DNA of 64,000 nucleotides from Lepisosteus oculatus (Eukaryota; Chordata; Actinopteri; Semionotiformes; Lepisosteidae): positions 42,292,490 to 42,356,489 of the forward strand of contig NC_090709.1 in NCBI RefSeq assembly GCF_040954835.1, in the 5' to 3' direction. This document shows positions 1 to 64,000 of the stretch, piece by piece. The notes under the pieces were generated by a model, which was not told the DNA's origin, made no database searches, and saw nothing but the letters and a program-made list of their open reading frames with translations. The translations under genes and the position numbers were made by a program. Within the stretch, counting starts at the first letter, position 1, and each line of letters begins with the position of its first letter.

Positions 1-175
1 GCCCCCCCACTGGAGTTCAGCAGGTGTGAACCTGGACAGTACCTGGAGGGGAGACTCCTGGGAAAAACTAAGGTTGCTGCTGGGAGAGGTGTTAGTGGGG
101 CCAGCAGGGGGGCTCTCACCCTGTGGTCTGTGTGGGTCCTAATGCCCCAGTATAGTGACGGACAAAGAGCTTAAC
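1..175 (+). repeat. 5S rRNA-derived SINE, 5' part
   Basis: Bases ~14-62 read like the 3' half of a 5S rRNA gene (gagttcagcaggtgtgaacc, then acctggaggggagactcctg), which in 5S carries the internal Pol III promoter. The following body (ccagcagggggctctcacc, then gccccagtatagtgacgg) matches, in reverse, the element at 13.2-13.8 kb. The element is cut at the window edge or just inside it. Confidence 0.7.
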
Positions 176-517
176 TCATGAGATTGTTACACACACGACA
201 ACTGAATGTAAGCCGAAATTGTACTATTACATAATCGCCGTATTATTTTTGCACTCTTCGCCGAATTACTTTTGCACCGTTTTTTGTCCTGTTTGTATGC
301 TTTTCTCTGTTGGCGGATTTGCACGGTTTTTCACAATTTCGCACCATACTGTCGTTCACACTTCCTGTTCTTGTATTACCGTCTATTGTCTTGTCTGCTG
401 TTCTACTGATGCGCTGCACCCGAGAGACGAACGTGGAACCCTTTTTCACTATACCATGCACCCGCGTTAAGTATAATGACAAATGAAGTTGGATTAATAT
501 TCCAGGATTTTGCCCAG

Positions 518-2556
518 CTGTGACACGAGAAAGCATCGCCTGTGAAGGCTTCTCCGCTCAGCTCTCCTGTGGTAAGACTGTCTGGGAATGTAGCACATAG
601 CAGCAGGGGTATGGAGGGAGGGTCAGGTTGTTGAATTCCCCCTTTACATCAGTGGTTCCCAGGTGTATTGTTCCACATGTTCCAGCATAACACAACACAA
701 CACATGACATTTATAATATAAATATACATATATATATGTTCAATACAATAATCATCACCATTTAGGGGCAGAGTGGTGGCACAGTGGCTTAAGATCCGCA
801 CCTGTTGCTGGAAGGGTTTGCTGGTTTGCCTACGAGATCGCCCTTGCACGCCTCCCACCTCCGCCTCCCTCTGCAGCTACCCCCTTGGTCACCCTGCAGG
901 GGTGGGGTGGGGTGGGGGGGTTGTCCTGGTCTCCTTGTCCTCTGGCCAGGAGCTCAGCCCTCATCCAAGCGGGTTCGGCCACAGTTGGAGCTTTCGTCTG
1001 GGGTGTTTGTCACTCCTCGTGAAAAAAATCGGTCCGGGAGCCGGCTTGCATTGGGGGAGGGGGGGGGGGGGGGATTCCTGCACTTTGAGTGCACAAGAGA
1101 CCATCCCGATTCCACTTCATCCACGTGAAGGGGGTACCGGAGAGGGACCTCTTCCTTCCTTCCCCGGAAAAGCAACGCAATCTCATTTTCAGGTCCCTGG
1201 GAATCCCAATTTCAAGACAAAGCAAAGAGCCTTTGGGGTTCACCAACTGGGACCAATTCATTGGTGCACCAGTTCACCAACTTGCTGCACCAGTTTACCA
1301 ACTTGGTGAACCAAGTTCACCAATTCATTGGTGCACCAGTTCACCAACTTGGACCAATTCATTGGTGCACCAGTTCACCAACTTGGTGCACCAAGTTCAC
1401 CAATTCACTGGTGCACCAGTTCACCAACTTGGTGAACCAAGTTCATTTGGAGCGAGTTGTCTGGACTGGGCGATGCTCCTTCTCCAGGCCTCTCCCCCAC
1501 GACCTTGTCTTTGGCAGAGGAGGGCTTCATTGACGTCCAGAGTGCCAACTACGGACGCACGGACCGCTCCACCTGCAGTCGAGGACGCCCCTCAGACCAG
1601 GTGACCAACGACCAGTGTTACCTGCCCAGCACGCTGTCGCTCATGTCCCAGAGGTGAGATCCACAAACACTGGTGGGAAAAGATCCTTCCACTAAACCGA
1701 CTGACTCCCGCCTGCTTTCCAAAGCCTAGTTCCTGCAATTCTGTTGCACCGCAGAGAGAGGTGCAGTCTCAAGTTAAGATGTACAGCCTGAGAAATAGGG
1801 AGTTCTTTTTAAGGAAAGTTTGTGAGGGATGATAGCAGTTCTCTTTGAAGGATTCAAGACGGAGGACTCTCTATGAATTCCTCTGCTGCTCTACCTCAGT
1901 CACCTGTGATGTGATGTGATTTCCTGAAATTGTACATACTACAGTAAGCCAATCTTTTCCTTGAATACCTTTTTTGTCATCTCTCTCCACCACATGTCCA
2001 CCAACAGCAGCCAATACCGGGTACAGTATAAGGGGATCGTTATACTATATAATATATATTATATTATTATATTATATATTATATATAATCTATAATATTA
2101 TACTATACGATATAATGTTTTCTACTGTTGCTTGAAATTGCAAACGACTACGATGCTGATCTTTATTATATAAAGCACTGGGTCCTCCCCAAAGTCTAAA
2201 TGTAAATGTTAAGGAGTACGAGAAGAAACAAGTCAGCAGCCTTAGAAAATTAGCAGTATTTCGGGACAAATCAAGATCAAGATTTTCGAGAGCTGAGAAA
2301 ATCCACTTCCGCCTTCACACACACAAACGCAAAGCAGTAACTCCAGGACGGAGGGTTTTGATCAAGTCCAAAACCCGAACGATGACCAATTGTAAGCCTG
2401 GCCAACAAAAACAAACCAAAAAAAAACTCGGCACCTAACCGGCGAAATGTCATCGTTAGTTTCACGACTGTGTAATTTGCGGTAACCGAGTAGATATTCG
2501 CTCAAACGCCAACATCCGACAAATATTCGCAGCATGACCGCTATTGTTAAATGACG

Positions 2557-2592
<36 letters not shown>

Positions 2593-2998
2593 TGCTTACA
2601 CTTATATAGCGCTTTTCTGGACACTCCACTCAAAGCGCTTTACAGGTAATGGGGAATCCCACTACCGCCACCAGTGTGCAGCATCCACCTGGATCCACCT
2701 GTATAAGTTAAGAAGATGATCCAAAGACAGCGGAAAAAGCGTTCTTAATCTCTTTCCATACAACAAAGTGCTTGAACCAAGACCGTTTCTGCTAGATCTG
2801 GTACTCGTCGAGACCAGCGAACAGCAACGGTTCTCTTCAGACGGATCGAGGACCGTTAATACCGTTCTGTGCCGTTTGAATCCAACAGGTGCGACGGCGA
2901 ACCCCGGTGTGATATCGCCGCTGCGAACGATGTGTTCCCAGACCCCTGTGATGGTACTTATAAATACCTGAATGTAACGTACAGCTGCGCTCCGTCTA
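518..2998 (+). CDS. RBL CRD 1 (exons 518-571, 1518-1653, 2889-2998)
   Basis: This is the most divergent and most canonical CRD. Exon 1 reads ESIACEGFSAQLSC, keeping the Cys-Glu-Gly of the family. Exon 2 has ANYGRTD and DQCYLPSTLS. Exon 3 has FPDPCDGTYKYL and ends YSCAPS before a GTGAGT donor. Introns are much longer than in the other CRDs: the first (946 bp) holds a minisatellite and a SINE remnant, the second (1,235 bp) holds a truncated 5S-SINE. The intron sequence just upstream of exon 3 still resembles the equivalent part of the 1.4-kb units, which supports common descent. Confidence 0.88.
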
Positions 2999-5900
2999 GT
3001 GAGTCCCTCTTCCTTGTCTCCGCCTGCTTGATGTACAGTTTGTCTGGGGGGGGGTCTGGATGCAGCAGGATGAAAGTCCATACATCTTCAGTGGCTTTCC
3101 GAAGTCGGGGATTCTCAGCTAAAAAAGCTCCCGGCTTTCAATTTTGGGAAATAATTGGACGGGAACGATCCGCTCATCTGCGGCTGCAGACTTTGTCTGG
3201 ATGGACTTCCGACTCGGGGTTTGAGCCAGTATGAAATCGGGCGATTTTTTTGAGGGAGCAAATCCGACCAGAATCATTCGAATCCCGAGGATCGGTTTCG
3301 TGGGGATTGAGAGGTCAATGGTGGCTCCGTGATAAACAGTTACAGTGGCTTTTTCTGTGGTGGCAGTAGTGATACGTATTGTTTTGGGAAAATGAGAACT
3401 GCCCATGATTCTCAGTTGGGCAGTTGTGCTACTGTGTGTCCAGTTGTGTTGCTCTATATCTAGAAGAGCCTCTAGTTGTGTTGCTCTATATCTAGAAGAG
3501 TGTGTCCTGTTGTGTTGCTCTATATCTAGAAGAGTGTCTAGTTGTGCTGCTGTGTGTCTAGAAGAGCCTCTAGTTGTGTTTCTCTATATCTAGAAGACCC
3601 TCTAGTTGTGTTGCTCTATATCTAGAAGAGTGTGTCCAGTTGTGTTGCTCAATAACTAGAAGAGTCTCTAGTTGTGCTGCTGTGTGTCTAGAAGAGTGTC
3701 TAGTTGTGTTGCCCTATATCTAGAAGAGTGTGTCCTGTTGTGTTGCTCTATATCTAGAAAAGTGTCTAGTTGTGCTGCTGTGTGTCTAGAAGAGCGTCTA
3801 GTTGTGTTGCTCTATATCTAGAAGAGTGTGTCCAGTTGTGTTGCTCTATATCTAGAAGAGCCTCTAGTTGTGTTGCTCTATATCTAGAAGAGTGTGTCCA
3901 GTTGTGTTGCTCTATATCTAGAAGAATGTCTAGTTGTGCTGCTGTGTCTCTAGAAGAGTGTGTCCAGTTGTGTTGCTCTATATCTAGAAGAGTGTGTCCA
4001 GTTGTGTTGCTCTATATCTAGAAGAGCCTCTAGTTGTGTTGCTCTATATCTAGAAGAGTGTGTCCAGTTGTGTTGCTCTATATCTAGAAGAATGTCTAGT
4101 TGTGCTGCTGTGTCTCTAGAAGAGTGTGTCCAGTTGTGTTGCTCTATATCTAGAAGAGTCTCTAGTTGTGCTGCTGTGTGTCTAGAAGAGTGTGTCTAGT
4201 TGTGTTGCTCTATATCTAGAAGAGTCTCTAGTTGTGCTGCTGTGTGTCTAGAAGAGTGTGGAAGTGAAGTTGTTGTCCACCCAGGAGTTTGCACACAAGC
4301 CCTGCGGTATTTATGCAGCTCCGAGCGGGAGGTTCAGTCGCAGAACACACATTGTATTGCAACACAAGCTTACAAACACCCAGGGAACCACTCATATTGC
4401 TCCGTCACAGCTGAGTGTAAGGGATCCAAGCATTGACGTACGAGGAACCTATGCAGACGATGGAGAAGACAGATACTGAGACGTCCCACCGATCCAAAGC
4501 GTTGGGCGAGCTCGTGGCCAAAAGGCAAAAGGAAGTCCAGAAGCCGGACGATACCGGGACAGGCGTCCCATCCAAGAACGATAGGCGAGCTCGAGCTCAG
4601 AAAGCCACAAGAGAGTTCAGAAGTATAGGGAGAGGGTTAGCACAAAGGCGAGGACAGGACTCTAGGAGAGGAATCAATACCGAGCAGCGAGAACCGAGTC
4701 TTGGTCTAAATATAGAATATGTGCTGGCGGATCATCATCGGCGTTTGTTATTATTAACCCTGGTTAGCTCTCTTGCGGGTTGATCTCTGCTGACTGGCGG
4801 TCGGGACACTAAGCCCATCTTGCCTCTTGGCAGAACATCGATTGTCTAAGTGCGTCTGCCAATTAACCAAGAGCCGTCACATTGGAATTCTGTCACCTGA
4901 AAGACGGAAAAAGAGATTTAAGGCACACAGGGAAGTCAAAAGACACACCGATTCACTGATGGGATGGTTCATTTCGAAGAGGAAAATCGTGACACTTTCA
5001 ACTTCAGGATTGTGCCCTTGTTAACCTGCTCAAATTGAAGATTCAGAACCAAACCGTGTGAAATTGTGTAGTCTGTATATGTTTCCTGGAATTAACTGCA
5101 GTTTCTTCTTTGCCAGAGAGAAGCATATCTTGCTGGGGAACAGTCAGTCAGATGAGCTGCGGTAAGACTGAACAAAAGCTGATTGCATTGTGGGTAAATG
5201 ACGATATTCAGAGGGTCAAAACTGATCTCCATGAACACATCTGTGAGCCACCGTCTTGCCTGAACAATCAGGCGTAGTGGAGAGGCCTTGAGCCAGGACG
5301 GTCAGCTGATAATAGGACTAACGCCTGGAGAGCTTGGCACGGACGACCGCATATGATGGTCTTTCCACCATCATCTTGTCTCTCACAGAGGAGGGCTTCA
5401 TCAACGTCCAGAGTGCCAACTACGGACGCACTGACCACTACACCTGCAGTGAGGGCCGCCCCTCTGACCAGGTGACCAACGACCAGTGTTACCTGCCCAG
5501 CACGCTGTCGATCATGTCCCAGAGGTGAGAGACACAAGTATCGAACACGTCTTCCCGACAGAACCTCCGAATCAACTGACATGAGCTCCCATCAGCTAGC
5601 AAAGCCCTTGTGAACGGTTCCATCTCAGTACAGCTACCGAGAGCCACTTCTGAGTCTGTAATTCGCAGTAGCTGTGGGGTTAAGATTCAGTATAATCCAC
5701 CCCAAAGAAAAATGAATAGAATTCCAACAGATCCATACTGTATATAAGTTGAGAAAGTGATCCACCGAGACAACAGTCTACAGCGATAGACTCTGATCCC
5801 ACTCTCTTTGAGCACAACAAGACCAGTAAGTTCCTGACCACCAACAACTGGTCCCACTGGACTCTGCTGTAAGAAAGCTGGTGTAGAGACAATAACTGCT

Positions 5901-8900
5901 GTGCTGCTGTTTGCTGCTTTAATCCAACAGGTGTGATGGCAAACCACAGTGTGATGTCTCGGTTATAACTGATGTGTTCCCAGACCCCTGTTATGGGACC
6001 TTTAAGTACCTGGATGTCCAGTACTCTTGCAGCCCATATAGTGAGTATCTCTTCCTGGTCTCTGTCTGCTTAGTATGTCATTCTGTTGGGGACTGGATTC
6101 AGTCAGTGATGAGTCACGTCACTCATGTTGGAGTTGAACTGTTCTCGGTGACTCACTGTCCAAGATGGCTGTGACTCTTGCACCTCTTGCCATGGGTTTG
6201 ATCAGTCGGTGAGCAGATCTTCCTGGCAGTGCTTCCAGCATGGACATGTGGGAAGAGGACTCTCTCAGGGTGGCCTAGAGGCATCGCCGTTGAACCTCCA
6301 TCCCGTGAGAAAGAGCACATGGTGGGAGACCGTGATGCGCACAGGAAGATCAAAGCCCCATTTGAAAGAATTCAGAAGTTCATTTTGATCAGGAGAAAGC
6401 ATTCCATTTTAACCTTCAGAACTGATCAACACCACGTCCTTGTCAGCATGCGCAAATGAAGCTTCAGAACCAATAGTGTTCTTTTGTGCAGTCTGTGTAT
6501 ATTTCCTGCATCTAACACAGTTTCTTCTTTGCCAGAGAGAAGCATATCTTGCTGGGGAACAGTCAGCCAGCTGATCTGCGGTAAGACTGAACAACATCTG
6601 ATTGCATTGTGGGTAAATGACGATATTCAGAGGGTCAAAACTCATTTCCATGAACACATCTGTGAGCCACCGTCTTGCCTGAACAATCAGGCGTAGTGGA
6701 GAGGCCTTGAGCCAGGACGGTCAGCTGATAATAGGACTAACGCCTGGAGAGCTTGGCACGGATGACCGCATATGATGGTCTTTTCCCATCATCTTGTCTT
6801 TGACAGAGGAGGGCTTCATCAACGTCCAGAGTGCCAACTACGGACGCACTGACCGCTACACCTGCAGCCAAGGCCGCCCCTCAGACCAGGTGACCAACGA
6901 CCAGTGTTACCTGCCCAGCACGCTGTCGATCATGTCCCAGAGGTGAGAGACACAAGTATCGAACACGTCTTCCCGACAGAACCTCCAAATCAACTGACAT
7001 GAGCACCCATCAGCTACCGAAGGCCTTGTGAATGGCTCCATCTCAGTACAGCCACCGAGAGCCACTTCTGAGTCTGTAATTCGCAGTAGCTGCGCTGTAA
7101 AGATTCAGTGTCATCCACCCCAAAGAAAAATGAATAGAATTCCAACAGATCCATACTGTATATAAGCTGATACAGTGATCCACCGAGACAACAGTCTACA
7201 GCGATAGACTGCGATGCCACTCTCTTTGAGCACAACAAGACCAGTAAGTTCCTGACCACCAACAACTGGTCCCACTGGACTCTGCTGTAAGAAAGCTGGG
7301 GGAAAGACAATAACTTCTGTGCTGCTGTTTGCTGCTTTAATCCAACAGGTGTGATGGCAAACCACAGTGTGATGTCTCGGTTATAACGGATGTGTTCCCA
7401 GACCCCTGTTATGGGACCTTTAAGTACCTGGATGTCCAGTACTCTTGCAGCCCATATAGTGAGTATCTCTTCCTGGTCTCTGTCTGCTTAGTATGTCATT
7501 CTGTTGGGGACTGGATTCAGTCAGTGAAGAGTCACGTCACTCATGTTGGAGTTGAACTGTTCTCGGTGACTCACTGTCCAAGATGGCTGTGACTCATGCA
7601 CCTCTTGCCATGGGTTTGATCAGTCGGTGAGCGGATCTTCCTGGCAGTGCTTCCAGCACGGACATGTGGGAAGAGGACTCTCTCAGGGTGGCCTAGAGGC
7701 ATCGCCGTTGAACCTCCATCCCGTGAGAAAGAGCACATGGTGGGAGACCGTGATGCACACAGGAAGATCAAAGCCCCATTTGAAAGAATTCAGAAGTTCA
7801 TTTTGATCAGGAGAAAGCATTCCATTTTAACCTTCAAAACTGATCAACACCACGTCCTTGTCAGCATGCGCAAATGAAGCTTCAGTACCAATAGTGTTCT
7901 TTTGTGCAGTCTGTGTTTATTTCCTGCATCTAACACAGTTTCTTCTTTGCCAGAGAGAAGCATATCTTGCTGGGGAACAGTCAGTCAGCTGAGCTGCGGT
8001 AAGACTGAACAAAAGCTGATTGCATTGTGGGTAAATGACGATATTCAGAGGGTCAAAACTGATCTCCATGAACACATCTGTGAGCCACCGTCTTGCCTGA
8101 ACAATCAGGCGTTGTGGAGAGGCCTTGACCCAGGATGGTCAGCTGATAATAGGACTAACATCTGGAGAGCTTGGCACGGACGACCGCATATGATGGTCTT
8201 TCCCCCATCATCTTGTCTCTGACAGAGGAGGGCTTCATCAACGTCCAGAGTGCCAACTACGGACGCACTGACCGCTACACCTGCAGTGAAGGCCGCCCCT
8301 CTGACCAGGTGACCAACGACCAGTGTTACCTGCCCAGCACGCTGTCGATCATGTCCCAGAGGTGAGAGACACGAGTATCGAACACGTCTTCCCGACAGAA
8401 CCTTTGAATCAACTGACATGAGCTCCCGTCAGCTGCCAAAGGCCTTGTGAATGGTTCCATCTCAGTACAGCCACCGAGTGCCACTTCTGAGTCTGTAATT
8501 CGCAGTTGCTGCGCTGTAAAGATTCAGTGTCATCCACCCCAAAGAAAAATCAATAGAATTCCAACAGATCCATACTGTATATAAGCTGATACAGTGATCC
8601 ACCGAGACAACAGTCTACAGCGATAGACTGCGATGCCACTCTCTTTGAGCACAACAAGACCAGTAAGTTCCTGACCACCAACAACTGGTCCCACTGGACT
8701 CTGCTGTAAGAAAGCTGGGGGAAAGACAATAACTTCTGTGCTGCTGTTTGCTGCTTTAATCCAACAGGTGTGATGGCAAACCACAGTGTGATGTCTCGGT
8801 TATAACGGATGTGTTCCCAGACCCCTGTTATGGGACCTTTAAGTACCTGGATGTCCAGTACTCTTGCAGCCCATATAGTGAGTATCTCTTCCTGGTCTCT

Positions 8901-11714
8901 GTCTGCTTAGTATGTCGTTCTGTTGGGGACTGGATTCAGTCAGTGAAGAGTCACGTCACTCATGTTGGAGTTGAACTGTTCTCGGTGACTCACTGTCCAA
9001 GATGGCTGTGACTCGTGCACCTCTTGCCATGGGTTTGATCAGTCGGTGAGCGGATCTTCCTGGCAGTGCTTCCAGCACGGACATGTGGGAAGAGGACTCT
9101 CTCAGGGTGGCCTAGAGGCATCGCCGTTGAACCTCCATCCCGTGAGAAAGAGCACATGGTGGGAGACCGTGATGCACACAGGAAGATCAAAGCCCCATTT
9201 GAAAGAATTCAGAAGTTCATTTTGATCAGGAGAAAGCATTCCATTTTAACCTTCAAAACTGATCAACACCACGTCCTTGTCAGCATGCGCAAATGAAGCT
9301 TCAGTACCAATAGTGTTCTTTTGTGCAGTCTGTGTTTATTTCCTGCATCTAACACAGTTTCTTCTTTGCCAGAGAGAAGCATATCTTGCTGGGGAACAGT
9401 CAGTCAGCTGAGCTGCGGTAAGACTGAACAAAAGCTGATTGCATTGTGGGTAAATGACGATATTCAGAGGGTCAAAACTGATCTCCATGAACACATCTGT
9501 GAGCCACCGTCTTGCCTGAACAATCAGGCGTTGTGGAGAGGCCTTGACCCAGGATGGTCAGCTGATAATAGGACTAACATCTGGAGAGCTTGGCACGGAC
9601 GACCGCATATGATGGTCTTTCCCCCATCATCTTGTCTCTGACAGAGGAGGGCTTCATCAACGTCCAGAGTGCCAACTACGGACGCACTGACCGCTACACC
9701 TGCAGTGAAGGCCGCCCCTCTGACCAGGTGACCAACGACCAGTGTTACCTGCCCAGCACGCTGTCGATCATGTCCCAGAGGTGAGAGACACGAGTATCGA
9801 ACACGTCTTCCCGACAGAACCTTTGAATCAACTGACATGAGCTCCCGTCAGCTGCCAAAGGCCTTGTGAATGGTTCCATCTCAGTACAGCCACCGAGTGC
9901 CACTTCTGAGTCTGTAATTCGCAGTTGCTGCGCTGTAAAGATTCAGTGTCATCCACCCCAAAGAAAAATCAATAGAATTCCAACAGATCCATACTGTATA
10001 TAAGCTGATACAGTGATCCACCGAGACAACAGTCTACAGCGATAGACTGCGATGCCACTCTCTTTGAGCACAACAAGACCAGTAAGTTCCTGACCACCAA
10101 CAACTGGTCCCACTGGACTCTGCTGTAAGAAAGCTGGGGGAAAGACAATAACTTCTGTGCTGCTGTTTGCTGCTTTAATCCAACAGGTGTGATGGCAAAC
10201 CACAGTGTGATGTCTCGGTTATAACGGATGTGTTCCCAGACCCCTGTTATGGGACCTTTAAGTACCTGGATGTCCAGTACTCTTGCAGCCCATATAGTGA
10301 GTATCTCTTCCTGGTCTCTGTCTGCTTAGTATGTCGTTCTGTTGGGGACTGGATTCAGTCAGTGAAGAGTCACGTCACTCATGTTGGAGTTGAACTGTTC
10401 TCGGTGACTCACTGTCCAAGATGGCTGTGACTCGTGCACCTCTTGCCATGGGTTTGATCAGTCGGTGAGCGGATCTTCCTGGCAGTGCTTCCAGCACGGA
10501 CATGTGGGAAGAGGACTCTCTCAGGGTGGCCTAGAGGCATCGCCGTTGAACCTCCATCCCGTGAGAAAGAGCACATGGTGGGAGACCGTGATGCACACAG
10601 GAAGATCAAAGCCCCATTTGAAAGAATTCAGAAGTTCATTTTGATCAGGAGAAAGCATTCCATTTTAACCTTCAAAACTGATCAACACCACGTCCTTGTC
10701 AGCATGCGCAAATGAAGCTTCAGTACCAATAGTGTTCTTTTGTGCAGTCTGTGTTTATTTCCTGCATCTAACACAGTTTCTTCTTTGCCAGAGAGAAGCA
10801 TATCTTGCTGGGGAACAGTCAGTCAGCTGAGCTGCGGTAAGACTGAACAAAAGCTGATTGCATTGTGGGTAAATGACGATATTCAGAGGGTCAAAACTGA
10901 TCTCCATGAACACATCTGTGAGCCACCGTCTTGCCTGAACAATCAGGCGTTGTGGAGAGGCCTTGACCCAGGATGGTCAGCTGATAATAGGACTAACATC
11001 TGGAGAGCTTGGCACGGACGACCGCATATGATGGTCTTTCCCCCATCATCTTGTCTCTGACAGAGGAGGGCTTCATCAACGTCCGGAGTGCCAACTACGG
11101 ACGCACTGACCGCTACACCTGCAGTGAAGGCCGCCCCTCTGACCAGGTGACCAACGACCAGTGTTACCTGCCCAGCACGCTGTCGATCATGTCCCAGAGG
11201 TGAGAGACACGAGTATCGAACACGTCTTCCCGACAGAACCTTTGAATCAACTGACATGAGCTCCCGTCAGCTGCCAAAGGCCTTGTGAATGGTTCCATCT
11301 CAGTACAGCCACCGAGTGCCACTTCTGAGTCTGTAATTCGCAGTTGCTGCGCTGTAAAGATTCAGTGTCATCCACCCCAAAGAAAAATGAATAGAATTCC
11401 AACAGATCCATACTGTATATAAGCTGATACAGTGATCCACCGAGACAACAGTCTACAGCGATAGACTGCGATGCCACTCTCTTTGAGCACAACAAGACCA
11501 GTAAGTTCCTGACCACCAACAACTGGTCCCACTGGACTCTGCTGTAAGAAAGCTGGGGGAAAGACAATAACTTCTGTGCTGCTGTTTGCTGCTTTAATCC
11601 AACAGGTGTGATGGCAAACCACAGTGTGATGTCTCGGTTGTAACTGATGTGTTCCCAGACCCCTGTTATGGGACCTTTAAATACCTGGACGTCAAGTACT
11701 CCTGCGATCCTTAG
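518..11714 (+). CDS. rhamnose-binding lectin (SUEL/Gal_Lectin type), six CRDs, 5' partial
   Basis: Secreted animal lectin that would bind rhamnose- or galactose-type sugars; fish members agglutinate microbes and sit in eggs, skin and serum (family knowledge). The coding sequence joins 518-571, 1518-1653, 2889-2998, 5117-5161, 5389-5524, 5931-6040, 6536-6580, 6807-6942, 7349-7458, 7954-7998, 8226-8361, 8768-8877, 9373-9417, 9645-9780, 10187-10296, 10792-10836, 11064-11199 and 11606-11714. Every intron is GT-AG. Phases repeat 1, 2, 1, so each three-exon CRD is a symmetric module. Each CRD shows eight cysteines, ANYGRTD and FPDPC followed by GT(F/Y)KYL. The last exon ends in Cys-Asp-Pro-TAG instead of a splice donor. 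The first exon seen opens in phase 1, so a signal-peptide exon is expected upstream and was not found in bases 1-517. The product would be about 570 residues plus signal. The family call is firm; the use of all six CRDs in one transcript is inferred from splice phase. Confidence 0.9.
770..835 (+). repeat. degenerate head of a tRNA-derived SINE
   Basis: The stretch gcagagtggtggcacagtgg with downstream gaagggtttgctggttt resembles the 5' end of the tRNA-derived SINE at 12.36 kb, but the B box is decayed and no body follows. Confidence 0.4.
1245..1447. repeat. minisatellite, ~33-bp unit, in RBL intron
   Basis: Repeats of the type ggtgcaccagttcaccaact with a linker gaccaattcatt, about six imperfect copies, lie just upstream of CRD 1 exon 2. 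The unit stays open in several frames, so chance reading frames run through it. Confidence 0.85.
2038..2115. repeat. AT-rich self-complementary tract
   Basis: Alternating TATA/ATTA sequence inside the CRD 1 intron, low complexity and able to fold back on itself. Confidence 0.7.
2557..2695 (-). repeat. truncated 5S-derived SINE with (AAT)n tail
   Basis: An (AAT)n run is followed by ttgcttacacttatatagcg and by cactccactcaaagcgcttt, the reverse of the 3' end of the 5S-SINE family. The copy breaks off after cagcatccacctgga. It lies within the CRD 1 exon 2-3 intron and accounts for part of the extra intron length. Confidence 0.8.
3405..4258. repeat. minisatellite, ~32-34-bp unit, in RBL intron
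   Basis: About 25 copies of agttgtgttgctctatatct followed by agaagagtgtgtcc, with a variant ctgctgtgtgtctagaagag. It occupies the intron between CRDs 1 and 2. The same family recurs inverted at 21.44-21.93 kb. Reading frames here (VALYLEECVQLC type) are repeat artefacts. Confidence 0.95.
4259..5100. other. intron remainder without recognised gene
   Basis: Unique sequence between the minisatellite and CRD 2. A 116-codon open frame at 4433-4783 is rich in Arg, Lys and Glu, but no family was recognised and no well-phased splice sites were seen. It is treated as intron. Confidence 0.5.
5117..6040 (+). CDS. RBL CRD 2 (exons 5117-5161, 5389-5524, 5931-6040)
   Basis: First CRD of the 1.4-kb tandem series. 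Exon 1 reads SISCWGTVSQMSC, with Trp after the first cysteine where CRD 1 has Glu. Exon 2 has ANYGRTDHYTC; the other tandem copies have DRY. Exon 3 has FPDPCYGTFKYLDVQYSC. Sequence upstream of exon 1 is only loosely similar to the other units, so the left edge of the tandem array lies near here. Confidence 0.88.
6536..7458 (+). CDS. RBL CRD 3 (exons 6536-6580, 6807-6942, 7349-7458)
   Basis: Complete three-exon CRD. Exon 1 ends QLIC instead of QLSC, exon 2 carries CSQGRPSDQ instead of CSEGRPSDQ, and exon 3 matches CRDs 4 and 5 at the protein level. All cysteines, YGR and DPC are present and the splice sites are intact. Confidence 0.88.
7954..8877 (+). CDS. RBL CRD 4 (exons 7954-7998, 8226-8361, 8768-8877)
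   Basis: Complete CRD with SCWGTVSQLSC, ANYGRTDRYTC and FPDPCYGTFKYL. Exons and introns look identical to CRD 5 over the whole 1,419-bp unit, which points to a very recent duplication or gene conversion. Confidence 0.88.
9373..10296 (+). CDS. RBL CRD 5 (exons 9373-9417, 9645-9780, 10187-10296)
   Basis: Complete CRD, shifted by exactly 1,419 bp from CRD 4 and identical to it wherever I compared them, including intron sequence. Splice sites and motifs are intact. Confidence 0.88.
10792..11714 (+). CDS. RBL CRD 6, terminal (exons 10792-10836, 11064-11199, 11606-11714)
   Basis: Last CRD. Exon 2 differs from CRDs 4 and 5 by a Gln-to-Arg change (FINVRSANYGR). Exon 3 has VSVVTDV and DVKYSC followed by Asp-Pro and TAG at 11,712-11,714. 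The stop falls where the other units read CCATATA then a GTGAGT donor, so the open module became the C-terminus through local sequence change. Confidence 0.88.
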
Positions 11715-12870
11715 TGAGTAGATTTTCAACAATATACCCCAAAACACCTCCCCCCACAATTTGCTTGTAACTGGAATTCTGTCCAAGGGACAGGGTGTAC
11801 ACGCATTCCATCACATGCAACTCGATTTTTAGATTTCGGGAGTTGGATAGCATCAGTATTGGTGAGTGCATCTCCAACCTCAATGAAAGTGAAATGCACA
11901 CAGTGACGTGAAAAACACCTCCAATTTACACTACAAAAACAGACTGAAGTAAAGACGTCATTTGATCCAGTTGTTCTTTGTTCTTGACTGTCTGTTTCAG
12001 GTCGGATTTCCCGCTCTTCCTCCTGCAATGGGACTCCGAAGACAGGAACGGAAGAAAATCAACAATCAACAGGAGAAGATTGCCCCCTATAATTTGTTTT
12101 GCTTGTGGAAAGAGCTGTTGTAAGCTGCTGTTCTCGGTTTTAAAGGCCCTCCCTGTTGGTGTCCATCAGATTCTGTGACTCCGCATCACCGTCGGTCCTA
12201 AAGAAGCCCCTCCTTGATCTTAACACTCTCAGTTTCTTTGATTGCAGATACTTGAGCCAGCTCCCTCTTGGTCGTCTCTGCCCTGGAGTCAAAGACCCTC
12301 AGTTCTCCCACCCCCATGAACAGTGAAAATAATTTCTGCAAGCCTAGAAATATACCGAGGCAGAGCAGTGGTTCTGTGGCTCAGGATCTGTGCCCGGGGC
12401 TGAAAGGGTTTGCCGGTTCAAATCCCGCGGCCGGCAGAGGAATCCTACTCCGTTGGGGCTCCTGAGCAAGGCCCTTAACCCCAACTGCTCCAGGGCCGCT
12501 GTACAATGGCTGACCCTGCGCTCTGAACCCCAGCTTCTCTCTCTCCCTGTCTGTGTGTCTCACGGAGAGCCAGCAGGGGTCTGCGACAAGACCAATTCCT
12601 CATGCAAGAAACTGTATAGGGCCAATGAAGTGATGTTATGTTATGTTTTTATGTGGACACATCCAGGGCAACTGCAACTGCACTGTATGCACTGTGTGTT
12701 TTTTGCAATGCTCCCACCAAACTTGCTCACAATATTCTTGAAAAGTGTCTGACTATGTCACCATTTTCGATTGAACTATCTTGCTTAACATGCTGCCTTT
12801 TACTCATCTCCCTACACTGTTTGTGACAGGAAATTAAACTCCTGGTCCCGGAACGAAAAATAAACTCCGA
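11715..12870 (+). other. probable RBL 3' UTR / flank with poly(A) signals
   Basis: No coding signal was recognised after the TAG. ATTAAA at 12833-12838 and AATAAA at 12859-12864 are the first convincing poly(A) signals and lie beyond an inserted SINE. A CTGTTTCAG acceptor at about 12,000 could begin a 3' UTR exon. The extent of the transcript is a guess. Confidence 0.35.
12361..12655 (+). repeat. tRNA-derived SINE
   Basis: A-box-like ctgtggctcaggatctg and a perfect B box GGTTCAAATCC at 12415-12425 form the tRNA head. The body includes ccccaactgctccagggccg and ends in gatgttatgttatg. Related copies are at 19.65-19.85 kb (reverse) and 57.44-57.72 kb. Confidence 0.9.
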
Positions 12871-13184
12871 TACGGCTTATGTGTCATTTGGTATCGCCCG
12901 TTTCTAAGCACTGGGGACACCTGTGGGTCATTTAATTCCATTAAGAGAACCCTGACGCTCGCGAACTGACTGCAGCTCAGATATTGGCCCTATATGATGT
13001 AGAATTAACTTAATATCACGCTAGAACTGAAACTGCTGATACAGTAGTGACCTGTGAAACCCTTTGACTCGTAAGGACCAGGGTTGGAGACTGCCATGAA
13101 TGGCATAAATCCTTTTTAATATGTAGCTTCTTAAAGCTCAGTGCTTCTCATCCTGTAGTTACAGTTAATGGCTTCTCTATAATA

Positions 13185-13862
13185 ATAATTCTCAATAATA
13201 ATTATATTATATATCTCTATAAAAGCTATATAATTGCTTACACTTATATAGCGCTTTTCTGGACACTCCACTCAAAGCGCTTGACAGGTCATGGGGAATC
13301 CCACTACCGCCACCAGTGTGCAGCCCCACCTGGATGATGCGACGGCAGCCATAGTGCACCAGAACACTCCCCACACACACCAGCTCTCAGTGGAGAGGAG
13401 AGCAGAGTGATGAAGCCAGTTCAGAGAGGGGGATTATTAGGAGGCCATGATGGGTAAGGGCCAATGGGAAATTTGGCCAGGACGCCAGGGTTATTTTTAA
13501 TGACCACAGAGAGTCAGGACCTCGGTTTTATGTCTCATCCGAAGGACGGCACCTGTTTACAGTATAATGTCCCCCGTCACTATACTGGGGCATCAGGACC
13601 CACACAGACCACAGGGTGAGCGCCCCCTGCTGGCCCCACTAACACCTCTTCCAGCAGCAACCTTAGTTTTCCCCAGGAGGTCTCCCCTCCAGGTGCTGAC
13701 CAGGCTCACACCTACTGAGCTTCAGTGGGCTGCCAGCTGTGAGTTGCAGGGTGAAATAGCTGCTGGCAATGTAGGACATTACATGCAGAGATCTGACTGC
13801 ATTAGGACCCACATGGACCTCAGGGTGAACGCCCCCTGCTGGCCCAACTAACACCTCTACCT
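13185..13862 (-). repeat. 5S-derived SINE, near full length
   Basis: Read on the minus strand it begins near 13,860, carries the 5S-like block at about 13,675-13,725 (complement of ctcccctccaggtgctgacc and of ctactgagcttcagtgggct) and runs through the shared body to the AT-rich tail at 13.19 kb. A short second copy of the cctcagggtgaacgccccct segment lies at its 5' end, at 13.8 kb. Confidence 0.85.
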
Positions 13863-14029
13863 GCATGTAGCATTATACTCTAGTCTACCATATGCGTCAG
13901 TCTTTAATTTTGTCTTGACAAATTAAACAAACACAAAAAACTAGTTAATTATGACGTAAAGCAGAAAAAAGGAGAGGTTTTAGTACAGGCCACTGTGGTA
14001 CCCCACTAATTACACCATTGTTATCGTCA

Positions 14030-14090
14030 CCCTGTAAAGTGCTTTGAGAAGCCACCTTTACAGGTTTATTATTATTATTTATATTATAAC
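14030..14090 (+). repeat. LINE 3'-tail remnant
   Basis: The string gtaaagtgctttgagaagcc followed by acctttacaggtttattatt matches the terminal sequence of the LINE fragments at 23.65 and 36.8 kb. Confidence 0.6.
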
Positions 14091-15099
14091 GTTACTGTTC
14101 CCAAAGATGACGCTTTCATCTCAACACCATGAATGCTATCAAAAACCGTCGGTCAATAATTTGTTGATCCCCCACAGTTTTTTCATCGAAAGAGCTCAGG
14201 TGTTCTGTGATAAAAAAAAAAGATATGGAAGACCTTCATTACTCTGTGTCCAAGGAATAACTCTCCTTTCCCTACTTCGTATACAACTATTTCACCAAAC
14301 AGTTCATAAAAGCAATAGAAACGACAAATCTCATGGTTTAGGATTAAAAAAAAAATGTTTTATCTTTTTTTAGCCCTTTCTGTAGTTCAGCAAAATTCTG
14401 ATTCCAAGCTGACAAATGTAAAAAGATAGTGTGGTAGTGTATTAATACTATGGCACTAACTTCTCTGGCTGAGGAGATGATACGCCTGGCCAAAGAGCAC
14501 GGACTCACAGACCTCCAGTCCGACACAGGCTCCTTGGCTCTCCATTGTTTTTCACCAAAACAGCAGGACCTAGACACACTCGGTATTTGACTTATATAGT
14601 CTGGCCAGGGAACAAAGCCGATTCCAGTTCTCTTGATCCACAGCATAGTTTTTCTAGGAAGCCATCTGGGGAATCTACGAAGACAAACCAGACCCAAGAG
14701 TCTAAACTCCTCGAAATGACCCTCCCCTCCCGCCCCCTAGTGGCGGTTTTGTGAAATGCGCAGATCAGAGACAATGGGTGTCATAATAGAGGAGCTGTAG
14801 CTCCCTAAACTGGTCGATACGTTTTTTTGCAAGCGGCCACGCGCAGACAAATGGTTTTTACGAGGAAGCCGCCGGCAGTTGTCATGTTAATACAAACGTT
14901 TGGGCTCTTACTGCGGCAGGGAAGTGTCTTAAATACTGAACAAATCTCAAAAGCTCACAGCAGTGAGCCGAAGGTGAGGGAAATTCAACTTGTCTTCCAT
15001 CATTCACTATTACTGTACTCACTATTACTATTACTATTCGACTACTATTGGATTGTAGCCTGAGCGGATAATTGCAGGTTGCACACACACACACACACG

Positions 15100-15265
15100 T
15101 GCAAGGGCACGGGGACCGTTTGCAGACACCAGTTCACCAGGCCAGCACCCTGGGAGGAAGTCGGGAGGAAGCTGGAGGACCCAGGGCCTGCCTCCGCCGA
15201 CCTGGACAGAACATGCAAACTCCACCCAGAAGGTGACCGCCATCAGAATAGCCCCCCTAGACAAA
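15100..15265 (-). repeat. tRNA-SINE fragment (second SINE family)
   Basis: The segment contains gaacatgcaaactccaccca, the reverse of the gtttgcatgttctcc block of the SINE family found at 15.83 and 57.96 kb. A short (CA)n lies beside it. Confidence 0.6.
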
Positions 15266-15358
15266 CCGAGGAGCCAGAAGAGCCATGGCGCTATGGGAGA
15301 CCGCGCACAACTCCCCTCAGAACATGCTCAAGCTCAGATTGTGCCGCGTGCAACGCAC

Positions 15359-16548
15359 CTTGATAGCAAATTAAATGAAAGGAGCAGCTGCAAGGATAGT
15401 CGTGCCACAGCCCACTGCTTGCCATGATCCCACAGTTTTCTTTTCTTCCATTATTCTCTGGCTGTCCTGTAGCCCAGCTGGTGAAATTAGCCCCGGTCTG
15501 GCTGTAAAGACTGATGTTCCCCATGGACCACTTCCTGCTCCACTGGTCCCAAAACAGTCCTATCCAGCCGGCATATTGAAGAGGATTCCCCGCAGTCTGG
15601 AGGAGCTGCTCGTTGTCCTCTGGGCTCTCGATGACAGCCAGGTCAGTGTAGTTCTCCCTGCAGTAACTCTGGGCTTCGGTCCAGCTCTTCTCCAGGCTCA
15701 CAAAGTGATACTGACGAGCGCAGCAGGAGGGGACACCCCAGAGCCCTGGAGAGAGAGAGACACACACAGGGGACACACCAGGATCAGCCGAACAACTGTA
15801 CCAAAATAGGGTTTGAATGTAGTATTAAGCAAAACTAAAGACAGCAGGGTTGATCCCTGGGGAGATGTCTGTTTGGGGTCTGCATGGTCTCTGGGGGCTT
15901 CTGCGGGTTTCCTCTGGGTGCTTGGTCCCGCAGCCCAAAAGTTAGCTGGCCCTGGTGTGAGTATGTTTGTATGTGTGTCTGTGTGTGACCCCCCCCGGCG
16001 ACAGACTGGTGTCCCATCCAGGGTGTATCCTGCCTTGTGCCTGTTGCCTGCTGGGATAGGCTCTGGCTCCCCTGTGATTGGATGAGGCGATTACCAAATG
16101 GACGGATGGCGTTGATATTTTTTCTATCTTGTGTGTGGGGAGTGTACTGGCGCACTATGGCTGCCGTCGCATCATCCAGGTGGGGCTGCACTGGTGGCAG
16201 AAAGTGGGATTCCCCATGACCTGTAAAGTGCTTTGAGTGGAGTGTCCAGAAAAGCGATATATAGGCGTAAGCAATTATTATTATTATTATTATTATTATT
16301 GTTATTATTATTATTATTATTATTATAGCACTTTACTTTTACCTTCCTGCTTCTAACATTCCTGGGAAGCTCTTACTATTAAATTAATCCCGGTTTCACA
16401 AGTAGAGAACAGAACCAGATCAGGACTTCAGAAAACAATTTCTCATCTCTATGGGCTAATCAGAACAAAAAGATCAATTAAGACATAAATCAATAAATAT
16501 AGATCACTGACCTGTGCAGAGCAGGGTGAGATATGCATTCCTCATCAT
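15359..16548 (-). CDS. secreted C-type lectin, signal exon plus CTLD exon, 3' end uncertain
   Basis: Minus-strand gene. Exon 1 (16548-16512) encodes MMRNAYLTLLCT and ends in phase 1 before a GTCAGT donor. Exon 2 (15745-15359, 387 bp, phase 1 to 1) carries a complete C-type lectin-like domain between a tctctctccag acceptor and a GTGCGT donor. The joined start reads LLCTGLWGVPSCCA, a plausible signal peptide, followed by RQYHFVSLEKSWTEAQSYC and TDLAVIESPEDNEQL. The domain core has WIGL, then TGQPENNGRKENCG, then WHDYPCSCSFHLICY. The usual long-loop Ca2+/sugar motif EPN or QPD is QPE here and WND is WHD, so Ca2+-dependent sugar binding is doubtful. Fish genes of this type often carry further CTLD exons; none was recognised toward lower coordinates. 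If the donor is not used, the frame continues to a stop near 15,291. The gene is convergent with the RBL gene. Confidence 0.8.
15830..16108 (+). repeat. tRNA-SINE (second family), 5' truncated, in lectin intron
   Basis: Contains gggtttcctctgggtgcttg, a TG-rich segment, ctggtgtcccatccagggtg and gggataggctctggctcccc, and ends atggacggatgg, the typical 3' portion of a common fish SINE. It lies in the single visible intron of the C-type lectin gene. Confidence 0.85.
16115..16327 (+). repeat. 5S-derived SINE 3' half with (ATT)n
   Basis: Starts at gtgtggggagtgtactggcg, continues through gctgccgtcgcatcatccag and cctgtaaagtgctttgagtg, and ends in a run of about 16 ATT triplets. Same family as the copies at 13.2 and 56.6 kb. 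Confidence 0.9.
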
Positions 16549-16874
16549 GACTGTGAGCAGGGGAGCTGCAGACACAGACAAAAAAATGAGATCAGAATTA
16601 TTTTTAGCAGGAGTTGAATAAAAGAGGAAGTTAGATGGATTTTGTAAACTCAGGGCCTGAAGGAGTGAGGCCAACAAAGAAAATTGATTCACTTATTGGT
16701 TAATTTTATGATACTAAAACACCAGGAGCATTTTCAACATCTGTCATTGCATGCAATGTCTTGTCTCATTTCCAATAGATGGTAATGATAATTTCATGGA
16801 AAGCAGATTCACGCTAGCTGTGCTTTCCCGTGTATAAATTACCTCTGTCTGTGTTGATCTGTGCTGTAGCTTTC

Positions 16875-17455
16875 CGTTTGGAGTGAGAACTGTCTCTCTG
16901 TAGCTCTGTCTGTCCCTCTGGGGTGAGAACTGTCTCTCTGTAGCTCTGTCTGTCCCTCTGGGGTGAGAACTGTCTCTCTGTAGCTCTGTAGATCCCTTTG
17001 GGGTGAGAACTGTCTCTCTGTAGCTCTGTCTGTCCCTCTGGGGTGAGAACTGTCTCTCTGTAGCTCTGTAGGTCCCTCTGGAGTGAGAACTGTCTCTCTG
17101 TAGCTCTGTCTGTCCCTCTGGGGAGAGAACTGTCTCTCTCTAGCTCTGTCTGTCCCTCTGGGGTGAGAACTGTCTCTCTGTAGCTCTGTAGGTCCCTCTG
17201 GGGTGAGAACTGTCTCTCTGTAGCTCTGTCTGTCACTCTGGGGTGAGAACTGTCTCTCTGTAGCTCTGTAGATCCCTCTGGAGTGAGAACTGTCTCTCTG
17301 TAGCTCTGTAGGTCCCTCTGAGGTGAGAACTGTCTCTCTGTAGCTCTGTAGGTCCCTCTGGAGTGAGAACTGTCTCAATCCAGCTGTCTGGTCTTCTGGG
17401 ATTAAAACTGTCTCAATCCAGCTCTGTCTGTCCCTCTGGGGTGAAAGTTGTCTCT
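16875..17455. repeat. 40-bp minisatellite upstream of the C-type lectin exon 1
   Basis: Fourteen or so copies of gtgagaactgtctctctgta followed by gctctgtctgtccctctggg. Because 40 is not a multiple of three, successive copies cycle through all frames, and on the minus strand all of them are open. Apparent 140- and 208-residue frames rich in Arg, Gln and Thr are therefore artefacts. Confidence 0.95.
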
Positions 17456-17689
17456 CTGCAGCCATGAGACATATGTCTCACAGATCTGCTCTAATGTACC
17501 TGGACGAGCTTGAGCTCATCTCAGTGTTCGGAAAACTGTTATGCCCAGACTGCCTCAGATGAAAACATATCCTCTAAATAACTGAGGCTGGCTGTTCCCT
17601 CTGATTTAAACAGCAGACTGTATTTCTGGAATATTCAAATGATATAATACTGCCTTCAGGCTGGCATTCTCAAATTAATGTGGCAATCA

Positions 17690-19135
17690 GTGTATTTATA
17701 CTCACAGTAGATGGTGCAGTAATGATCAGTGCATTTATACTCACCGTAGATGGTGCAGTAATGTGTCTGTATTTATACTCACAGTAGATGGTGCAGTAAT
17801 GATCAGTGTATTTATACTCACAGTAGATGGTGCAGTAATGATCAGTGTATTTATACTCACAGTAGATGGTGCAGTAATGATCAGTGTATTTATACTCACA
17901 GTAGACGGTGCAGTAATGTGTCTCAGTATTTAAACTAACATTAGATGGTACAATAATGATCAGTGAATTTATACTCACAGTAGATGGTGCAGTAATGATC
18001 AGAGTATTTATACTCACAATAGATGGTGCAGTAATGTGTCTGTATTCATACTCACAGTAAACGGTGCAGTATTGATCAGTGTATTTATACTCACAGTAGA
18101 TGGTGCAGTAGTGATCAGTGTATTTATACTCACAGTAGATGGTGCAGTTATGATCAGTGTATTTATACTCACAGTAGATGGTGCAGTAATGATCAGTGCA
18201 TTTATACTCACCGTAGATGGTGCAGTAATGATCAGTGTATTTATACTCACAGTAGATGGTGCAGTAATGATCAGTGTATTTAAACTCACAGTAGATGGTG
18301 CAGTAATGATCAGTGTATTTATACTCACAGTAGACGGTGCAGTAATGTGTCTCAGTATTTAAACTAACATTAGATGGTACAATAATGATCAGTGTATTTA
18401 TACTCACAGTAGATGGTGCAGTAATGTGTCTCAGTATTTACACTCACAGTAGATGGTGCAGTAATGATCAGTGTATTTATACTCACAATAGATGGTGCAG
18501 TAATGTGTCTGTATTCATACTCACAATAGATGGTGCAGTAATGTGTCTGTATTCATACTCACAGTAAACGGTGCAGTAATGTGTCTCTGTATTTATTCTC
18601 ACAGTAGATGGTGCAGTAATGATTAGTGTATTTATACTCACAGTAGATGGTGCAGTAATGTGTCTCTGTATTTATACTCATAGTAGAGGGTGCAGTTATG
18701 ATCAGTGTATTTATACTCACAGTAGATGGTGCAGTAATGATCAGTGTATTTATACTCACAGTAGATGGTGCAGTAATGATCAGTGTATTTATACTCACAG
18801 TAGATGGTGCGGTAATGTGTCTGTATTTATACTCACAGTAGATGGTGCAGTAATGTGTCGGTATTTATACTCACAATAGATGGTACAGTAATGATCAGTG
18901 TATTTATACTCACAGAAGATGGTGCAGTAATGTGTCTCTGTATTTATTCTCACAGTAGATGGTGTAGTAATGATCAGTGTATTTATACTTACAGTGGATG
19001 GTGCAGTAATGTGTCTGTGTTTATACTCACAGTAGATGGTGCAGTATTGATCAGTGTATTTATACTCACAGTTGATGGTGCAGTAATGTGTCTCTGTATT
19101 TATACTCACAGTAGAGGGTGCAGTAATGATCACTG
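17690..19135. repeat. 38-40-bp minisatellite (mostly 39 bp)
   Basis: About 37 copies of gatcagtgtatttatactca followed by cagtagatggtgcagtaat, with variants beginning gtgtctctgtatt. On the minus strand each copy contains CTGTGAGTATAAATA, a good match to a splice-donor consensus. The 39-bp form equals 13 codons and gives long open frames on both strands. Confidence 0.95.
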
Positions 19136-19139
19136 TACT

Positions 19140-19430
19140 GACTGTGGTCATTAAAAATCCCAGGGTGTTTCTCAAGAAAGAGTAGGAGTGTTACCCCGGT
19201 GTCCTGGTCAAATTTCCCATTGGTCCTCACCCATCATGGCCTCCTAATAACCCCCCTCTCTGAACTGGCTTCATCCCTCTGCTCTCCTCCCCACTGAGAG
19301 CTGCTGTGTGGGGAGCGTTCTGGCGCACTATGGCTGCCGTCGCATCAGCCAGGTGGGGCTGCACACTGGTGGGGGTGGAGGGGATCCCCATTACCTGTAA
19401 AGCACTTTGAGTGGATTATTATTATAATGA
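19140..19430 (+). repeat. 5S-derived SINE, 5' truncated
   Basis: Reads ggtcattaaaaatcccaggg, then cccatcatggcctcctaata, then ggctgccgtcgcatcagcca and ends at ttacctgtaaagcactttga with an ATT-rich tail. It abuts the right end of the 39-bp minisatellite. Confidence 0.88.
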
Positions 19431-19639
19431 TTATAAGCTTAGTTAGGATGCAAGAGAGCTCAGTGCGCTATTGTGACAATGTTCTGGCTGTCTGTCCCTG
19501 CAGTCTATGGAAATGACTGAGGCGCTGAGGAGAAAATAGCGTATTATCTCTGTGGTTAATTCATGAACTGTGATTTGCATGTAGGGAGTTGTGGAAAGAG
19601 AGGTTTACAGTCATTTCAAATTCAAGCGGAACAACATAG

Positions 19640-19850
19640 AAGCAGCTCAAGAGAGAGAGAGAGAAACACAGACAGGGAGAGAGAAGCTTGGGGGTCGGAC
19701 ATTTATACGGCACCCCTGGAGCAGTTGGGGTTCAGGGCCTCGCTCAGGGGCCACAACAGAGTCGGGTTCCTCTGCCGGCTGCGGGATTCGAACCGGCAAA
19801 CCCCTTCCAGCCCCAGGCACAGATCCTGAGCCACAGAACCATCGCCCTCT
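19640..19850 (-). repeat. tRNA-derived SINE (12.36-kb family)
   Basis: The reverse complement shows ctgtggctcaggatctgtgc, the B box GGTTCGAATCC, and the ccccaactgctccaggg body ending in a GA-rich tract. Confidence 0.85.
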
Positions 19851-20039
19851 CATGGGAAGCAAAGGAAAACGGTGTGCTCTGTTTCTTAGTTCCTTAGAGT
19901 GTTATCAGATTGAACGTGTGTAACGAATGTAACTTAATAAGTCGTCTGCTCACCTTTTGTGACACCTTCAGATAACGGTCAGGGTCGCTCAAGATAAAGC
20001 TCATCGAAAGAGCCAGCTCTGTCATTGGGTCCGGCCCTG

Positions 20040-20560
20040 ACCCCCCTTGTGGTGGCGGATGAGAGGTGTCCAAACTAGAGCCCATCATGGACGACGTCTC
20101 CCATCTCCCCTCTATAACACGCTTGGGAGAATGAAGAGCACGTTCAGCGACAGGCTGATCCAAACTCGGTGCGACGAGGGGCGCCACAGGAGGTCATTCG
20201 TACCTCCTGCCATCAGACTGTACCGCTCCTCCACTGTGTGTCTGGGCAGGGGCAGCACTGACACTGACCTGCTTATGGACTAAACAGTAAACTCTCTGCT
20301 TCCATCAGGTTTTTCCCATGTTCACAACTGGTGCAATACACGCCAGGGACTTGTGCAATCTATTCGTATTCGTATTGTGCAATACAACTTTTTGTTCTTT
20401 TTTTTGGGTAGACTCTGTATTGTGCGCCACTTTTTTTTGTAGTGCACGTCTCACCGACGTTACCGGTGGTATTGTGTGTATTGTATTGTTGTGTCATATC
20501 TGTGCTGACCGCGCTAAACTGTTGCAATTTTCCTCACGGGATCAAGTGTCTCGCTACTGA
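20040..20560 (+). repeat. LINE ORF2 C-terminal end and 3' UTR (family A)
   Basis: A short frame at 20130-20283 reads MKSTFSDRLIQTRCDEGR and then RRSFVPPAIRLYRS, the typical extreme C-terminus of fish CR1/L2-like non-LTR retrotransposon ORF2 proteins. A T-rich, TGTATTG-rich 3' UTR follows. No reverse transcriptase core is present. Confidence 0.7.
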
Positions 20561-20599
20561 TATGATATGATGGGTGATATGGCCAGCGGTATTGTAACA

Positions 20600-21130
20600 C
20601 AATGACAATACACAGAGGAGAGCGTGGAGGGTGGTACTAAGAGAAGCAGAGGGGTGAAGAACAGAACCAGTTCAGTAAAGGCTCTTCTGAAGAAGAGGGT
20701 TTGGAGTCTGGATTGGCAGGAGTTTAGAGAAGGTGACTCTGATATCCTTGGGCAGAGAGTTCCAGAGCTTGGGGGCACAACAGGAGAAGGCCCTGTCACC
20801 CCTAGAGTGTAGATGGGCTTGGGGGGACAGTAAAGAGGGCAGAATTTGAAGAGCGAAGGTTGCGAGGTGGGGAGTAGGGCGATGATAGCTCAGACAGGTA
20901 CTGAGGCGCCCAGCCACGCAGAGCCTTACAGGTGAGCAGGAGGATTTTAAAAGTCCACACGGAATTTGACCGGAAGCCAGTGCAGGGACTCCAGGATAGG
21001 AGTAATGTGATCACTTGCACTAGACCTGGTCAGGAGTCTGGCTGCCGAATTTTGCACATACTGGAGTTGGTTCGATGTGGATTTAGAAACCCCAGCGAGT
21101 AGAGCATTGCAGTAGTCAATAGAAACTGGT
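20600..21130 (-). pseudogene. LINE ORF2 C-terminal fragment (family B)
   Basis: The minus strand encodes, with frameshifts, pieces such as KALRGWAPQYLSELSSPYS, then GDRAFSCCAPKLWNSLP and RRAFTELVLFFTPLL, the post-RT C-terminal region of a non-LTR retrotransposon. The YADD-type catalytic core is absent. Similar copies lie at 23.65, 24.35, 36.2 and 52.8 kb. Confidence 0.85.
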
Positions 21131-21169
21131 GTAACGTTAGGTCACATAATCTTGCCATGCAAGTGACGG

Positions 21170-21440
21170 CTTCGAGTTGATAAATTGATAAATGTCCTGC
21201 AGTAAAACTGACTATTTTTTTAAAAAACAAATTGTGTTGTTCCCATTGTAGCTTTGCCTTTTGCATAATCATTTTTATGATCTATTCTTATAAAAATATA
21301 TATTAACACCTATATGTGAAAAGCCTCATAGGCATTGCTCTGTGACTGAATGCAATTCAAAGCCTTCATTTTTAAGAAGCGTGTTTTTGCACTTGAATGT
21401 TTTTGCTGTTGGCCATCCAAGCTGTAAATAAGCTGCACAA
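21170..21440 (+). repeat. unassigned dispersed repeat, copy 1
   Basis: The block from gataaattgataaatgtcc to ggccatccaagctgtaaata has clear counterparts at 56.28-56.53 kb and, inverted, 62.68-62.77 kb. Shared landmarks are cccattgtagctttgccttt and tgtgaaaagcctcataggca. No terminal structure or coding capacity was seen. Confidence 0.7.
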
Positions 21441-21935
21441 CTAGAGACTCTTCTAGATATAGAGCAACACAACTGGACACTGTCTTCTAGACACACAGCA
21501 GCACACCTAAAGACTCTTCTAGATATAGAGCAACACAACTGGACACACTCTTCTAGATATAGAGCAACACAACTGGACACACTCTTCTAGACACACAGCA
21601 GCACAACTAGACTCTTCTAGAAATAGAGCAACACAACTAGAGACTCTTCTAGATGTAGAGCAACACAACTGGACACACTCTTCTACACACACAGCAGCAC
21701 AACTAGACAGTCTTCTAGATATAGAGCAACACAACTGGACACACTCTTCTAGAGACACAACAGCACAACTAGAGACTCTTCTAGATAAAGAGCAACACAA
21801 CTAGACACACAGCAGCACAGCTAGACACTATTCTAGATATAGAGCAACACAACTAGACACACTCTTCTAGACACACAGCAACGCAGCAACAAGACACGCA
21901 CTTCGAAACACAGGAACACAACTAGACACACAGTG
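21440..21935. repeat. minisatellite, inverted counterpart of the 3.4-kb array
   Basis: About 14 copies of agagcaacacaactggacac followed by actcttctagatat, the reverse complement of the unit at 3.4-4.26 kb. The variant agcagcacaactagac is present in both arrays. Confidence 0.95.
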
Positions 21936-21939
21936 AGGC

Positions 21940-22245
21940 TATACAGTGTGTCCAGTAAGAGTCTGTACAGGAGTGTGTGTGTCTATACAGTGTGTCCAGT
22001 AAGAGTCTGTACAGGAGTGTGTGTGTCTATACAGTGTGTCCAATAAGAGTCTGTACAGGAGTGTGTGTGTCTATACAGTGTGTCCAATAAGAGTCTGTAC
22101 AGGTGTGTGTGTGTGTCTATACAGTGTGTCCAGTAAGAGTCTGTACAGGAGTGTGTGTGTCTATACAGTGTGTCCAATAAGTGTCTGTACAGGAGTGTGT
22201 GTGGGTCTATACAGTGTGTCCAATAAGAGTCTGTACAGACAGTAG
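21940..22245. repeat. 44-bp minisatellite
   Basis: About seven copies of ctatacagtgtgtccagtaa followed by gagtctgtacaggagtgtgt and gtgt. It adjoins the previous array directly and shares the gtgtgtc motif. Confidence 0.93.
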
Positions 22246-22269
22246 TACAGCCCCTAGTCTGTCTCTGTC

Positions 22270-22695
22270 CTTTACAATGAGATCAGTCAGTGTCGGTCAG
22301 TACTGTGTCCCGCAGGTCTAGAGCCGAGCTCCTCTGTGGTTAGTCAGTATCGGTCAGTACCGTGTCCCGCAGGTCCAGAGCCGAGCTCCTCTGTGGTCAG
22401 TCAGTATCGGTCAGTACTGTGTCCCGCAGGTCTAGAGCCGAGCTCCTCTGTGGTCAGTCAGTATCGGTCAGTACCATGTCCCGCAGGTCCAGAGCCCAGC
22501 TCCTCTGTGGTCAGTCAGTGTCGGTCAGTACTGTGTCCCGCAGGTCCAGAGCTGAGCTCCTCTGTGGTCAGTCAGTATCGGTCAGTACCGTGTCCTGCAG
22601 GTCCAGAGCCCAGCTCCTCTGTGGTCAGTCAGTATCGGTCAGTACTGTGTCCTCCAGGTCCAGAGCTGAGCTCCTCTGTGGTCAGTGGGTCAGCA
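22270..22695. repeat. 57-bp minisatellite
   Basis: About seven copies of gtcagtcagtatcggtcagt, then accgtgtcccgcaggtccag, then agccgagctcctctgtg. The 57-bp unit is 19 codons, so two overlapping long frames run through it. They are not taken as genes. Confidence 0.93.
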
Positions 22696-22859
22696 GTATT
22701 TTAAAAGTACACTACATTACTCTTTTCAGTGCAGTTTTTTTTAAAAAGCGATTTTACACTTTTTTGTTTACTTTTCTGTTTTTTCTCAGAAGTTACTCAA
22801 GTTCTCATGAGAAACAAGTTGAAAAACATTAGCCAGACAGTCACGTTTAAGAGAGGCGG

Positions 22860-23560
22860 GTTTAGGTCTGGGATTGGTCAGAATGCGCGGAGTGACACAG
22901 ATTCCAACCTATTAGAGGAGCTGTTTCCAAAGCCGGTCTATTTAAACGTTGCAGGTAGGCGAGTCGCCATTTTGGTCGCCACGCGTGTTAAATCGCGCAG
23001 GTGTGTTCTCTTTGCTGTAAGAAACAACGGGTTTTTCCCCCCCAAGGTAAGGGAAAGTTTGTATGCAATTTTGCAAACATTTGCTTGTACCGGAAAGCCG
23101 GTAAATGATCAATATGCTTTGTCGCATTTTAAACTGTTCTAAACGCAAGGTAAATAGTTCTGTGATCAAAAAAGGTTCATTTGCTTTATGCGGACGTATC
23201 TGCTTACAAAACACAGTTCTGAAAAGTTGTCTTGTGTTTTGTGATTTTGATTTTGCTGATGTATTTATTATTCACCCGCTGTGCAGTTTCCGTCTGAAGT
23301 GTTTCTGCCAGCGTTGCACAATGTGAACTGTAACAAAATAGTTGCACTGCGGGGAAAACCACCTTTATGTTCGTGTTTAGTGGTTATTGGGCATCACCTG
23401 CGTTTGCAATATTTTGAAAACCAATTAATTAATTTTGGAACTGAAAAGCGTAGCGTTGGAAGCAAATACACACGTGTAGTCGGATATGTCTTTTATGTAC
23501 AGTGTGTGTCTGTACTTGATATTTTTTGCACTTCTTAAGGATGTGCGGTTTCTGATATTT
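22860..23560 (+). promoter_or_regulatory. possible promoter and 5' untranslated exon
   Basis: A TATTTAAA box at 22939-22946 is followed by a CpG-rich stretch (cgagtcgccattttggtcgc) and a strong donor, CCCAAG|GTAAGG, at 23,045. This arrangement looks like a TSS with a short noncoding exon. No coding exon was identified downstream before the LINE at 23.65 kb, so it may belong to an unseen transcript or a decayed element. Confidence 0.25.
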
Positions 23561-23644
23561 TAGCTTGGGTCAGTTTTATGCACAAAATCCGTTTTGTTTT
23601 GGTCCAGGTTTTAATGTTTCTGTGATTGATAAACCAGTTATTTA

Positions 23645-24275
23645 ACATAATAATAATAAACTTTATTTTATATAGTGCCTTTAAAGGTGGCTTCTCAAAG
23701 CGCTTTACAGGATGACAACAATAAATAAGAAGACTACACCAGATAAAACACAATTACAATTACAACAATAAAACAATAACAATAGAGGAGACCGTGGAAG
23801 GTGGTACTAAGAAGAGCAGAGGGGTGAAGAATGGAACCAGTTCAGTAAAGGCTCTTCTGAAGAAGAAGGAGTTAGAGAAGGTGCCTCTCTGACATCCTTG
23901 GGCAGAGAGTTCCAGAGCTTGAGGGGGCACAACAGGAGAAGGCCCTGTCACCCCTAGAGTGTAGATGGGCTTGGGGGGGACAGTTAGGAGGGCAGAATTA
24001 GAAGATCGAAGGTTGCGAGGTGGGGAGTAGGGCAATGATAGCTAAGACAGGTACTGAGGCGCCCAGCCATGCAGAGCCTTATAGGTGAGCAGGAGGATTT
24101 TAAAGTCCACATGGAATTTGACCGGAAGCCAGTGCAGGGGCTCCAGGATAGGAGTAATGTGAACACTTGCACTAGACCTGGTCAGGATTCTGGCTGCTGA
24201 AGTTTGGACATGCTGCAGTTTGTTCAGAGTAGATTTAGATACCCCAGTGAGTAGAGCATTGCGGTAGTCAATTTG
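23645..24275 (-). pseudogene. LINE ORF2 C-terminal fragment with 3' tail (family B)
   Basis: The minus strand shows LESLHWLPVKF-type sequence, KLWNSLP-like sequence with frameshifts, and a 3' end reading through ttctcaaagcgctttacagg into ataataataaactttatttt. Near 24,210-24,240 the strand reads the conserved NKLQHVQTSAARI-type block. The copy is 5' truncated. Confidence 0.85.
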
Positions 24276-24344
24276 AGAGAATACAAATGTTGATCAGCTT
24301 TTTAGCCACAGTTAATGATCGCATAGGGCGTAACAATAACAGTA

Positions 24345-24812
24345 AATTAGAAAAATACATCAGATAAGACACAATTACAATATACAATTACAACAATTAC
24401 AATAGAGGAGAGCGTGGATGGTGGTACTAAGAGAAGCAGAGGGGTGAAGAACAGAACCAGTTCAGTAAAGGCTCTTCTGAAGAAGAGGGTTTGGAGTCTG
24501 GATTGGCAGGAGTTTAGAGAAGGTGACTCTCTGATATCCTTGGGCAGAGAGTTCCAGAGCTTGGGGGCACAACAGGAGAAGGCCCTGTCACCCCTAGAGT
24601 GTAGATGGGCTTGGGGGGACAGTAAGGAGGGCAGAATTAGAAGATCGAAGGTTGCGAGGTGGGGAGTAGGGAGATGATAGCTCCGATAGGTACTGAGGCG
24701 CCCAGCCATGCAGAGCCTTATAGGTGAGCAGGAGGATTTTAAAGTCCACATGGAATTTGACCGGAAGCCAGTGCAGGGACTCCAGGATAGGAGTAATGTG
24801 AACATTGCCGTT
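24345..24812 (-). pseudogene. LINE ORF2 C-terminal fragment (family B), longest intact frame
   Basis: The minus-strand frame 24805-24347 is open for about 150 codons and includes TYRSYHLPTPHLATFDLLI out of frame, while the alternative frame gives ILESLHWLPVKFHVDFKIL and THKALHGWAPQYLSEL-like sequence. A single frameshift separates the two halves. No catalytic core is present. Confidence 0.82.
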
Positions 24813-25154
24813 CAAAGATCATTAAATGTTACAAGTAAAGTGTTTTTTGTTGTAAAATGACATTTTCAGCGCTGGATATAATAACCCTGACCCCCCAAAA
24901 AAAATGACACAGTAACTTTATCATAGAAATGTGTTTACAGCATTAATTGGCGAAAGATGAAACACAGCTGCTTTTAAAAAAATCCTTTAGACAGGTCTCT
25001 GACATTATTTCTTTGAAAAACCGTGTTTGCGTTATCTGCGCTGGCATAATGTAAATAGTTTATTTTATTAAAAAAAAACAATCGGAAGATGAAAGCAGTT
25101 TTACTTTGTGTGCGTGTGTTGTGCTCCTTTCATTAAGTAAAAGAAAAAAACATG

Positions 25155-25480
25155 TATGTAGGTCATGGGGAATCCCACTACCACCACCAATGTGCAGCCC
25201 CCACCTGGATGATGCTCCAGTCCGCTCAGGACACAGCAGCTCAGTGGGGAGGAGAGCAGAGTGATGAAGCCAGTTCAGAGATTAGGAGGCCATGCTTGGT
25301 AAGGGCCACTGAGGAATTTGGCCAGGACACCAGGGTAACACCCCTACTCTTTTCCAGAAACACCCTGGGATTTTTAATGACTACAGAGAGTCAGGACCTC
25401 GGTTTTACATCTCATCTGAAGGACAGCGCCTGTTTACAGTATAGTGTCCCCGTCACTATACTGGGGCATTAGGACAGGTT
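25155..25480 (-). repeat. 5S-derived SINE fragment
   Basis: Runs from ggtcatggggaatcccacta to cactatactggggcattagg and lacks both the 5S head and the tail. One internal segment (gatgcgacggcagcc of the family) is replaced by gatgctccagtccgctcagg, a variant also seen at 31.16 kb. Confidence 0.88.
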
Positions 25481-25839
25481 TGTTTTACAGGCTTATCTCA
25501 AGAAAAATAAACACCTAGACTGCAGATATGTCCTGTTTCATTCTACTTTATAGGGAATTTTCATCATTTGCAATATATTAGTGCATGTTTGCCAACAAGA
25601 TGTCAAAGACTTAGTCAGTAAGCACCGTTTTCTAGACACCAGGTTCTGTTTTGCACGAATGTCGGTTATTTTGAGAGACGTCGGTGTGAAATGGCGAATG
25701 TGAAGTGACCAGGGCAGGTTGGGGTTCTAGTGATGGATGGGGGTGCATTTGCAGGCGATGGGTTGGTGAGGACTGTGGGGGGGGGTCTGTGTGGGGTTGT
25801 CTGTGGGCTCATGTGTTCATGTTTGTGGACGGGTGTCTC

Positions 25840-26280
25840 AGAAGGGCCTGCCGGCAGATTCTCAGGAAGCTCTTCGGGAAAGAGAGCAGGCAGAGGTCTG
25901 AAGTGGATCTCCTGGACTCACCCCTGACTGGTCTGCTCCCAGTCCTGGCCTGGACTCTGGGATTCGCTGTGGGAGGTGAGTCTTGGATCTCACACACACA
26001 CACAGTTGCAAACTCTGTCCCCCACGGGGATCCGATCTGAGCAGTCTGGGATCTACGCACTCCGAGGGGGAGTGCCGTTGTCCTGACTGCCTTCCTCTTC
26101 CTCCCTGCCTGCTCGAGCCCGTGAGGAAGAGGAGGACAATGACGACGAGCTACTGATGACCCTGGTCCAGATCTGGATCCTTGTGTCGGGGTGCTGGAGG
26201 GTGACCCCCAGGGCGGTGTCCTGACCTGCTGTCTCTCCCTCACAAGATCCTGGTCGGACTGCTGCCTCTAGACTCATGAG
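25840..26280 (+). other. exon-like island, acidic motif copy 1
   Basis: After a ctcag at about 25,840 a frame reads RACRQILRKLFGKESRQRS, then DLLDSPLTGLLPVLAWTLG, and meets a GTGAGT donor at 25,976. A second segment at 26,120-26,165 encodes EEEEDNDDELLMTLVQ. The second segment is paralogous to islands at 29.12-29.29 kb (+) and 51.2-51.4 kb (-). No family was recognised; the gene may be real, fragmentary or decayed. Confidence 0.35.
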
Positions 26281-26289
26281 ACATCATAA

Positions 26290-27750
26290 TCACCGCATTT
26301 AATATAATTATAAGTGAACTGTTTTCATGACGAGGGACAATCACTGTACTGTGTGTTCACTGGAATAATCACCATACTGGATATCAGTATAATCGCTTTA
26401 CTGGGTAATTGATGTTATAATCACTACTCCATATTCACAATGACAAGACAATCACTTCACTGGGTGTTCACTGTAATAATCACTGTACTGGGTATTAATC
26501 ACTGTACTGGGTGTTCACTGTAATCATCACTGTACTGGGTATAAATAATCACTGCACTGGGTGGTCACTAATCATAACTACTGGTTATAAATCACTGCAC
26601 TGGGTGTTCACTGTAATAATCACTGCACTGAGTATTAATAATCACTGTACTTGGTGTTCACTGTAATCACTGCACTGGGTATTTATAAACACTACTGTGT
26701 GTTCACTGTTATCATCACTGTACTGGGTGTTCACTGTAATCATCACTGCATTGGGTATTAAACACTACTGGGTGTTCACTGTAATCATCACTGCACTGGG
26801 CATTAATAAACACTACTGTGTGTTCACTGTTATCATCACTGTACTGGGTGTTCACTGTAATCATCACTGCACTGGGTATTAAACACTGTACTGGGTGTTC
26901 ACTGTAATCAACACTGTACTGGGTGTTCACTGTAATCATCACTGCACTGGGCATTAAACACTACTGTGTGTTCACTGTAATCACTGCACTGGGTATTGAT
27001 AAACACTACTGGGTGTTCACTGTAATCATCACTGCACTGGGCGATAAACACTACTGGGTGTTCACTGTAATCATCACTGCACTGGGCATTAAACACTACT
27101 GGGTGTTCACTGTAATCATCACTGCACTGGGCATTAATAAACACTACTGGGTGTTCACTGTAATAATCACTGCACTGGGTGGTCACTAATCATAACTACT
27201 GGTTATAAATCACTGCACTGGGTGTTCACTGTAATCATTACTGCACTGAGTATTAATAAACACTGTACTGGGTGTTCACTGTAATCATCACTGCACTGGG
27301 CATTAAACACTACTGTGTGTTCACTGTAATCTCTGTACTGGGTGTTCACTGTAATCACTGCACTGTGTATTAATCACTGAACTGGTTGTTCATTGTAATC
27401 ATCACCGCACTGGGTATTAATCACTACTGGGTGTTCACTGTAATCATCACTGCACTGGGTATTAATCACTGTACTGGGTGTTCACTGTCATCATCACTTT
27501 GCTGGGTATTAATAAACACTGTACTTGGTGTTCACTGTCATCATCACTGTACTGGGTGTTCACTGTAATCTCTACTGAGTATTAATCACTGCACTGGGTG
27601 TTCACTGTAATCATCCCCGCACTGGGTATTAATAAACACTACTGGGTGTTCACTGTAATAGTCACTGTACTGGGTATTAATAATCACTGTAATAATCATT
27701 GCACTGAGTATTAATAATCACTGCACGGTGTATTCAGTGTGCTGTCTGTT
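26290..27750. repeat. minisatellite array of tggtgttcactgtaatcatc type
   Basis: Imperfect ~45-50-bp repeats made of actgggtgttcactgtaatc, atcactgcactgggtatta and ataaacact. Unit length varies strongly. Its vocabulary resembles the degenerate arrays in the palindrome arms (33.2-37.5 and 45.2-49.4 kb). Confidence 0.9.
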
Positions 27751-28429
27751 ATTCACTGTACAGATAAATCCTGTTTTTCAGCAATAGGTGGCTCCTGAAA
27801 AGACTGCCAGACCCAGAAGCAGGAATGTAATTTGACAGGAGGCATAGGTGAGGTGAGCTCTTTAAACCTCCTGTGTGAGACACTGGGGACTGTGGTGCAG
27901 TGAGACACTGGGAGGAAGAGCTCAGCGTTGTCCCCATGCAGGTACTTCTCACTCCTCCCTGATGCAGCTCTGTGTGCGATTCACAGGACAACAGTGGGGA
28001 GCTCAGAGAGCAGGTGGAGTCAGAAACTCCTGCTGGTGCACCTGACTCAATATTCTGTACAAACCAGGCAAAGAAACGACATGGAGCCCTTCTCTTGGAT
28101 ATTAACTGTGCTATTCAAATCTATTTTTCTTAATTATTTTGTGACATGTTTATTTGAAGAAATTTTTGTCTCTAACAGTGTTTTTTGTGAATTGTTTTAC
28201 TACATATTCACCACGCTGGGTATTCACTTGTAGTGCTTTGTCACTTTGACAGATTCACTAAGAAATAACCACTGTACTGCTTATTCACAGAAACTAGTAA
28301 GTTTCTTGCCTGAATAATTACTGACTTGTGTATTCACCATTAATTGTTCAACACTAAACCAGTGTTTTTCCTGAATATTCACTTGATTGGTGGTCCCAGT
28401 CTGGTGAGAGCAGGAGGACTGGGGATACC
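27751..28429. other. intergenic, no gene recognised
   Basis: Mixed sequence with scattered remnants of the preceding array (attcaccacgctgggtattc) and no supported coding exon. The left arm of the palindrome begins at the end of this stretch. Confidence 0.5.
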
Positions 28430-29345
28430 TCTGGGATCCTGAAGGAGGAAAAGTCAAGAGGGAGGACAGACGCCCCAACATCGGAGCTCTCTCCTAGTCG
28501 GACACCAGGAGCCCCGACTCCCACATCCTCCCCCATCGGCTCCATCTCTCCGGTCGTGTCGTCTGGACGTCAGACTCCAGGATCTCGGGGAAGGTTCCCT
28601 CCTCCCAGCCTGGCTCAGGCCTGAGGAGTCTGGAAGATCTGGGAGAAGCCAACAGGAAGAAACTCCTCCTGGACCTCGACTCTGGGAGGAGCCCCAGCGC
28701 CTGGACCCCCCCCAAGACTCAGGCTGGCCAGGAGGAGGAGCCCAGCGCCTGGACCCCCCGAAGACTCAGGCTGACCAGGAGGAGCCCTGGTGTGTCATCA
28801 GAACCCCCAGACAAGGTGAGGAAGGGGTACGAGCCTGTGGACAACACACCTGTGTCTTTCCAGGACGGGTCACCAGAACAGCAGCTCTGGACCAGAGCAG
28901 TCGGGACTTGGTGGAGCACAGGCTGCCTTCAGGCATGTTTATTCCCACCAGACGCAGCTCCTGCAGGGAGAACTCGGCCCCCGCAGGCAGGGGGAGGTCA
29001 GGGAGGCTGTGGGACAGGTGAGGATGGAATGGGAATGTGGGAGCTGCCCCCCCATGTTGGGAAACAGGACCAGGTAGCCAGGTCAGATGGGGGGGTTGGG
29101 GGGGGGACACGGGAGCCTGTGAGGCTGATGATGATGACGATGATGAAGAGCTGCTGGTGACCCTGGTCCAGATGGAGAGCTGGAGCCCCAAGAGGGCTCC
29201 TCGTATCGGGGCTCCAGGGAGTGACCCTCAGGACTGTGTCCTGACCTCCTGCTGTCTCTCGCCCCCAAGAACCTGGTCAGTGTGCTGTTGACACTCTCGT
29301 ACCCGAGTCCAACACCAGCCTCCAGCGCAAACACAAGGTCAGGTT
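28430..29345 (+). other. exon-like island in left arm (unrecognised protein)
   Basis: Frames here read GAPTPTSSPIGSISPVVSS, then GRQTPGSRGRFPPPSLAQA, and in another frame LRSLEDLGEANRKKLLLDL followed by DSGRSPS and EPPDKVRKG. An acidic segment at 29,118-29,165 encodes EADDDDDDEELLVTLVQ. The pattern (low complexity, then a helical segment, then a donor-like AAG|GTGAGG at 28,815) looks like parts of real exons. The right arm preserves the same segments at 51,140-52,260. I do not recognise the family. Confidence 0.4.
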
Positions 29346-29619
29346 AGTCTTGTCTCTCCTGTCACACCCGGGGCTGGAACCCACAACCCTACTAGTGAGA
29401 GAGGAGTACTGCTAATGTTCAACCAGTATTGATACTGGTAATATTAATTTATTGACAGCACTAGCATTAGAATCTAATTATCAGTACTAAATATGCACAA
29501 CACCACCATCAGGAATGGAAGAGAGAGTTCAGACGTCTCCTCTGTGCCAACTGATGTTGGGGTATTCTCAGGTGTAATATTACTGTACAGTTGTAATGAT
29601 GGTCAGTTTCTCTTACGAT

Positions 29620-29870
29620 CTATATCTTTAGAGCGAAGCGAAGGTTGGGCTCCATCTGCGATGACGAAGCTCAGAGATGGCAGAGCCTTCGGACTCCTGA
29701 AACAGCTGTGTCACCTACTCTCCGATGTCAACAACCACAAGGTCAGGGGTCAGGGGTCAAGGGTCAGGAGTGACTCCAGTCCACAGAGCGAATGGTCTCT
29801 TCTGTATTGTCGTCCTTAATTTTCCCAGATGTCCGCTTGGCTTGGCTGACGGTGGGAAGATGGGTAGGAG
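29620..29870 (+). other. exon-like islands in left arm
   Basis: At 29,645-29,740 one frame reads LRDGRAFGLLKQLCHLLSD and another ICDDEAQRWQSL. The right-arm counterpart near 50,600-50,690 reads NPDDEAQRDC in one frame and HANQLSQLCSLQQRVLG in another. A 35-bp core at 29,829-29,863 between tttcccag and gtagga resembles the repeated cores at 32.5 kb. Confidence 0.3.
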
Positions 29871-30764
29871 AGTGCTGTTCCCAACCAAGGGTGAGGGAGA
29901 CAGTCGCACAAAGGATAGAGCCCGAACACTACAACGCAGGTTCTGTGCAGAACAGCCTCTCTTCAGTCAGTAGATGCTTACCTGCGTTCTCCGGTCCGGT
30001 GTACTGTCTTTCTAGTCGGGTCCTTGAGGGCTGAGGCTCTGTCTGCGAATCTGGGAGTCCCAGGAAGAAGCGAGGCCGGGGATCTCGTTCACTTGGTGCT
30101 TCAGACGCCCTGTGGCATCCTTCCGGCCCGGACACCGAGCAGGACCGGGCAGGAAATGAGCTGGTTCCCCCTTGAAGGACGTCTGTCGTTGCAGATGCTC
30201 GGTCCGGGGGGGGGCTGTAGATGATGACATCACAGGGCGCCCCTGTGTATTCCTCGACCCCTGCCCCCTCCGGCACTTCATTCATCAGGCGCTGGGAAGA
30301 CGCTGCAGCCCCCCCAGAGTCCAGAAGGCGGAGCGTCAACTGGGAGTAGACCTCCGGGCGTTTCGGAAGCAGTTAAGTGTCGGTCGGTTAACGGCGCGGT
30401 GTTCCTCGCAGACGTCTAGTGTGCTGATCTGTGCGCCTCCCTCATCATTTCATCTGCCCCAGGGTGCCTGCAGGTGTTACAGGTCAAGTCCCTCGCAGGA
30501 TCTTGCAGAAACTTCCGTCTCGCCTTCGTCGGGACCAGAACTCCCGGTTCTGCTCCGTTCGCTCCCAGGTGGCTTCTATTCGGTCCGGTTCCATTCGGGT
30601 CTCTTGATTCTTCTTTCAGCCACCTGATCGGGACGCGCCTGGCGCCCCCCTCAAGTCACATCTCGGACCGGCCCCTCCTCCCCGTCATAACTCTGTGGTC
30701 TACCTGGCCAATCCCAGAAAAGAGCAGGAGAGGCGATGTTGGTTACGTGCTTAGGAGGGTGGTC

Positions 30765-31050
30765 TGTCGGCATATAACCATTTTATATAGCACTCTTCTG
30801 GACACTCCACTCGCAGCTCTTTCCAGGTCATGGGGGTCCCCTCCACCCCCACCAGTGTGCGGCCCCCACCTGGATGAGGCAACGGCAGCCATAGTGCGCC
30901 AGAACGCTCCCCACACACAGCAGCTCTCAGTGGGGAGGAGAGCAGAGGGATGGCGCCAGTTCAGAGAGGGGGGTTATTAGGAGGCCATGATGGGTAAGGG
31001 TCAATGGGAAATCTGGCCAGGCCGCCGGGGTAACACCCCTACTCTTTTCG
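30765..31050 (-). repeat. 5S-derived SINE fragment
   Basis: From ttatatagcactcttctgga to acacccctactcttttcg. It includes aacggcagccatagtgcgcc. A second fragment follows in the same orientation after a few bases. Confidence 0.88.
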
Positions 31051-31054
31051 TCAA

Positions 31055-31260
31055 ATAATTGCTTACACTTATATAGCGCCTTTTCTGGACACTCTACTCA
31101 AAGCGCTTTACAGGTCATGGGGAATCCCACTACCGCCACCAATGTGCAGCCCCCACCTGGATGATGCTGCAGTCCGCTCCCCACAGCTCTCAGTGGGGAG
31201 GAGAAGCGGAGTGATGAAGCCAGTTCAGAGATGGGGAGTTATTAGGAGGCCATGAGTGGT
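31055..31260 (-). repeat. 5S-derived SINE fragment, tandem to the previous one
   Basis: Runs from ttgcttacacttatatagcg to attaggaggccatgag and carries the variant gatgctgcagtccgctcccc, like the copy at 25.2 kb. Confidence 0.88.
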
Positions 31261-32489
31261 GAACTCCAGGGACAGGGAATTTGGTTAGCAGGAGTCTCCT
31301 CGGACCTCATTCCCGGGGAAAAGCAGCTCGGAAGATTCTTCTCCCTCACAGACGCGTCTCGCGGGAAGTTGCTAACGGGGCTCCTGCTCCGGTCACCCCC
31401 CTTAACAGTTCAACACGGAAAGTTTGGTGCTTCTCTTCCACGTCCGACCCTAGGGACCTGTCTCCGTGGACGAGCTGCTCCCCTCCCCTGGGCACAGGTA
31501 CAGCACCGGCCTCCTCCGGCCCGGTCGTACCCGTTCCCCTCTCTCTGCGCCTTGTCCCGTCTACAGGGGGTTCTCGGTCTCCCGCAGCGGAGGGAGGGAG
31601 TTCATCTCGTACCGCTGTCTCGTTGCACTTGGTGTGAGACCTGGGGGTCACGCACGCTCAGTGTGGATATCGGGCTCCGGTCTGGGGGGCCTGGGAGGAT
31701 TCTGAACTTGACACCAGAGAAACAGCCGAGAGCCTGGGACAGCATCATCAAGAACAGCCACTGGGCCGTAAGCAGACTCTTCAGTCCCCATTCAGGGTAA
31801 GAACATGGCTGGACTCCTCTGCAAAGCTGTTACAGTTCAGGGCTCTGTGGGGAAACGCACTTCTGGTGCGTCTCCTGTGTTCTCCGGCATTTTCGTTACA
31901 GTTGATCTCATCTGAAACCTTACGGGGACTGTGTTGTGACTTCTTGCATCCCGACACTTGGAATCTTGTAACGAGTCCACCAGGATGGGTACGTCTTGTC
32001 CGAGAGTTGCCAGGTACGGTGACTCCTCAGTACTACCCATGGCGAGCCTCGAGCTGTGTCCCTCGGTTCTGACGGTCCTGTCTGCTTCAGGGTCTTCCTC
32101 CTGATCTCCATGACCGCAGTGCAGGTCTTCCCAGTGGCTGTGTGCTGTCAGCTCTTCCCGCGGTCGTCACTGGGAGGAGACCCTCCCTGGAGTTAGAGCA
32201 TCGCTAATGTCACCTGGGTGTGTCAGGTGTGGGACGTATCGGAGTACCTTTCACTGTGGGGACGGGACACAAACTGGGGGACTTTCAGTGTCCTTTCTGT
32301 CCACATCCAGGGGCTGTTTCCTTGCTTTCAGGGCCACTGCGATCTGCAGAGAGCTGCCCTTCTCCTCTACACTCTACAGAGCGGGTTACCAAGCCCGGGA
32401 GCTGACCAGGTCTGAGGTCAGTGGGCACGTCAGTTCACAACAGGTATGGATGGAGAGATCGGATATGGGTTGGACTCTTTCTACTGTAT

Positions 32490-32900
32490 TATTTTCCTTA
32501 ATTCTCCAGGATGTTCAGAGGCAGACAGTGGGAAGCCGGGTATGTTTGGGATAGAAGTTGGTTGCTTTCTCATCTTTTCCCTAATTTTCCAGGATGTACT
32601 CAAAATTGAGTACATCCTGGAAGGTGGGTATGGAGGAGGAGTTGGAATGGAGGTTGATGCTCTCTCCTGTCTCTCTTCTCTTATTTTCCAGGATGTCCAG
32701 AGGCTGACACTGGGGAGACGGGGATGGATAGGAAGATAGAATGGGGATAGATGGTCTCTCCTGTCTCTCTTTTCCCTAGTTTTCCAGAGACCGTCAGTGG
32801 GAAGACGGGTATGGATGAGGTGTTGGGATTGACATTGGACTGTTTTTTCCTTAATTTTCCAGGCTGGCCAGAGGCTGCCAGTGGGAAGACGGGTATGGCT
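32490..32900 (+). repeat. tandem array of 30-bp exon-like cores, left arm
   Basis: Five units of ~80-110 bp each join a pyrimidine tract ending ttttccag, a short core and a GTATGG/GTATGT donor-like end. Intact 30-bp cores are 32510-32539 and 32863-32892; 32788-32808 is a 21-bp version; the core from 32692 has lost its donor (GGGATGG); the one from 32593 is replaced by a hairpin. The best core encodes DVQRLTLGRR. All lengths of 30 or 21 bp preserve frame. Confidence 0.6.
32587..32622. repeat. perfect inverted repeat, 17-bp arms, 2-nt spacer
   Basis: The arm ttccaggatgtactcaa is followed by aa and then its exact reverse complement. It sits at the acceptor of the second exon-like unit and duplicates that acceptor in reverse. 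Confidence 0.95.
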
Positions 32901-33189
32901 GGGAGTTGGGATGGAGGTGAGAAGCTCTTTCCTGTCTTTCTTCCTCCTTGTGTCGGTCTCTCTGCCTGTCTCTTGAGCTGTGTGTCTCTCTCAGTCCAGC
33001 TGCTTGTGCTCTGTAAAACACTACAGTTCTGCAGTATTAAACAGGGCTTTTTGACTGTGGATTGCAGGTTTGATTCCAGAGGGGGACACAGTCTTGTACC
33101 TCAGAGTGAGGTACTTTGCTCAGATAGACTGTTCTGAGATTGTGGTTATCAGTGGCTGTACTGTAGGGATTGGAGTGTTGACAATGGTG

Positions 33190-36100
33190 TACTCAATTCT
33201 CGAGAGTATTGTACCTTAATACACTGACACATCTGTGTGCTGAACTTCCACCTGTGCTGAAATTTATATTCAATGATACACCAGTGTGCTGAATTCTTTC
33301 CTATATTCTAATTTAATACCCTCACCTGTGTGTTGTACTCTCATCTCCACTGAGTGTTAATACAAAATAATACTGGTAATTTTCAAAATAGAAATGGTAA
33401 TACTCAAACTTGTATACTAAATGATACACCAGTCCTATATAATATTTTAGCACCCTAACCTGCGTACTGTACTCATCTCCACTGAGCTTTAATACACAAA
33501 ACTGGGGTAGTCAAACCTGTAAGTCTCTCCTGTACTGAGCTTTAATTCTGAATGACACCTGTGTGCTGAACTCGCACCCTGGACTGCACTGTAATACTTC
33601 AAGCAGTGTGATGAACTCACTTGTACTGTGTGCTACACTCTTACCTTTACTGGGTTTTAATACTCAGAGACACCTGTGTGCTTTACTCTCACGGTTTTTA
33701 ATTTAATGTTTTAATACTCAAATCTGTGTGCTCAGCTCTCACCTGGACTGTACTAAAAATAACTGGCGCTTTTTTCTGTGCCTTACTGCTGAAACCTGTG
33801 TTCTGAACTCTCATCTGCAGTGAGCTTTAAAACAAAAGCTGTGCGCTTCATTGTTGTCTGTAATGTGTGGTAATACTCAGACTGGTAAACTAAACTCTAG
33901 CCTTTACTGTGCGTTAATACTCTCATGTGTGTGGTCAGCTCTCACCCTGACTGTACTAAACTACTTCAACCAGTGTGCTGAACTCACTTGTACTGAGGGT
34001 TAATTCTGACATCGACACATGAGTGCTGAACTCTCACCTTTACTGTGCTTTCATACTCAAAAGTGTGTACTGACCCCTCATGTGGACTGTACTATCATAC
34101 ATCAACCAGTTTGCTGAAGTCGAGCTTGAGCCAAGCTTTAATATTCACTGATACACCTGTGTGCTAAACTGTCCCCTTTACTGTGCTTTAATACTCTGAC
34201 CTGTGTACTGAACTCTCATCTCACCTGAGGCTTAATACAGACTCCAAAGGGCTGACCTGCTGTCTGTGCAGTGTGGTAATATTTCAAACTGGAAACTAAA
34301 CTCACCTTTACTGTGCTGAGCTCTCAACTGTACTATAGTAATACTCAGCCCTGTCTACTGTACTGTTATAATCCTCAGGTAAGTGGACTCACAGGTCTGA
34401 CTGGTACCGTTCTGCAACGCTCAGACCTGTGTTCTCACTAGTACTGAGCTTTCATACTGCCTTTGTATTGAATTTTCACCTGTACTGTACTATAAAACAA
34501 GCTGAACTCTCACCTGTACTGATCTTGAATATTCAGTGACAGGCGTCTATGCTGAACCTTCATCTGTAGTGTACTCTCAATTGTACTGAGCTTCAATACT
34601 CCGTGACGCACCAGTATGGTGAGCTTTCACCTGCTCTTGTTAATAATCTTCTTTAATAAATGATGTTCTTTAATAATCAAATCTGTGTGCTACACTCTTA
34701 CCTTTAGTGGGTTTTAATACTCAAAGACGCGTGTGCTTTACTCTCATGGTTTTTAATTGAAGGTTTTAATACTCAAAATTTGTGTGGTCAGCGCTCACCT
34801 GTGCTGTACTAAAAATAACTGGTACACTCTTCCCTTTACTGGGTTTTAATACTCAGTGACACCCCTGTGTGCTTTACTCTCACCTTTACTATTTTTAGTA
34901 CTCAAACCTGTGTGGTCAGCTCTCACCTGCACTCTACTGAAATTGTAAACCAGTGTACTGGACTTTAATACTCATGACATAAGTTTCCAGACCTGTTAAC
35001 TGTACTATTAGAATACTCAGCCCTGTGTGATGAACTGTAACCTGTATTGTGTTGTAATACTCAGATATGTGAACTCGCATGTCCCACTGGTACTATTTTG
35101 TAATGCTCAGACTTGTGTACTGAACTAACACTTGTACCGAGCTTCAATATTCAGTGACACGAAAGTATGCTGAGCTTAAACAGTCATCGGCTTTAATACT
35201 CAAATTTCGGTGGACTCTCACCATTACTGGGCTGTACTATTATCCTTAAACCAGTGTGCTGAACTGTCATTTGTACAGAGTTTCGATATTCAGTGACGCA
35301 CCAATATGCTGAACTCTTAACTTGTGGTGTTCTTTATAATACTCAAGTCTGTGTGGTGTACTCTGTTACTGAGCTTTAATCTTCAAACCTGTGGTGTGGA
35401 CTAAACTACTTCCACCAGTGTGCTGAACTCTTACTTGTAAAGAGCCTTAATATTCAGTGATAGGGATGTGTCCTGAGCTTTCATCTGTAGTGTACTTCAA
35501 TGTGTGCTACACTCTTACCTTTATTGAGTTTTAATACCCATTGACACATCTGTGTGCTTTACTCTCTCACCTCTTTTATTAAATTGTTTAATATTGAAAT
35601 CTGTGTGGTCAGCTTTCACCTACTTCAACCAGTGTGCTGATCTTCGCTTAACCTAAACTTTAATAAGCAGTGACACATCAGTTTGCCGGACCTTCACCAC
35701 CTGCAGTGTACTTGAATATTCAGTTTTGGGTGCTGAACTCTCAACTTTCTGTGCTTTAATACTTGGTGTGGTCATCTCACCTGGAATTGTACTAAAACCT
35801 AAGTTTGTTCCTTACTGCTAAAACCCGTGTTCTGAACTCTCAGCTGCAGTGCGCTTTAGTGCAAAAACCCATTTGCTTCATTGTTGTCTGCTATGTGTGG
35901 TAATAGGCAGACTGATTAACAAAACTCCCACCTTTACTGTGCTTTAATACTAAAATCTGTGCTTGACTCTGCCCAGGACTGTACTAAAGTCCTTAAACCA
36001 GTACAGTCTTGCTTGTACTAAACTAAAACCCTTAGTGACAATTGTTTGTTAAATCTTCACCTGCAGTGTGTTTTAATACTCAAATCTGTGTGCTGATCTT

Positions 36101-37560
36101 TACTATTATAATACTCATCCCTGTCTACTGTGCTGTTGTAAAACTGAGACTGGTGTGTTGAATGGTCACCTGTACTGTTTTGTAATCTACTGTACTGTTA
36201 TATAGCTTAAGACTAGGCCTTATGCTATCATTAACTGTGGCTGAAAAGCGGATCAACACGTGTATTTTCTCATATTGACTACTGGAATGCTCTACTCGCA
36301 GGGGTATCAAAATCTACTCTGAACAAACTGCAGTATGTCCAAAATTCAGCAGCCAGAATCCTGACCAGGTCTAGTGCAAGTGTCATTACTCCCGTCCTGG
36401 AGTCCTTGCACTGGTTTCCGGTCAAATTCCGTGTGGGCTTTAAAATCCTCCTGCTCACCTCTAAGCCTCTGCACGGATTGGCACCTCAGTACCTGTCTGA
36501 ACTATCGCTGCCCTACTCCCCACCTTGCAACCTTCACTCTTCAAATTCTGCCCTCCTTCCTGTCCCCCCAAGTCCATCTACACTCTAGGGGTAACAGGGC
36601 CTTCTCCTGTTGTGCCCCCAAGCTCTGGAACTCTCTGCCCAAGGATCTCAGAGAGGCACCTTCTCTAAACTCCTGCCAATCTGGACTCCAAACCCTCTTC
36701 TTCAGAAAAGCCTTTACTGAACTGGTTCTGTTCTTCACCCCTCTGTTCTTCTTAGTACCACCATCCAAGCTCTCCTCTGTATATTGTAATGGTCTTATCT
36801 TGTGTATTCTTATTTATTGTTGTACTCTTTGAAGGTGCTATATAACATAGTTTATTATTATATTACAATGTGTACTTAACTGTGCTTGCACAATGCTGTA
36901 ACTGTCACCCTCTGTACTGTATTTCAGTGTAATACTCTGCTTTTTGTCTGAAACTATTACCTGTACTCGACTGTAACCAGCAGACCTGTGTACTATGATG
37001 TAAACTGTCACTTGAAATGTTATCATACCCCCACCTGTGTACTGTACTATTCTAGATGGCCGGGTGTACTGAACTGTGCTTTGTGCAATGTTGTAACAGT
37101 CTTCCTCTGTCCTGTGTTTCTGTGTAATTCTCAGACTTTTAAAAAAACTATTGCCTGTAACCTGCAGCCCTGTGTACTGTGGTGTAAACTGTCACTTGTA
37201 TTGTTGTGATTGTACAATATTGTAATAGTTTCTCTTTGTACCATAATTGACTGTATTACAGTCACTGGCATTGTCATGCCCCCACCTGTGTAGTGTACTG
37301 TTATACAGGGCTGGCTGTACGGCGTTGTGATTGTACAATGTTGTAACAGTCTCTCTTTATACCACAAGTCAGTGTAATAGATTACGGTCTGAAACTTTCA
37401 CCTATAATCGGTGGACCTGTGAATGGTGATGTAAACTGAGTTGAATTATCATTTTCACTTCTGTGCTGTGAACCGTCACTGGGCTTGTGCTGAAAGATGA
37501 GGGCCTTCCTTTTAGACTGTCACCTGTACTGTATTGTAACACTTAGAACAGGTTGGCCGT
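33190..37560. repeat. degenerate ~45-50-bp tandem array, left arm
   Basis: Imperfect repeats with the recurring phrases tgtgtgctgaactctcacct, gtactgagctttaatactca and gtgacaca. No coding frame persists. The array is interrupted by a LINE at 36.2-36.87 kb. Confidence 0.85.
36200..36870 (+). pseudogene. LINE ORF2 C-terminal fragment (family B), left-arm only
   Basis: Reads IDYWNALLAGVSKSTLNKL, then VQNSAARILTRSSA, then LESLHWFPVKFRVGFKILL and GNRAFSCCAPKLWNSLPKD with a frameshift between the parts, ending in a TTATTATTAT tail. It is 5' truncated and lacks the catalytic core. No copy lies at the mirrored position of the right arm (~46 kb). Confidence 0.88.
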
Positions 37561-38400
37561 CTCTATTTTAGATCCTCATGTTGTAAACTTTAACCTTGAC
37601 CTCTCGGTAGTATGCTGTGGTGATGGAGAGAGGGGCCTGCTGCATTTGCTCCAAGATGGAGCTTTAGTGTATACATTGGGATGCTGAATTGTCTGTGTTC
37701 TGCTCCAGCTCCCTGTGCTTCTCAGCTACACTCAGAACTGACATCAAGTCCAGCCTGAACTGAGGTAAGGGGGGGTGGAGGTTCTTGTATGTCCAATGGG
37801 TGGATCAGTGTCCATATTCATGCTCTGCAGTAAGGCCGCGCCGGTTTGGTGTGTGCCTCTTGAAGAAATAGGGCTCACTTTGGAAATGGAGCCTGGGGCA
37901 GGAGTGGTGTGCAAACCCCTCACCCGTCTGCAGTGAAAGAGAGCAGAGTGCGGTGTGCCTAAAATGAGCCTGGACTTTAGGGAGAGTGAGAATATTAACT
38001 GACCCGCTCCAGGTGGGCATGAGGTCCTAATGGGTCAAGGGCAAAGGGCTGCAACTCTGTTGACCAGGATCTGAACCAATCGACGGGAAAGGACATTGAG
38101 TTTGGTAGTTGGCGGAGCCTTAAACTGCTGCCTCTCTTGGCCTCCCAGCTCTGATGGATACTGAAGAAGTGGAGGGTTTTTTTCACCTCTGCCAGGAAGA
38201 ACAACTGACAGGAGAGAAGCTGAGGTGGCAACAGAGGGCACCTGTGTATGACACTGTGTGCACAGCGCTGCTCTGCTTTCTTTTTCAATCTAATGTACCA
38301 CCTTGCTCTCAGCTCCCTGGTGCAGTCATCCACTCCAGGCTGGAGTGGTCTTATACTAAGAGATAGAGGTGGGGCAGTGTTAGAGTGGGTGTAAGATGGG
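37561..38400. other. no gene recognised
   Basis: Unique-looking sequence in the left arm. A 70-codon frame at 38154-38366 begins MDTEEVEGFFHLCQEEQL but has no support from the right arm, where the corresponding DNA has diverged or is missing. Confidence 0.4.
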
Positions 38401-40160
38401 CCAAGGATGGAGTGCAGTCTCAACACTCTGTTACGCTCTCACTGGGCCTGTCCTGCTGTAGGCCTTCATGAACTACATTTCCCAGCAGGCCATGAGGATG
38501 ATTGTGGCCAACAGGCTGCCTCCCCTGGGTTGATAGGATACAGGTGTTGTCAATTCACGCCTGCAGCCAGTGTGTGTAACGAGGAGCTCAGACAAGAGAG
38601 AGAGCCCAGGGATTGTTTGAATTCCTGCAAACGGCTGGAGCCTGGAGGTTCATACATTCTGTGTGGGTTTGTAGTGGGGAAGGAAACGTTTAAGAGCAGG
38701 GAAGCTGGCAGAAGCTGTGATGAAATATTTATCAACAAACTGGGTTATTTTTAATAAAATAGGATCTGGCCTGTTGTCTAATAACCTGATTTTCTTTGGC
38801 TGAGTCTATAGCCTCCATTTGGAACTCACTGCCAATGGTGTTTTGCTGCTTTCAGACACTCCAGGTCATAGTATGACAAACTTTGCTGTGACTCCATGCT
38901 GGTACTTGTCACAACTGCATTACCCAGAATGCAGTCTAGCATTCAGTCAGCTGACCAGATGGAGAAACATGATTGGTCAGGTGAGGTTAAAAAAAGCAGG
39001 AAGTGGAGTCCCCCAGTGTAGCTGCAGCCAGAGCAGCAAGTGGAGGAAGGAGCTACCGGAGAACAAAGACCAGTTCACAGCTCTGTCTGTGTCCTTCACA
39101 GCACAACCCCCTGCTCTCCTACAGTCAGGGCAAGAGTTTCATCTCTCTCACTTTAACAGAGCTCAGCAGGACTGGTGTGCTTAGCCTTGGACAGCTTTCA
39201 AATAAGATCTTGGATATGTTGCATGTACTCTACTATACATATATCTCATGTTTTTCCATTGATCAAGAGTGGAAGTTTGCTGGTGACCCAGTGGCACCTC
39301 ACAGATTCACCCCTCCTGAGGATCAGCCTTTCGTACCAGGCCAGCAGCATCCCTGGCTGACCAGAAGCTAAACCCAGTTGTTTTTCAGCTCAGAGGGGAC
39401 AAGAGACTTGTCCTGTCCCAGTGTCCAGTTAATAACCCCAATCCTCCACCTCCTCCAGATGAGACACAGGTGAACAGCTCTCAGAACAAACTCTCACAGC
39501 CACAAGGTAAGGAAACAGTGCTCTTTATTCAGTTTGGGATAAAGCAGTCCAGAAACCAGAAGACAAACCGCAGTTCTTCTCTGAATTGTAGCTAGACATG
39601 CAGACAGCTTCAAAGCAGGTCTTTATGAAGACAGCCAGACTCACAGCTCCCAGGCTCAGCAGTCAGACCTCCTCCCCCTGACACAGCTCTGTAGCTCTTC
39701 CCTCCTGCTCTGCTCAGCACAACTGACCTCTGTCCCCAGGCAGCACCAGACTGAAGGCCTCCCCTCCTGCCTTTTAACTGTCTCCCCACCAATTGTCTTC
39801 CACCAATTAGGCAGGTAATTATAGGCAACAGGTTGTTCTCCTTGGCCTCGTTAGGGATGAAGGTCAGACAAGTGTCTGTCTTCTTGAACCTGCTGCGCTC
39901 TTACAGTGTGGAAATCGAGTGGTACAGGAGAGGTGTGCGATGGGAAGGTTCAGCTGTTTTGTAGGTATTTCTGATCAAATAAAAAAATCAGTGTTAAATC
40001 GTTGCTGTAGTTTGTTTTGGGTCTTGGGATTCATCTTGCTGGATGTCCTACAGGCTCACCGTCCTCCTCCTCTGTGTTGGGGCTCAGCTGTTCCTGAAAT
40101 CAATAAAAATAAATCCAATTCAACTAAAAAAACTGTGATTAGTTTTCCAGGATGAGTAAA
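38400..40160. other. arm segment with paired counterpart 42,650-44,400, no firm gene
   Basis: Well-conserved between arms. A candidate exon at about 39,427-39,505 reads NNPNPPPPPDETQVNSSQN before AAG|GTAAGG; the right arm has DSPNPPPPPDETQVDSSQN in the same frame. Flanking sequence is not open in both arms, so coding status is unclear. Confidence 0.35.
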
Positions 40161-40213
40161 AGCATAATTATGTTAATATTGTTGAAAAGTAAATGAAAAT
40201 AAACAGCTTGTTT

Positions 40214-40281
40214 TCCAGAGGCTTTGATCCCACAGCCTCTGTGTTAAACACCCAGAGCTCTTCCACTGAGCCACAGTGTCT
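40214..40281 (-). repeat. tRNA-like element a
   Basis: The minus strand has an A-box-like TGGCTCAGTGGAAGAGC (40257-40273) and a B-box-like GGGATCAAAGCC (40220-40231) at tRNA-like spacing. Stems are imperfect. It mirrors element h. Confidence 0.55.
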
Positions 40282-40380
40282 CTGTGAGTCTGGGGCTCCT
40301 GTGTGCTCTTGGTCTTCCCAGCTCAGGGTTCGAAACTGAGGGATAAAAGACAGACTGAATGAGCTCTCCTTCAGGCCAGG

Positions 40381-40450
40381 AGGCAGTGGAGGAGTGGAGA
40401 TGGTACTGAGTTCCTGACCAGGAGGTTGTGGGTTCAAGTCGTGGCTAAGA
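40381..40450 (+). repeat. tRNA-like element b
   Basis: TGGAGGAGTGGAGATGG at 40387-40403 and GGGTTCAAGTC at 40430-40440 stand in the positions of the A and B boxes. It mirrors element g. Confidence 0.5.
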
Positions 40451-40577
40451 GCTGAGGTGGGTTTGCAGTGTGATCCTCCCCAGCAGTGAGTGGTTGAGAA
40501 ATAAAAGCCCACAGCTCTTGTCTTTATTTAGCAGTGTGTTACTGTCCACAAGAATTAAATTAACAAAAGTTCCAAGT

Positions 40578-40645
40578 CTTTCCAGGATTTGAACCCACAA
40601 CCTCCAGGTAGAAGTCCAAAGCTCTTCCCCTGAGCCACAGGGTGC
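40578..40645 (-). repeat. tRNA-like element c
   Basis: The minus strand has TGGCTCAGGGGAAGAGC (40621-40637) and a perfect B box GGTTCAAATCC (40585-40595), with TTCTACC in the anticodon-loop position. It mirrors element f. Confidence 0.55.
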
Positions 40646-40748
40646 CTTTGTAGGGCTGGGGCTCCTGTGGGCTCTTGGTCTTCTTCCCAGTTCAGGGCTG
40701 AAACGGAGGGATAAGAGACAGACTGAATCCCTCTCCCAGTGGGACGGC

Positions 40749-40812
40749 AGATGGAGGAGTGGAGATGGTGCTGGGCTCATGACCGGAAGGTTGTGGGTTC
40801 AAATCCTGGCTG
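40749..40812 (+). repeat. tRNA-like element d (CAT at anticodon position)
   Basis: A CTGGG / CCGGA stem encloses CTCATGA, placing CAT (40778-40780) at the anticodon, with B box GGGTTCAAATCC at 40795-40806. The T stem pairs poorly, so a working tRNA is unlikely. It mirrors element e. Confidence 0.55.
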
Positions 40813-40839
40813 GCCCCTGGTAAGTATCATCCAGGTGAG

Positions 40840-41430
40840 TATCCAAGGTAAGTATGTGGGCTGGGTAGACAGGAGAGGTAGAGAGGGCAGCCAGGGTGAG
40901 GGGGTGGGATAGGTAGAAAGGAGGGGTAGACAGGGCTGGCTAGAAGCAGAGTGTTAGACAGGGCAGGTAGGGCCAGTGAGGTGGGGTGGGGGGAGGTAGA
41001 TAAGATGGGTGGAGGCAGCAGAAGGAGGGTGGGGTGGAGTAGCAAGGGGGTAGAAAAGAGAGAGCAGGGTCAGTGTTGGTAGGGGGAGAGGTGGCCTGGG
41101 CTGAAGAGAAGGAGCCAGGAGGAGAGGCAGGCAGGTAGGGGAGATAGGTAGGTCCAGGGAGGGTAGAGTAGGTAGGTGAGGTGGCCTGGGCTGAGGTGCA
41201 GAGAGAAGGAGCTAGGAGCTGCCCAGGCCACAAGGGGGTGGGATAGGCAGGCAGGGTAGATAGTGGGGGTGGGTAGACAGGTCCAGGGAGGGGCAGAGTT
41301 AGAGAAGGTAGGAGGTGGCCTGGGCTGAGAGAGAGAAAGGAAGAGCCCAGGCCCCAGCAGGGGGAGGAGAGGCAGGCTCATGTGAGGGAGGTGCAGGGGC
41401 AGATGGAGGTAGAGTAGGGGAGGAAGTCAA
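40840..41430. repeat. purine-rich inner arm, left
   Basis: G/A-rich strand (ggtagacagg, ggaggggtag and similar) that pairs with the C/T-rich 41,505-41,960. It is tandem-like within itself and has no coding signal. Confidence 0.8.
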
Positions 41431-41460
41431 GGTTTTTATTCCTCTCCCCCCTGTAAACTT

Positions 41461-41470
41461 CATCATGATG
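41461..41470. other. palindrome axis
   Basis: CATCATGATG is its own reverse complement and lies at the point where the two arms meet. Flanks (attcctctcccccctgtaaa against the complement of ttgttctatctccctttata) are partly alike, so there is essentially no unique spacer. Confidence 0.75.
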
Positions 41471-41504
41471 TTTTACCTATAAAGGGAGATAGAACAATAA
41501 AAAT

Positions 41505-41960
41505 TTGACTTCCTACCCCTACCCTCCCCTGTGGCCTGGGCTCCTCCTAGCTCCTCCTCTTCCTCACTCCTCTGCCCAGGCCACCTCCTGCTTCACCTCA
41601 GCCTGCCTACTATACCCTCCCTGGCCCTGTCTATCCCCACTATCTACCCTACCTGCCTGCTTCTCCCACCCCCCTGTGGCCTGTGCTCCTCCTAGTTTCT
41701 TCTCTTCCTCCTTAGCCCAGGCCACCTCTGACCCTGCCTACCCTCTCTTTTCTACCCCCTTCCTACTCTACCCCACCCTCCTTCTGCTGCCTCCACCTGT
41801 TTACCCCTCCTATCTACCTACCCTACCCCACCCCACCGGCCCTACCTACCACTCTGCTGCTAGCCAGCCCTGTCTACCCCTCCCTTCTACCTATCCCACC
41901 CCCTCACCCTGGCTGCCCTCTCTACCTCTCCTGTCTACCCAGCCCACATACTTACCTTGG
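41505..41960. repeat. pyrimidine-rich inner arm, right
   Basis: Complementary partner of 40,840-41,430, shorter by about 130 bp. Phrases such as ctgtctacccagcccacata and gcctccacctgtttacccct pair with the left arm. Confidence 0.8.
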
Positions 41961-41990
41961 ATACTCACCTGGGTGATACTTACCAGGGGC

Positions 41991-42055
41991 CAGCCAGGAT
42001 TTGAACCCACAACCTTGCAGTCATGAGCCCAGCACCGTCTCCACTCCTCCATCTG
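41991..42055 (-). repeat. tRNA-like element e (CAT at anticodon position)
   Basis: The minus strand has B box GGGTTCAAATCC (41997-42008) and CAT (42023-42025) in a GGGCTCATGA context. Mirror of element d. Confidence 0.55.
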
Positions 42056-42154
42056 CCATCCCGCTGGGAGAGGGATTCGGTCTGTCTCTTATTCCTCTGT
42101 TTCAGCCCTGAACTGGGAAGAAGACCAAGAGCCCACAGGAGCCCCAGACTCACA

Positions 42155-42225
42155 GAGAAACTGTGGCTCCGTGGAAGAGCTCTGGACTTCTGGCTGGAGG
42201 TTGTGGGTTCAAATCCTGCAAGGAG
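42155..42225 (+). repeat. tRNA-like element f
   Basis: TGGCTCCGTGGAAGAGC at 42164-42180 and GGGTTCAAATCC at 42205-42216. Mirror of element c. Confidence 0.55.
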
Positions 42226-42354
42226 CTGGTGCTTTTATTAATTTAATTCTTGTGGACATTAACACACTGCTAAATAAAGACAAGGGCTGTGGGCTTTTAT
42301 TTCTCAACCACTCACTGCTGGGGAGGATCACACTGCAAACCCACCTCAGCTCTT

Positions 42355-42425
42355 AGCCAGGACTTGAACCCACAACCTCATGGTCATGAGCTCAGCACCA
42401 TCTCCACTCCTCCACTGGCTCCTGG
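42355..42425 (-). repeat. tRNA-like element g
   Basis: The minus strand has GGGTTCAAGTCC (42360-42371) downstream of a TGGAGGAGTGGAGATGG-type head. Mirror of element b. Confidence 0.5.
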
Positions 42426-42520
42426 CCTGAAGGAGAGCTCATTCAGTCTGTCTTTTATCCCTTAGTTTTCAAACCCTGAGCTGGGAAGACTAAGAGCACA
42501 CAGGAGCCCCAGACTCACAG

Positions 42521-42592
42521 AGACACTGTGGCTCAGTGGAAGAGCTCTGGGCTTCTAACATAAGGGCTGTGGGATCAAAACCTCTGGAAAAC
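42521..42592 (+). repeat. tRNA-like element h
   Basis: TGGCTCAGTGGAAGAGC at 42529-42545 and GGGATCAAAACC at 42571-42582. Mirror of element a. Confidence 0.55.
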
Positions 42593-42649
42593 AAACTGTT
42601 TATTTTCATTTAATTTTCCACATATTTTAACATATTTATACTTTTACTC

Positions 42650-45150
42650 TTCCTGGAGAACTAATCTCACAGTTTTTCTAGTTGAACTGGATTTATTTTT
42701 ATTGATTTCAGGAACAGCTGAGCCCCAACACAGAGGATGAGGAGGGTGAGCCTGTAGGACATCCAGCAACATTAATCCCGAGACCCAAAACAAACTACAG
42801 CAATGATTTAACACTGATTATAATATGGGATCAGAAAGACCCACAAAACAGTTGAACCTTCCCGTCACACACCTCTCCCGAACCACTCAATTTCCACACT
42901 GTAAGAGTGCAGCAGGTTCAGGCAAGACAGTGGTGCCTGTCTGACCTTCATCCCCAACGAGGCCAAGGAGAACAACCTGCTGCCTCTAATTACCTGCCTA
43001 ATTGGTGGAAGATGATTGGTGGGGAGACAGTTAAAAGGCAGGAGGGGAGGCCTTCAGTCTGGTGCTGCCTGGGGACAGAGGTCAGTTGTGCTGAGCAGAG
43101 CAGGAGGGAAGAGCTGCAGAGCTGAGCTGCGTCAGGGGGAGGAGGTCTGACTGCTGAGCCTGGGAGCTATGAGTCTGGCTGTCTTCACAGAGACCTGCTG
43201 TGAAGCTGATTGCATGTCTAGCTACAGCTCGGAGAAGAAACAGAGGTTTGTCTTGTGGTTTCTGGACTGCTTTATGGCAAACTATGAATAAAGAGCACCG
43301 TTTCCTTACCTTGTGGCTGTGAGAGTGTTGGTTCTGAGAGCTGTCCACCTGTGTCTCATCTGGAGGAGGTGGAGGATTGGGGCTGTCAACTGGACACTGG
43401 GACAGGACCGGTCTCTTGTCCCCTCTGAGCTGAAAAACAACTGGGTTTATCTTCAGGTCAGCCTGGGCCGCTGCTGGCCTGGTAAGGAAAAGTTGATCTA
43501 CATGAGGGGAGACTCTGTGAGGTGCCACAGGGTCACCAGCAAACTTCCACTCCAGATCAGTGAAGAACAGGAGAAATGTGTAGTAGAGTACGTGCACAGC
43601 ACCCAAGGTCTTATTTGAAAGATGTCCAAAGCTAAGCAAACCCGTCCTGCTGGGCTCTGTTAAAGTGAGAGAGATGAAACTCTTGCCCTGACTATAGGAG
43701 AGCAGTGGGTTGTGCAGTGAAGGATACAGACAGAGCTGTGAACTGGTCTTTCTTCTCCAGCAGCTCCTTCCTCCACTCGCTGCTCTGGCTGCAGCTACAC
43801 TGGGAGCCTCCACTTCCTGCTTTTTAAATGTCACCTGCCCAATCCTGTTTCTCCAGCTGGTCAGCTGACTGAAAGCTACACTGCATTCTGGGTAACGCAG
43901 TTCTGACAAGTACCATCATAGAGTCACGGCAAAGTTTGTCTCACTATGAGCTGGAGTGTCGGAAAGCAGCAAAAGACTGACACCACTGGCAGAGAGTGAG
44001 TTACAAAAGGAGGCTATAGCCAACAGGCCCAGATCCTATTTTATTAAAAATAACCCAGCTTGTTGATAAATGTTACTTCAGCACAGCTTCCCTGCTCTTA
44101 AACCTTTTTCCCCCCACTACCAAATGCACACAGAATGTTATGAACTTGTACCTCCATCCTCCAGCCCTTTGCAGGAATTCAAACTGTCTCTGCGCTCTCA
44201 TTTCTGAGCTCCTCATTATACACACTGGCTGCAGACTTGAGTTGACAACACCTGCCCTTTATCAACCCAGGGGAGGCAGCCTATTGGCCACAATCATCCT
44301 CATGGCCTGCTGGGAAATGTAGTTTATGAAGTCCTGCAGGAGGACAGTCCAAGTGCTGCGAGAGACACACACACACACACTTCCTTTTACACTCACTCTA
44401 ACACTACCCCCCCTTTATCTCTCTGTGTAAGACGAGTCCAGCCTGGACTGGAGGACTGCACCCTGGAGCCAACATCAAAACCGTGCATTAGATTGAAACG
44501 AAAGCAGACGGTCTCAGTGGCAGGGGACTTTTTTTTGTTCTCCAACGGGACTGGGTAGAGCTGAATGAGGAAGTATTCCAATACTCATGGTCTATGGCAA
44601 ATAAAGTTTTGCATCTTGAAACTTCTCTCCTGTACACACATACACACTGCCCTCTGGTGGAGCAAGGCTGGTACTGCACCTCAGCTCTCCCCCCACCAGG
44701 CAACTCTTCATGAGAAATGCGTTGCAGCCTTTGAGAAACGAATGGGTGACTGATTATAGTAAAAACCCTCCCACTTTTAAACATGAAACGGAACAGGTAG
44801 GATGTCAGGGTGGCAGAAGACACAACAGCCTCAGGCCTTCCCCATCCATCGGTTCAGAGCCTGGGGGAAAGAGTTCAGCTCTTTACTCTTGGAGCAGATG
44901 AGAGCTCCAGCTCAACCGCTGCCACCTGTGACCACAGGCAGCAGATGGATACATTTTCTCCCTGCTATGCCCTGGAAGCCTAGATCAGTCAACTCTCTTG
45001 TACGTCAGAGGCAGGGGGAGGGTGTTCACACCCAGCTCGTTTCCAAAGAGCGACCTGGTTTAGATGAGGCACTAAGAACAGGCGCAACTCTGTGATAAAG
45101 CATGAGCACAAACCCCGATTCAAGCAGTGTAGACAATAACATATTGTAAC
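42650..45150. other. right-arm segment, no firm gene
   Basis: Counterpart of 37.6-40.16 kb. A 275-codon minus-strand frame at 43082-43909 includes the PNPPPPPDETQ segment, but most of it is broken in the left arm, so it is not called a gene. Short hits to acttcatgaactacatttcc-type sequence pair with 38.46 kb. Confidence 0.5.
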
Positions 45151-48100
45151 AATACGCAGAAGACAGTTCAGCACCACACTAGGTCTGAGCACGAACACTA
45201 AAGGTAAATAGAGGAGAAACAGCAGCAGGGCAGGTTATCCCCTACTGGTGAGAGATCAGGAGTGAAGGTTACACCAATACTCAAGAGTTTAAGACAGGTC
45301 TGACTATTTTAAAAGAGAACAGGTCAGAGATGGGAGGTTACAACTGAGTGTTACACTACAGCAAAGGTGACAGTTCACACCACAGTACACATCTCTGAAT
45401 ATTACAATAGAGTACAGGTGACAGTTAGGCAGACTGGTCTGAGTATTACACTACAGCCCTGTACAGAAGCCCAGGGATCACAACACAGAAGAGGTGACAG
45501 TTAACATAACAGCACAGTACACAGCTCTGAATATTACAATAGATTACAGGTGACAGTTTTAAACATTAGGCTGAGTATTACAGTGCAGCACAGTACACAA
45601 GCCCGGGTATTACAACACAATACAGGTACCAGTTCACATTGCAGTACAGTACACAGCATTGAGTATTACAATCAAGTACAGGTGACAGTTTCAGACAGAA
45701 CTACAGTACTGAGTGTCAAAGTGACAGTTCAGTAGAGTAGGCCATGTCTTACAACAGTACAGTACACAGGGATGAGTATTATAATAGAGTAAAGGTGAGA
45801 GTATGGTACACTGGTCGGGTTATTACATTGGAGCACAGTAAACATGGCTGGATATTACAGCACAATACAGGTGACAGTTGACATCAGTACAGTATACAGG
45901 GCTGAGTATTACAATAGATTACAGGTGACAGTGTGACACACTGCTGTGTTTATTTCACTGTCGTACAACAGACAGGGCTAGGTATTACAACACAATACAA
46001 GTGACCGTTCAACATCACCCTACACTAGAGGGGTCAGGGTGTTACAATAATCCAGGTAACAGTTAACATAACAGCACAGGTCTGAGTATTACAGTCGAGT
46101 ACAGGAGACGGTTTTGGTCAGACATCAGTGTTACACTGAAATTCAGTATGAAGAGTGACTGTTAGAACAGTGTAGATGTGACAGTTCAGTACACCCATCC
46201 GAGTATTACAACACAAGAGATAACAGTTCACATTACAGTACAGTATAGAGGGCTGAGTATTACAAATCAAGTACAGGGGACAGTTTTGGACAGAAACCCG
46301 TCTTACACTGAACTACAGTACTGGCTGAGTGTCAAAACAAGATACAGTTCAGTACAGTAGTCCATGTGTTACAACAGTATAGTACACAGGGATGAGTATT
46401 ATAATAGAGTCAAGGTGAGAGTATGGTACAATGGTCAGGTTATTACATTGTAGTACAGTACACATGGCAGGATATTATAACACAATACAAGTGACAGAGT
46501 TACATCACCATACAATACAGAAGGCTGGGTATTAAAACAGTATAGGTAACTTTTAACATTACAGCACAGTACACAGCTCTGAGTATTACACTAGAGGACA
46601 GGGGGCAGTTTTCGACAGAAGTCTGAGTATTGCACTGAAATACAGGACAGAGGGTGACTGTTACAACATTGTACAAGCAATGTCAGTTCAGTCCAGTCCA
46701 TGAACTACAAAAGTACCCAGGGCTGCACATTAAAATAGGACAGCTCAGATTTGAGTATGAAAACACACTGGCTGTGAAGGTTAAACAAACAGTTGTGTCA
46801 CCGAGTATTACAATGCAGTACAAGCAAGAGTTCAACACACTGGTCGAAGTAGTTCTGTACAGTCCAGGTAAGCACACAGATTTGAGTATGAAAAAACATC
46901 ATAAAAGTGAGAGTAAAGCACACAGGTGTGTCTGAGTATTGAAACTCAGTGAATGGAAGAGTGTAGGAGACAGATTCAGGTACGAATGTCAACTACAGAT
47001 GAAGGTTTAGTATACATCTCTGTCACTGAATATTAAAGCTCACTTACAAGTGAGTCTGTTTAACTATTATAGTACAGTCCACATGTTTGAAGAGTAATGC
47101 TGAGAGTTCAGCACACAGACATGAGTATTATAAAGCACACTGTGGGTCAAAGGTCAGCATACTAGTGTAACACTGAGTATTGAGGCTCAGTAAAAGTGAC
47201 AGTTCAGTACACAGTCAGACATGTGAGTTCCCATCTGAGTATTACAACACAGTACATCACACAGGGCTGGGTATTCTAATAGTATAGTTGCCAGTTTAGC
47301 ACAAAACATTTTGGGTATTAAAACACTGCAGGTGAGGGTGCTACGAACGATTGTCACCGAGTATAAAATTTAAGTACCAGTGAAAGTTCAGCACACTGCT
47401 TGAAGTAGTCGAGTGCAGTCAGGGGGAGAGCTGACCACACACACATTAGAGTATTAAAACACAGTAAAGGATCGAGTTTAGTTTACCAGTCAGAGTATTA
47501 CCACACATTACAGACAACAATGAAGCACACAGTTTTTGTTTTAAAGCTCACTGCAGATGAGAGTTCAGAACACAGGTTTCAGCAGTAAGGCACAGAAAAA
47601 AAAGTACCAGTTATTTTTAGTACAGTCCAGGTGAGAGATGACCACACCATTTTAAAGCACAGAAAGTTGAGAGTTCAGCACCCAAAACTGAGTATTCAAG
47701 TACACTGCAGGTGGTGAAGGTTCAGCAAACCGATGTGTCACTGGTTATTAAAGTTTAGGCTAAGCGAAAGATCAGCACGCTGGTTGAAGTAGGTAAAAGC
47801 TGACCACACAGATTTCAGTATTAAACAATTTAATAAAAGAGGTGAGAGAGTAAAGCACACAGTCAATGGGTATTAAAACTCAATAAAGGTAAGAGTGTAG
47901 CACACATATTTCAGTATTGAAGTACACTACCGATGAAAGCTCAGCACACAGGTGGAAGTAGTTTAGTCCACACCACAGGTTTGAAGATTAAAGCTCAGTA
48001 ACCGAGTTCACCACACAGACTTGAGTATTATAAAGAACACCACAAGTTAGAGGTCAGCATACTGGTGTGTCACTGAATATCGAAACTCTGTACAAATGAC

Positions 48101-49440
48101 AGTTCAGCACACTGGTTTAAGGATAATAGTACAGTCCACAGGTTTGAGTATTAAAGCCCAGTAATGGTGAGAGTCCACCCAAATTTGAGTATTAAAGCCG
48201 ATGACGGTTTAAGCTCAGCATACTTTTGTCACTGAATATTGAAGCTCGGTACAAGTGTTAGTTCAGTACACAAGTCTGAGCATTACAAAATAGTACCAGT
48301 GGGACATGCGAGTTCACATATCTGAGTATTACAACACAATACAGGTTACAGTTCATCACACAGGGCTGAGTATTCCAATAGTACAGTTGACAGGTCTGCA
48401 AACAGTTGTGTCATGAGTATTAAAGTCCAGTACACTGGTTTACTATTTCAGTAGAGTGCAGGTGAGAGCTGACCACACAGGTTTGAGTATTAAAACATTA
48501 AATGAAAAACCATGAGAGCACACAGGTGTCTCTTTGAGTATTAAATCCCAGTAAAGGTAAGAGTGTAGCACACAGATTTGAGTATTAAAGAACACTGCAG
48601 GTGAAAGTTCACCATACTGGTGTGTCACTGAGTATTAAAGTTCAGTACAAGCAAGAGTTCAGGACACTGGTTACAGTAGTTTAGTACAGGTGAGGGTTTA
48701 CCACACAGATTTGAGTATTTAAAAAAATACAGCTATAAAAAGGCTAGATTAAGTATTGAAACTCACAGAGTGTAGCACACAGATCTGAGTATTGAAGTAC
48801 ACTACAGATGAAGGTTCAGCATACATCCATGTCACTGAATATTAAAGCTCACTTACAAGTTAGGGTTCAGCACGCTGGTTTAATAAGTATTTTAGTCCAG
48901 TCCAGGTGAGAGCTGAGCACAGAGTTTGAGTATGAATGCACAGTAAAGGTTAAGCTCAGAGGTGTATCACACTGGTAACACTGGTTTAAGTATGACAGTC
49001 CAGTCCACATGAGGGGTCAGTACACACTTTTGAGTATGAAAGCCCAGTAAAGGCGAGAGTTCACCACTCGTGTGTCAATGTGAGAATTAATGCTCAGTAC
49101 AAGTGAGAGTTCAGCACACTGGTTTAAGTATGATAGTACAGTCCAGGTGTGAGTTCAGCACACAGGTCTGTCATTGAGTATTAAAGCTCAGTACAGGAGA
49201 GAGTGTTTAGTATACAAGTTTGAGTATTACCATTACTATTTTGAGAATTATCAGTATTATTTTGTATTAACACTCAGTGGAGATGAGAGTACAACACACA
49301 GGTGAGGGTATTAAATTAGAATATAGGAAAGAATTCAGCACACTGGTGTATTATTGAATATAAAGTTCAGCTCAGGTGGAAGATCAACACACAGATGTGT
49401 CAGTGTATTAAGGTACAATCCTCTTGAGAACTGAGTACAC
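45150..49440. repeat. degenerate ~45-50-bp tandem array, right arm
   Basis: Reverse-complement counterpart of 33.19-37.56 kb, built of gagtattaaagctcagtaca and gagagttcagcacactggt phrases. It lacks the LINE insertion of the left arm. Confidence 0.85.
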
Positions 49441-49689
49441 CATTGTCAACACTCCACTCCCTACAGTACAGCCACTGATAACAATTCTCACAGAACAGTC
49501 TATCTGAGCAAAGTTTCTCACTCTGGGGTACAAGACTGTGCCCCCCTCTGGAATCAAACCTGCAATCCACAGTCAAAAAGCCCTGTTTAATACTGCAGAA
49601 GTGTAGTGTTTTACAGAGCACAAGCAGCTGGACTGAGAGAAAGACACACAGCTCAAGAGACAGGCAGAGAGATGTCACAGAGACCGACA

Positions 49690-50570
49690 CAAGGAGGAAG
49701 AAAAAGACAGGAAAGAGCTCCTCACCTCCATCCCAACTCCCAGCCATACCCGTCTTCCCACTGGCAGCCTCTGGAAAACTAGGGAAAAGAGAGACAGGAG
49801 AGACCATCAATCCCCATTCTAATCTCCCTATCCATACCCGTCTCCCCAATGTCAGCATCTGGACATCCTGGAAAATTAGGGAACAAGAGTACAGGAGAGG
49901 GTTCAATCTTCATACATACCCGTCTTCCCACTATCAGCCTCTGGCCAGCCTGGAAATTTAAGGAAAATACAGTCCAATGTCAATCCCAACACCTCTTTCA
50001 TACCCATCATCCCACTGGCAGCCTCTGGACTCTGGAAAATTAGGTAAAAGAGAGACAGGAGCGAGCATCCAACCTCCATTCCAACTCCTCATCCATACCC
50101 GTTTTCCCACTGTCTGCCACTGGACATTCTGGAAAACTACAAAAATGAACACAGGACAAAGCATCAACCTCCATCCACATTGGTCTTCCCACTGGCTGCC
50201 CCTGCTGGAGACAGGAGAGACCATGAATCCATACCTGTCTCCCCAGTGTCAGCCTCTGGACATCCTGGAAAATTAGGGAAAAAGAGAGACAGGAGAGAGC
50301 ATCAACCTCCATTCCAACTCCTCCTCCATACCCGTCTTCCAACTGTCAATTTTATGGACATCCCAGAAAATCAGGGAAGAGATTATAGGAGAGAACATCC
50401 AACCTCTATCCCAGCCATACTTGTCTGTCCACTGTCTGCCCCTGGACATCCAGGAAAATTAGGGAACGAAAGCAGGAGAGGTTCAATCTTCATGTCTTCC
50501 TAGTGTCAGCCACCGGACTTAACAGAAAATGGAAAAGGGAAAAGAGACAGGAGTGAGCATCCCACCTCCA
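49690..50570 (-). repeat. tandem array of 30-bp exon-like cores, right arm
   Basis: On the minus strand about eight units repeat the design of the left array: ctctcttttccctaattttc-type tract, CCAG, core of the gatgtccagaggctgacact type, then GTATGG. More units survive here than in the left arm. Confidence 0.6.
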
Positions 50571-51139
50571 TCCCAGGACACGCTGCTGTAGGCTGCACAG
50601 CTGTGACAGCTGGTTCGCGTGTCTGAGGGCAGCAGTCGGGCTCTGCAGTCTCTCTGTGCCTCGTCATCTGGATTCAGCCCAGCGTTCACCTGTCCCTCAA
50701 GATAGCGAGAGAAAACCTGACCTTAACTATTACAGCTGTACAATAACTACACAACATCACTCAGCACAGAGGAGCTGTGTGGATTCATTCACAGCCAACA
50801 AAGCAGAGACATGTCTACACTCTGTTCCACTCCTGATGGTGGTGTCATACATACTACACACTGGTGACAAGAATACTGCTTCTATTACTAGTGTCTCTGC
50901 TGAAAATAATATTATTTCAGGTACTACTGAAAATTACAGCAAAACTGCTTCTCTTACTAGTACTGCTATGCTTTCAATAATAGTGCTGCTAATAAAATAC
51001 GTCTACTAATAATATAACTATTACTTCAACACAATAATACTTCACCAGGCTCTAATATCAATGCTAGTAACTTTATAACAGTTCTCCTCTCTCACTAGTA
51101 GGGTTGTGTGTTCATGCCCTGAGTGTGACACAGGAGTGA

Positions 51140-52260
51140 CAGGACTAACCTGACCTTGTGCTCAGGCTGGAGGCTGGTGTTGGACTCGGGTACGAGAGTG
51201 TAGTGTCAACAGCACACTGACCAGATTCTTATGGGCAGGAGACAGCAGGAGGTCAGGACACAGCCCTGAGGGTCACCCCCTGGAGCCCCGATAGGAGGAG
51301 TCCACTGGCTCTCCGCCAGGAGCTCGTCTCCAGGGAGCAGCCTGAATCAGGGTCACCTGCAGCTCTTCATCATCATCATCATCGTCATCCTCACAGGCTC
51401 CAGCAGGCAGGAGATCGGGACACCCTGGATTTCTCCCCGAGACGACTCCTACTCTGTCCCCTCGGAGTCTGTGGATCCCAGATTGGTCCGATCATCCCCG
51501 ATCATGCAAGACCAGCGTCGCCTGCGAGGGACAGCCAGTGAAGGAGAGACTCACCTGCCTGGTGCCTCGTGCCCTTCAGTGCTGATGGGGTACCCTGTCC
51601 CCTCCTGCGCTGACCGGTCGAGAACATCCTCTTGACTTCTAACTGCAGGTCTGGGGGTGCCCTCTCCTGCGTGGTACAGGGTCTGACCTGGCTCCTGTTG
51701 GGAATAAACATGCCTGAAGGCAGCCTGTGCTCCACCAAGTCCCAACTACTCCAGTCCAGAGCTGCTGTTCTGGTGACCCGTCCTGGAAAGACACAGGTGT
51801 GTTGTCCACAGGCTCTCTTATCCCTTCCTCACCTTGTCTGGGGGTTCTGACACCCCTGGGCTCCCCTTCATTGTTGTGGCACCAATGGGCTCCTCCTCCT
51901 GGTCAGCCAGAGTCTTCGGGGGGTCCAGGCACTGGGGCTCCACCTCCTGGTCAGCTGAGTCTTCGGGGTTCCGGGCACTGGGGCTCCTCCCAGAGTCGAG
52001 GTCCAGGAGGAGTTTCTTCCTGTTGGCTTCTCCCAGATCTTCCAGACTCCTCAGGCCTGAGCTGGGCTGGGAGGAGGGAACCTTCCCCGAGATCCTGGAG
52101 TCCGACATCCAGACGAGACGACCGGCGAGATGGAGCCGGTGGGGGGTGGGGGGGGGGGGGGGGGGAGGATGAGGGCGTCTGGGCTCCTGGTGTCTGACTG
52201 GGAGAGAGCTCCGATGGTTGGGCGTCTGCTTTTCCAGGATTCCAAAAGGAGTTTGTAGCC
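51140..52260 (-). other. exon-like island in right arm (unrecognised protein)
   Basis: The minus strand has one open frame (52108-51818) reading LRSLEDLGEANRKKLLLDL, DSGRSPSARNPEDSADQEV, then EPIGATTMKGSPGVSEPPD and KVRKG, longer and cleaner than the left-arm version. An acidic segment at 51,365-51,400 gives EDDDDDDDEELQVTLIQ. A poly-G run at 52,142-52,166 disrupts the upstream part. Function unknown. Confidence 0.4.
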
Positions 52261-52759
52261 TTGTACCCCAACTGTGCTCATTGACTGGTTTCGTGAGGAA
52301 TGATTACAGTGAACGCCGGTATGGAAAATAAAAATATATTATTCCAGAAATTAACTGCCTGGTTTAGTGACGAACCATTCCAGTGAACAAGCAATCAAGT
52401 AAAATATTCAGGAAACAGATGGAGGAGATTGTCTGGTCTCAGGATTAACGAGTACACTGGATATCCCAGAAAGAGAGTCCTCGTTAATTCTCTGTTGGAT
52501 TTTCAGTTGTTTTCTGTACAAAAACTGTCCTTCAATAAGCCACAGCTGACGACTCAGATCCGGAATTCCATCTTTGTTTTCCAGGGAATCTTGTGTGCGA
52601 GGAGAATCGGAGATGAACAATAATATACTTGATTGACATGTCCCACTTGGCCAGCTACGAAGATCATATGGTCAACATGATAATTTCTGCACTGATGAGC
52701 CTCTAATCATGTCCATACTAGGCCTGACAAGGTCTCTGGTCTAACTGCACCTCCGACAT

Positions 52760-53372
52760 AAAACATGGAGAACTCAAAATGTCCTTCATTTCAACTGCGA
52801 CAAGATCACGTTGTTGTCGCCAACTGTTGCCGAAAAGCTGGTCAACACTTTCCCCTCCTCCCGTATCTGGAACCTCTCGATTTGCTGGAGTTTCTAAACC
52901 AATGTTTTTGTGTGTCCCAACTGCAGAATCCTGACCAGGTCAAGTGCAAGTGATGACACGACTCCTGTCCTGGAGTCCCTGCACTGGCTTCCGGACAAGT
53001 TTCGCGTCGAAGTGCTCGCCGACGAGGCTCTGCGTGGCTTGGCACCTCAGTACCTGTCTGACTCATCCTGCTCCCCACCTCACAGCCATTGTTCCTCTGA
53101 CTCTGGGCTCCCGTCTGCCCACCCCCCCCCCAAGCTTGTCTACACTCTGGGGGTGACAGGGTCTTCTCCTGGAACTCTCTCCCCGAGGAGTCCTCTTCTC
53201 TAAACTCCCTCAAATACGACTCAAAACCTGCTTCTCTGCTTCTACAGAAGGGCTGCTATTGAACTGGTTGACTTTCCTACTGTACCCCAAATCCTATTTC
53301 TAACTTTGTGTTGTGTTCTTCCTATAAAGCACTTAGAGAGGCCACTTTTAAAGATGCTACATAATACAAAAC

Positions 53373-53408
<36 letters not shown>

Positions 53409-53412
53409 TACC
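52760..53412 (+). pseudogene. LINE ORF2 C-terminal fragment (family B) with (AAT)n
   Basis: Decayed frame pieces include PYLEPLDLLEFLNQC, then NPDQVKCK, and in the next frame LESLHWLPDKFRVE and LAPQYLSDSSCSP. The 3' tail (cacttagagaggccactttt) ends in an AAT run at 53,376-53,408. The most degenerate of the five copies. Confidence 0.82.
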
Positions 53413-54390
53413 CCAACACCTGGAGTTACCCCAATATCTACACCCCAACATCCAGGGCCAAAACATCAGGAACTCACAAACCTCATGCACAGGCTGCATC
53501 AACACAGCCTTTAGACGGAAAGATGTCCGCAGGTCCTGCTGTCTCAGCCCTGATCCCGCTACCTGACAGAAAGTTGGTGGGTCTGGTTCAGGCTGAGACC
53601 CCCTCACTGTGTAAGCTCCCTGATCAGACACCCTTGAGGTCCCGCAGTCTCAGCTCCTGATTCTGCACGGACACGGTCTCCGTCTCTGTCCTGGGGGGAC
53701 ACAGCGGGAAATAATATCGTCACTGAGCCATCCGCTCCGAGGAAACTCACCGTTATATTTCACTAAAAGTGCTTTCCCGACACACCACAATTATTCATAA
53801 TGAAGTTTATTGTCATACGTGGTTTTTTTTAACAAAAGCCTGATGTGTGAATAATGATGTTTAATGTTTGCCGCTGTATATAGCGCCTTTAACCCGCGCC
53901 GTGAATTCTCAGACATCCTGGGATTCGGGCAGCGGCCTTTTAGGTCTGAAACCGGGACTCACCTGAACAGATGTGTTGTGTGTTTGTTTTCTTTATAGTG
54001 ACGAGACTCTACGCACTTGTGTTTCTCGCGGATACTGGGGATTTCAGGGTGGGAGACTAAAAAATAAATAAATATGAGGGTCCGTTAAAGAAAGACGACT
54101 CTTCCGGTGATCTTTTTAAAAGGGCTGATCTGTTATACCTGCGGTGGAGCAGGCGCACAGTCCCGGAGGCGGAATTTGAGCTGAAAAAATAGTTCTTACT
54201 CGCAGATGAAACCCATCCCCAAATACCAGTACGTGATATGGCTATTTCTGTTGTTTTTTTTTTAATTGCTAACGTTATTAGACAGTAGCCGGTGCTTTTT
54301 GTCACCACTGACTGACTTCGCGGTGAGGAAGATGTGGTCCTCGCCTTTGTCCACTGTTGGACATACCGTAACTAACTCGCAGCCTCAAAC
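53413..54390. other. intergenic, no gene recognised
   Basis: No supported exon, repeat or RNA feature was identified in this stretch. Confidence 0.4.
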
Positions 54391-54394
54391 AGAG

Positions 54395-55365
54395 AAGCTA
54401 CACACATTAAAAAACAAATTTGGATAAAAGTGCAACTTGTCGCCCCCTAAATGTGCAGAAGACTTGTGCAGACACAAATGTATACATTGTAAAAACAACC
54501 GGAAAAAAAACGTTCGCTGACATAGGACGGATCTCCGTATGAATCTTGATCGTTTATCAGTGCAAATAAAAGCCGGTTTAATAGGATTCGTCTTCAAATT
54601 TAAACGCAGTAGTCTCGTACCCTCATCTGGTATAATTTAGCATGAATGAGCCTCTTAAATTAAAATCAGGAACATCCCCGTTATACATAAACACGGCACA
54701 AAATAATAATAATTCTATATTAACGTGGCCTACATGTTAATTTACGGTTTAAATTCATTTAAACGTTCCGATTCAGAGCGTCTTGTAGTCCGTGCTAATT
54801 AGGACAGCAATGCTGAGCCCTTTGTGTATTAAGCACAAGTTCAGCTGGTCTCTAACTTCACACAAATTAAAAACTTGGATAAAGTGTAACACGTCTCCCC
54901 TAAGTGATCAGAAGACTTGTGCAGACACAAATGTATATATTATACATACAACCGAAAAAAAAAAAACGTTCGCTTACATCTGAAGGATCTCCGTATGAAT
55001 CTTCATCATTTATCAGTGCAAATAAAACCCGCTTCAATAGGATTCGCGTTCAAATTCAAACCCGCAACTGCTGCTCTCGTTTGTGTCGGGACTGATTACA
55101 GTTGAGTATGGCGTTAGTCATCTCATACCCTCATCTGGTATAATTTTGCATGAATGACCCTCTTAAATTAAAAACAGGAACATCCCGTTATACTTAAACA
55201 CGACACAAAGTAATAGTTCTATATTAACGTGACCAACATGTATTTACGGTTTAAATAAATTGAAATGCTCCGATTCAGAGCGTCTTGTAGTTCGTGCTAA
55301 TTAAGACAGCAATGCTGAGCCCTTTGTGTATTAAGCACAAGTTCAGCTGGTCTCCAACTTGACTC
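54395..55365 (+). repeat. tandem duplication, ~450-500-bp unit, two copies
   Basis: Copy 1 (about 54,395-54,865) and copy 2 (about 54,866-55,365) share gaagacttgtgcagacacaa, gatctccgtatgaatcttca-type sequence, ataggattcg and tcagagcgtcttgtagt. The offset is 453 bp at the left and 502 bp at the right because copy 2 has an insertion near 55,085-55,120. No coding frame. Confidence 0.9.
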
Positions 55366-56230
55366 CGCACGGTTTTTCGTAGCATTGAGCTCAGAGCTGT
55401 AGCTCTTCTCCAGACAGCAGCGTGCTCTCCGAGAGCTCGTTAGAACTGACCCACAGCGGTCAGTATGAAGTTTGCGCTAAACACTGTACATCACATACCT
55501 CTGCTTCCGAGCCCAGTCAGCTCTGCTGTATTCACGACAGGACCTCCGCTCTCTCACTCCCCTGTGATCTGATCCGACAAATGACATTCCCCCCCGCTCT
55601 AGACCACAGACCTTCCTCACACCACCTGGGTGAGATCGCATCCCGGCCAATCAGGAGACTTCGTCAATTAAGCAATTAAGAGTCCAGACACTTTATTGAA
55701 AACTGAAGAATGTTGAATTGTTTCTGAAGAATGCATCTGAAAATAGTCATAATTCTGCTCGAAAGGGCCCTTTACCGCTGTCACAAGGATAAGAAGCAGC
55801 AAACAGTACGTAAAAGTGAATTCAGTTGAAAAATAAGATTTCCTAAAGCCGACATCCGATCTTTTAAACAGCTCGGGGCAAATAATTCTGTGTCTTTTTA
55901 CACAATGTGTCATTTTAAATTCGACACAGAAGCCAGGTACGGAATTCACTTACTGGTCTTGCTGATCCTGCACTGGTCTCCGGAGGGGGAAATATCCTCT
56001 CTATTGCTATGACGACCGTCGCCCTCCTGCTGCCATGACGACCGGTGCCCTGCTGTTGCCATGAAGGCCGCCGGACCCCCGGTGCCCTCCCATTGCCATA
56101 ACGACCGTTGCTCTGGTGCTGCCGCCATGACGACCACTGGGCCCCTGTTGCCCTCCCATCGCCATGACGACCGTTGCTGCCCCGGCAATCTACCTATCCA
56201 AATAGATTTAAAATGGAAAGCTAACGGACT
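55366..56230. other. intergenic, no gene recognised
   Basis: A short degenerate repeat of gccatgacgaccgttgctct type lies at 56,000-56,180 (about six units of ~28 bp). Nothing coding was recognised. Confidence 0.5.
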
Positions 56231-56279
56231 GGGTTAGTTGGCTGCAATTACACTGTATTAGTTTGCGTTGCGAGAGCTC

Positions 56280-56560
56280 TTTGTTTATTAAATAAACGTT
56301 TTGATAAATGGTCTGCGGTAAAATCGACTATTTCTTTTTAACAAATCTGTGGTGCCCATTGTAGCTTCGCCTTTTGCGTAATCATTTTTATGAAATAAAA
56401 AGTATATTAGCACCTCTATGTGAAAAAGCCTCATAAGCGTTGCTCCGTGACTGAATGGGATTCAAAGCCTTCGTTTTGAAGAAGCACTCGAATGTTTTTG
56501 CCGCAGTCCATCCAAGCTGTGGATAAACCCCCAGTTCAGGGAGGGGGGTTATTAGGAGGC
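56280..56560 (+). repeat. unassigned dispersed repeat, copy 2
   Basis: Same family as 21.17-21.44 kb: cccattgtagcttcgccttt, tgtgaaaaagcctcataagc and gcagtccatccaagctgtgg. It ends in gggttattaggaggcc, a piece of the 5S-SINE body. Confidence 0.7.
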
Positions 56561-56564
56561 CAAA

Positions 56565-57090
56565 ATAATAATAATAATAATAATTGCTTGCACTTATATA
56601 GTGCTTTTCTGGACACTCCACTCAAAGCGCTGTACAGGTCATGGGGAATCCCACTACCGCCACCAATGTGCAGCCCCCACCTGGATGATGCGACGGCAGC
56701 CATAGTGCGCCAGAACGCTCCCCACACACCAGCTCTCAGTGGGGAGGAGAGCAGAGGGATGAAGCCAGTTCAGAGAGGGGGGTTATTAGGAGGCCATGAT
56801 TGGTAAGGGCCAATGGGAAATTTGGCCAGGACGCCGGGGTTACACCCCTACTCTTTTCGAGAGACGTCCAGGGATTTTTAATGACCACAGAGAGTCAGGA
56901 CCTCGGTTTTACGTCTCATCCGAAGGACGGCGCCTGTTTACAGTCCAGTGTCCCCCGTCACTATACTGGGGCATCAGGACCCACACGGACTGCAGGGTGA
57001 GAGCGCCCCCTGCTGGCCCCACTCACACCTCTCCCAGCAACAACCTGAGTTTTTCCCAGGAGGTCTCCCCATCCAGGTACTGATACTCCG
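56565..57090 (-). repeat. 5S-derived SINE, near full length
   Basis: Starts with an (AAT)n tail, runs through the complete body (gatgcgacggcagccatagt, ctcggttttacgtctcatcc) and ends with the 5S-like block at 57,060-57,085 (gaggtctccccatccaggta on the plus strand). The cleanest copy in the window. Confidence 0.92.
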
Positions 57091-57439
57091 CCGATTCTCG
57101 TTCTAATGTCTGTAAACAGAAAAGGAAAAGGAAAAACAAAAGTGATAAAGAGGGGGGAAACGCGAAACAACTTTAAAACAGTCAGTATCCAGGCAAAAGT
57201 CCCACTGTCTGGCATTAAAAAAAAACAAAAAAACTAGCCAGGACCTGATTGACAGGTCTTTAGAAGGAAGTTCCATGTAGATCCTATCACACGCCTGAGA
57301 ACAAGAACCACCAGTTTTACTTCTGCAGTCTGCTTCTCTTTTCACTTCCGGCTGTCAAGAGTTTCCAGAACTTCTCTGCTCTTAAAAACAGCTGATATAT
57401 ATATATATATCCCATGTGCCTGGGTCATATCTGCTTCCC

Positions 57440-57720
57440 GTTTCCTTTATAGATATTGCACAGATCTGCGCCTGGGGCTGGGAGGGGTTTGCCGGTTCAA
57501 ATCCCGCAGCCAGCAGAGGAATCCTACTCCCTTGGGGCCCCCCCTGAGCGAGGCCCCGAACCCCAACTGCTCCAGGGCCGCCGTATAAAAGGCCGACCCT
57601 GCGCTCTGACCCCCAGCTTCTCTCTCTCCCCTGTCTGTGTGTCTCCTGGAGAGCCAGCTAGGTCTGCGACAGGACCTATTCCAGAAATCGTACAGGGTTA
57701 ATAAAGTGACGTTATGTTAT
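57440..57720 (+). repeat. tRNA-derived SINE (12.36-kb family)
   Basis: B box GGTTCAAATCC at about 57,495-57,505, the ccccaactgctccagggccg body, and the 3' end ttaataaagtgacgttatgt. Confidence 0.9.
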
Positions 57721-57954
57721 GCTAAAACGCCCGCAGACATTTCAGACTCTCGGCACACAGCGCAGTCATTCTGCGAGTTGAATAACCGGATAGTCTGGTC
57801 TCTGCAGCAGCAGCAGCAGCCCCACAGAAGAAAACCAGCAGGTTTCCAAAATGAATCACATCCTGTCCAGCAAACAGTCATTTAACTCTTTTGGATGCAT
57901 ATGAATAAATAGGTTGAACGGTTTAAAATGATTTGGGGCGGGGGCGGGGGTGGG

Positions 57955-58141
57955 GGGGGCAGCAGGGTGGCACAGTGTTGAGCACTGTGGGGCCCCGCCT
58001 GGGTTCGATTCCCGACCCAGGGGTGCTGTCCGGGGGGGAGTCTGCATGTTCTACCGCAGGGTTTTCCTCCCGCTCCTCCAGAGACGTGCTGGTAGATTGA
58101 TCGGCTTTGGGAAAAGTGGCCGCAGGTCTGGGTGTGGGTGT

Positions 58142-58179
<38 letters not shown>

Positions 58180-58830
58180 ATGTGTGTGTGTGAGTGTGTG
58201 TGTGCGAGTGCGCTTGTGTGAGTGTGAGTGTGCGAGTGCGCTTGTGTGAGTGTGTGCGAGTGTGTGCGACTGCGCTTGTGTGTGTGCGAGTGCGTGAGTA
58301 CGAGTGAGCTTGTGTGTGCGAGTGCGTGAGTACGAGTGAGCTTGTGTGTGCGTGAGTGTGTGTGCACGAGTGAGCTTGTGTGTGCGAATGCGTGAGTGTG
58401 TGTGCACGAGTGAGCTTGTGTGTGCGAGTGTGTGAGTGTGTGTGCACGAGTGAGCTTGTGTGTGTGCGAGTGTGCGTGCGCGCTTGCGTGAGTGAGCTTG
58501 TGTGAGTGTGCGTGCGCTTGTGTGAGTGTGCGTGAGTGAGCTTGTGTGAGTGTGCGTGAGTGTGTGTGCACGAGTGAGCTTGTGTGCTTGCGTGAGTGAG
58601 CTTGTGTGAGTGTGCGTGCGCGCTTGCATGAGAGAGCTTGTGTGAGTGTGCGTGCGCGCTTGCGTGAGTGAGCTTGTGTGAGTGTGCGTGCGCTTGTGTG
58701 AGTGTGCGCGCGTGAGTGTGCATGCGTGAGTGAGCTTGTGTGAGTGTGTGTGCGCCAGCGTGCTTGTGCGTGCGTACGTGCCCTGCAATGGACTGACACC
58801 CTGTTCCCCCCTGGACGAAACAGTTAGGAA
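57955..58830 (+). repeat. tRNA-SINE (second family) with ~600-bp TG-rich internal expansion
   Basis: Head cagcagggtggcacagtgtt with B box GGTTCGATTCC, then tctgcatgttctaccgcagg. A (GA)n run and a TGTGTGAG/TGCGTGAG minisatellite fill 58,145-58,775, where other copies have a short TG run. The SINE 3' part gtgccctgcaatggactgac resumes afterwards. Long His/Thr/Ser-rich minus-strand frames of 245-308 codons come from this repeat. Confidence 0.85.
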
Positions 58831-58871
58831 ACGGACAGCTCAAAAGCACGAGTGAATTTCTCCGCTTAAAA

Positions 58872-58950
58872 TCATTGTGGCACGGCGGCGCCGGCTTCGG
58901 TGCTCGGGGTGCTGTCTGTGTGGAGTTTGCATGTTCTCCCCCGGTCCCCC
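58872..58950 (+). repeat. tRNA-SINE fragment (second family)
   Basis: Contains ggtgctgtctgtgtggagtt and tgcatgttctcccc only. Confidence 0.7.
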
Positions 58951-59284
58951 CCCCCGACGGGCTTCGAAGCGAATCCCTTTCATCTCCCTCCGCGGATCAG
59001 CAAGGGTCTAGCAGCCAAGAGAGCCAAATAAGCCACAGAGCCGAGTTCTCTCTGTTGTGGAAGTGAAATTGTGATGCCACCCGGGGGAACTCGTAAAACC
59101 TGCCTGCCAGCCCTGTCAGTTTGTGGCGGGCGGCCTCGCGTCACGCAAGAGGGGAACTTCCCCCCCGTGACGGAGATGGAAGCGCCGATCGCTCGAAAGT
59201 GCAGCACAGGGGGGGGGATCCCCCTTCGGCGAGACCCGCCGTGGAGCTGCAGCCCGAGCCCGAAATTCACAGGGCGGAGGAATT

Positions 59285-59476
59285 CAGGCGGGAGACTCCT
59301 GGACCGGGAGCAAAAGTATCCCCCCTAATGTATTAAACTTAAACATAAAGTGCACCTCAAAACCACACACACAGACACACAGAGAGAGGAGACTCCTGGA
59401 CGAGGAGCAAAAGTATTCCCCTCTAACGTATCCAACTTAAACATAAAGTGCGCCTCAAACCACACACACACACACG
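59285..59476 (+). repeat. ~100-bp tandem duplication
   Basis: gagactcctggaccgggagc and gagactcctggacgaggagc each lead into aaaagtattccc-type sequence, cttaaacataaagtgc and a CA run. Confidence 0.9.
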
Positions 59477-61150
59477 AGGAAGTTCTGATGAGAATCTGTT
59501 CTTCATTCCGTGACCCACAGAACGCTCTCCTTTAAAACGGATCTGTCCCAGTTTTAGGTTTTTGTCAGCGACCGGTCCCGACTACCTGCCGTCCTCCACG
59601 ATTTCAACAGGCTGACCCTCAATTGCGGTGGGTTGGGTGGGGTAATATTTTTCGTAAAAGCAATAAAAAAAAAGTTCCTTTGCTTTTTGAGACGTTTAGG
59701 GAGGACTCGTCGCACCAGTTAGTCAAAATATAAACCACACCTACAGAAACCTTAATAAGAAGCCACGACTACCGGACACACGCACGCCATATGTCTGTAA
59801 ACACACAGATTAGAAATCGGTCGGAATATTCTCCTGACTCTGGGACTGGACCGTTTACAGGTAAAATCCCACGTTTCATCATTTCACCCAGTAGTCTTTT
59901 GCTGATTTGTTTTCTGATATTGGCAAACGAGTGTTGCAAATTAGCGCAGATCCCATCATAACCCACGGGACTGCCGCTGTGGACGAATTTGATTGCCTTT
60001 ATCTCCCAGACGGGTGTTGGAACGCTTTATTAAGGGGTGCGTCTGCGTCACCTGCTGTCTGTTCATAACTCAGAAGTGAATTGCAACCCCGGTATATGTT
60101 ATAATACGCAGCGTCCTTTACAAAAAGAGTCGTTGTAGCAGTGAACAACACAATTCACTTAAAAAAAAAACTCCTTTCTAACTTGCACAGTATGTAAAAA
60201 AATAATAATAACGATGCCTTTTGAGCAAGGGTCTCCCGATAAACCATTCGGTATGTGCGATTCTGTATATTCTAAAAAAAAAATTTGTGCCGCGGCTCTC
60301 CGTATGCGCACGCTGACACTCCTTCAAAAAACGACTCACTAAGAAGACGCTTTTAAAACACGCCGCCACACACAAAACAGAAAACACGCACAAACTTCCA
60401 CAACATGACAGTTTTTTTTCTCTCTCTCTCTTTTTTGCGAACTTAACAGTCCTATACACATATAATACCGGTGTGGCTCCGTTACCGATTTTTTTTAAAA
60501 AAATCGATTTTCATTTTTTTAAGTTAAAAAGGAACAAATACATTTGCGAACATTTAGCAGGCTTTCCACGCAGAAGTATCAAGCCTCGCTTTCTCTGAAT
60601 GTCGGCGTCACTTTGCGCCACTAATAGGTGCAGAAGTCTCATTACAGTACAATCAGCGCGCAGTTTTACTGAGCCTCCGTGAGTTCGGGGGCTACAAGCA
60701 CGATTTCAACAAATATCCAGATACACTGATATATTTATATATTGATCAAGATCGAACGACCGCCGCTTGAGTTGGGATCTAAACCGCCCCCGTTGATTAA
60801 CTAGAATTGATCGCGTTCAGTGGACGACCGAAGATCATCCCACCCGAATAACTGCATTCTTATTATTCAAAGCTGTCGAACTCCAAAAAAAAAAAAAAAA
60901 ACACTTAGCAAAAAAAGGTACAACAGCACAAGCCGAAACTGGGCTGCTTCGGAGAAAACACCGCCAAAAATAAAAAGAAATCCCAAAATAGGTTATCAAC
61001 GGAGAATCTATCGCAGTATGACTGTGCAGACTCTTCAGATAAACAGGTTTGGGCGTGTGCACCGCAATTATTAACGTTTCCTGGAACTCCCCTCAAAAAA
61101 TGGTAGCTTTCTGACAAAGACCCTCAAATTCTGTCCCTTGTCGCAAACTC
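59477..61150. other. intergenic, AT-rich, no gene recognised
   Basis: Several homopolymer A/T runs and no supported exon. Confidence 0.4.
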
Positions 61151-61159
61151 ACCTGCACT

Positions 61160-61201
61160 GTTGTTCTGTCGTTCATATGTCGATATGAACGACAGAACAA
61201 C
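61160..61201. repeat. perfect hairpin, 19-bp arms, 4-nt loop
   Basis: The arm gttgttctgtcgttcatat is followed by gtcg and its exact reverse complement. It lies in otherwise unremarkable sequence about 2.4 kb upstream of the first exon at 63.6 kb. Confidence 0.97.
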
Positions 61202-62264
61202 GCTTCATCCACACGAACTACGAAAATACAGGAAGACCGAATCTGTTCGGTTGTTTTTTTTGTGTTATAATGGAAAGTTATTGAGGAAAAAAAAAGCGTT
61301 TTATCCTCAAAAATGTCGTTTAGGGACAGAGCTGTGCTGCAGAGGCAGCCGGATACTTACAACACAGTGTGAGAGCAACCCAGCTCGTCAAGGGCACGGG
61401 GTGTTTTAATCATGTTTCTCTCTACTGCTTGAAGAAGGGAGTGTGAGAAACTATTTTAACTGCTCTTCTTCGTTGAAAGCAAAAACCCATCAGGAACGGA
61501 AAATGACTGTTTCACCTGTCCCTGAAGTGCTGCGTCAGCTTAACAAAACGATCTAAAACAAGGTGCTCTCCCTGCTTGCTTTTGAATCAGCTTTCACTTC
61601 TCTGCACAGATGGGTGACGGCTTTTTCCCACATTGCAGTATGAATCCAGACTTAACTGGGGGAAGGAGAACACCTCTCCCGGCTCTTCTTCGAGAAAATT
61701 ACACTACAGTTTTTTAAAACACAGTGTAATTACACGCAAACGTACCTATTGACGCACGCCCATGCCGAAACTAGCCGGACAACGAACCGACGCTGAGGTA
61801 CCGAGTAGCAAAAAAAAATCCCAAACAACTAACGAATAGAAAATCAGAATGATTGATCGACGTGACTCCAGTGACATCCACCTCTATACGAGAAACGGTC
61901 CGCGTTTGTTTGTAGTGCGACACCTAGTGGCCTTGGGTGCTTCTGCTCTAAGCTCACTACGAGATCAAACGCTTTTCCCCAAATGTCCCAAGAGGATACA
62001 GAACTGGCATGTGAAACCAGTAGATCTTGACAGAAGACTAGTGTTCTGACTCAAATATTCGGCAATGCCGTACTGTGAGGTGAATTTGAAAACGATAGTG
62101 CCATGCATTATTGAATTAAAAAAAACTTCAACTTCGAATGTAAAATTCAGTGTTTGACATCATTTCCAGTGTTGTTTGTAGCTTTAGAAAGTAGACAGCT
62201 CACATTTGCCAGCAAGACTTTTTTCCTATCTTTCATATTGACAGCTGAGTTAATGCCCTGAAGT
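61202..62264. other. intergenic, no gene recognised
   Basis: No supported gene, RNA or repeat family. Confidence 0.4.
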
Positions 62265-62640
62265 AATAATTGATAATAAGAATTGCTTACACTTCTATAG
62301 CGCTTTTCTGGACACTCCACTCAAAGCGCTTTACAGGTCATGGGGAATCCCACTACCACCACCAGTGCAGCCCCCACCTGGATGATGCGACGGCAGCCAT
62401 AGTGCGCCAGAACGCTCCCCACACACCAGCTCTCAGTGGGGAGGAGAGCAGAGGGATGGAGCCAGTTCAGAGAGGGGGGTTATTAGGAGGCCATGATGGG
62501 TAAGGGCCAATGGGAAATTTGGCCAGGGTGCCTGGGTTACACCCCTGTTCTTTTCGAGAAACGCCCTGGGATTTTTAATGACCACAGAGAGAGTCAGGAC
62601 CTCGGTTTGACGTCTCATCCGAAGTGCAAGCAATTATTAT
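62265..62640 (-). repeat. 5S-derived SINE, 5S head missing
   Basis: Runs from ttgcttacacttctatagcg to cggtttgacgtctcatccga, then breaks directly into an oppositely oriented piece. Confidence 0.9.
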
Positions 62641-62775
62641 TAATTATTATTATTATTATTATGGCCTCCTAATAACCCCCCTCCCTGAACTGGGGGTTCA
62701 TCCACAGCTTGGATGGACTGCGGCAAAAACATTCGAGTGCTTCTTCAAAACAAAGGCTTTGAATTCCATAATAGT
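62630..62775 (-). repeat. unassigned dispersed repeat, copy 3, inverted
   Basis: The junction gcaattattattaattatta leads to ggcctcctaataaccccc and then to the reverse complement of the 56.5-kb sequence (tccacagcttggatggactg). Confidence 0.7.
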
Positions 62776-63004
62776 GTGAGCTATTATTATTATAATTATT
62801 ATTATTATTATTATTATTACTCAAACTATCACCATTTTGTTTGGGGTTTCTCATTAAAAGGGACATAGTTTCCATTAACGCGGGAGCTGTATCACTTGGA
62901 CCTGAACTCTTTGTGCATCTGTGTGCATTACACCCTGTAGTAGCGTCTGTGCTTAATTTGAACTCTGAATCGGATACGCAAATCGGATAAGCACTCATTG
63001 CTGA

Positions 63005-63135
63005 TAATGGTTTTTTTTTCCTATTAATTTTAACCTCTTAGGAGGGGAGTCTGAGATAGAGACGTTCAGTCATTTTTTTTAACCTATTAATTTTAAACTA
63101 TTAGGGGGGGAGTCTGAGGTAGAGACGCTCGGTCG
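63005..63135 (+). repeat. ~65-bp tandem duplication
   Basis: ctattaattttaacctctta and ctattaattttaaactatta each precede ggggagtctgag and tagagacg(t/c)tc. Confidence 0.85.
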
Positions 63136-63597
63136 TGATCTTCCTTCTAATGTACAGTATGTCTGGAGGACCTCGGAGTAAAAGTGCGTCATTATATTTT
63201 ACAGTATAATACGTGTAATACCGGAAGTAGTACCAATCCGGCAAAGAATCGCTGAGTTTTCACTAGGGCACCACGTGTTATCGTCCCTGCTAGAAACTGG
63301 AGAATTGCTTTTGATTCAGTGGGGTTTTGCACAAGCGTCTGCAGCAACCGATGCAGATAAACGGTAGATACAGAATCCTTATCTCCGTAACAGTCTGTCC
63401 GTGAGGTGAATTATCCCCACACAAAATACATGCCAAGGTCTGAGTGAGACAGTATCCTGACACCACACCCACCTTCCACCTCCCCCAGTTCAGTGAACGT
63501 TTTAGCGTGGGAAGTCATTTACGGACACGTGCCTCTCGGGTAGTCCACTTTAAGGTTGTTGTTGTTGTTGTGGTTTTTTAATTTGATCGGATTAAAA

Positions 63598-63688
63598 ATG
63601 CCGTTTTGGGTCCTTTTAATCTGGGGCAGTTTGTGGTTTTCGTCCGCCGTCGACTCGCCGCTCAAGATGTCCGAGTTCCAGACAAAGG
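63598..63688 (+). CDS. probable signal-peptide first exon, gene continues past window
   Basis: ATG at 63598 opens MPFWVLLIWGSLWFSSAVDS, a hydrophobic run of the right length for a signal peptide with a likely cut after SSA. The exon continues PLKMSEFQTK and ends in phase 1 at G|GTAGGT (donor at 63689). Phase-1 signal exons are typical of modular secreted and type I membrane proteins. Too little is present to name a family. No strong TATA box was seen upstream; a (GTT)n run precedes the ATG. Confidence 0.5.
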
Positions 63689-64000
63689 GTAGGTATGCAA
63701 TTTAAACTTTAAACTTCTCGGGTTTAGCAATGCCGCATGCTTATGGCCACACTCGGGTGTACCGTCGGCGACGGTGTATTGTCGCACCTTTTGCAAAACT
63801 GCAGATTCCCGCTCTAAATCGTTCATGATCAATGTAAAGGAAGCTGTTTTTGTCACACGTGTTTTCTCCTCTTTGCTAAATCCAACTGATATTAAAGTTA
63901 GTGTTGTTGGTTTTTTTTTCCTGTACGCGAACTTGTCAGTTACACGGTTACAAAAGACGAGCTGCAATGAGATTTCGCTTATAAAGAGGGATTCTTTAGT
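63689..64000 (+). other. start of intron 1 of the right-end gene
   Basis: No further exon was recognised before the window ends. Confidence 0.35.

Follow-up and report, generated by a model that had tools for sequence, protein, structure and literature searches.

Large palindromes in described genomes

To our knowledge, palindromes kept by arm-to-arm gene conversion have been described mainly from sex chromosomes. Foldback and Galileo elements also have very long inverted arms that meet at a short centre; these are mobile and dispersed. The ampliconic palindromes of mammalian sex chromosomes have arms over 99% alike (PMC8981503). Palindromic repeats with gene conversion are likewise reported from the sex-determining region of a plant, the willow (PMC7023750). 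The heterochromatic right arm of zebrafish chromosome 4 carries C2H2 zinc-finger genes and many repeats, together with tRNA, 5S, snRNA and NLR genes; the term 'palindrom' is absent from the main text of that article (PMC11075544).

The locus considered here is an inverted repeat of the spotted gar, centred near 41.4 kb of a 64,000-nucleotide stretch (the window) of the 60.0-Mb chromosome C14. No publication on this feature was among the results of a literature search. The gar structure resembles the mammalian palindromes in having large inverted arms with a short spacer between them, in the presence of many such repeats on one chromosome and in the probable arm-to-arm gene conversion of some copies. 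It differs in arm identity, which runs from 87% (best block of the window) to about 98% (inner core of other copies) and so stays below 99%. The gar copies also lack a known testis gene, and C14 is not known as a sex chromosome. Like the willow repeats, the gar family would be a case of palindromes with gene conversion outside mammals, although the willow case is a plant sex-determining region. The block on C14 is rich in repeats, as is the zebrafish chromosome arm, and C2H2 zinc-finger genes occur in one interval out of two sampled; unlike that arm, the gar loci searched yielded no tRNA, 5S or snRNA families.

Structure of the window palindrome

The inverted repeat is far beyond chance, with a bit score of 3188 for its best block. 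The longest inverted match pairs 38272-41079 with 44508-41722 at 87.5% identity and a coordinate sum of 82,780. Further colinear inverted pieces pair 34501-36149 with 48871-47234, 32647-32897 with 50174-49915, and 28467-28951 with 52228-51695; directly beyond 28467 and 52228 no inverted extension was found. By self-alignment, the left arm (28467-41253, forward strand) is a mosaic with conserved blocks at 28467-29497, 32494-36227, 36871-37410 and 38272-41253, and the right arm (41506-52228, reverse strand) is its inverted copy. The alignment chain covers 6,302 of 12,787 bases (49%) of the left arm and 6,445 of 10,723 (60%) of the right. Mean identity over the chain is 82%, with pieces ranging from 71% to 85%; a separate self-alignment of the window contains one 571-column block at 93%.

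A preliminary description had proposed a nearly spacerless 24-kb palindrome with arms about 90% alike, a near-constant coordinate sum and private insertions. The inverted repeat does extend in colinear pieces to 28467 and 52228, but it is less perfect than proposed, given the aligned fractions above, and the mean identity is lower than 90%. The sum is 82,780 for the best block; along the arms it ranges between 80.5 and 83.4 kb. Private stretches are borne out: 29500-32440 of the left arm, which is GC-rich and includes dispersed repeats of about 265 bp at 30783-31050 and 31054-31259, has no counterpart on the right. Towards the centre, alignment of the arms stops at 41253 on the left and at 41506 on the right. 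Between these positions lies an axis region of roughly 250 bp (41254-41505), unaligned between the arms and with AATAAA words on both strands. The expected 10-bp self-complementary core, CATCATGATG, is present within it at 41461-41470; 'spacerless' is apt for this core only.

The ends of the palindrome carry related gene sequence. A gar gene predicted to encode an 'uncharacterized protein' (P0001, 203 aa) has exons at 51276-52108 on the reverse strand and reads inward from the right end. A partial copy of the first exon, 65% identical to the protein, lies at 28570-28815 on the forward strand and reads inward from the left. Splice-donor-like and AATAAA words also face inward in both arms.

A palindrome family on chromosome C14

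The window palindrome is one of a related family on one chromosome. The inner core of the left arm (38272-41079, forward strand), taken as a probe, gave 96 matches among the best candidates, which alone were scored in this non-exhaustive genome search. All 96 lie on C14 and group into 24 loci, 23 within 38.5-42.34 Mb and one at 58.18 Mb; the window copy is the last match on the right side of the cluster. Both strands of the probe are matched at 17 of the 24 loci, and three more are palindromic by retrieved sequence, giving at least 20 palindromic loci. Sequence was read for 16 of the 24. Twelve other loci were compared; 11 have inverted arms about one centre, and the one at 58.18 Mb has short pieces only. 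Copies occur in both orientations, the one at 42.04 Mb being inverted. GC content is 50.1-52.4% in arms of the window type and 53.6-54.5% in those of the other subtype.

Palindrome centres were compared in 91 pairs, and 80 of these share sequence. Three pairs align across both midpoints, among them the window with the copy at 42.21 Mb; 11 share nothing detectable, including the window with the copies at 41.92 and at 42.04 Mb. The preliminary description had suggested fold-back replication or an end-joined inverted duplication at this site. Because the arms recur as palindromes elsewhere and the axis aligns with that of the 42.21-Mb copy, the window palindrome was most likely inherited by duplication rather than formed where it now lies.

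Probable gene conversion between arms

Phylogenetic trees and arm identities support homogenization of the arms by gene conversion in several members of the family. In four of 14 palindromes (41.74, 42.21, 38.88 and 39.34 Mb) the two arms group as sisters with support of at least 95/80, and the arms at 38.65 Mb were sisters in an earlier tree. In six of the 14 they are not sisters: a trio whose arms mix among its members, and three heterotypic palindromes. Two more are unresolved. A single clade of all left arms is rejected (p 5.8e-43) for six palindromes that were chosen with the tree already known. By identity, each arm is closer to its partner than to its best match in another palindrome in six of 14, with a margin below 0.5% in two of them; in the inner core of palindromes other than the window copy, arm-to-arm identity reaches at most 98.5%.

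In the trio (40.07, 40.19 and 40.28 Mb), inner arms are 91.5-95.0% alike and outer arms 80.9-83.9%, whereas outer arms matched across these palindromes reach up to 97%. The inner bin is the most alike in eight of nine palindromes, and only in the trio is the outermost bin far less alike. At 41.74, 42.21 and 38.88 Mb, identity dips in mid-arm and then rises again. Since the trio arms mix among members in the tree, their inner likeness may stem from exchange between neighbours. In a 17-row tree of outer arms, most of the branching lacks resolution. The palindromes at 41.85, 41.92 and 42.04 Mb are a natural control: their two arms are 75-76% alike, about 24% apart, and show no homogenization, whereas corresponding arms, compared between the three palindromes, are 95.7-98.4% identical.

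The preliminary description had invoked arm-to-arm gene conversion as a means of maintenance. This appears to hold for some members of the family, but the window copy gives no clear signal. Over a 1.5-kb core its arms are 92.3% alike, against 92.7% and 93.5% in comparisons with arms from other palindromes, and the tree joins the two with weak support (84/76). Conversion there thus looks old or lapsed. The approximately 20 gar palindromes, with homotypic and heterotypic forms side by side, would allow the arm divergence at which conversion stops to be gauged, and would test whether palindrome conversion needs sex linkage.

Origin of the family

The history that we regard as probable makes the window palindrome an old copy in a family of large palindromes, so far seen on one chromosome, that were copied as units, with some arms homogenized by gene conversion. 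(i) A single ancestral inverted duplication with a short axis would have founded the family. (ii) Palindromes would then have been copied as whole units in both orientations, as is seen for three copies and presumed for the rest, yielding at least 20 palindromic loci on C14, nearly all within about 4 Mb and with at least one interval that includes C2H2 zinc-finger genes. (iii) In some copies, gene conversion would homogenize arms both within a palindrome and between neighbours. In the trio it would be concentrated in roughly 3 kb beside the axis, and where arms are about a quarter different it would not occur. (iv) The window copy would largely have escaped conversion, decaying by insertions and substitutions.

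A different origin, to which we give a small probability, is that a dispersed single unit folded back independently in each palindrome or cluster, so that arms are alike through youth and not through conversion. The sister arms of several palindromes fit such events, as do the scarcity of centre pairs that align across both midpoints (3/91) and the pairs with nothing detectable in common (11/91). Arms and similar axis distances are nevertheless common to the loci, the gap between innermost modules (described below) being 1.08-1.84 kb in 14 of the 16 loci read. Moreover, the trio has inner arms that are alike in palindromes whose outer arms are old, and heterotypic palindromes were copied as units.

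Modules, coding content and possible function

Each arm of the window carries two modules of about 245 bp, in which two divergent A/B-box stretches, which we take to be tRNA-like motifs, flank a conserved core. The outer and inner modules of the left arm lie at 40200-40446 and 40575-40815 on the forward strand. Their mirrors on the reverse strand, placed by estimate from the coordinate sum of 82,780, are the inner module at 41965-42205 and the outer module at 42334-42580. Fifteen palindromes contain 56 distinct modules (overlaps merged). Each palindrome with both arms read has four, save the one at 38.65 Mb, where none was found. Positions 40672-40711 of the inner left module have 99% identity to the left arm of the window over 28 rows. 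As tRNA genes the modules can be set aside: ARAGORN reports none in the window and 23 loci, and Rfam at gathering cut-offs has no match in the window and 15 loci. Below threshold, Rfam matches of the modules are to miRNA and lncRNA only. The modules fold better than 40 column-shuffled versions (z -3.0 to -5.9), a score that says little because an inverted repeat makes up the module and eight modules were entered twice.

Pfam finds no family in 100 of the 150 listed frames of the window, and one Lectin_C and one SUEL_Lectin match in 90 of 237 frames outside it. The longest window frame has no relatives at E 0.001. Coding constraint is not found in the inner arm, where 15 windows of 35 codons, open in most rows, have non-synonymous to synonymous ratios of about 1.8-5.8 to 1. 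One exon of P0001 has four non-synonymous and four synonymous changes, with a stop in the 42.21-Mb copy; another has 17 and 12.

Selection on the palindromes as functional units, for example as dsRNA sources or as chromatin boundaries formed by pairs of tRNA-like promoters, is about as improbable as independent folding. The recurrence of the modules would suit it, as would local conservation of up to 99%, the inward-facing splice-donor-like and AATAAA words, and the predicted gene at the right end with its partial copy at the left. The conserved stretches may, however, merely be heavily converted, and the lack of tRNA or Rfam matches at the cut-offs used and of coding constraint in the inner arm also speaks against selection. 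Any function, and any benefit to the fish, is putative.

Seventeen C2H2 finger motifs occur in 20 kb at 42.24-42.26 Mb (L032 and L033), one gene being confirmed by Pfam, and none occurs in the sampled 20-kb interval at 38.925-38.945 Mb. The window has one isolated finger motif and no zinc-finger genes. A rather doubtful proposal is that some 20 macro-palindromes, possibly autosomal, form a self-homogenizing scaffold in a zinc-finger cluster, with symmetric tRNA-like modules near each axis as chromatin boundaries or dsRNA sources and inverted arms that drive inversion and gene copy-number change. A passive role of the palindromes is likeliest. Conversion would persist because inverted arms that are alike come together readily. 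The palindromes would also supply places within the cluster at which unequal exchange and inversion could occur. The family may bear on the expansion of zinc-finger clusters.

Possible mobility and dispersed repeats

That the palindromes are insertions of a mobile element whose inverted ends are very long, in the style of Foldback or Galileo, is more improbable again. The unit is discrete and inverted, and the flanks of the window were not found in the 12 loci compared with it, save for a dispersed repeat, although those loci rarely pass the palindrome ends. Unlike dispersed elements of that style, the gar sequence has all its matches, among the best candidates of the search, on C14. No Pfam domain, hence no known transposase, is present in the 100 frames scanned, and the palindrome ends are ragged enough to hide any target-site duplication from the eye. 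An assembly or library artefact through a missed adapter or hairpin read, raised in the preliminary description, has a negligible probability, since arms that are 12-18% divergent, with private stretches, do not come from an assembly fold-back and since a further 23 loci carry the arm as well.

The main matches outside the arms are repeats with further copies elsewhere in the window. A dispersed repeat within the left arm (36214-36829, forward strand), presumably with a LINE-like reading frame, has related copies at 20595-21121, 23784-24332 and 24393-24808.

Architecture of the palindrome

Comparison of the window with itself confirms an inverted repeat with its centre near 41.4 kb. The best inverted block pairs 38272-41079 with 44508-41722 on opposite strands, at 87.5% identity over 2,845 columns. 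From this block, colinear inverted pieces continue outward as far as 28467 and 52228; directly beyond these limits the self-comparison found no inverted continuation, and the main matches there are repeats recurring within the window. The preliminary description put the arms at about 90% alike. The chained alignment has a mean identity of 82% and takes in about half to 60% of the bases (6,302 of 12,787 in the left arm, 6,445 of 10,723 in the right). Looser scoring returned the same skeleton, with inverted pieces 61-86% identical. The left arm is longer in part because it holds two stretches that the right arm lacks: one at 29.5-32.4 kb, and another at 36.2-36.8 kb that is a LINE-like repeat. 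The centre had been called spacerless: a 10-bp core, CATCATGATG, does lie at 41461-41470 between the arm ends, but the arms align only to 41253 (left) and 41506 (right).

A family of palindromes on C14

The arm family is common to loci on one chromosome, C14 (60,006,905 bases, in a 1.2-Gb assembly of 813 contigs), of which the window occupies 42292490-42356489. A probe from the inner arm, the part adjoining the axis, gave at least 96 matches, every one on C14. Grouping matches within 12 kb yields at least 24 loci, named here by their position in Mb: 23 at 38.50-42.34 Mb and one at 58.18 Mb, with the arm on both strands in 17 of the 24. The search scored best candidates only, so that these counts are lower bounds and other chromosomes may hold copies.

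Sixteen loci, the window included, were read as sequence. Eleven of the 12 other loci compared carry inverted arms about one centre, with a main block 85-97% alike; the inverted blocks are below 1 kb in 41.85, 41.92 and 42.04, and 58.18 has short inverted pieces only. The arm is present on both strands in 38.65, 40.61 and 39.34. Outside the palindrome, the window's flanks have no counterpart in the other 12 loci save for a dispersed repeat, but these loci seldom reach past their own palindromes. Common sequence links 80 of the 91 pairs among 14 centres, and the alignment crosses both midpoints in three (window/42.21, 38.88/38.99 and 38.88/39.34); the 11 pairs without common sequence include the window against 41.92 and against 42.04.

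Conversion or youth of the arms

Conversion is told apart from youth by two sets of palindromes. The first is a trio, 40.07, 40.19 and 40.28. Over the inner 3.3 kb their arms are 91.5, 93.9 and 95.0% alike; over the outer 6-10 kb, the arms of the same palindrome are only 80.9, 83.9 and 81.7% alike. Outer arms matched between members reach 87-97%, the highest being the 40.07 right arm with the 40.19 left arm. Alike inner and divergent outer arms show that the arms are old and that homogenisation of the inner part came afterwards, either inside one palindrome or among these neighbours. In eight of nine palindromes, identity is highest in the inner bin. In 41.74, 42.21 and 38.88 identity falls mid-arm and climbs again farther out, a gradient less clean than in the trio.

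The second set is heterotypic: 41.85, 41.92 and 42.04 (the last oriented opposite to the others) each pair an arm of one subtype with an arm of a second. Arms of one palindrome are 75-76% alike, whereas like arms across the three are 95.7-98.4% alike; these palindromes were therefore copied as whole units. Their own arms, which have drifted about a quarter apart, bear no sign of conversion.

Inner arms (window 39381-40895 and equivalents) were aligned for a final tree of 29 rows, with both arms of 14 palindromes, one arm of 58.18, and the very divergent 38.65 pair omitted. Arms are sisters at support of at least 95/80 in four of the 14 (41.74, 42.21, 38.88 and 39.34) and at weaker support in 40.61 (95/69) and the window (84/76). 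Pairing in 38.99 and 39.07 has no resolution. In the other six the arms are not sisters: those of the trio are mixed among themselves, and the heterotypic set makes up the rest. An earlier tree joined the 38.65 arms at 100/100. In six of 14 palindromes (38.65, 38.88, 39.07, 40.61, 41.74 and 42.21), each arm has a higher identity to its partner than to any arm elsewhere, the margin being no more than 0.4 points in 38.88 and 39.07. Grouping all left arms together was rejected for two sets chosen once the tree was known (p 5.8e-43 for six palindromes, 6.7e-50 for three).

Arm-to-arm gene conversion, suggested at the outset as a means of upkeep, is supported in part of the family, by the trio and by sister arms in some palindromes. 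In the window the two arms share 92.3% identity, below the 92.7 and 93.5% that they show to their best partners elsewhere, and identity along the arm is flat (87.2, 84.3, 89.2 and 87.3%); conversion looks to have lapsed here, and this copy is probably decaying. All axes probably go back to a single origin and an original inversion event. On the most likely account, a single old inverted duplication was copied many times inside one chromosome region, with arm conversion acting in copies whose arms are still similar enough; the palindromes are probably maintained passively.

Sequence content

Of 150 listed open frames of the window, 100 were scanned and gave no Pfam family. Rfam models at curated cut-offs had no hit in the window or in 15 loci, and tRNA searches were likewise negative for the window and 23 loci. 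Each window arm carries two modules of about 245 bp near the axis, each holding two divergent A/B-box-like stretches, which we take to be tRNA-like. Fifteen palindromes yielded 56 distinct modules: thirteen palindromes have four apiece, and 42.04 and 58.18, represented by a single arm that was read or retained, have two. The module was not detected in 38.65. The innermost modules of opposite arms lie 1.08-1.84 kb apart in the 14 loci where this is measurable. Inner-arm conservation is uneven, at 58-99% per 40-bp window, and peaks at 40672-40711. Beside the inner module, 40816-40860 holds the consecutive splice-donor-like words GTAAGT, GTGAGT and GTAAGT, mirrored in the right arm; 40-bp windows about it are 89-94% conserved among relatives. 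The sequence ACTACATTTCCCAGCA at 38472-38511 presumably resembles the ZNF143/SBF promoter motif, and the stretch containing it has 92% conservation over 29 rows. At 32564-32643 the left arm contains a short, almost perfect hairpin with a weak miRNA-model match (E 0.12), under the family cut-off. A frame at the palindrome's right end is 100% identical, over 57% of its length, to a predicted Lepisosteus oculatus 'uncharacterized protein' (P0001). This putative coding sequence points inward from the right end, as does a partial copy of it from the left end.

Surroundings

Two 20-kb intervals between palindromes were sampled. That at 38.925-38.945 Mb has zero C2H2 finger motifs, with repetitive frames among those listed; that at 42.24-42.26 Mb has 17, and Pfam confirms one gene. 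Two C2H2 zinc-finger genes lie about 7 kb apart in sequences of the latter interval (L032:7205-8452 and L033 about 4835-5423). Their upstream N-terminal frames (L032:8838-9296 and L033:8492-8920) are alike by eye and lack a Pfam family match. The right arm of zebrafish chromosome 4 is rich in zinc-finger genes (PMC11075544); the gar interval is similar, a likeness that serves as a lead only.

In the window, a head-to-tail array at 5016-11720 comprises about 4.7 copies of a 1.4-kb unit, up to 97.8% alike, parts of which resemble 1487-1666 and 2875-3049. It may consist of lectin exons, because a SUEL (rhamnose-binding) lectin match was placed at 2860-3231 by reading the matched sequence. A C-type lectin exon lies on the minus strand at 15294-15824 (Lectin_C, E 1.2e-16), with langerin as its best solved relatives. 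Minisatellites are dense left of the palindrome (16879-17462, 17686-19137, 21939-22238, 22283-22686 and 26450-27740). A minisatellite with a unit of about 32 bp occurs at 3434-4260 and 21431-21934, in opposite orientations 17 kb apart.
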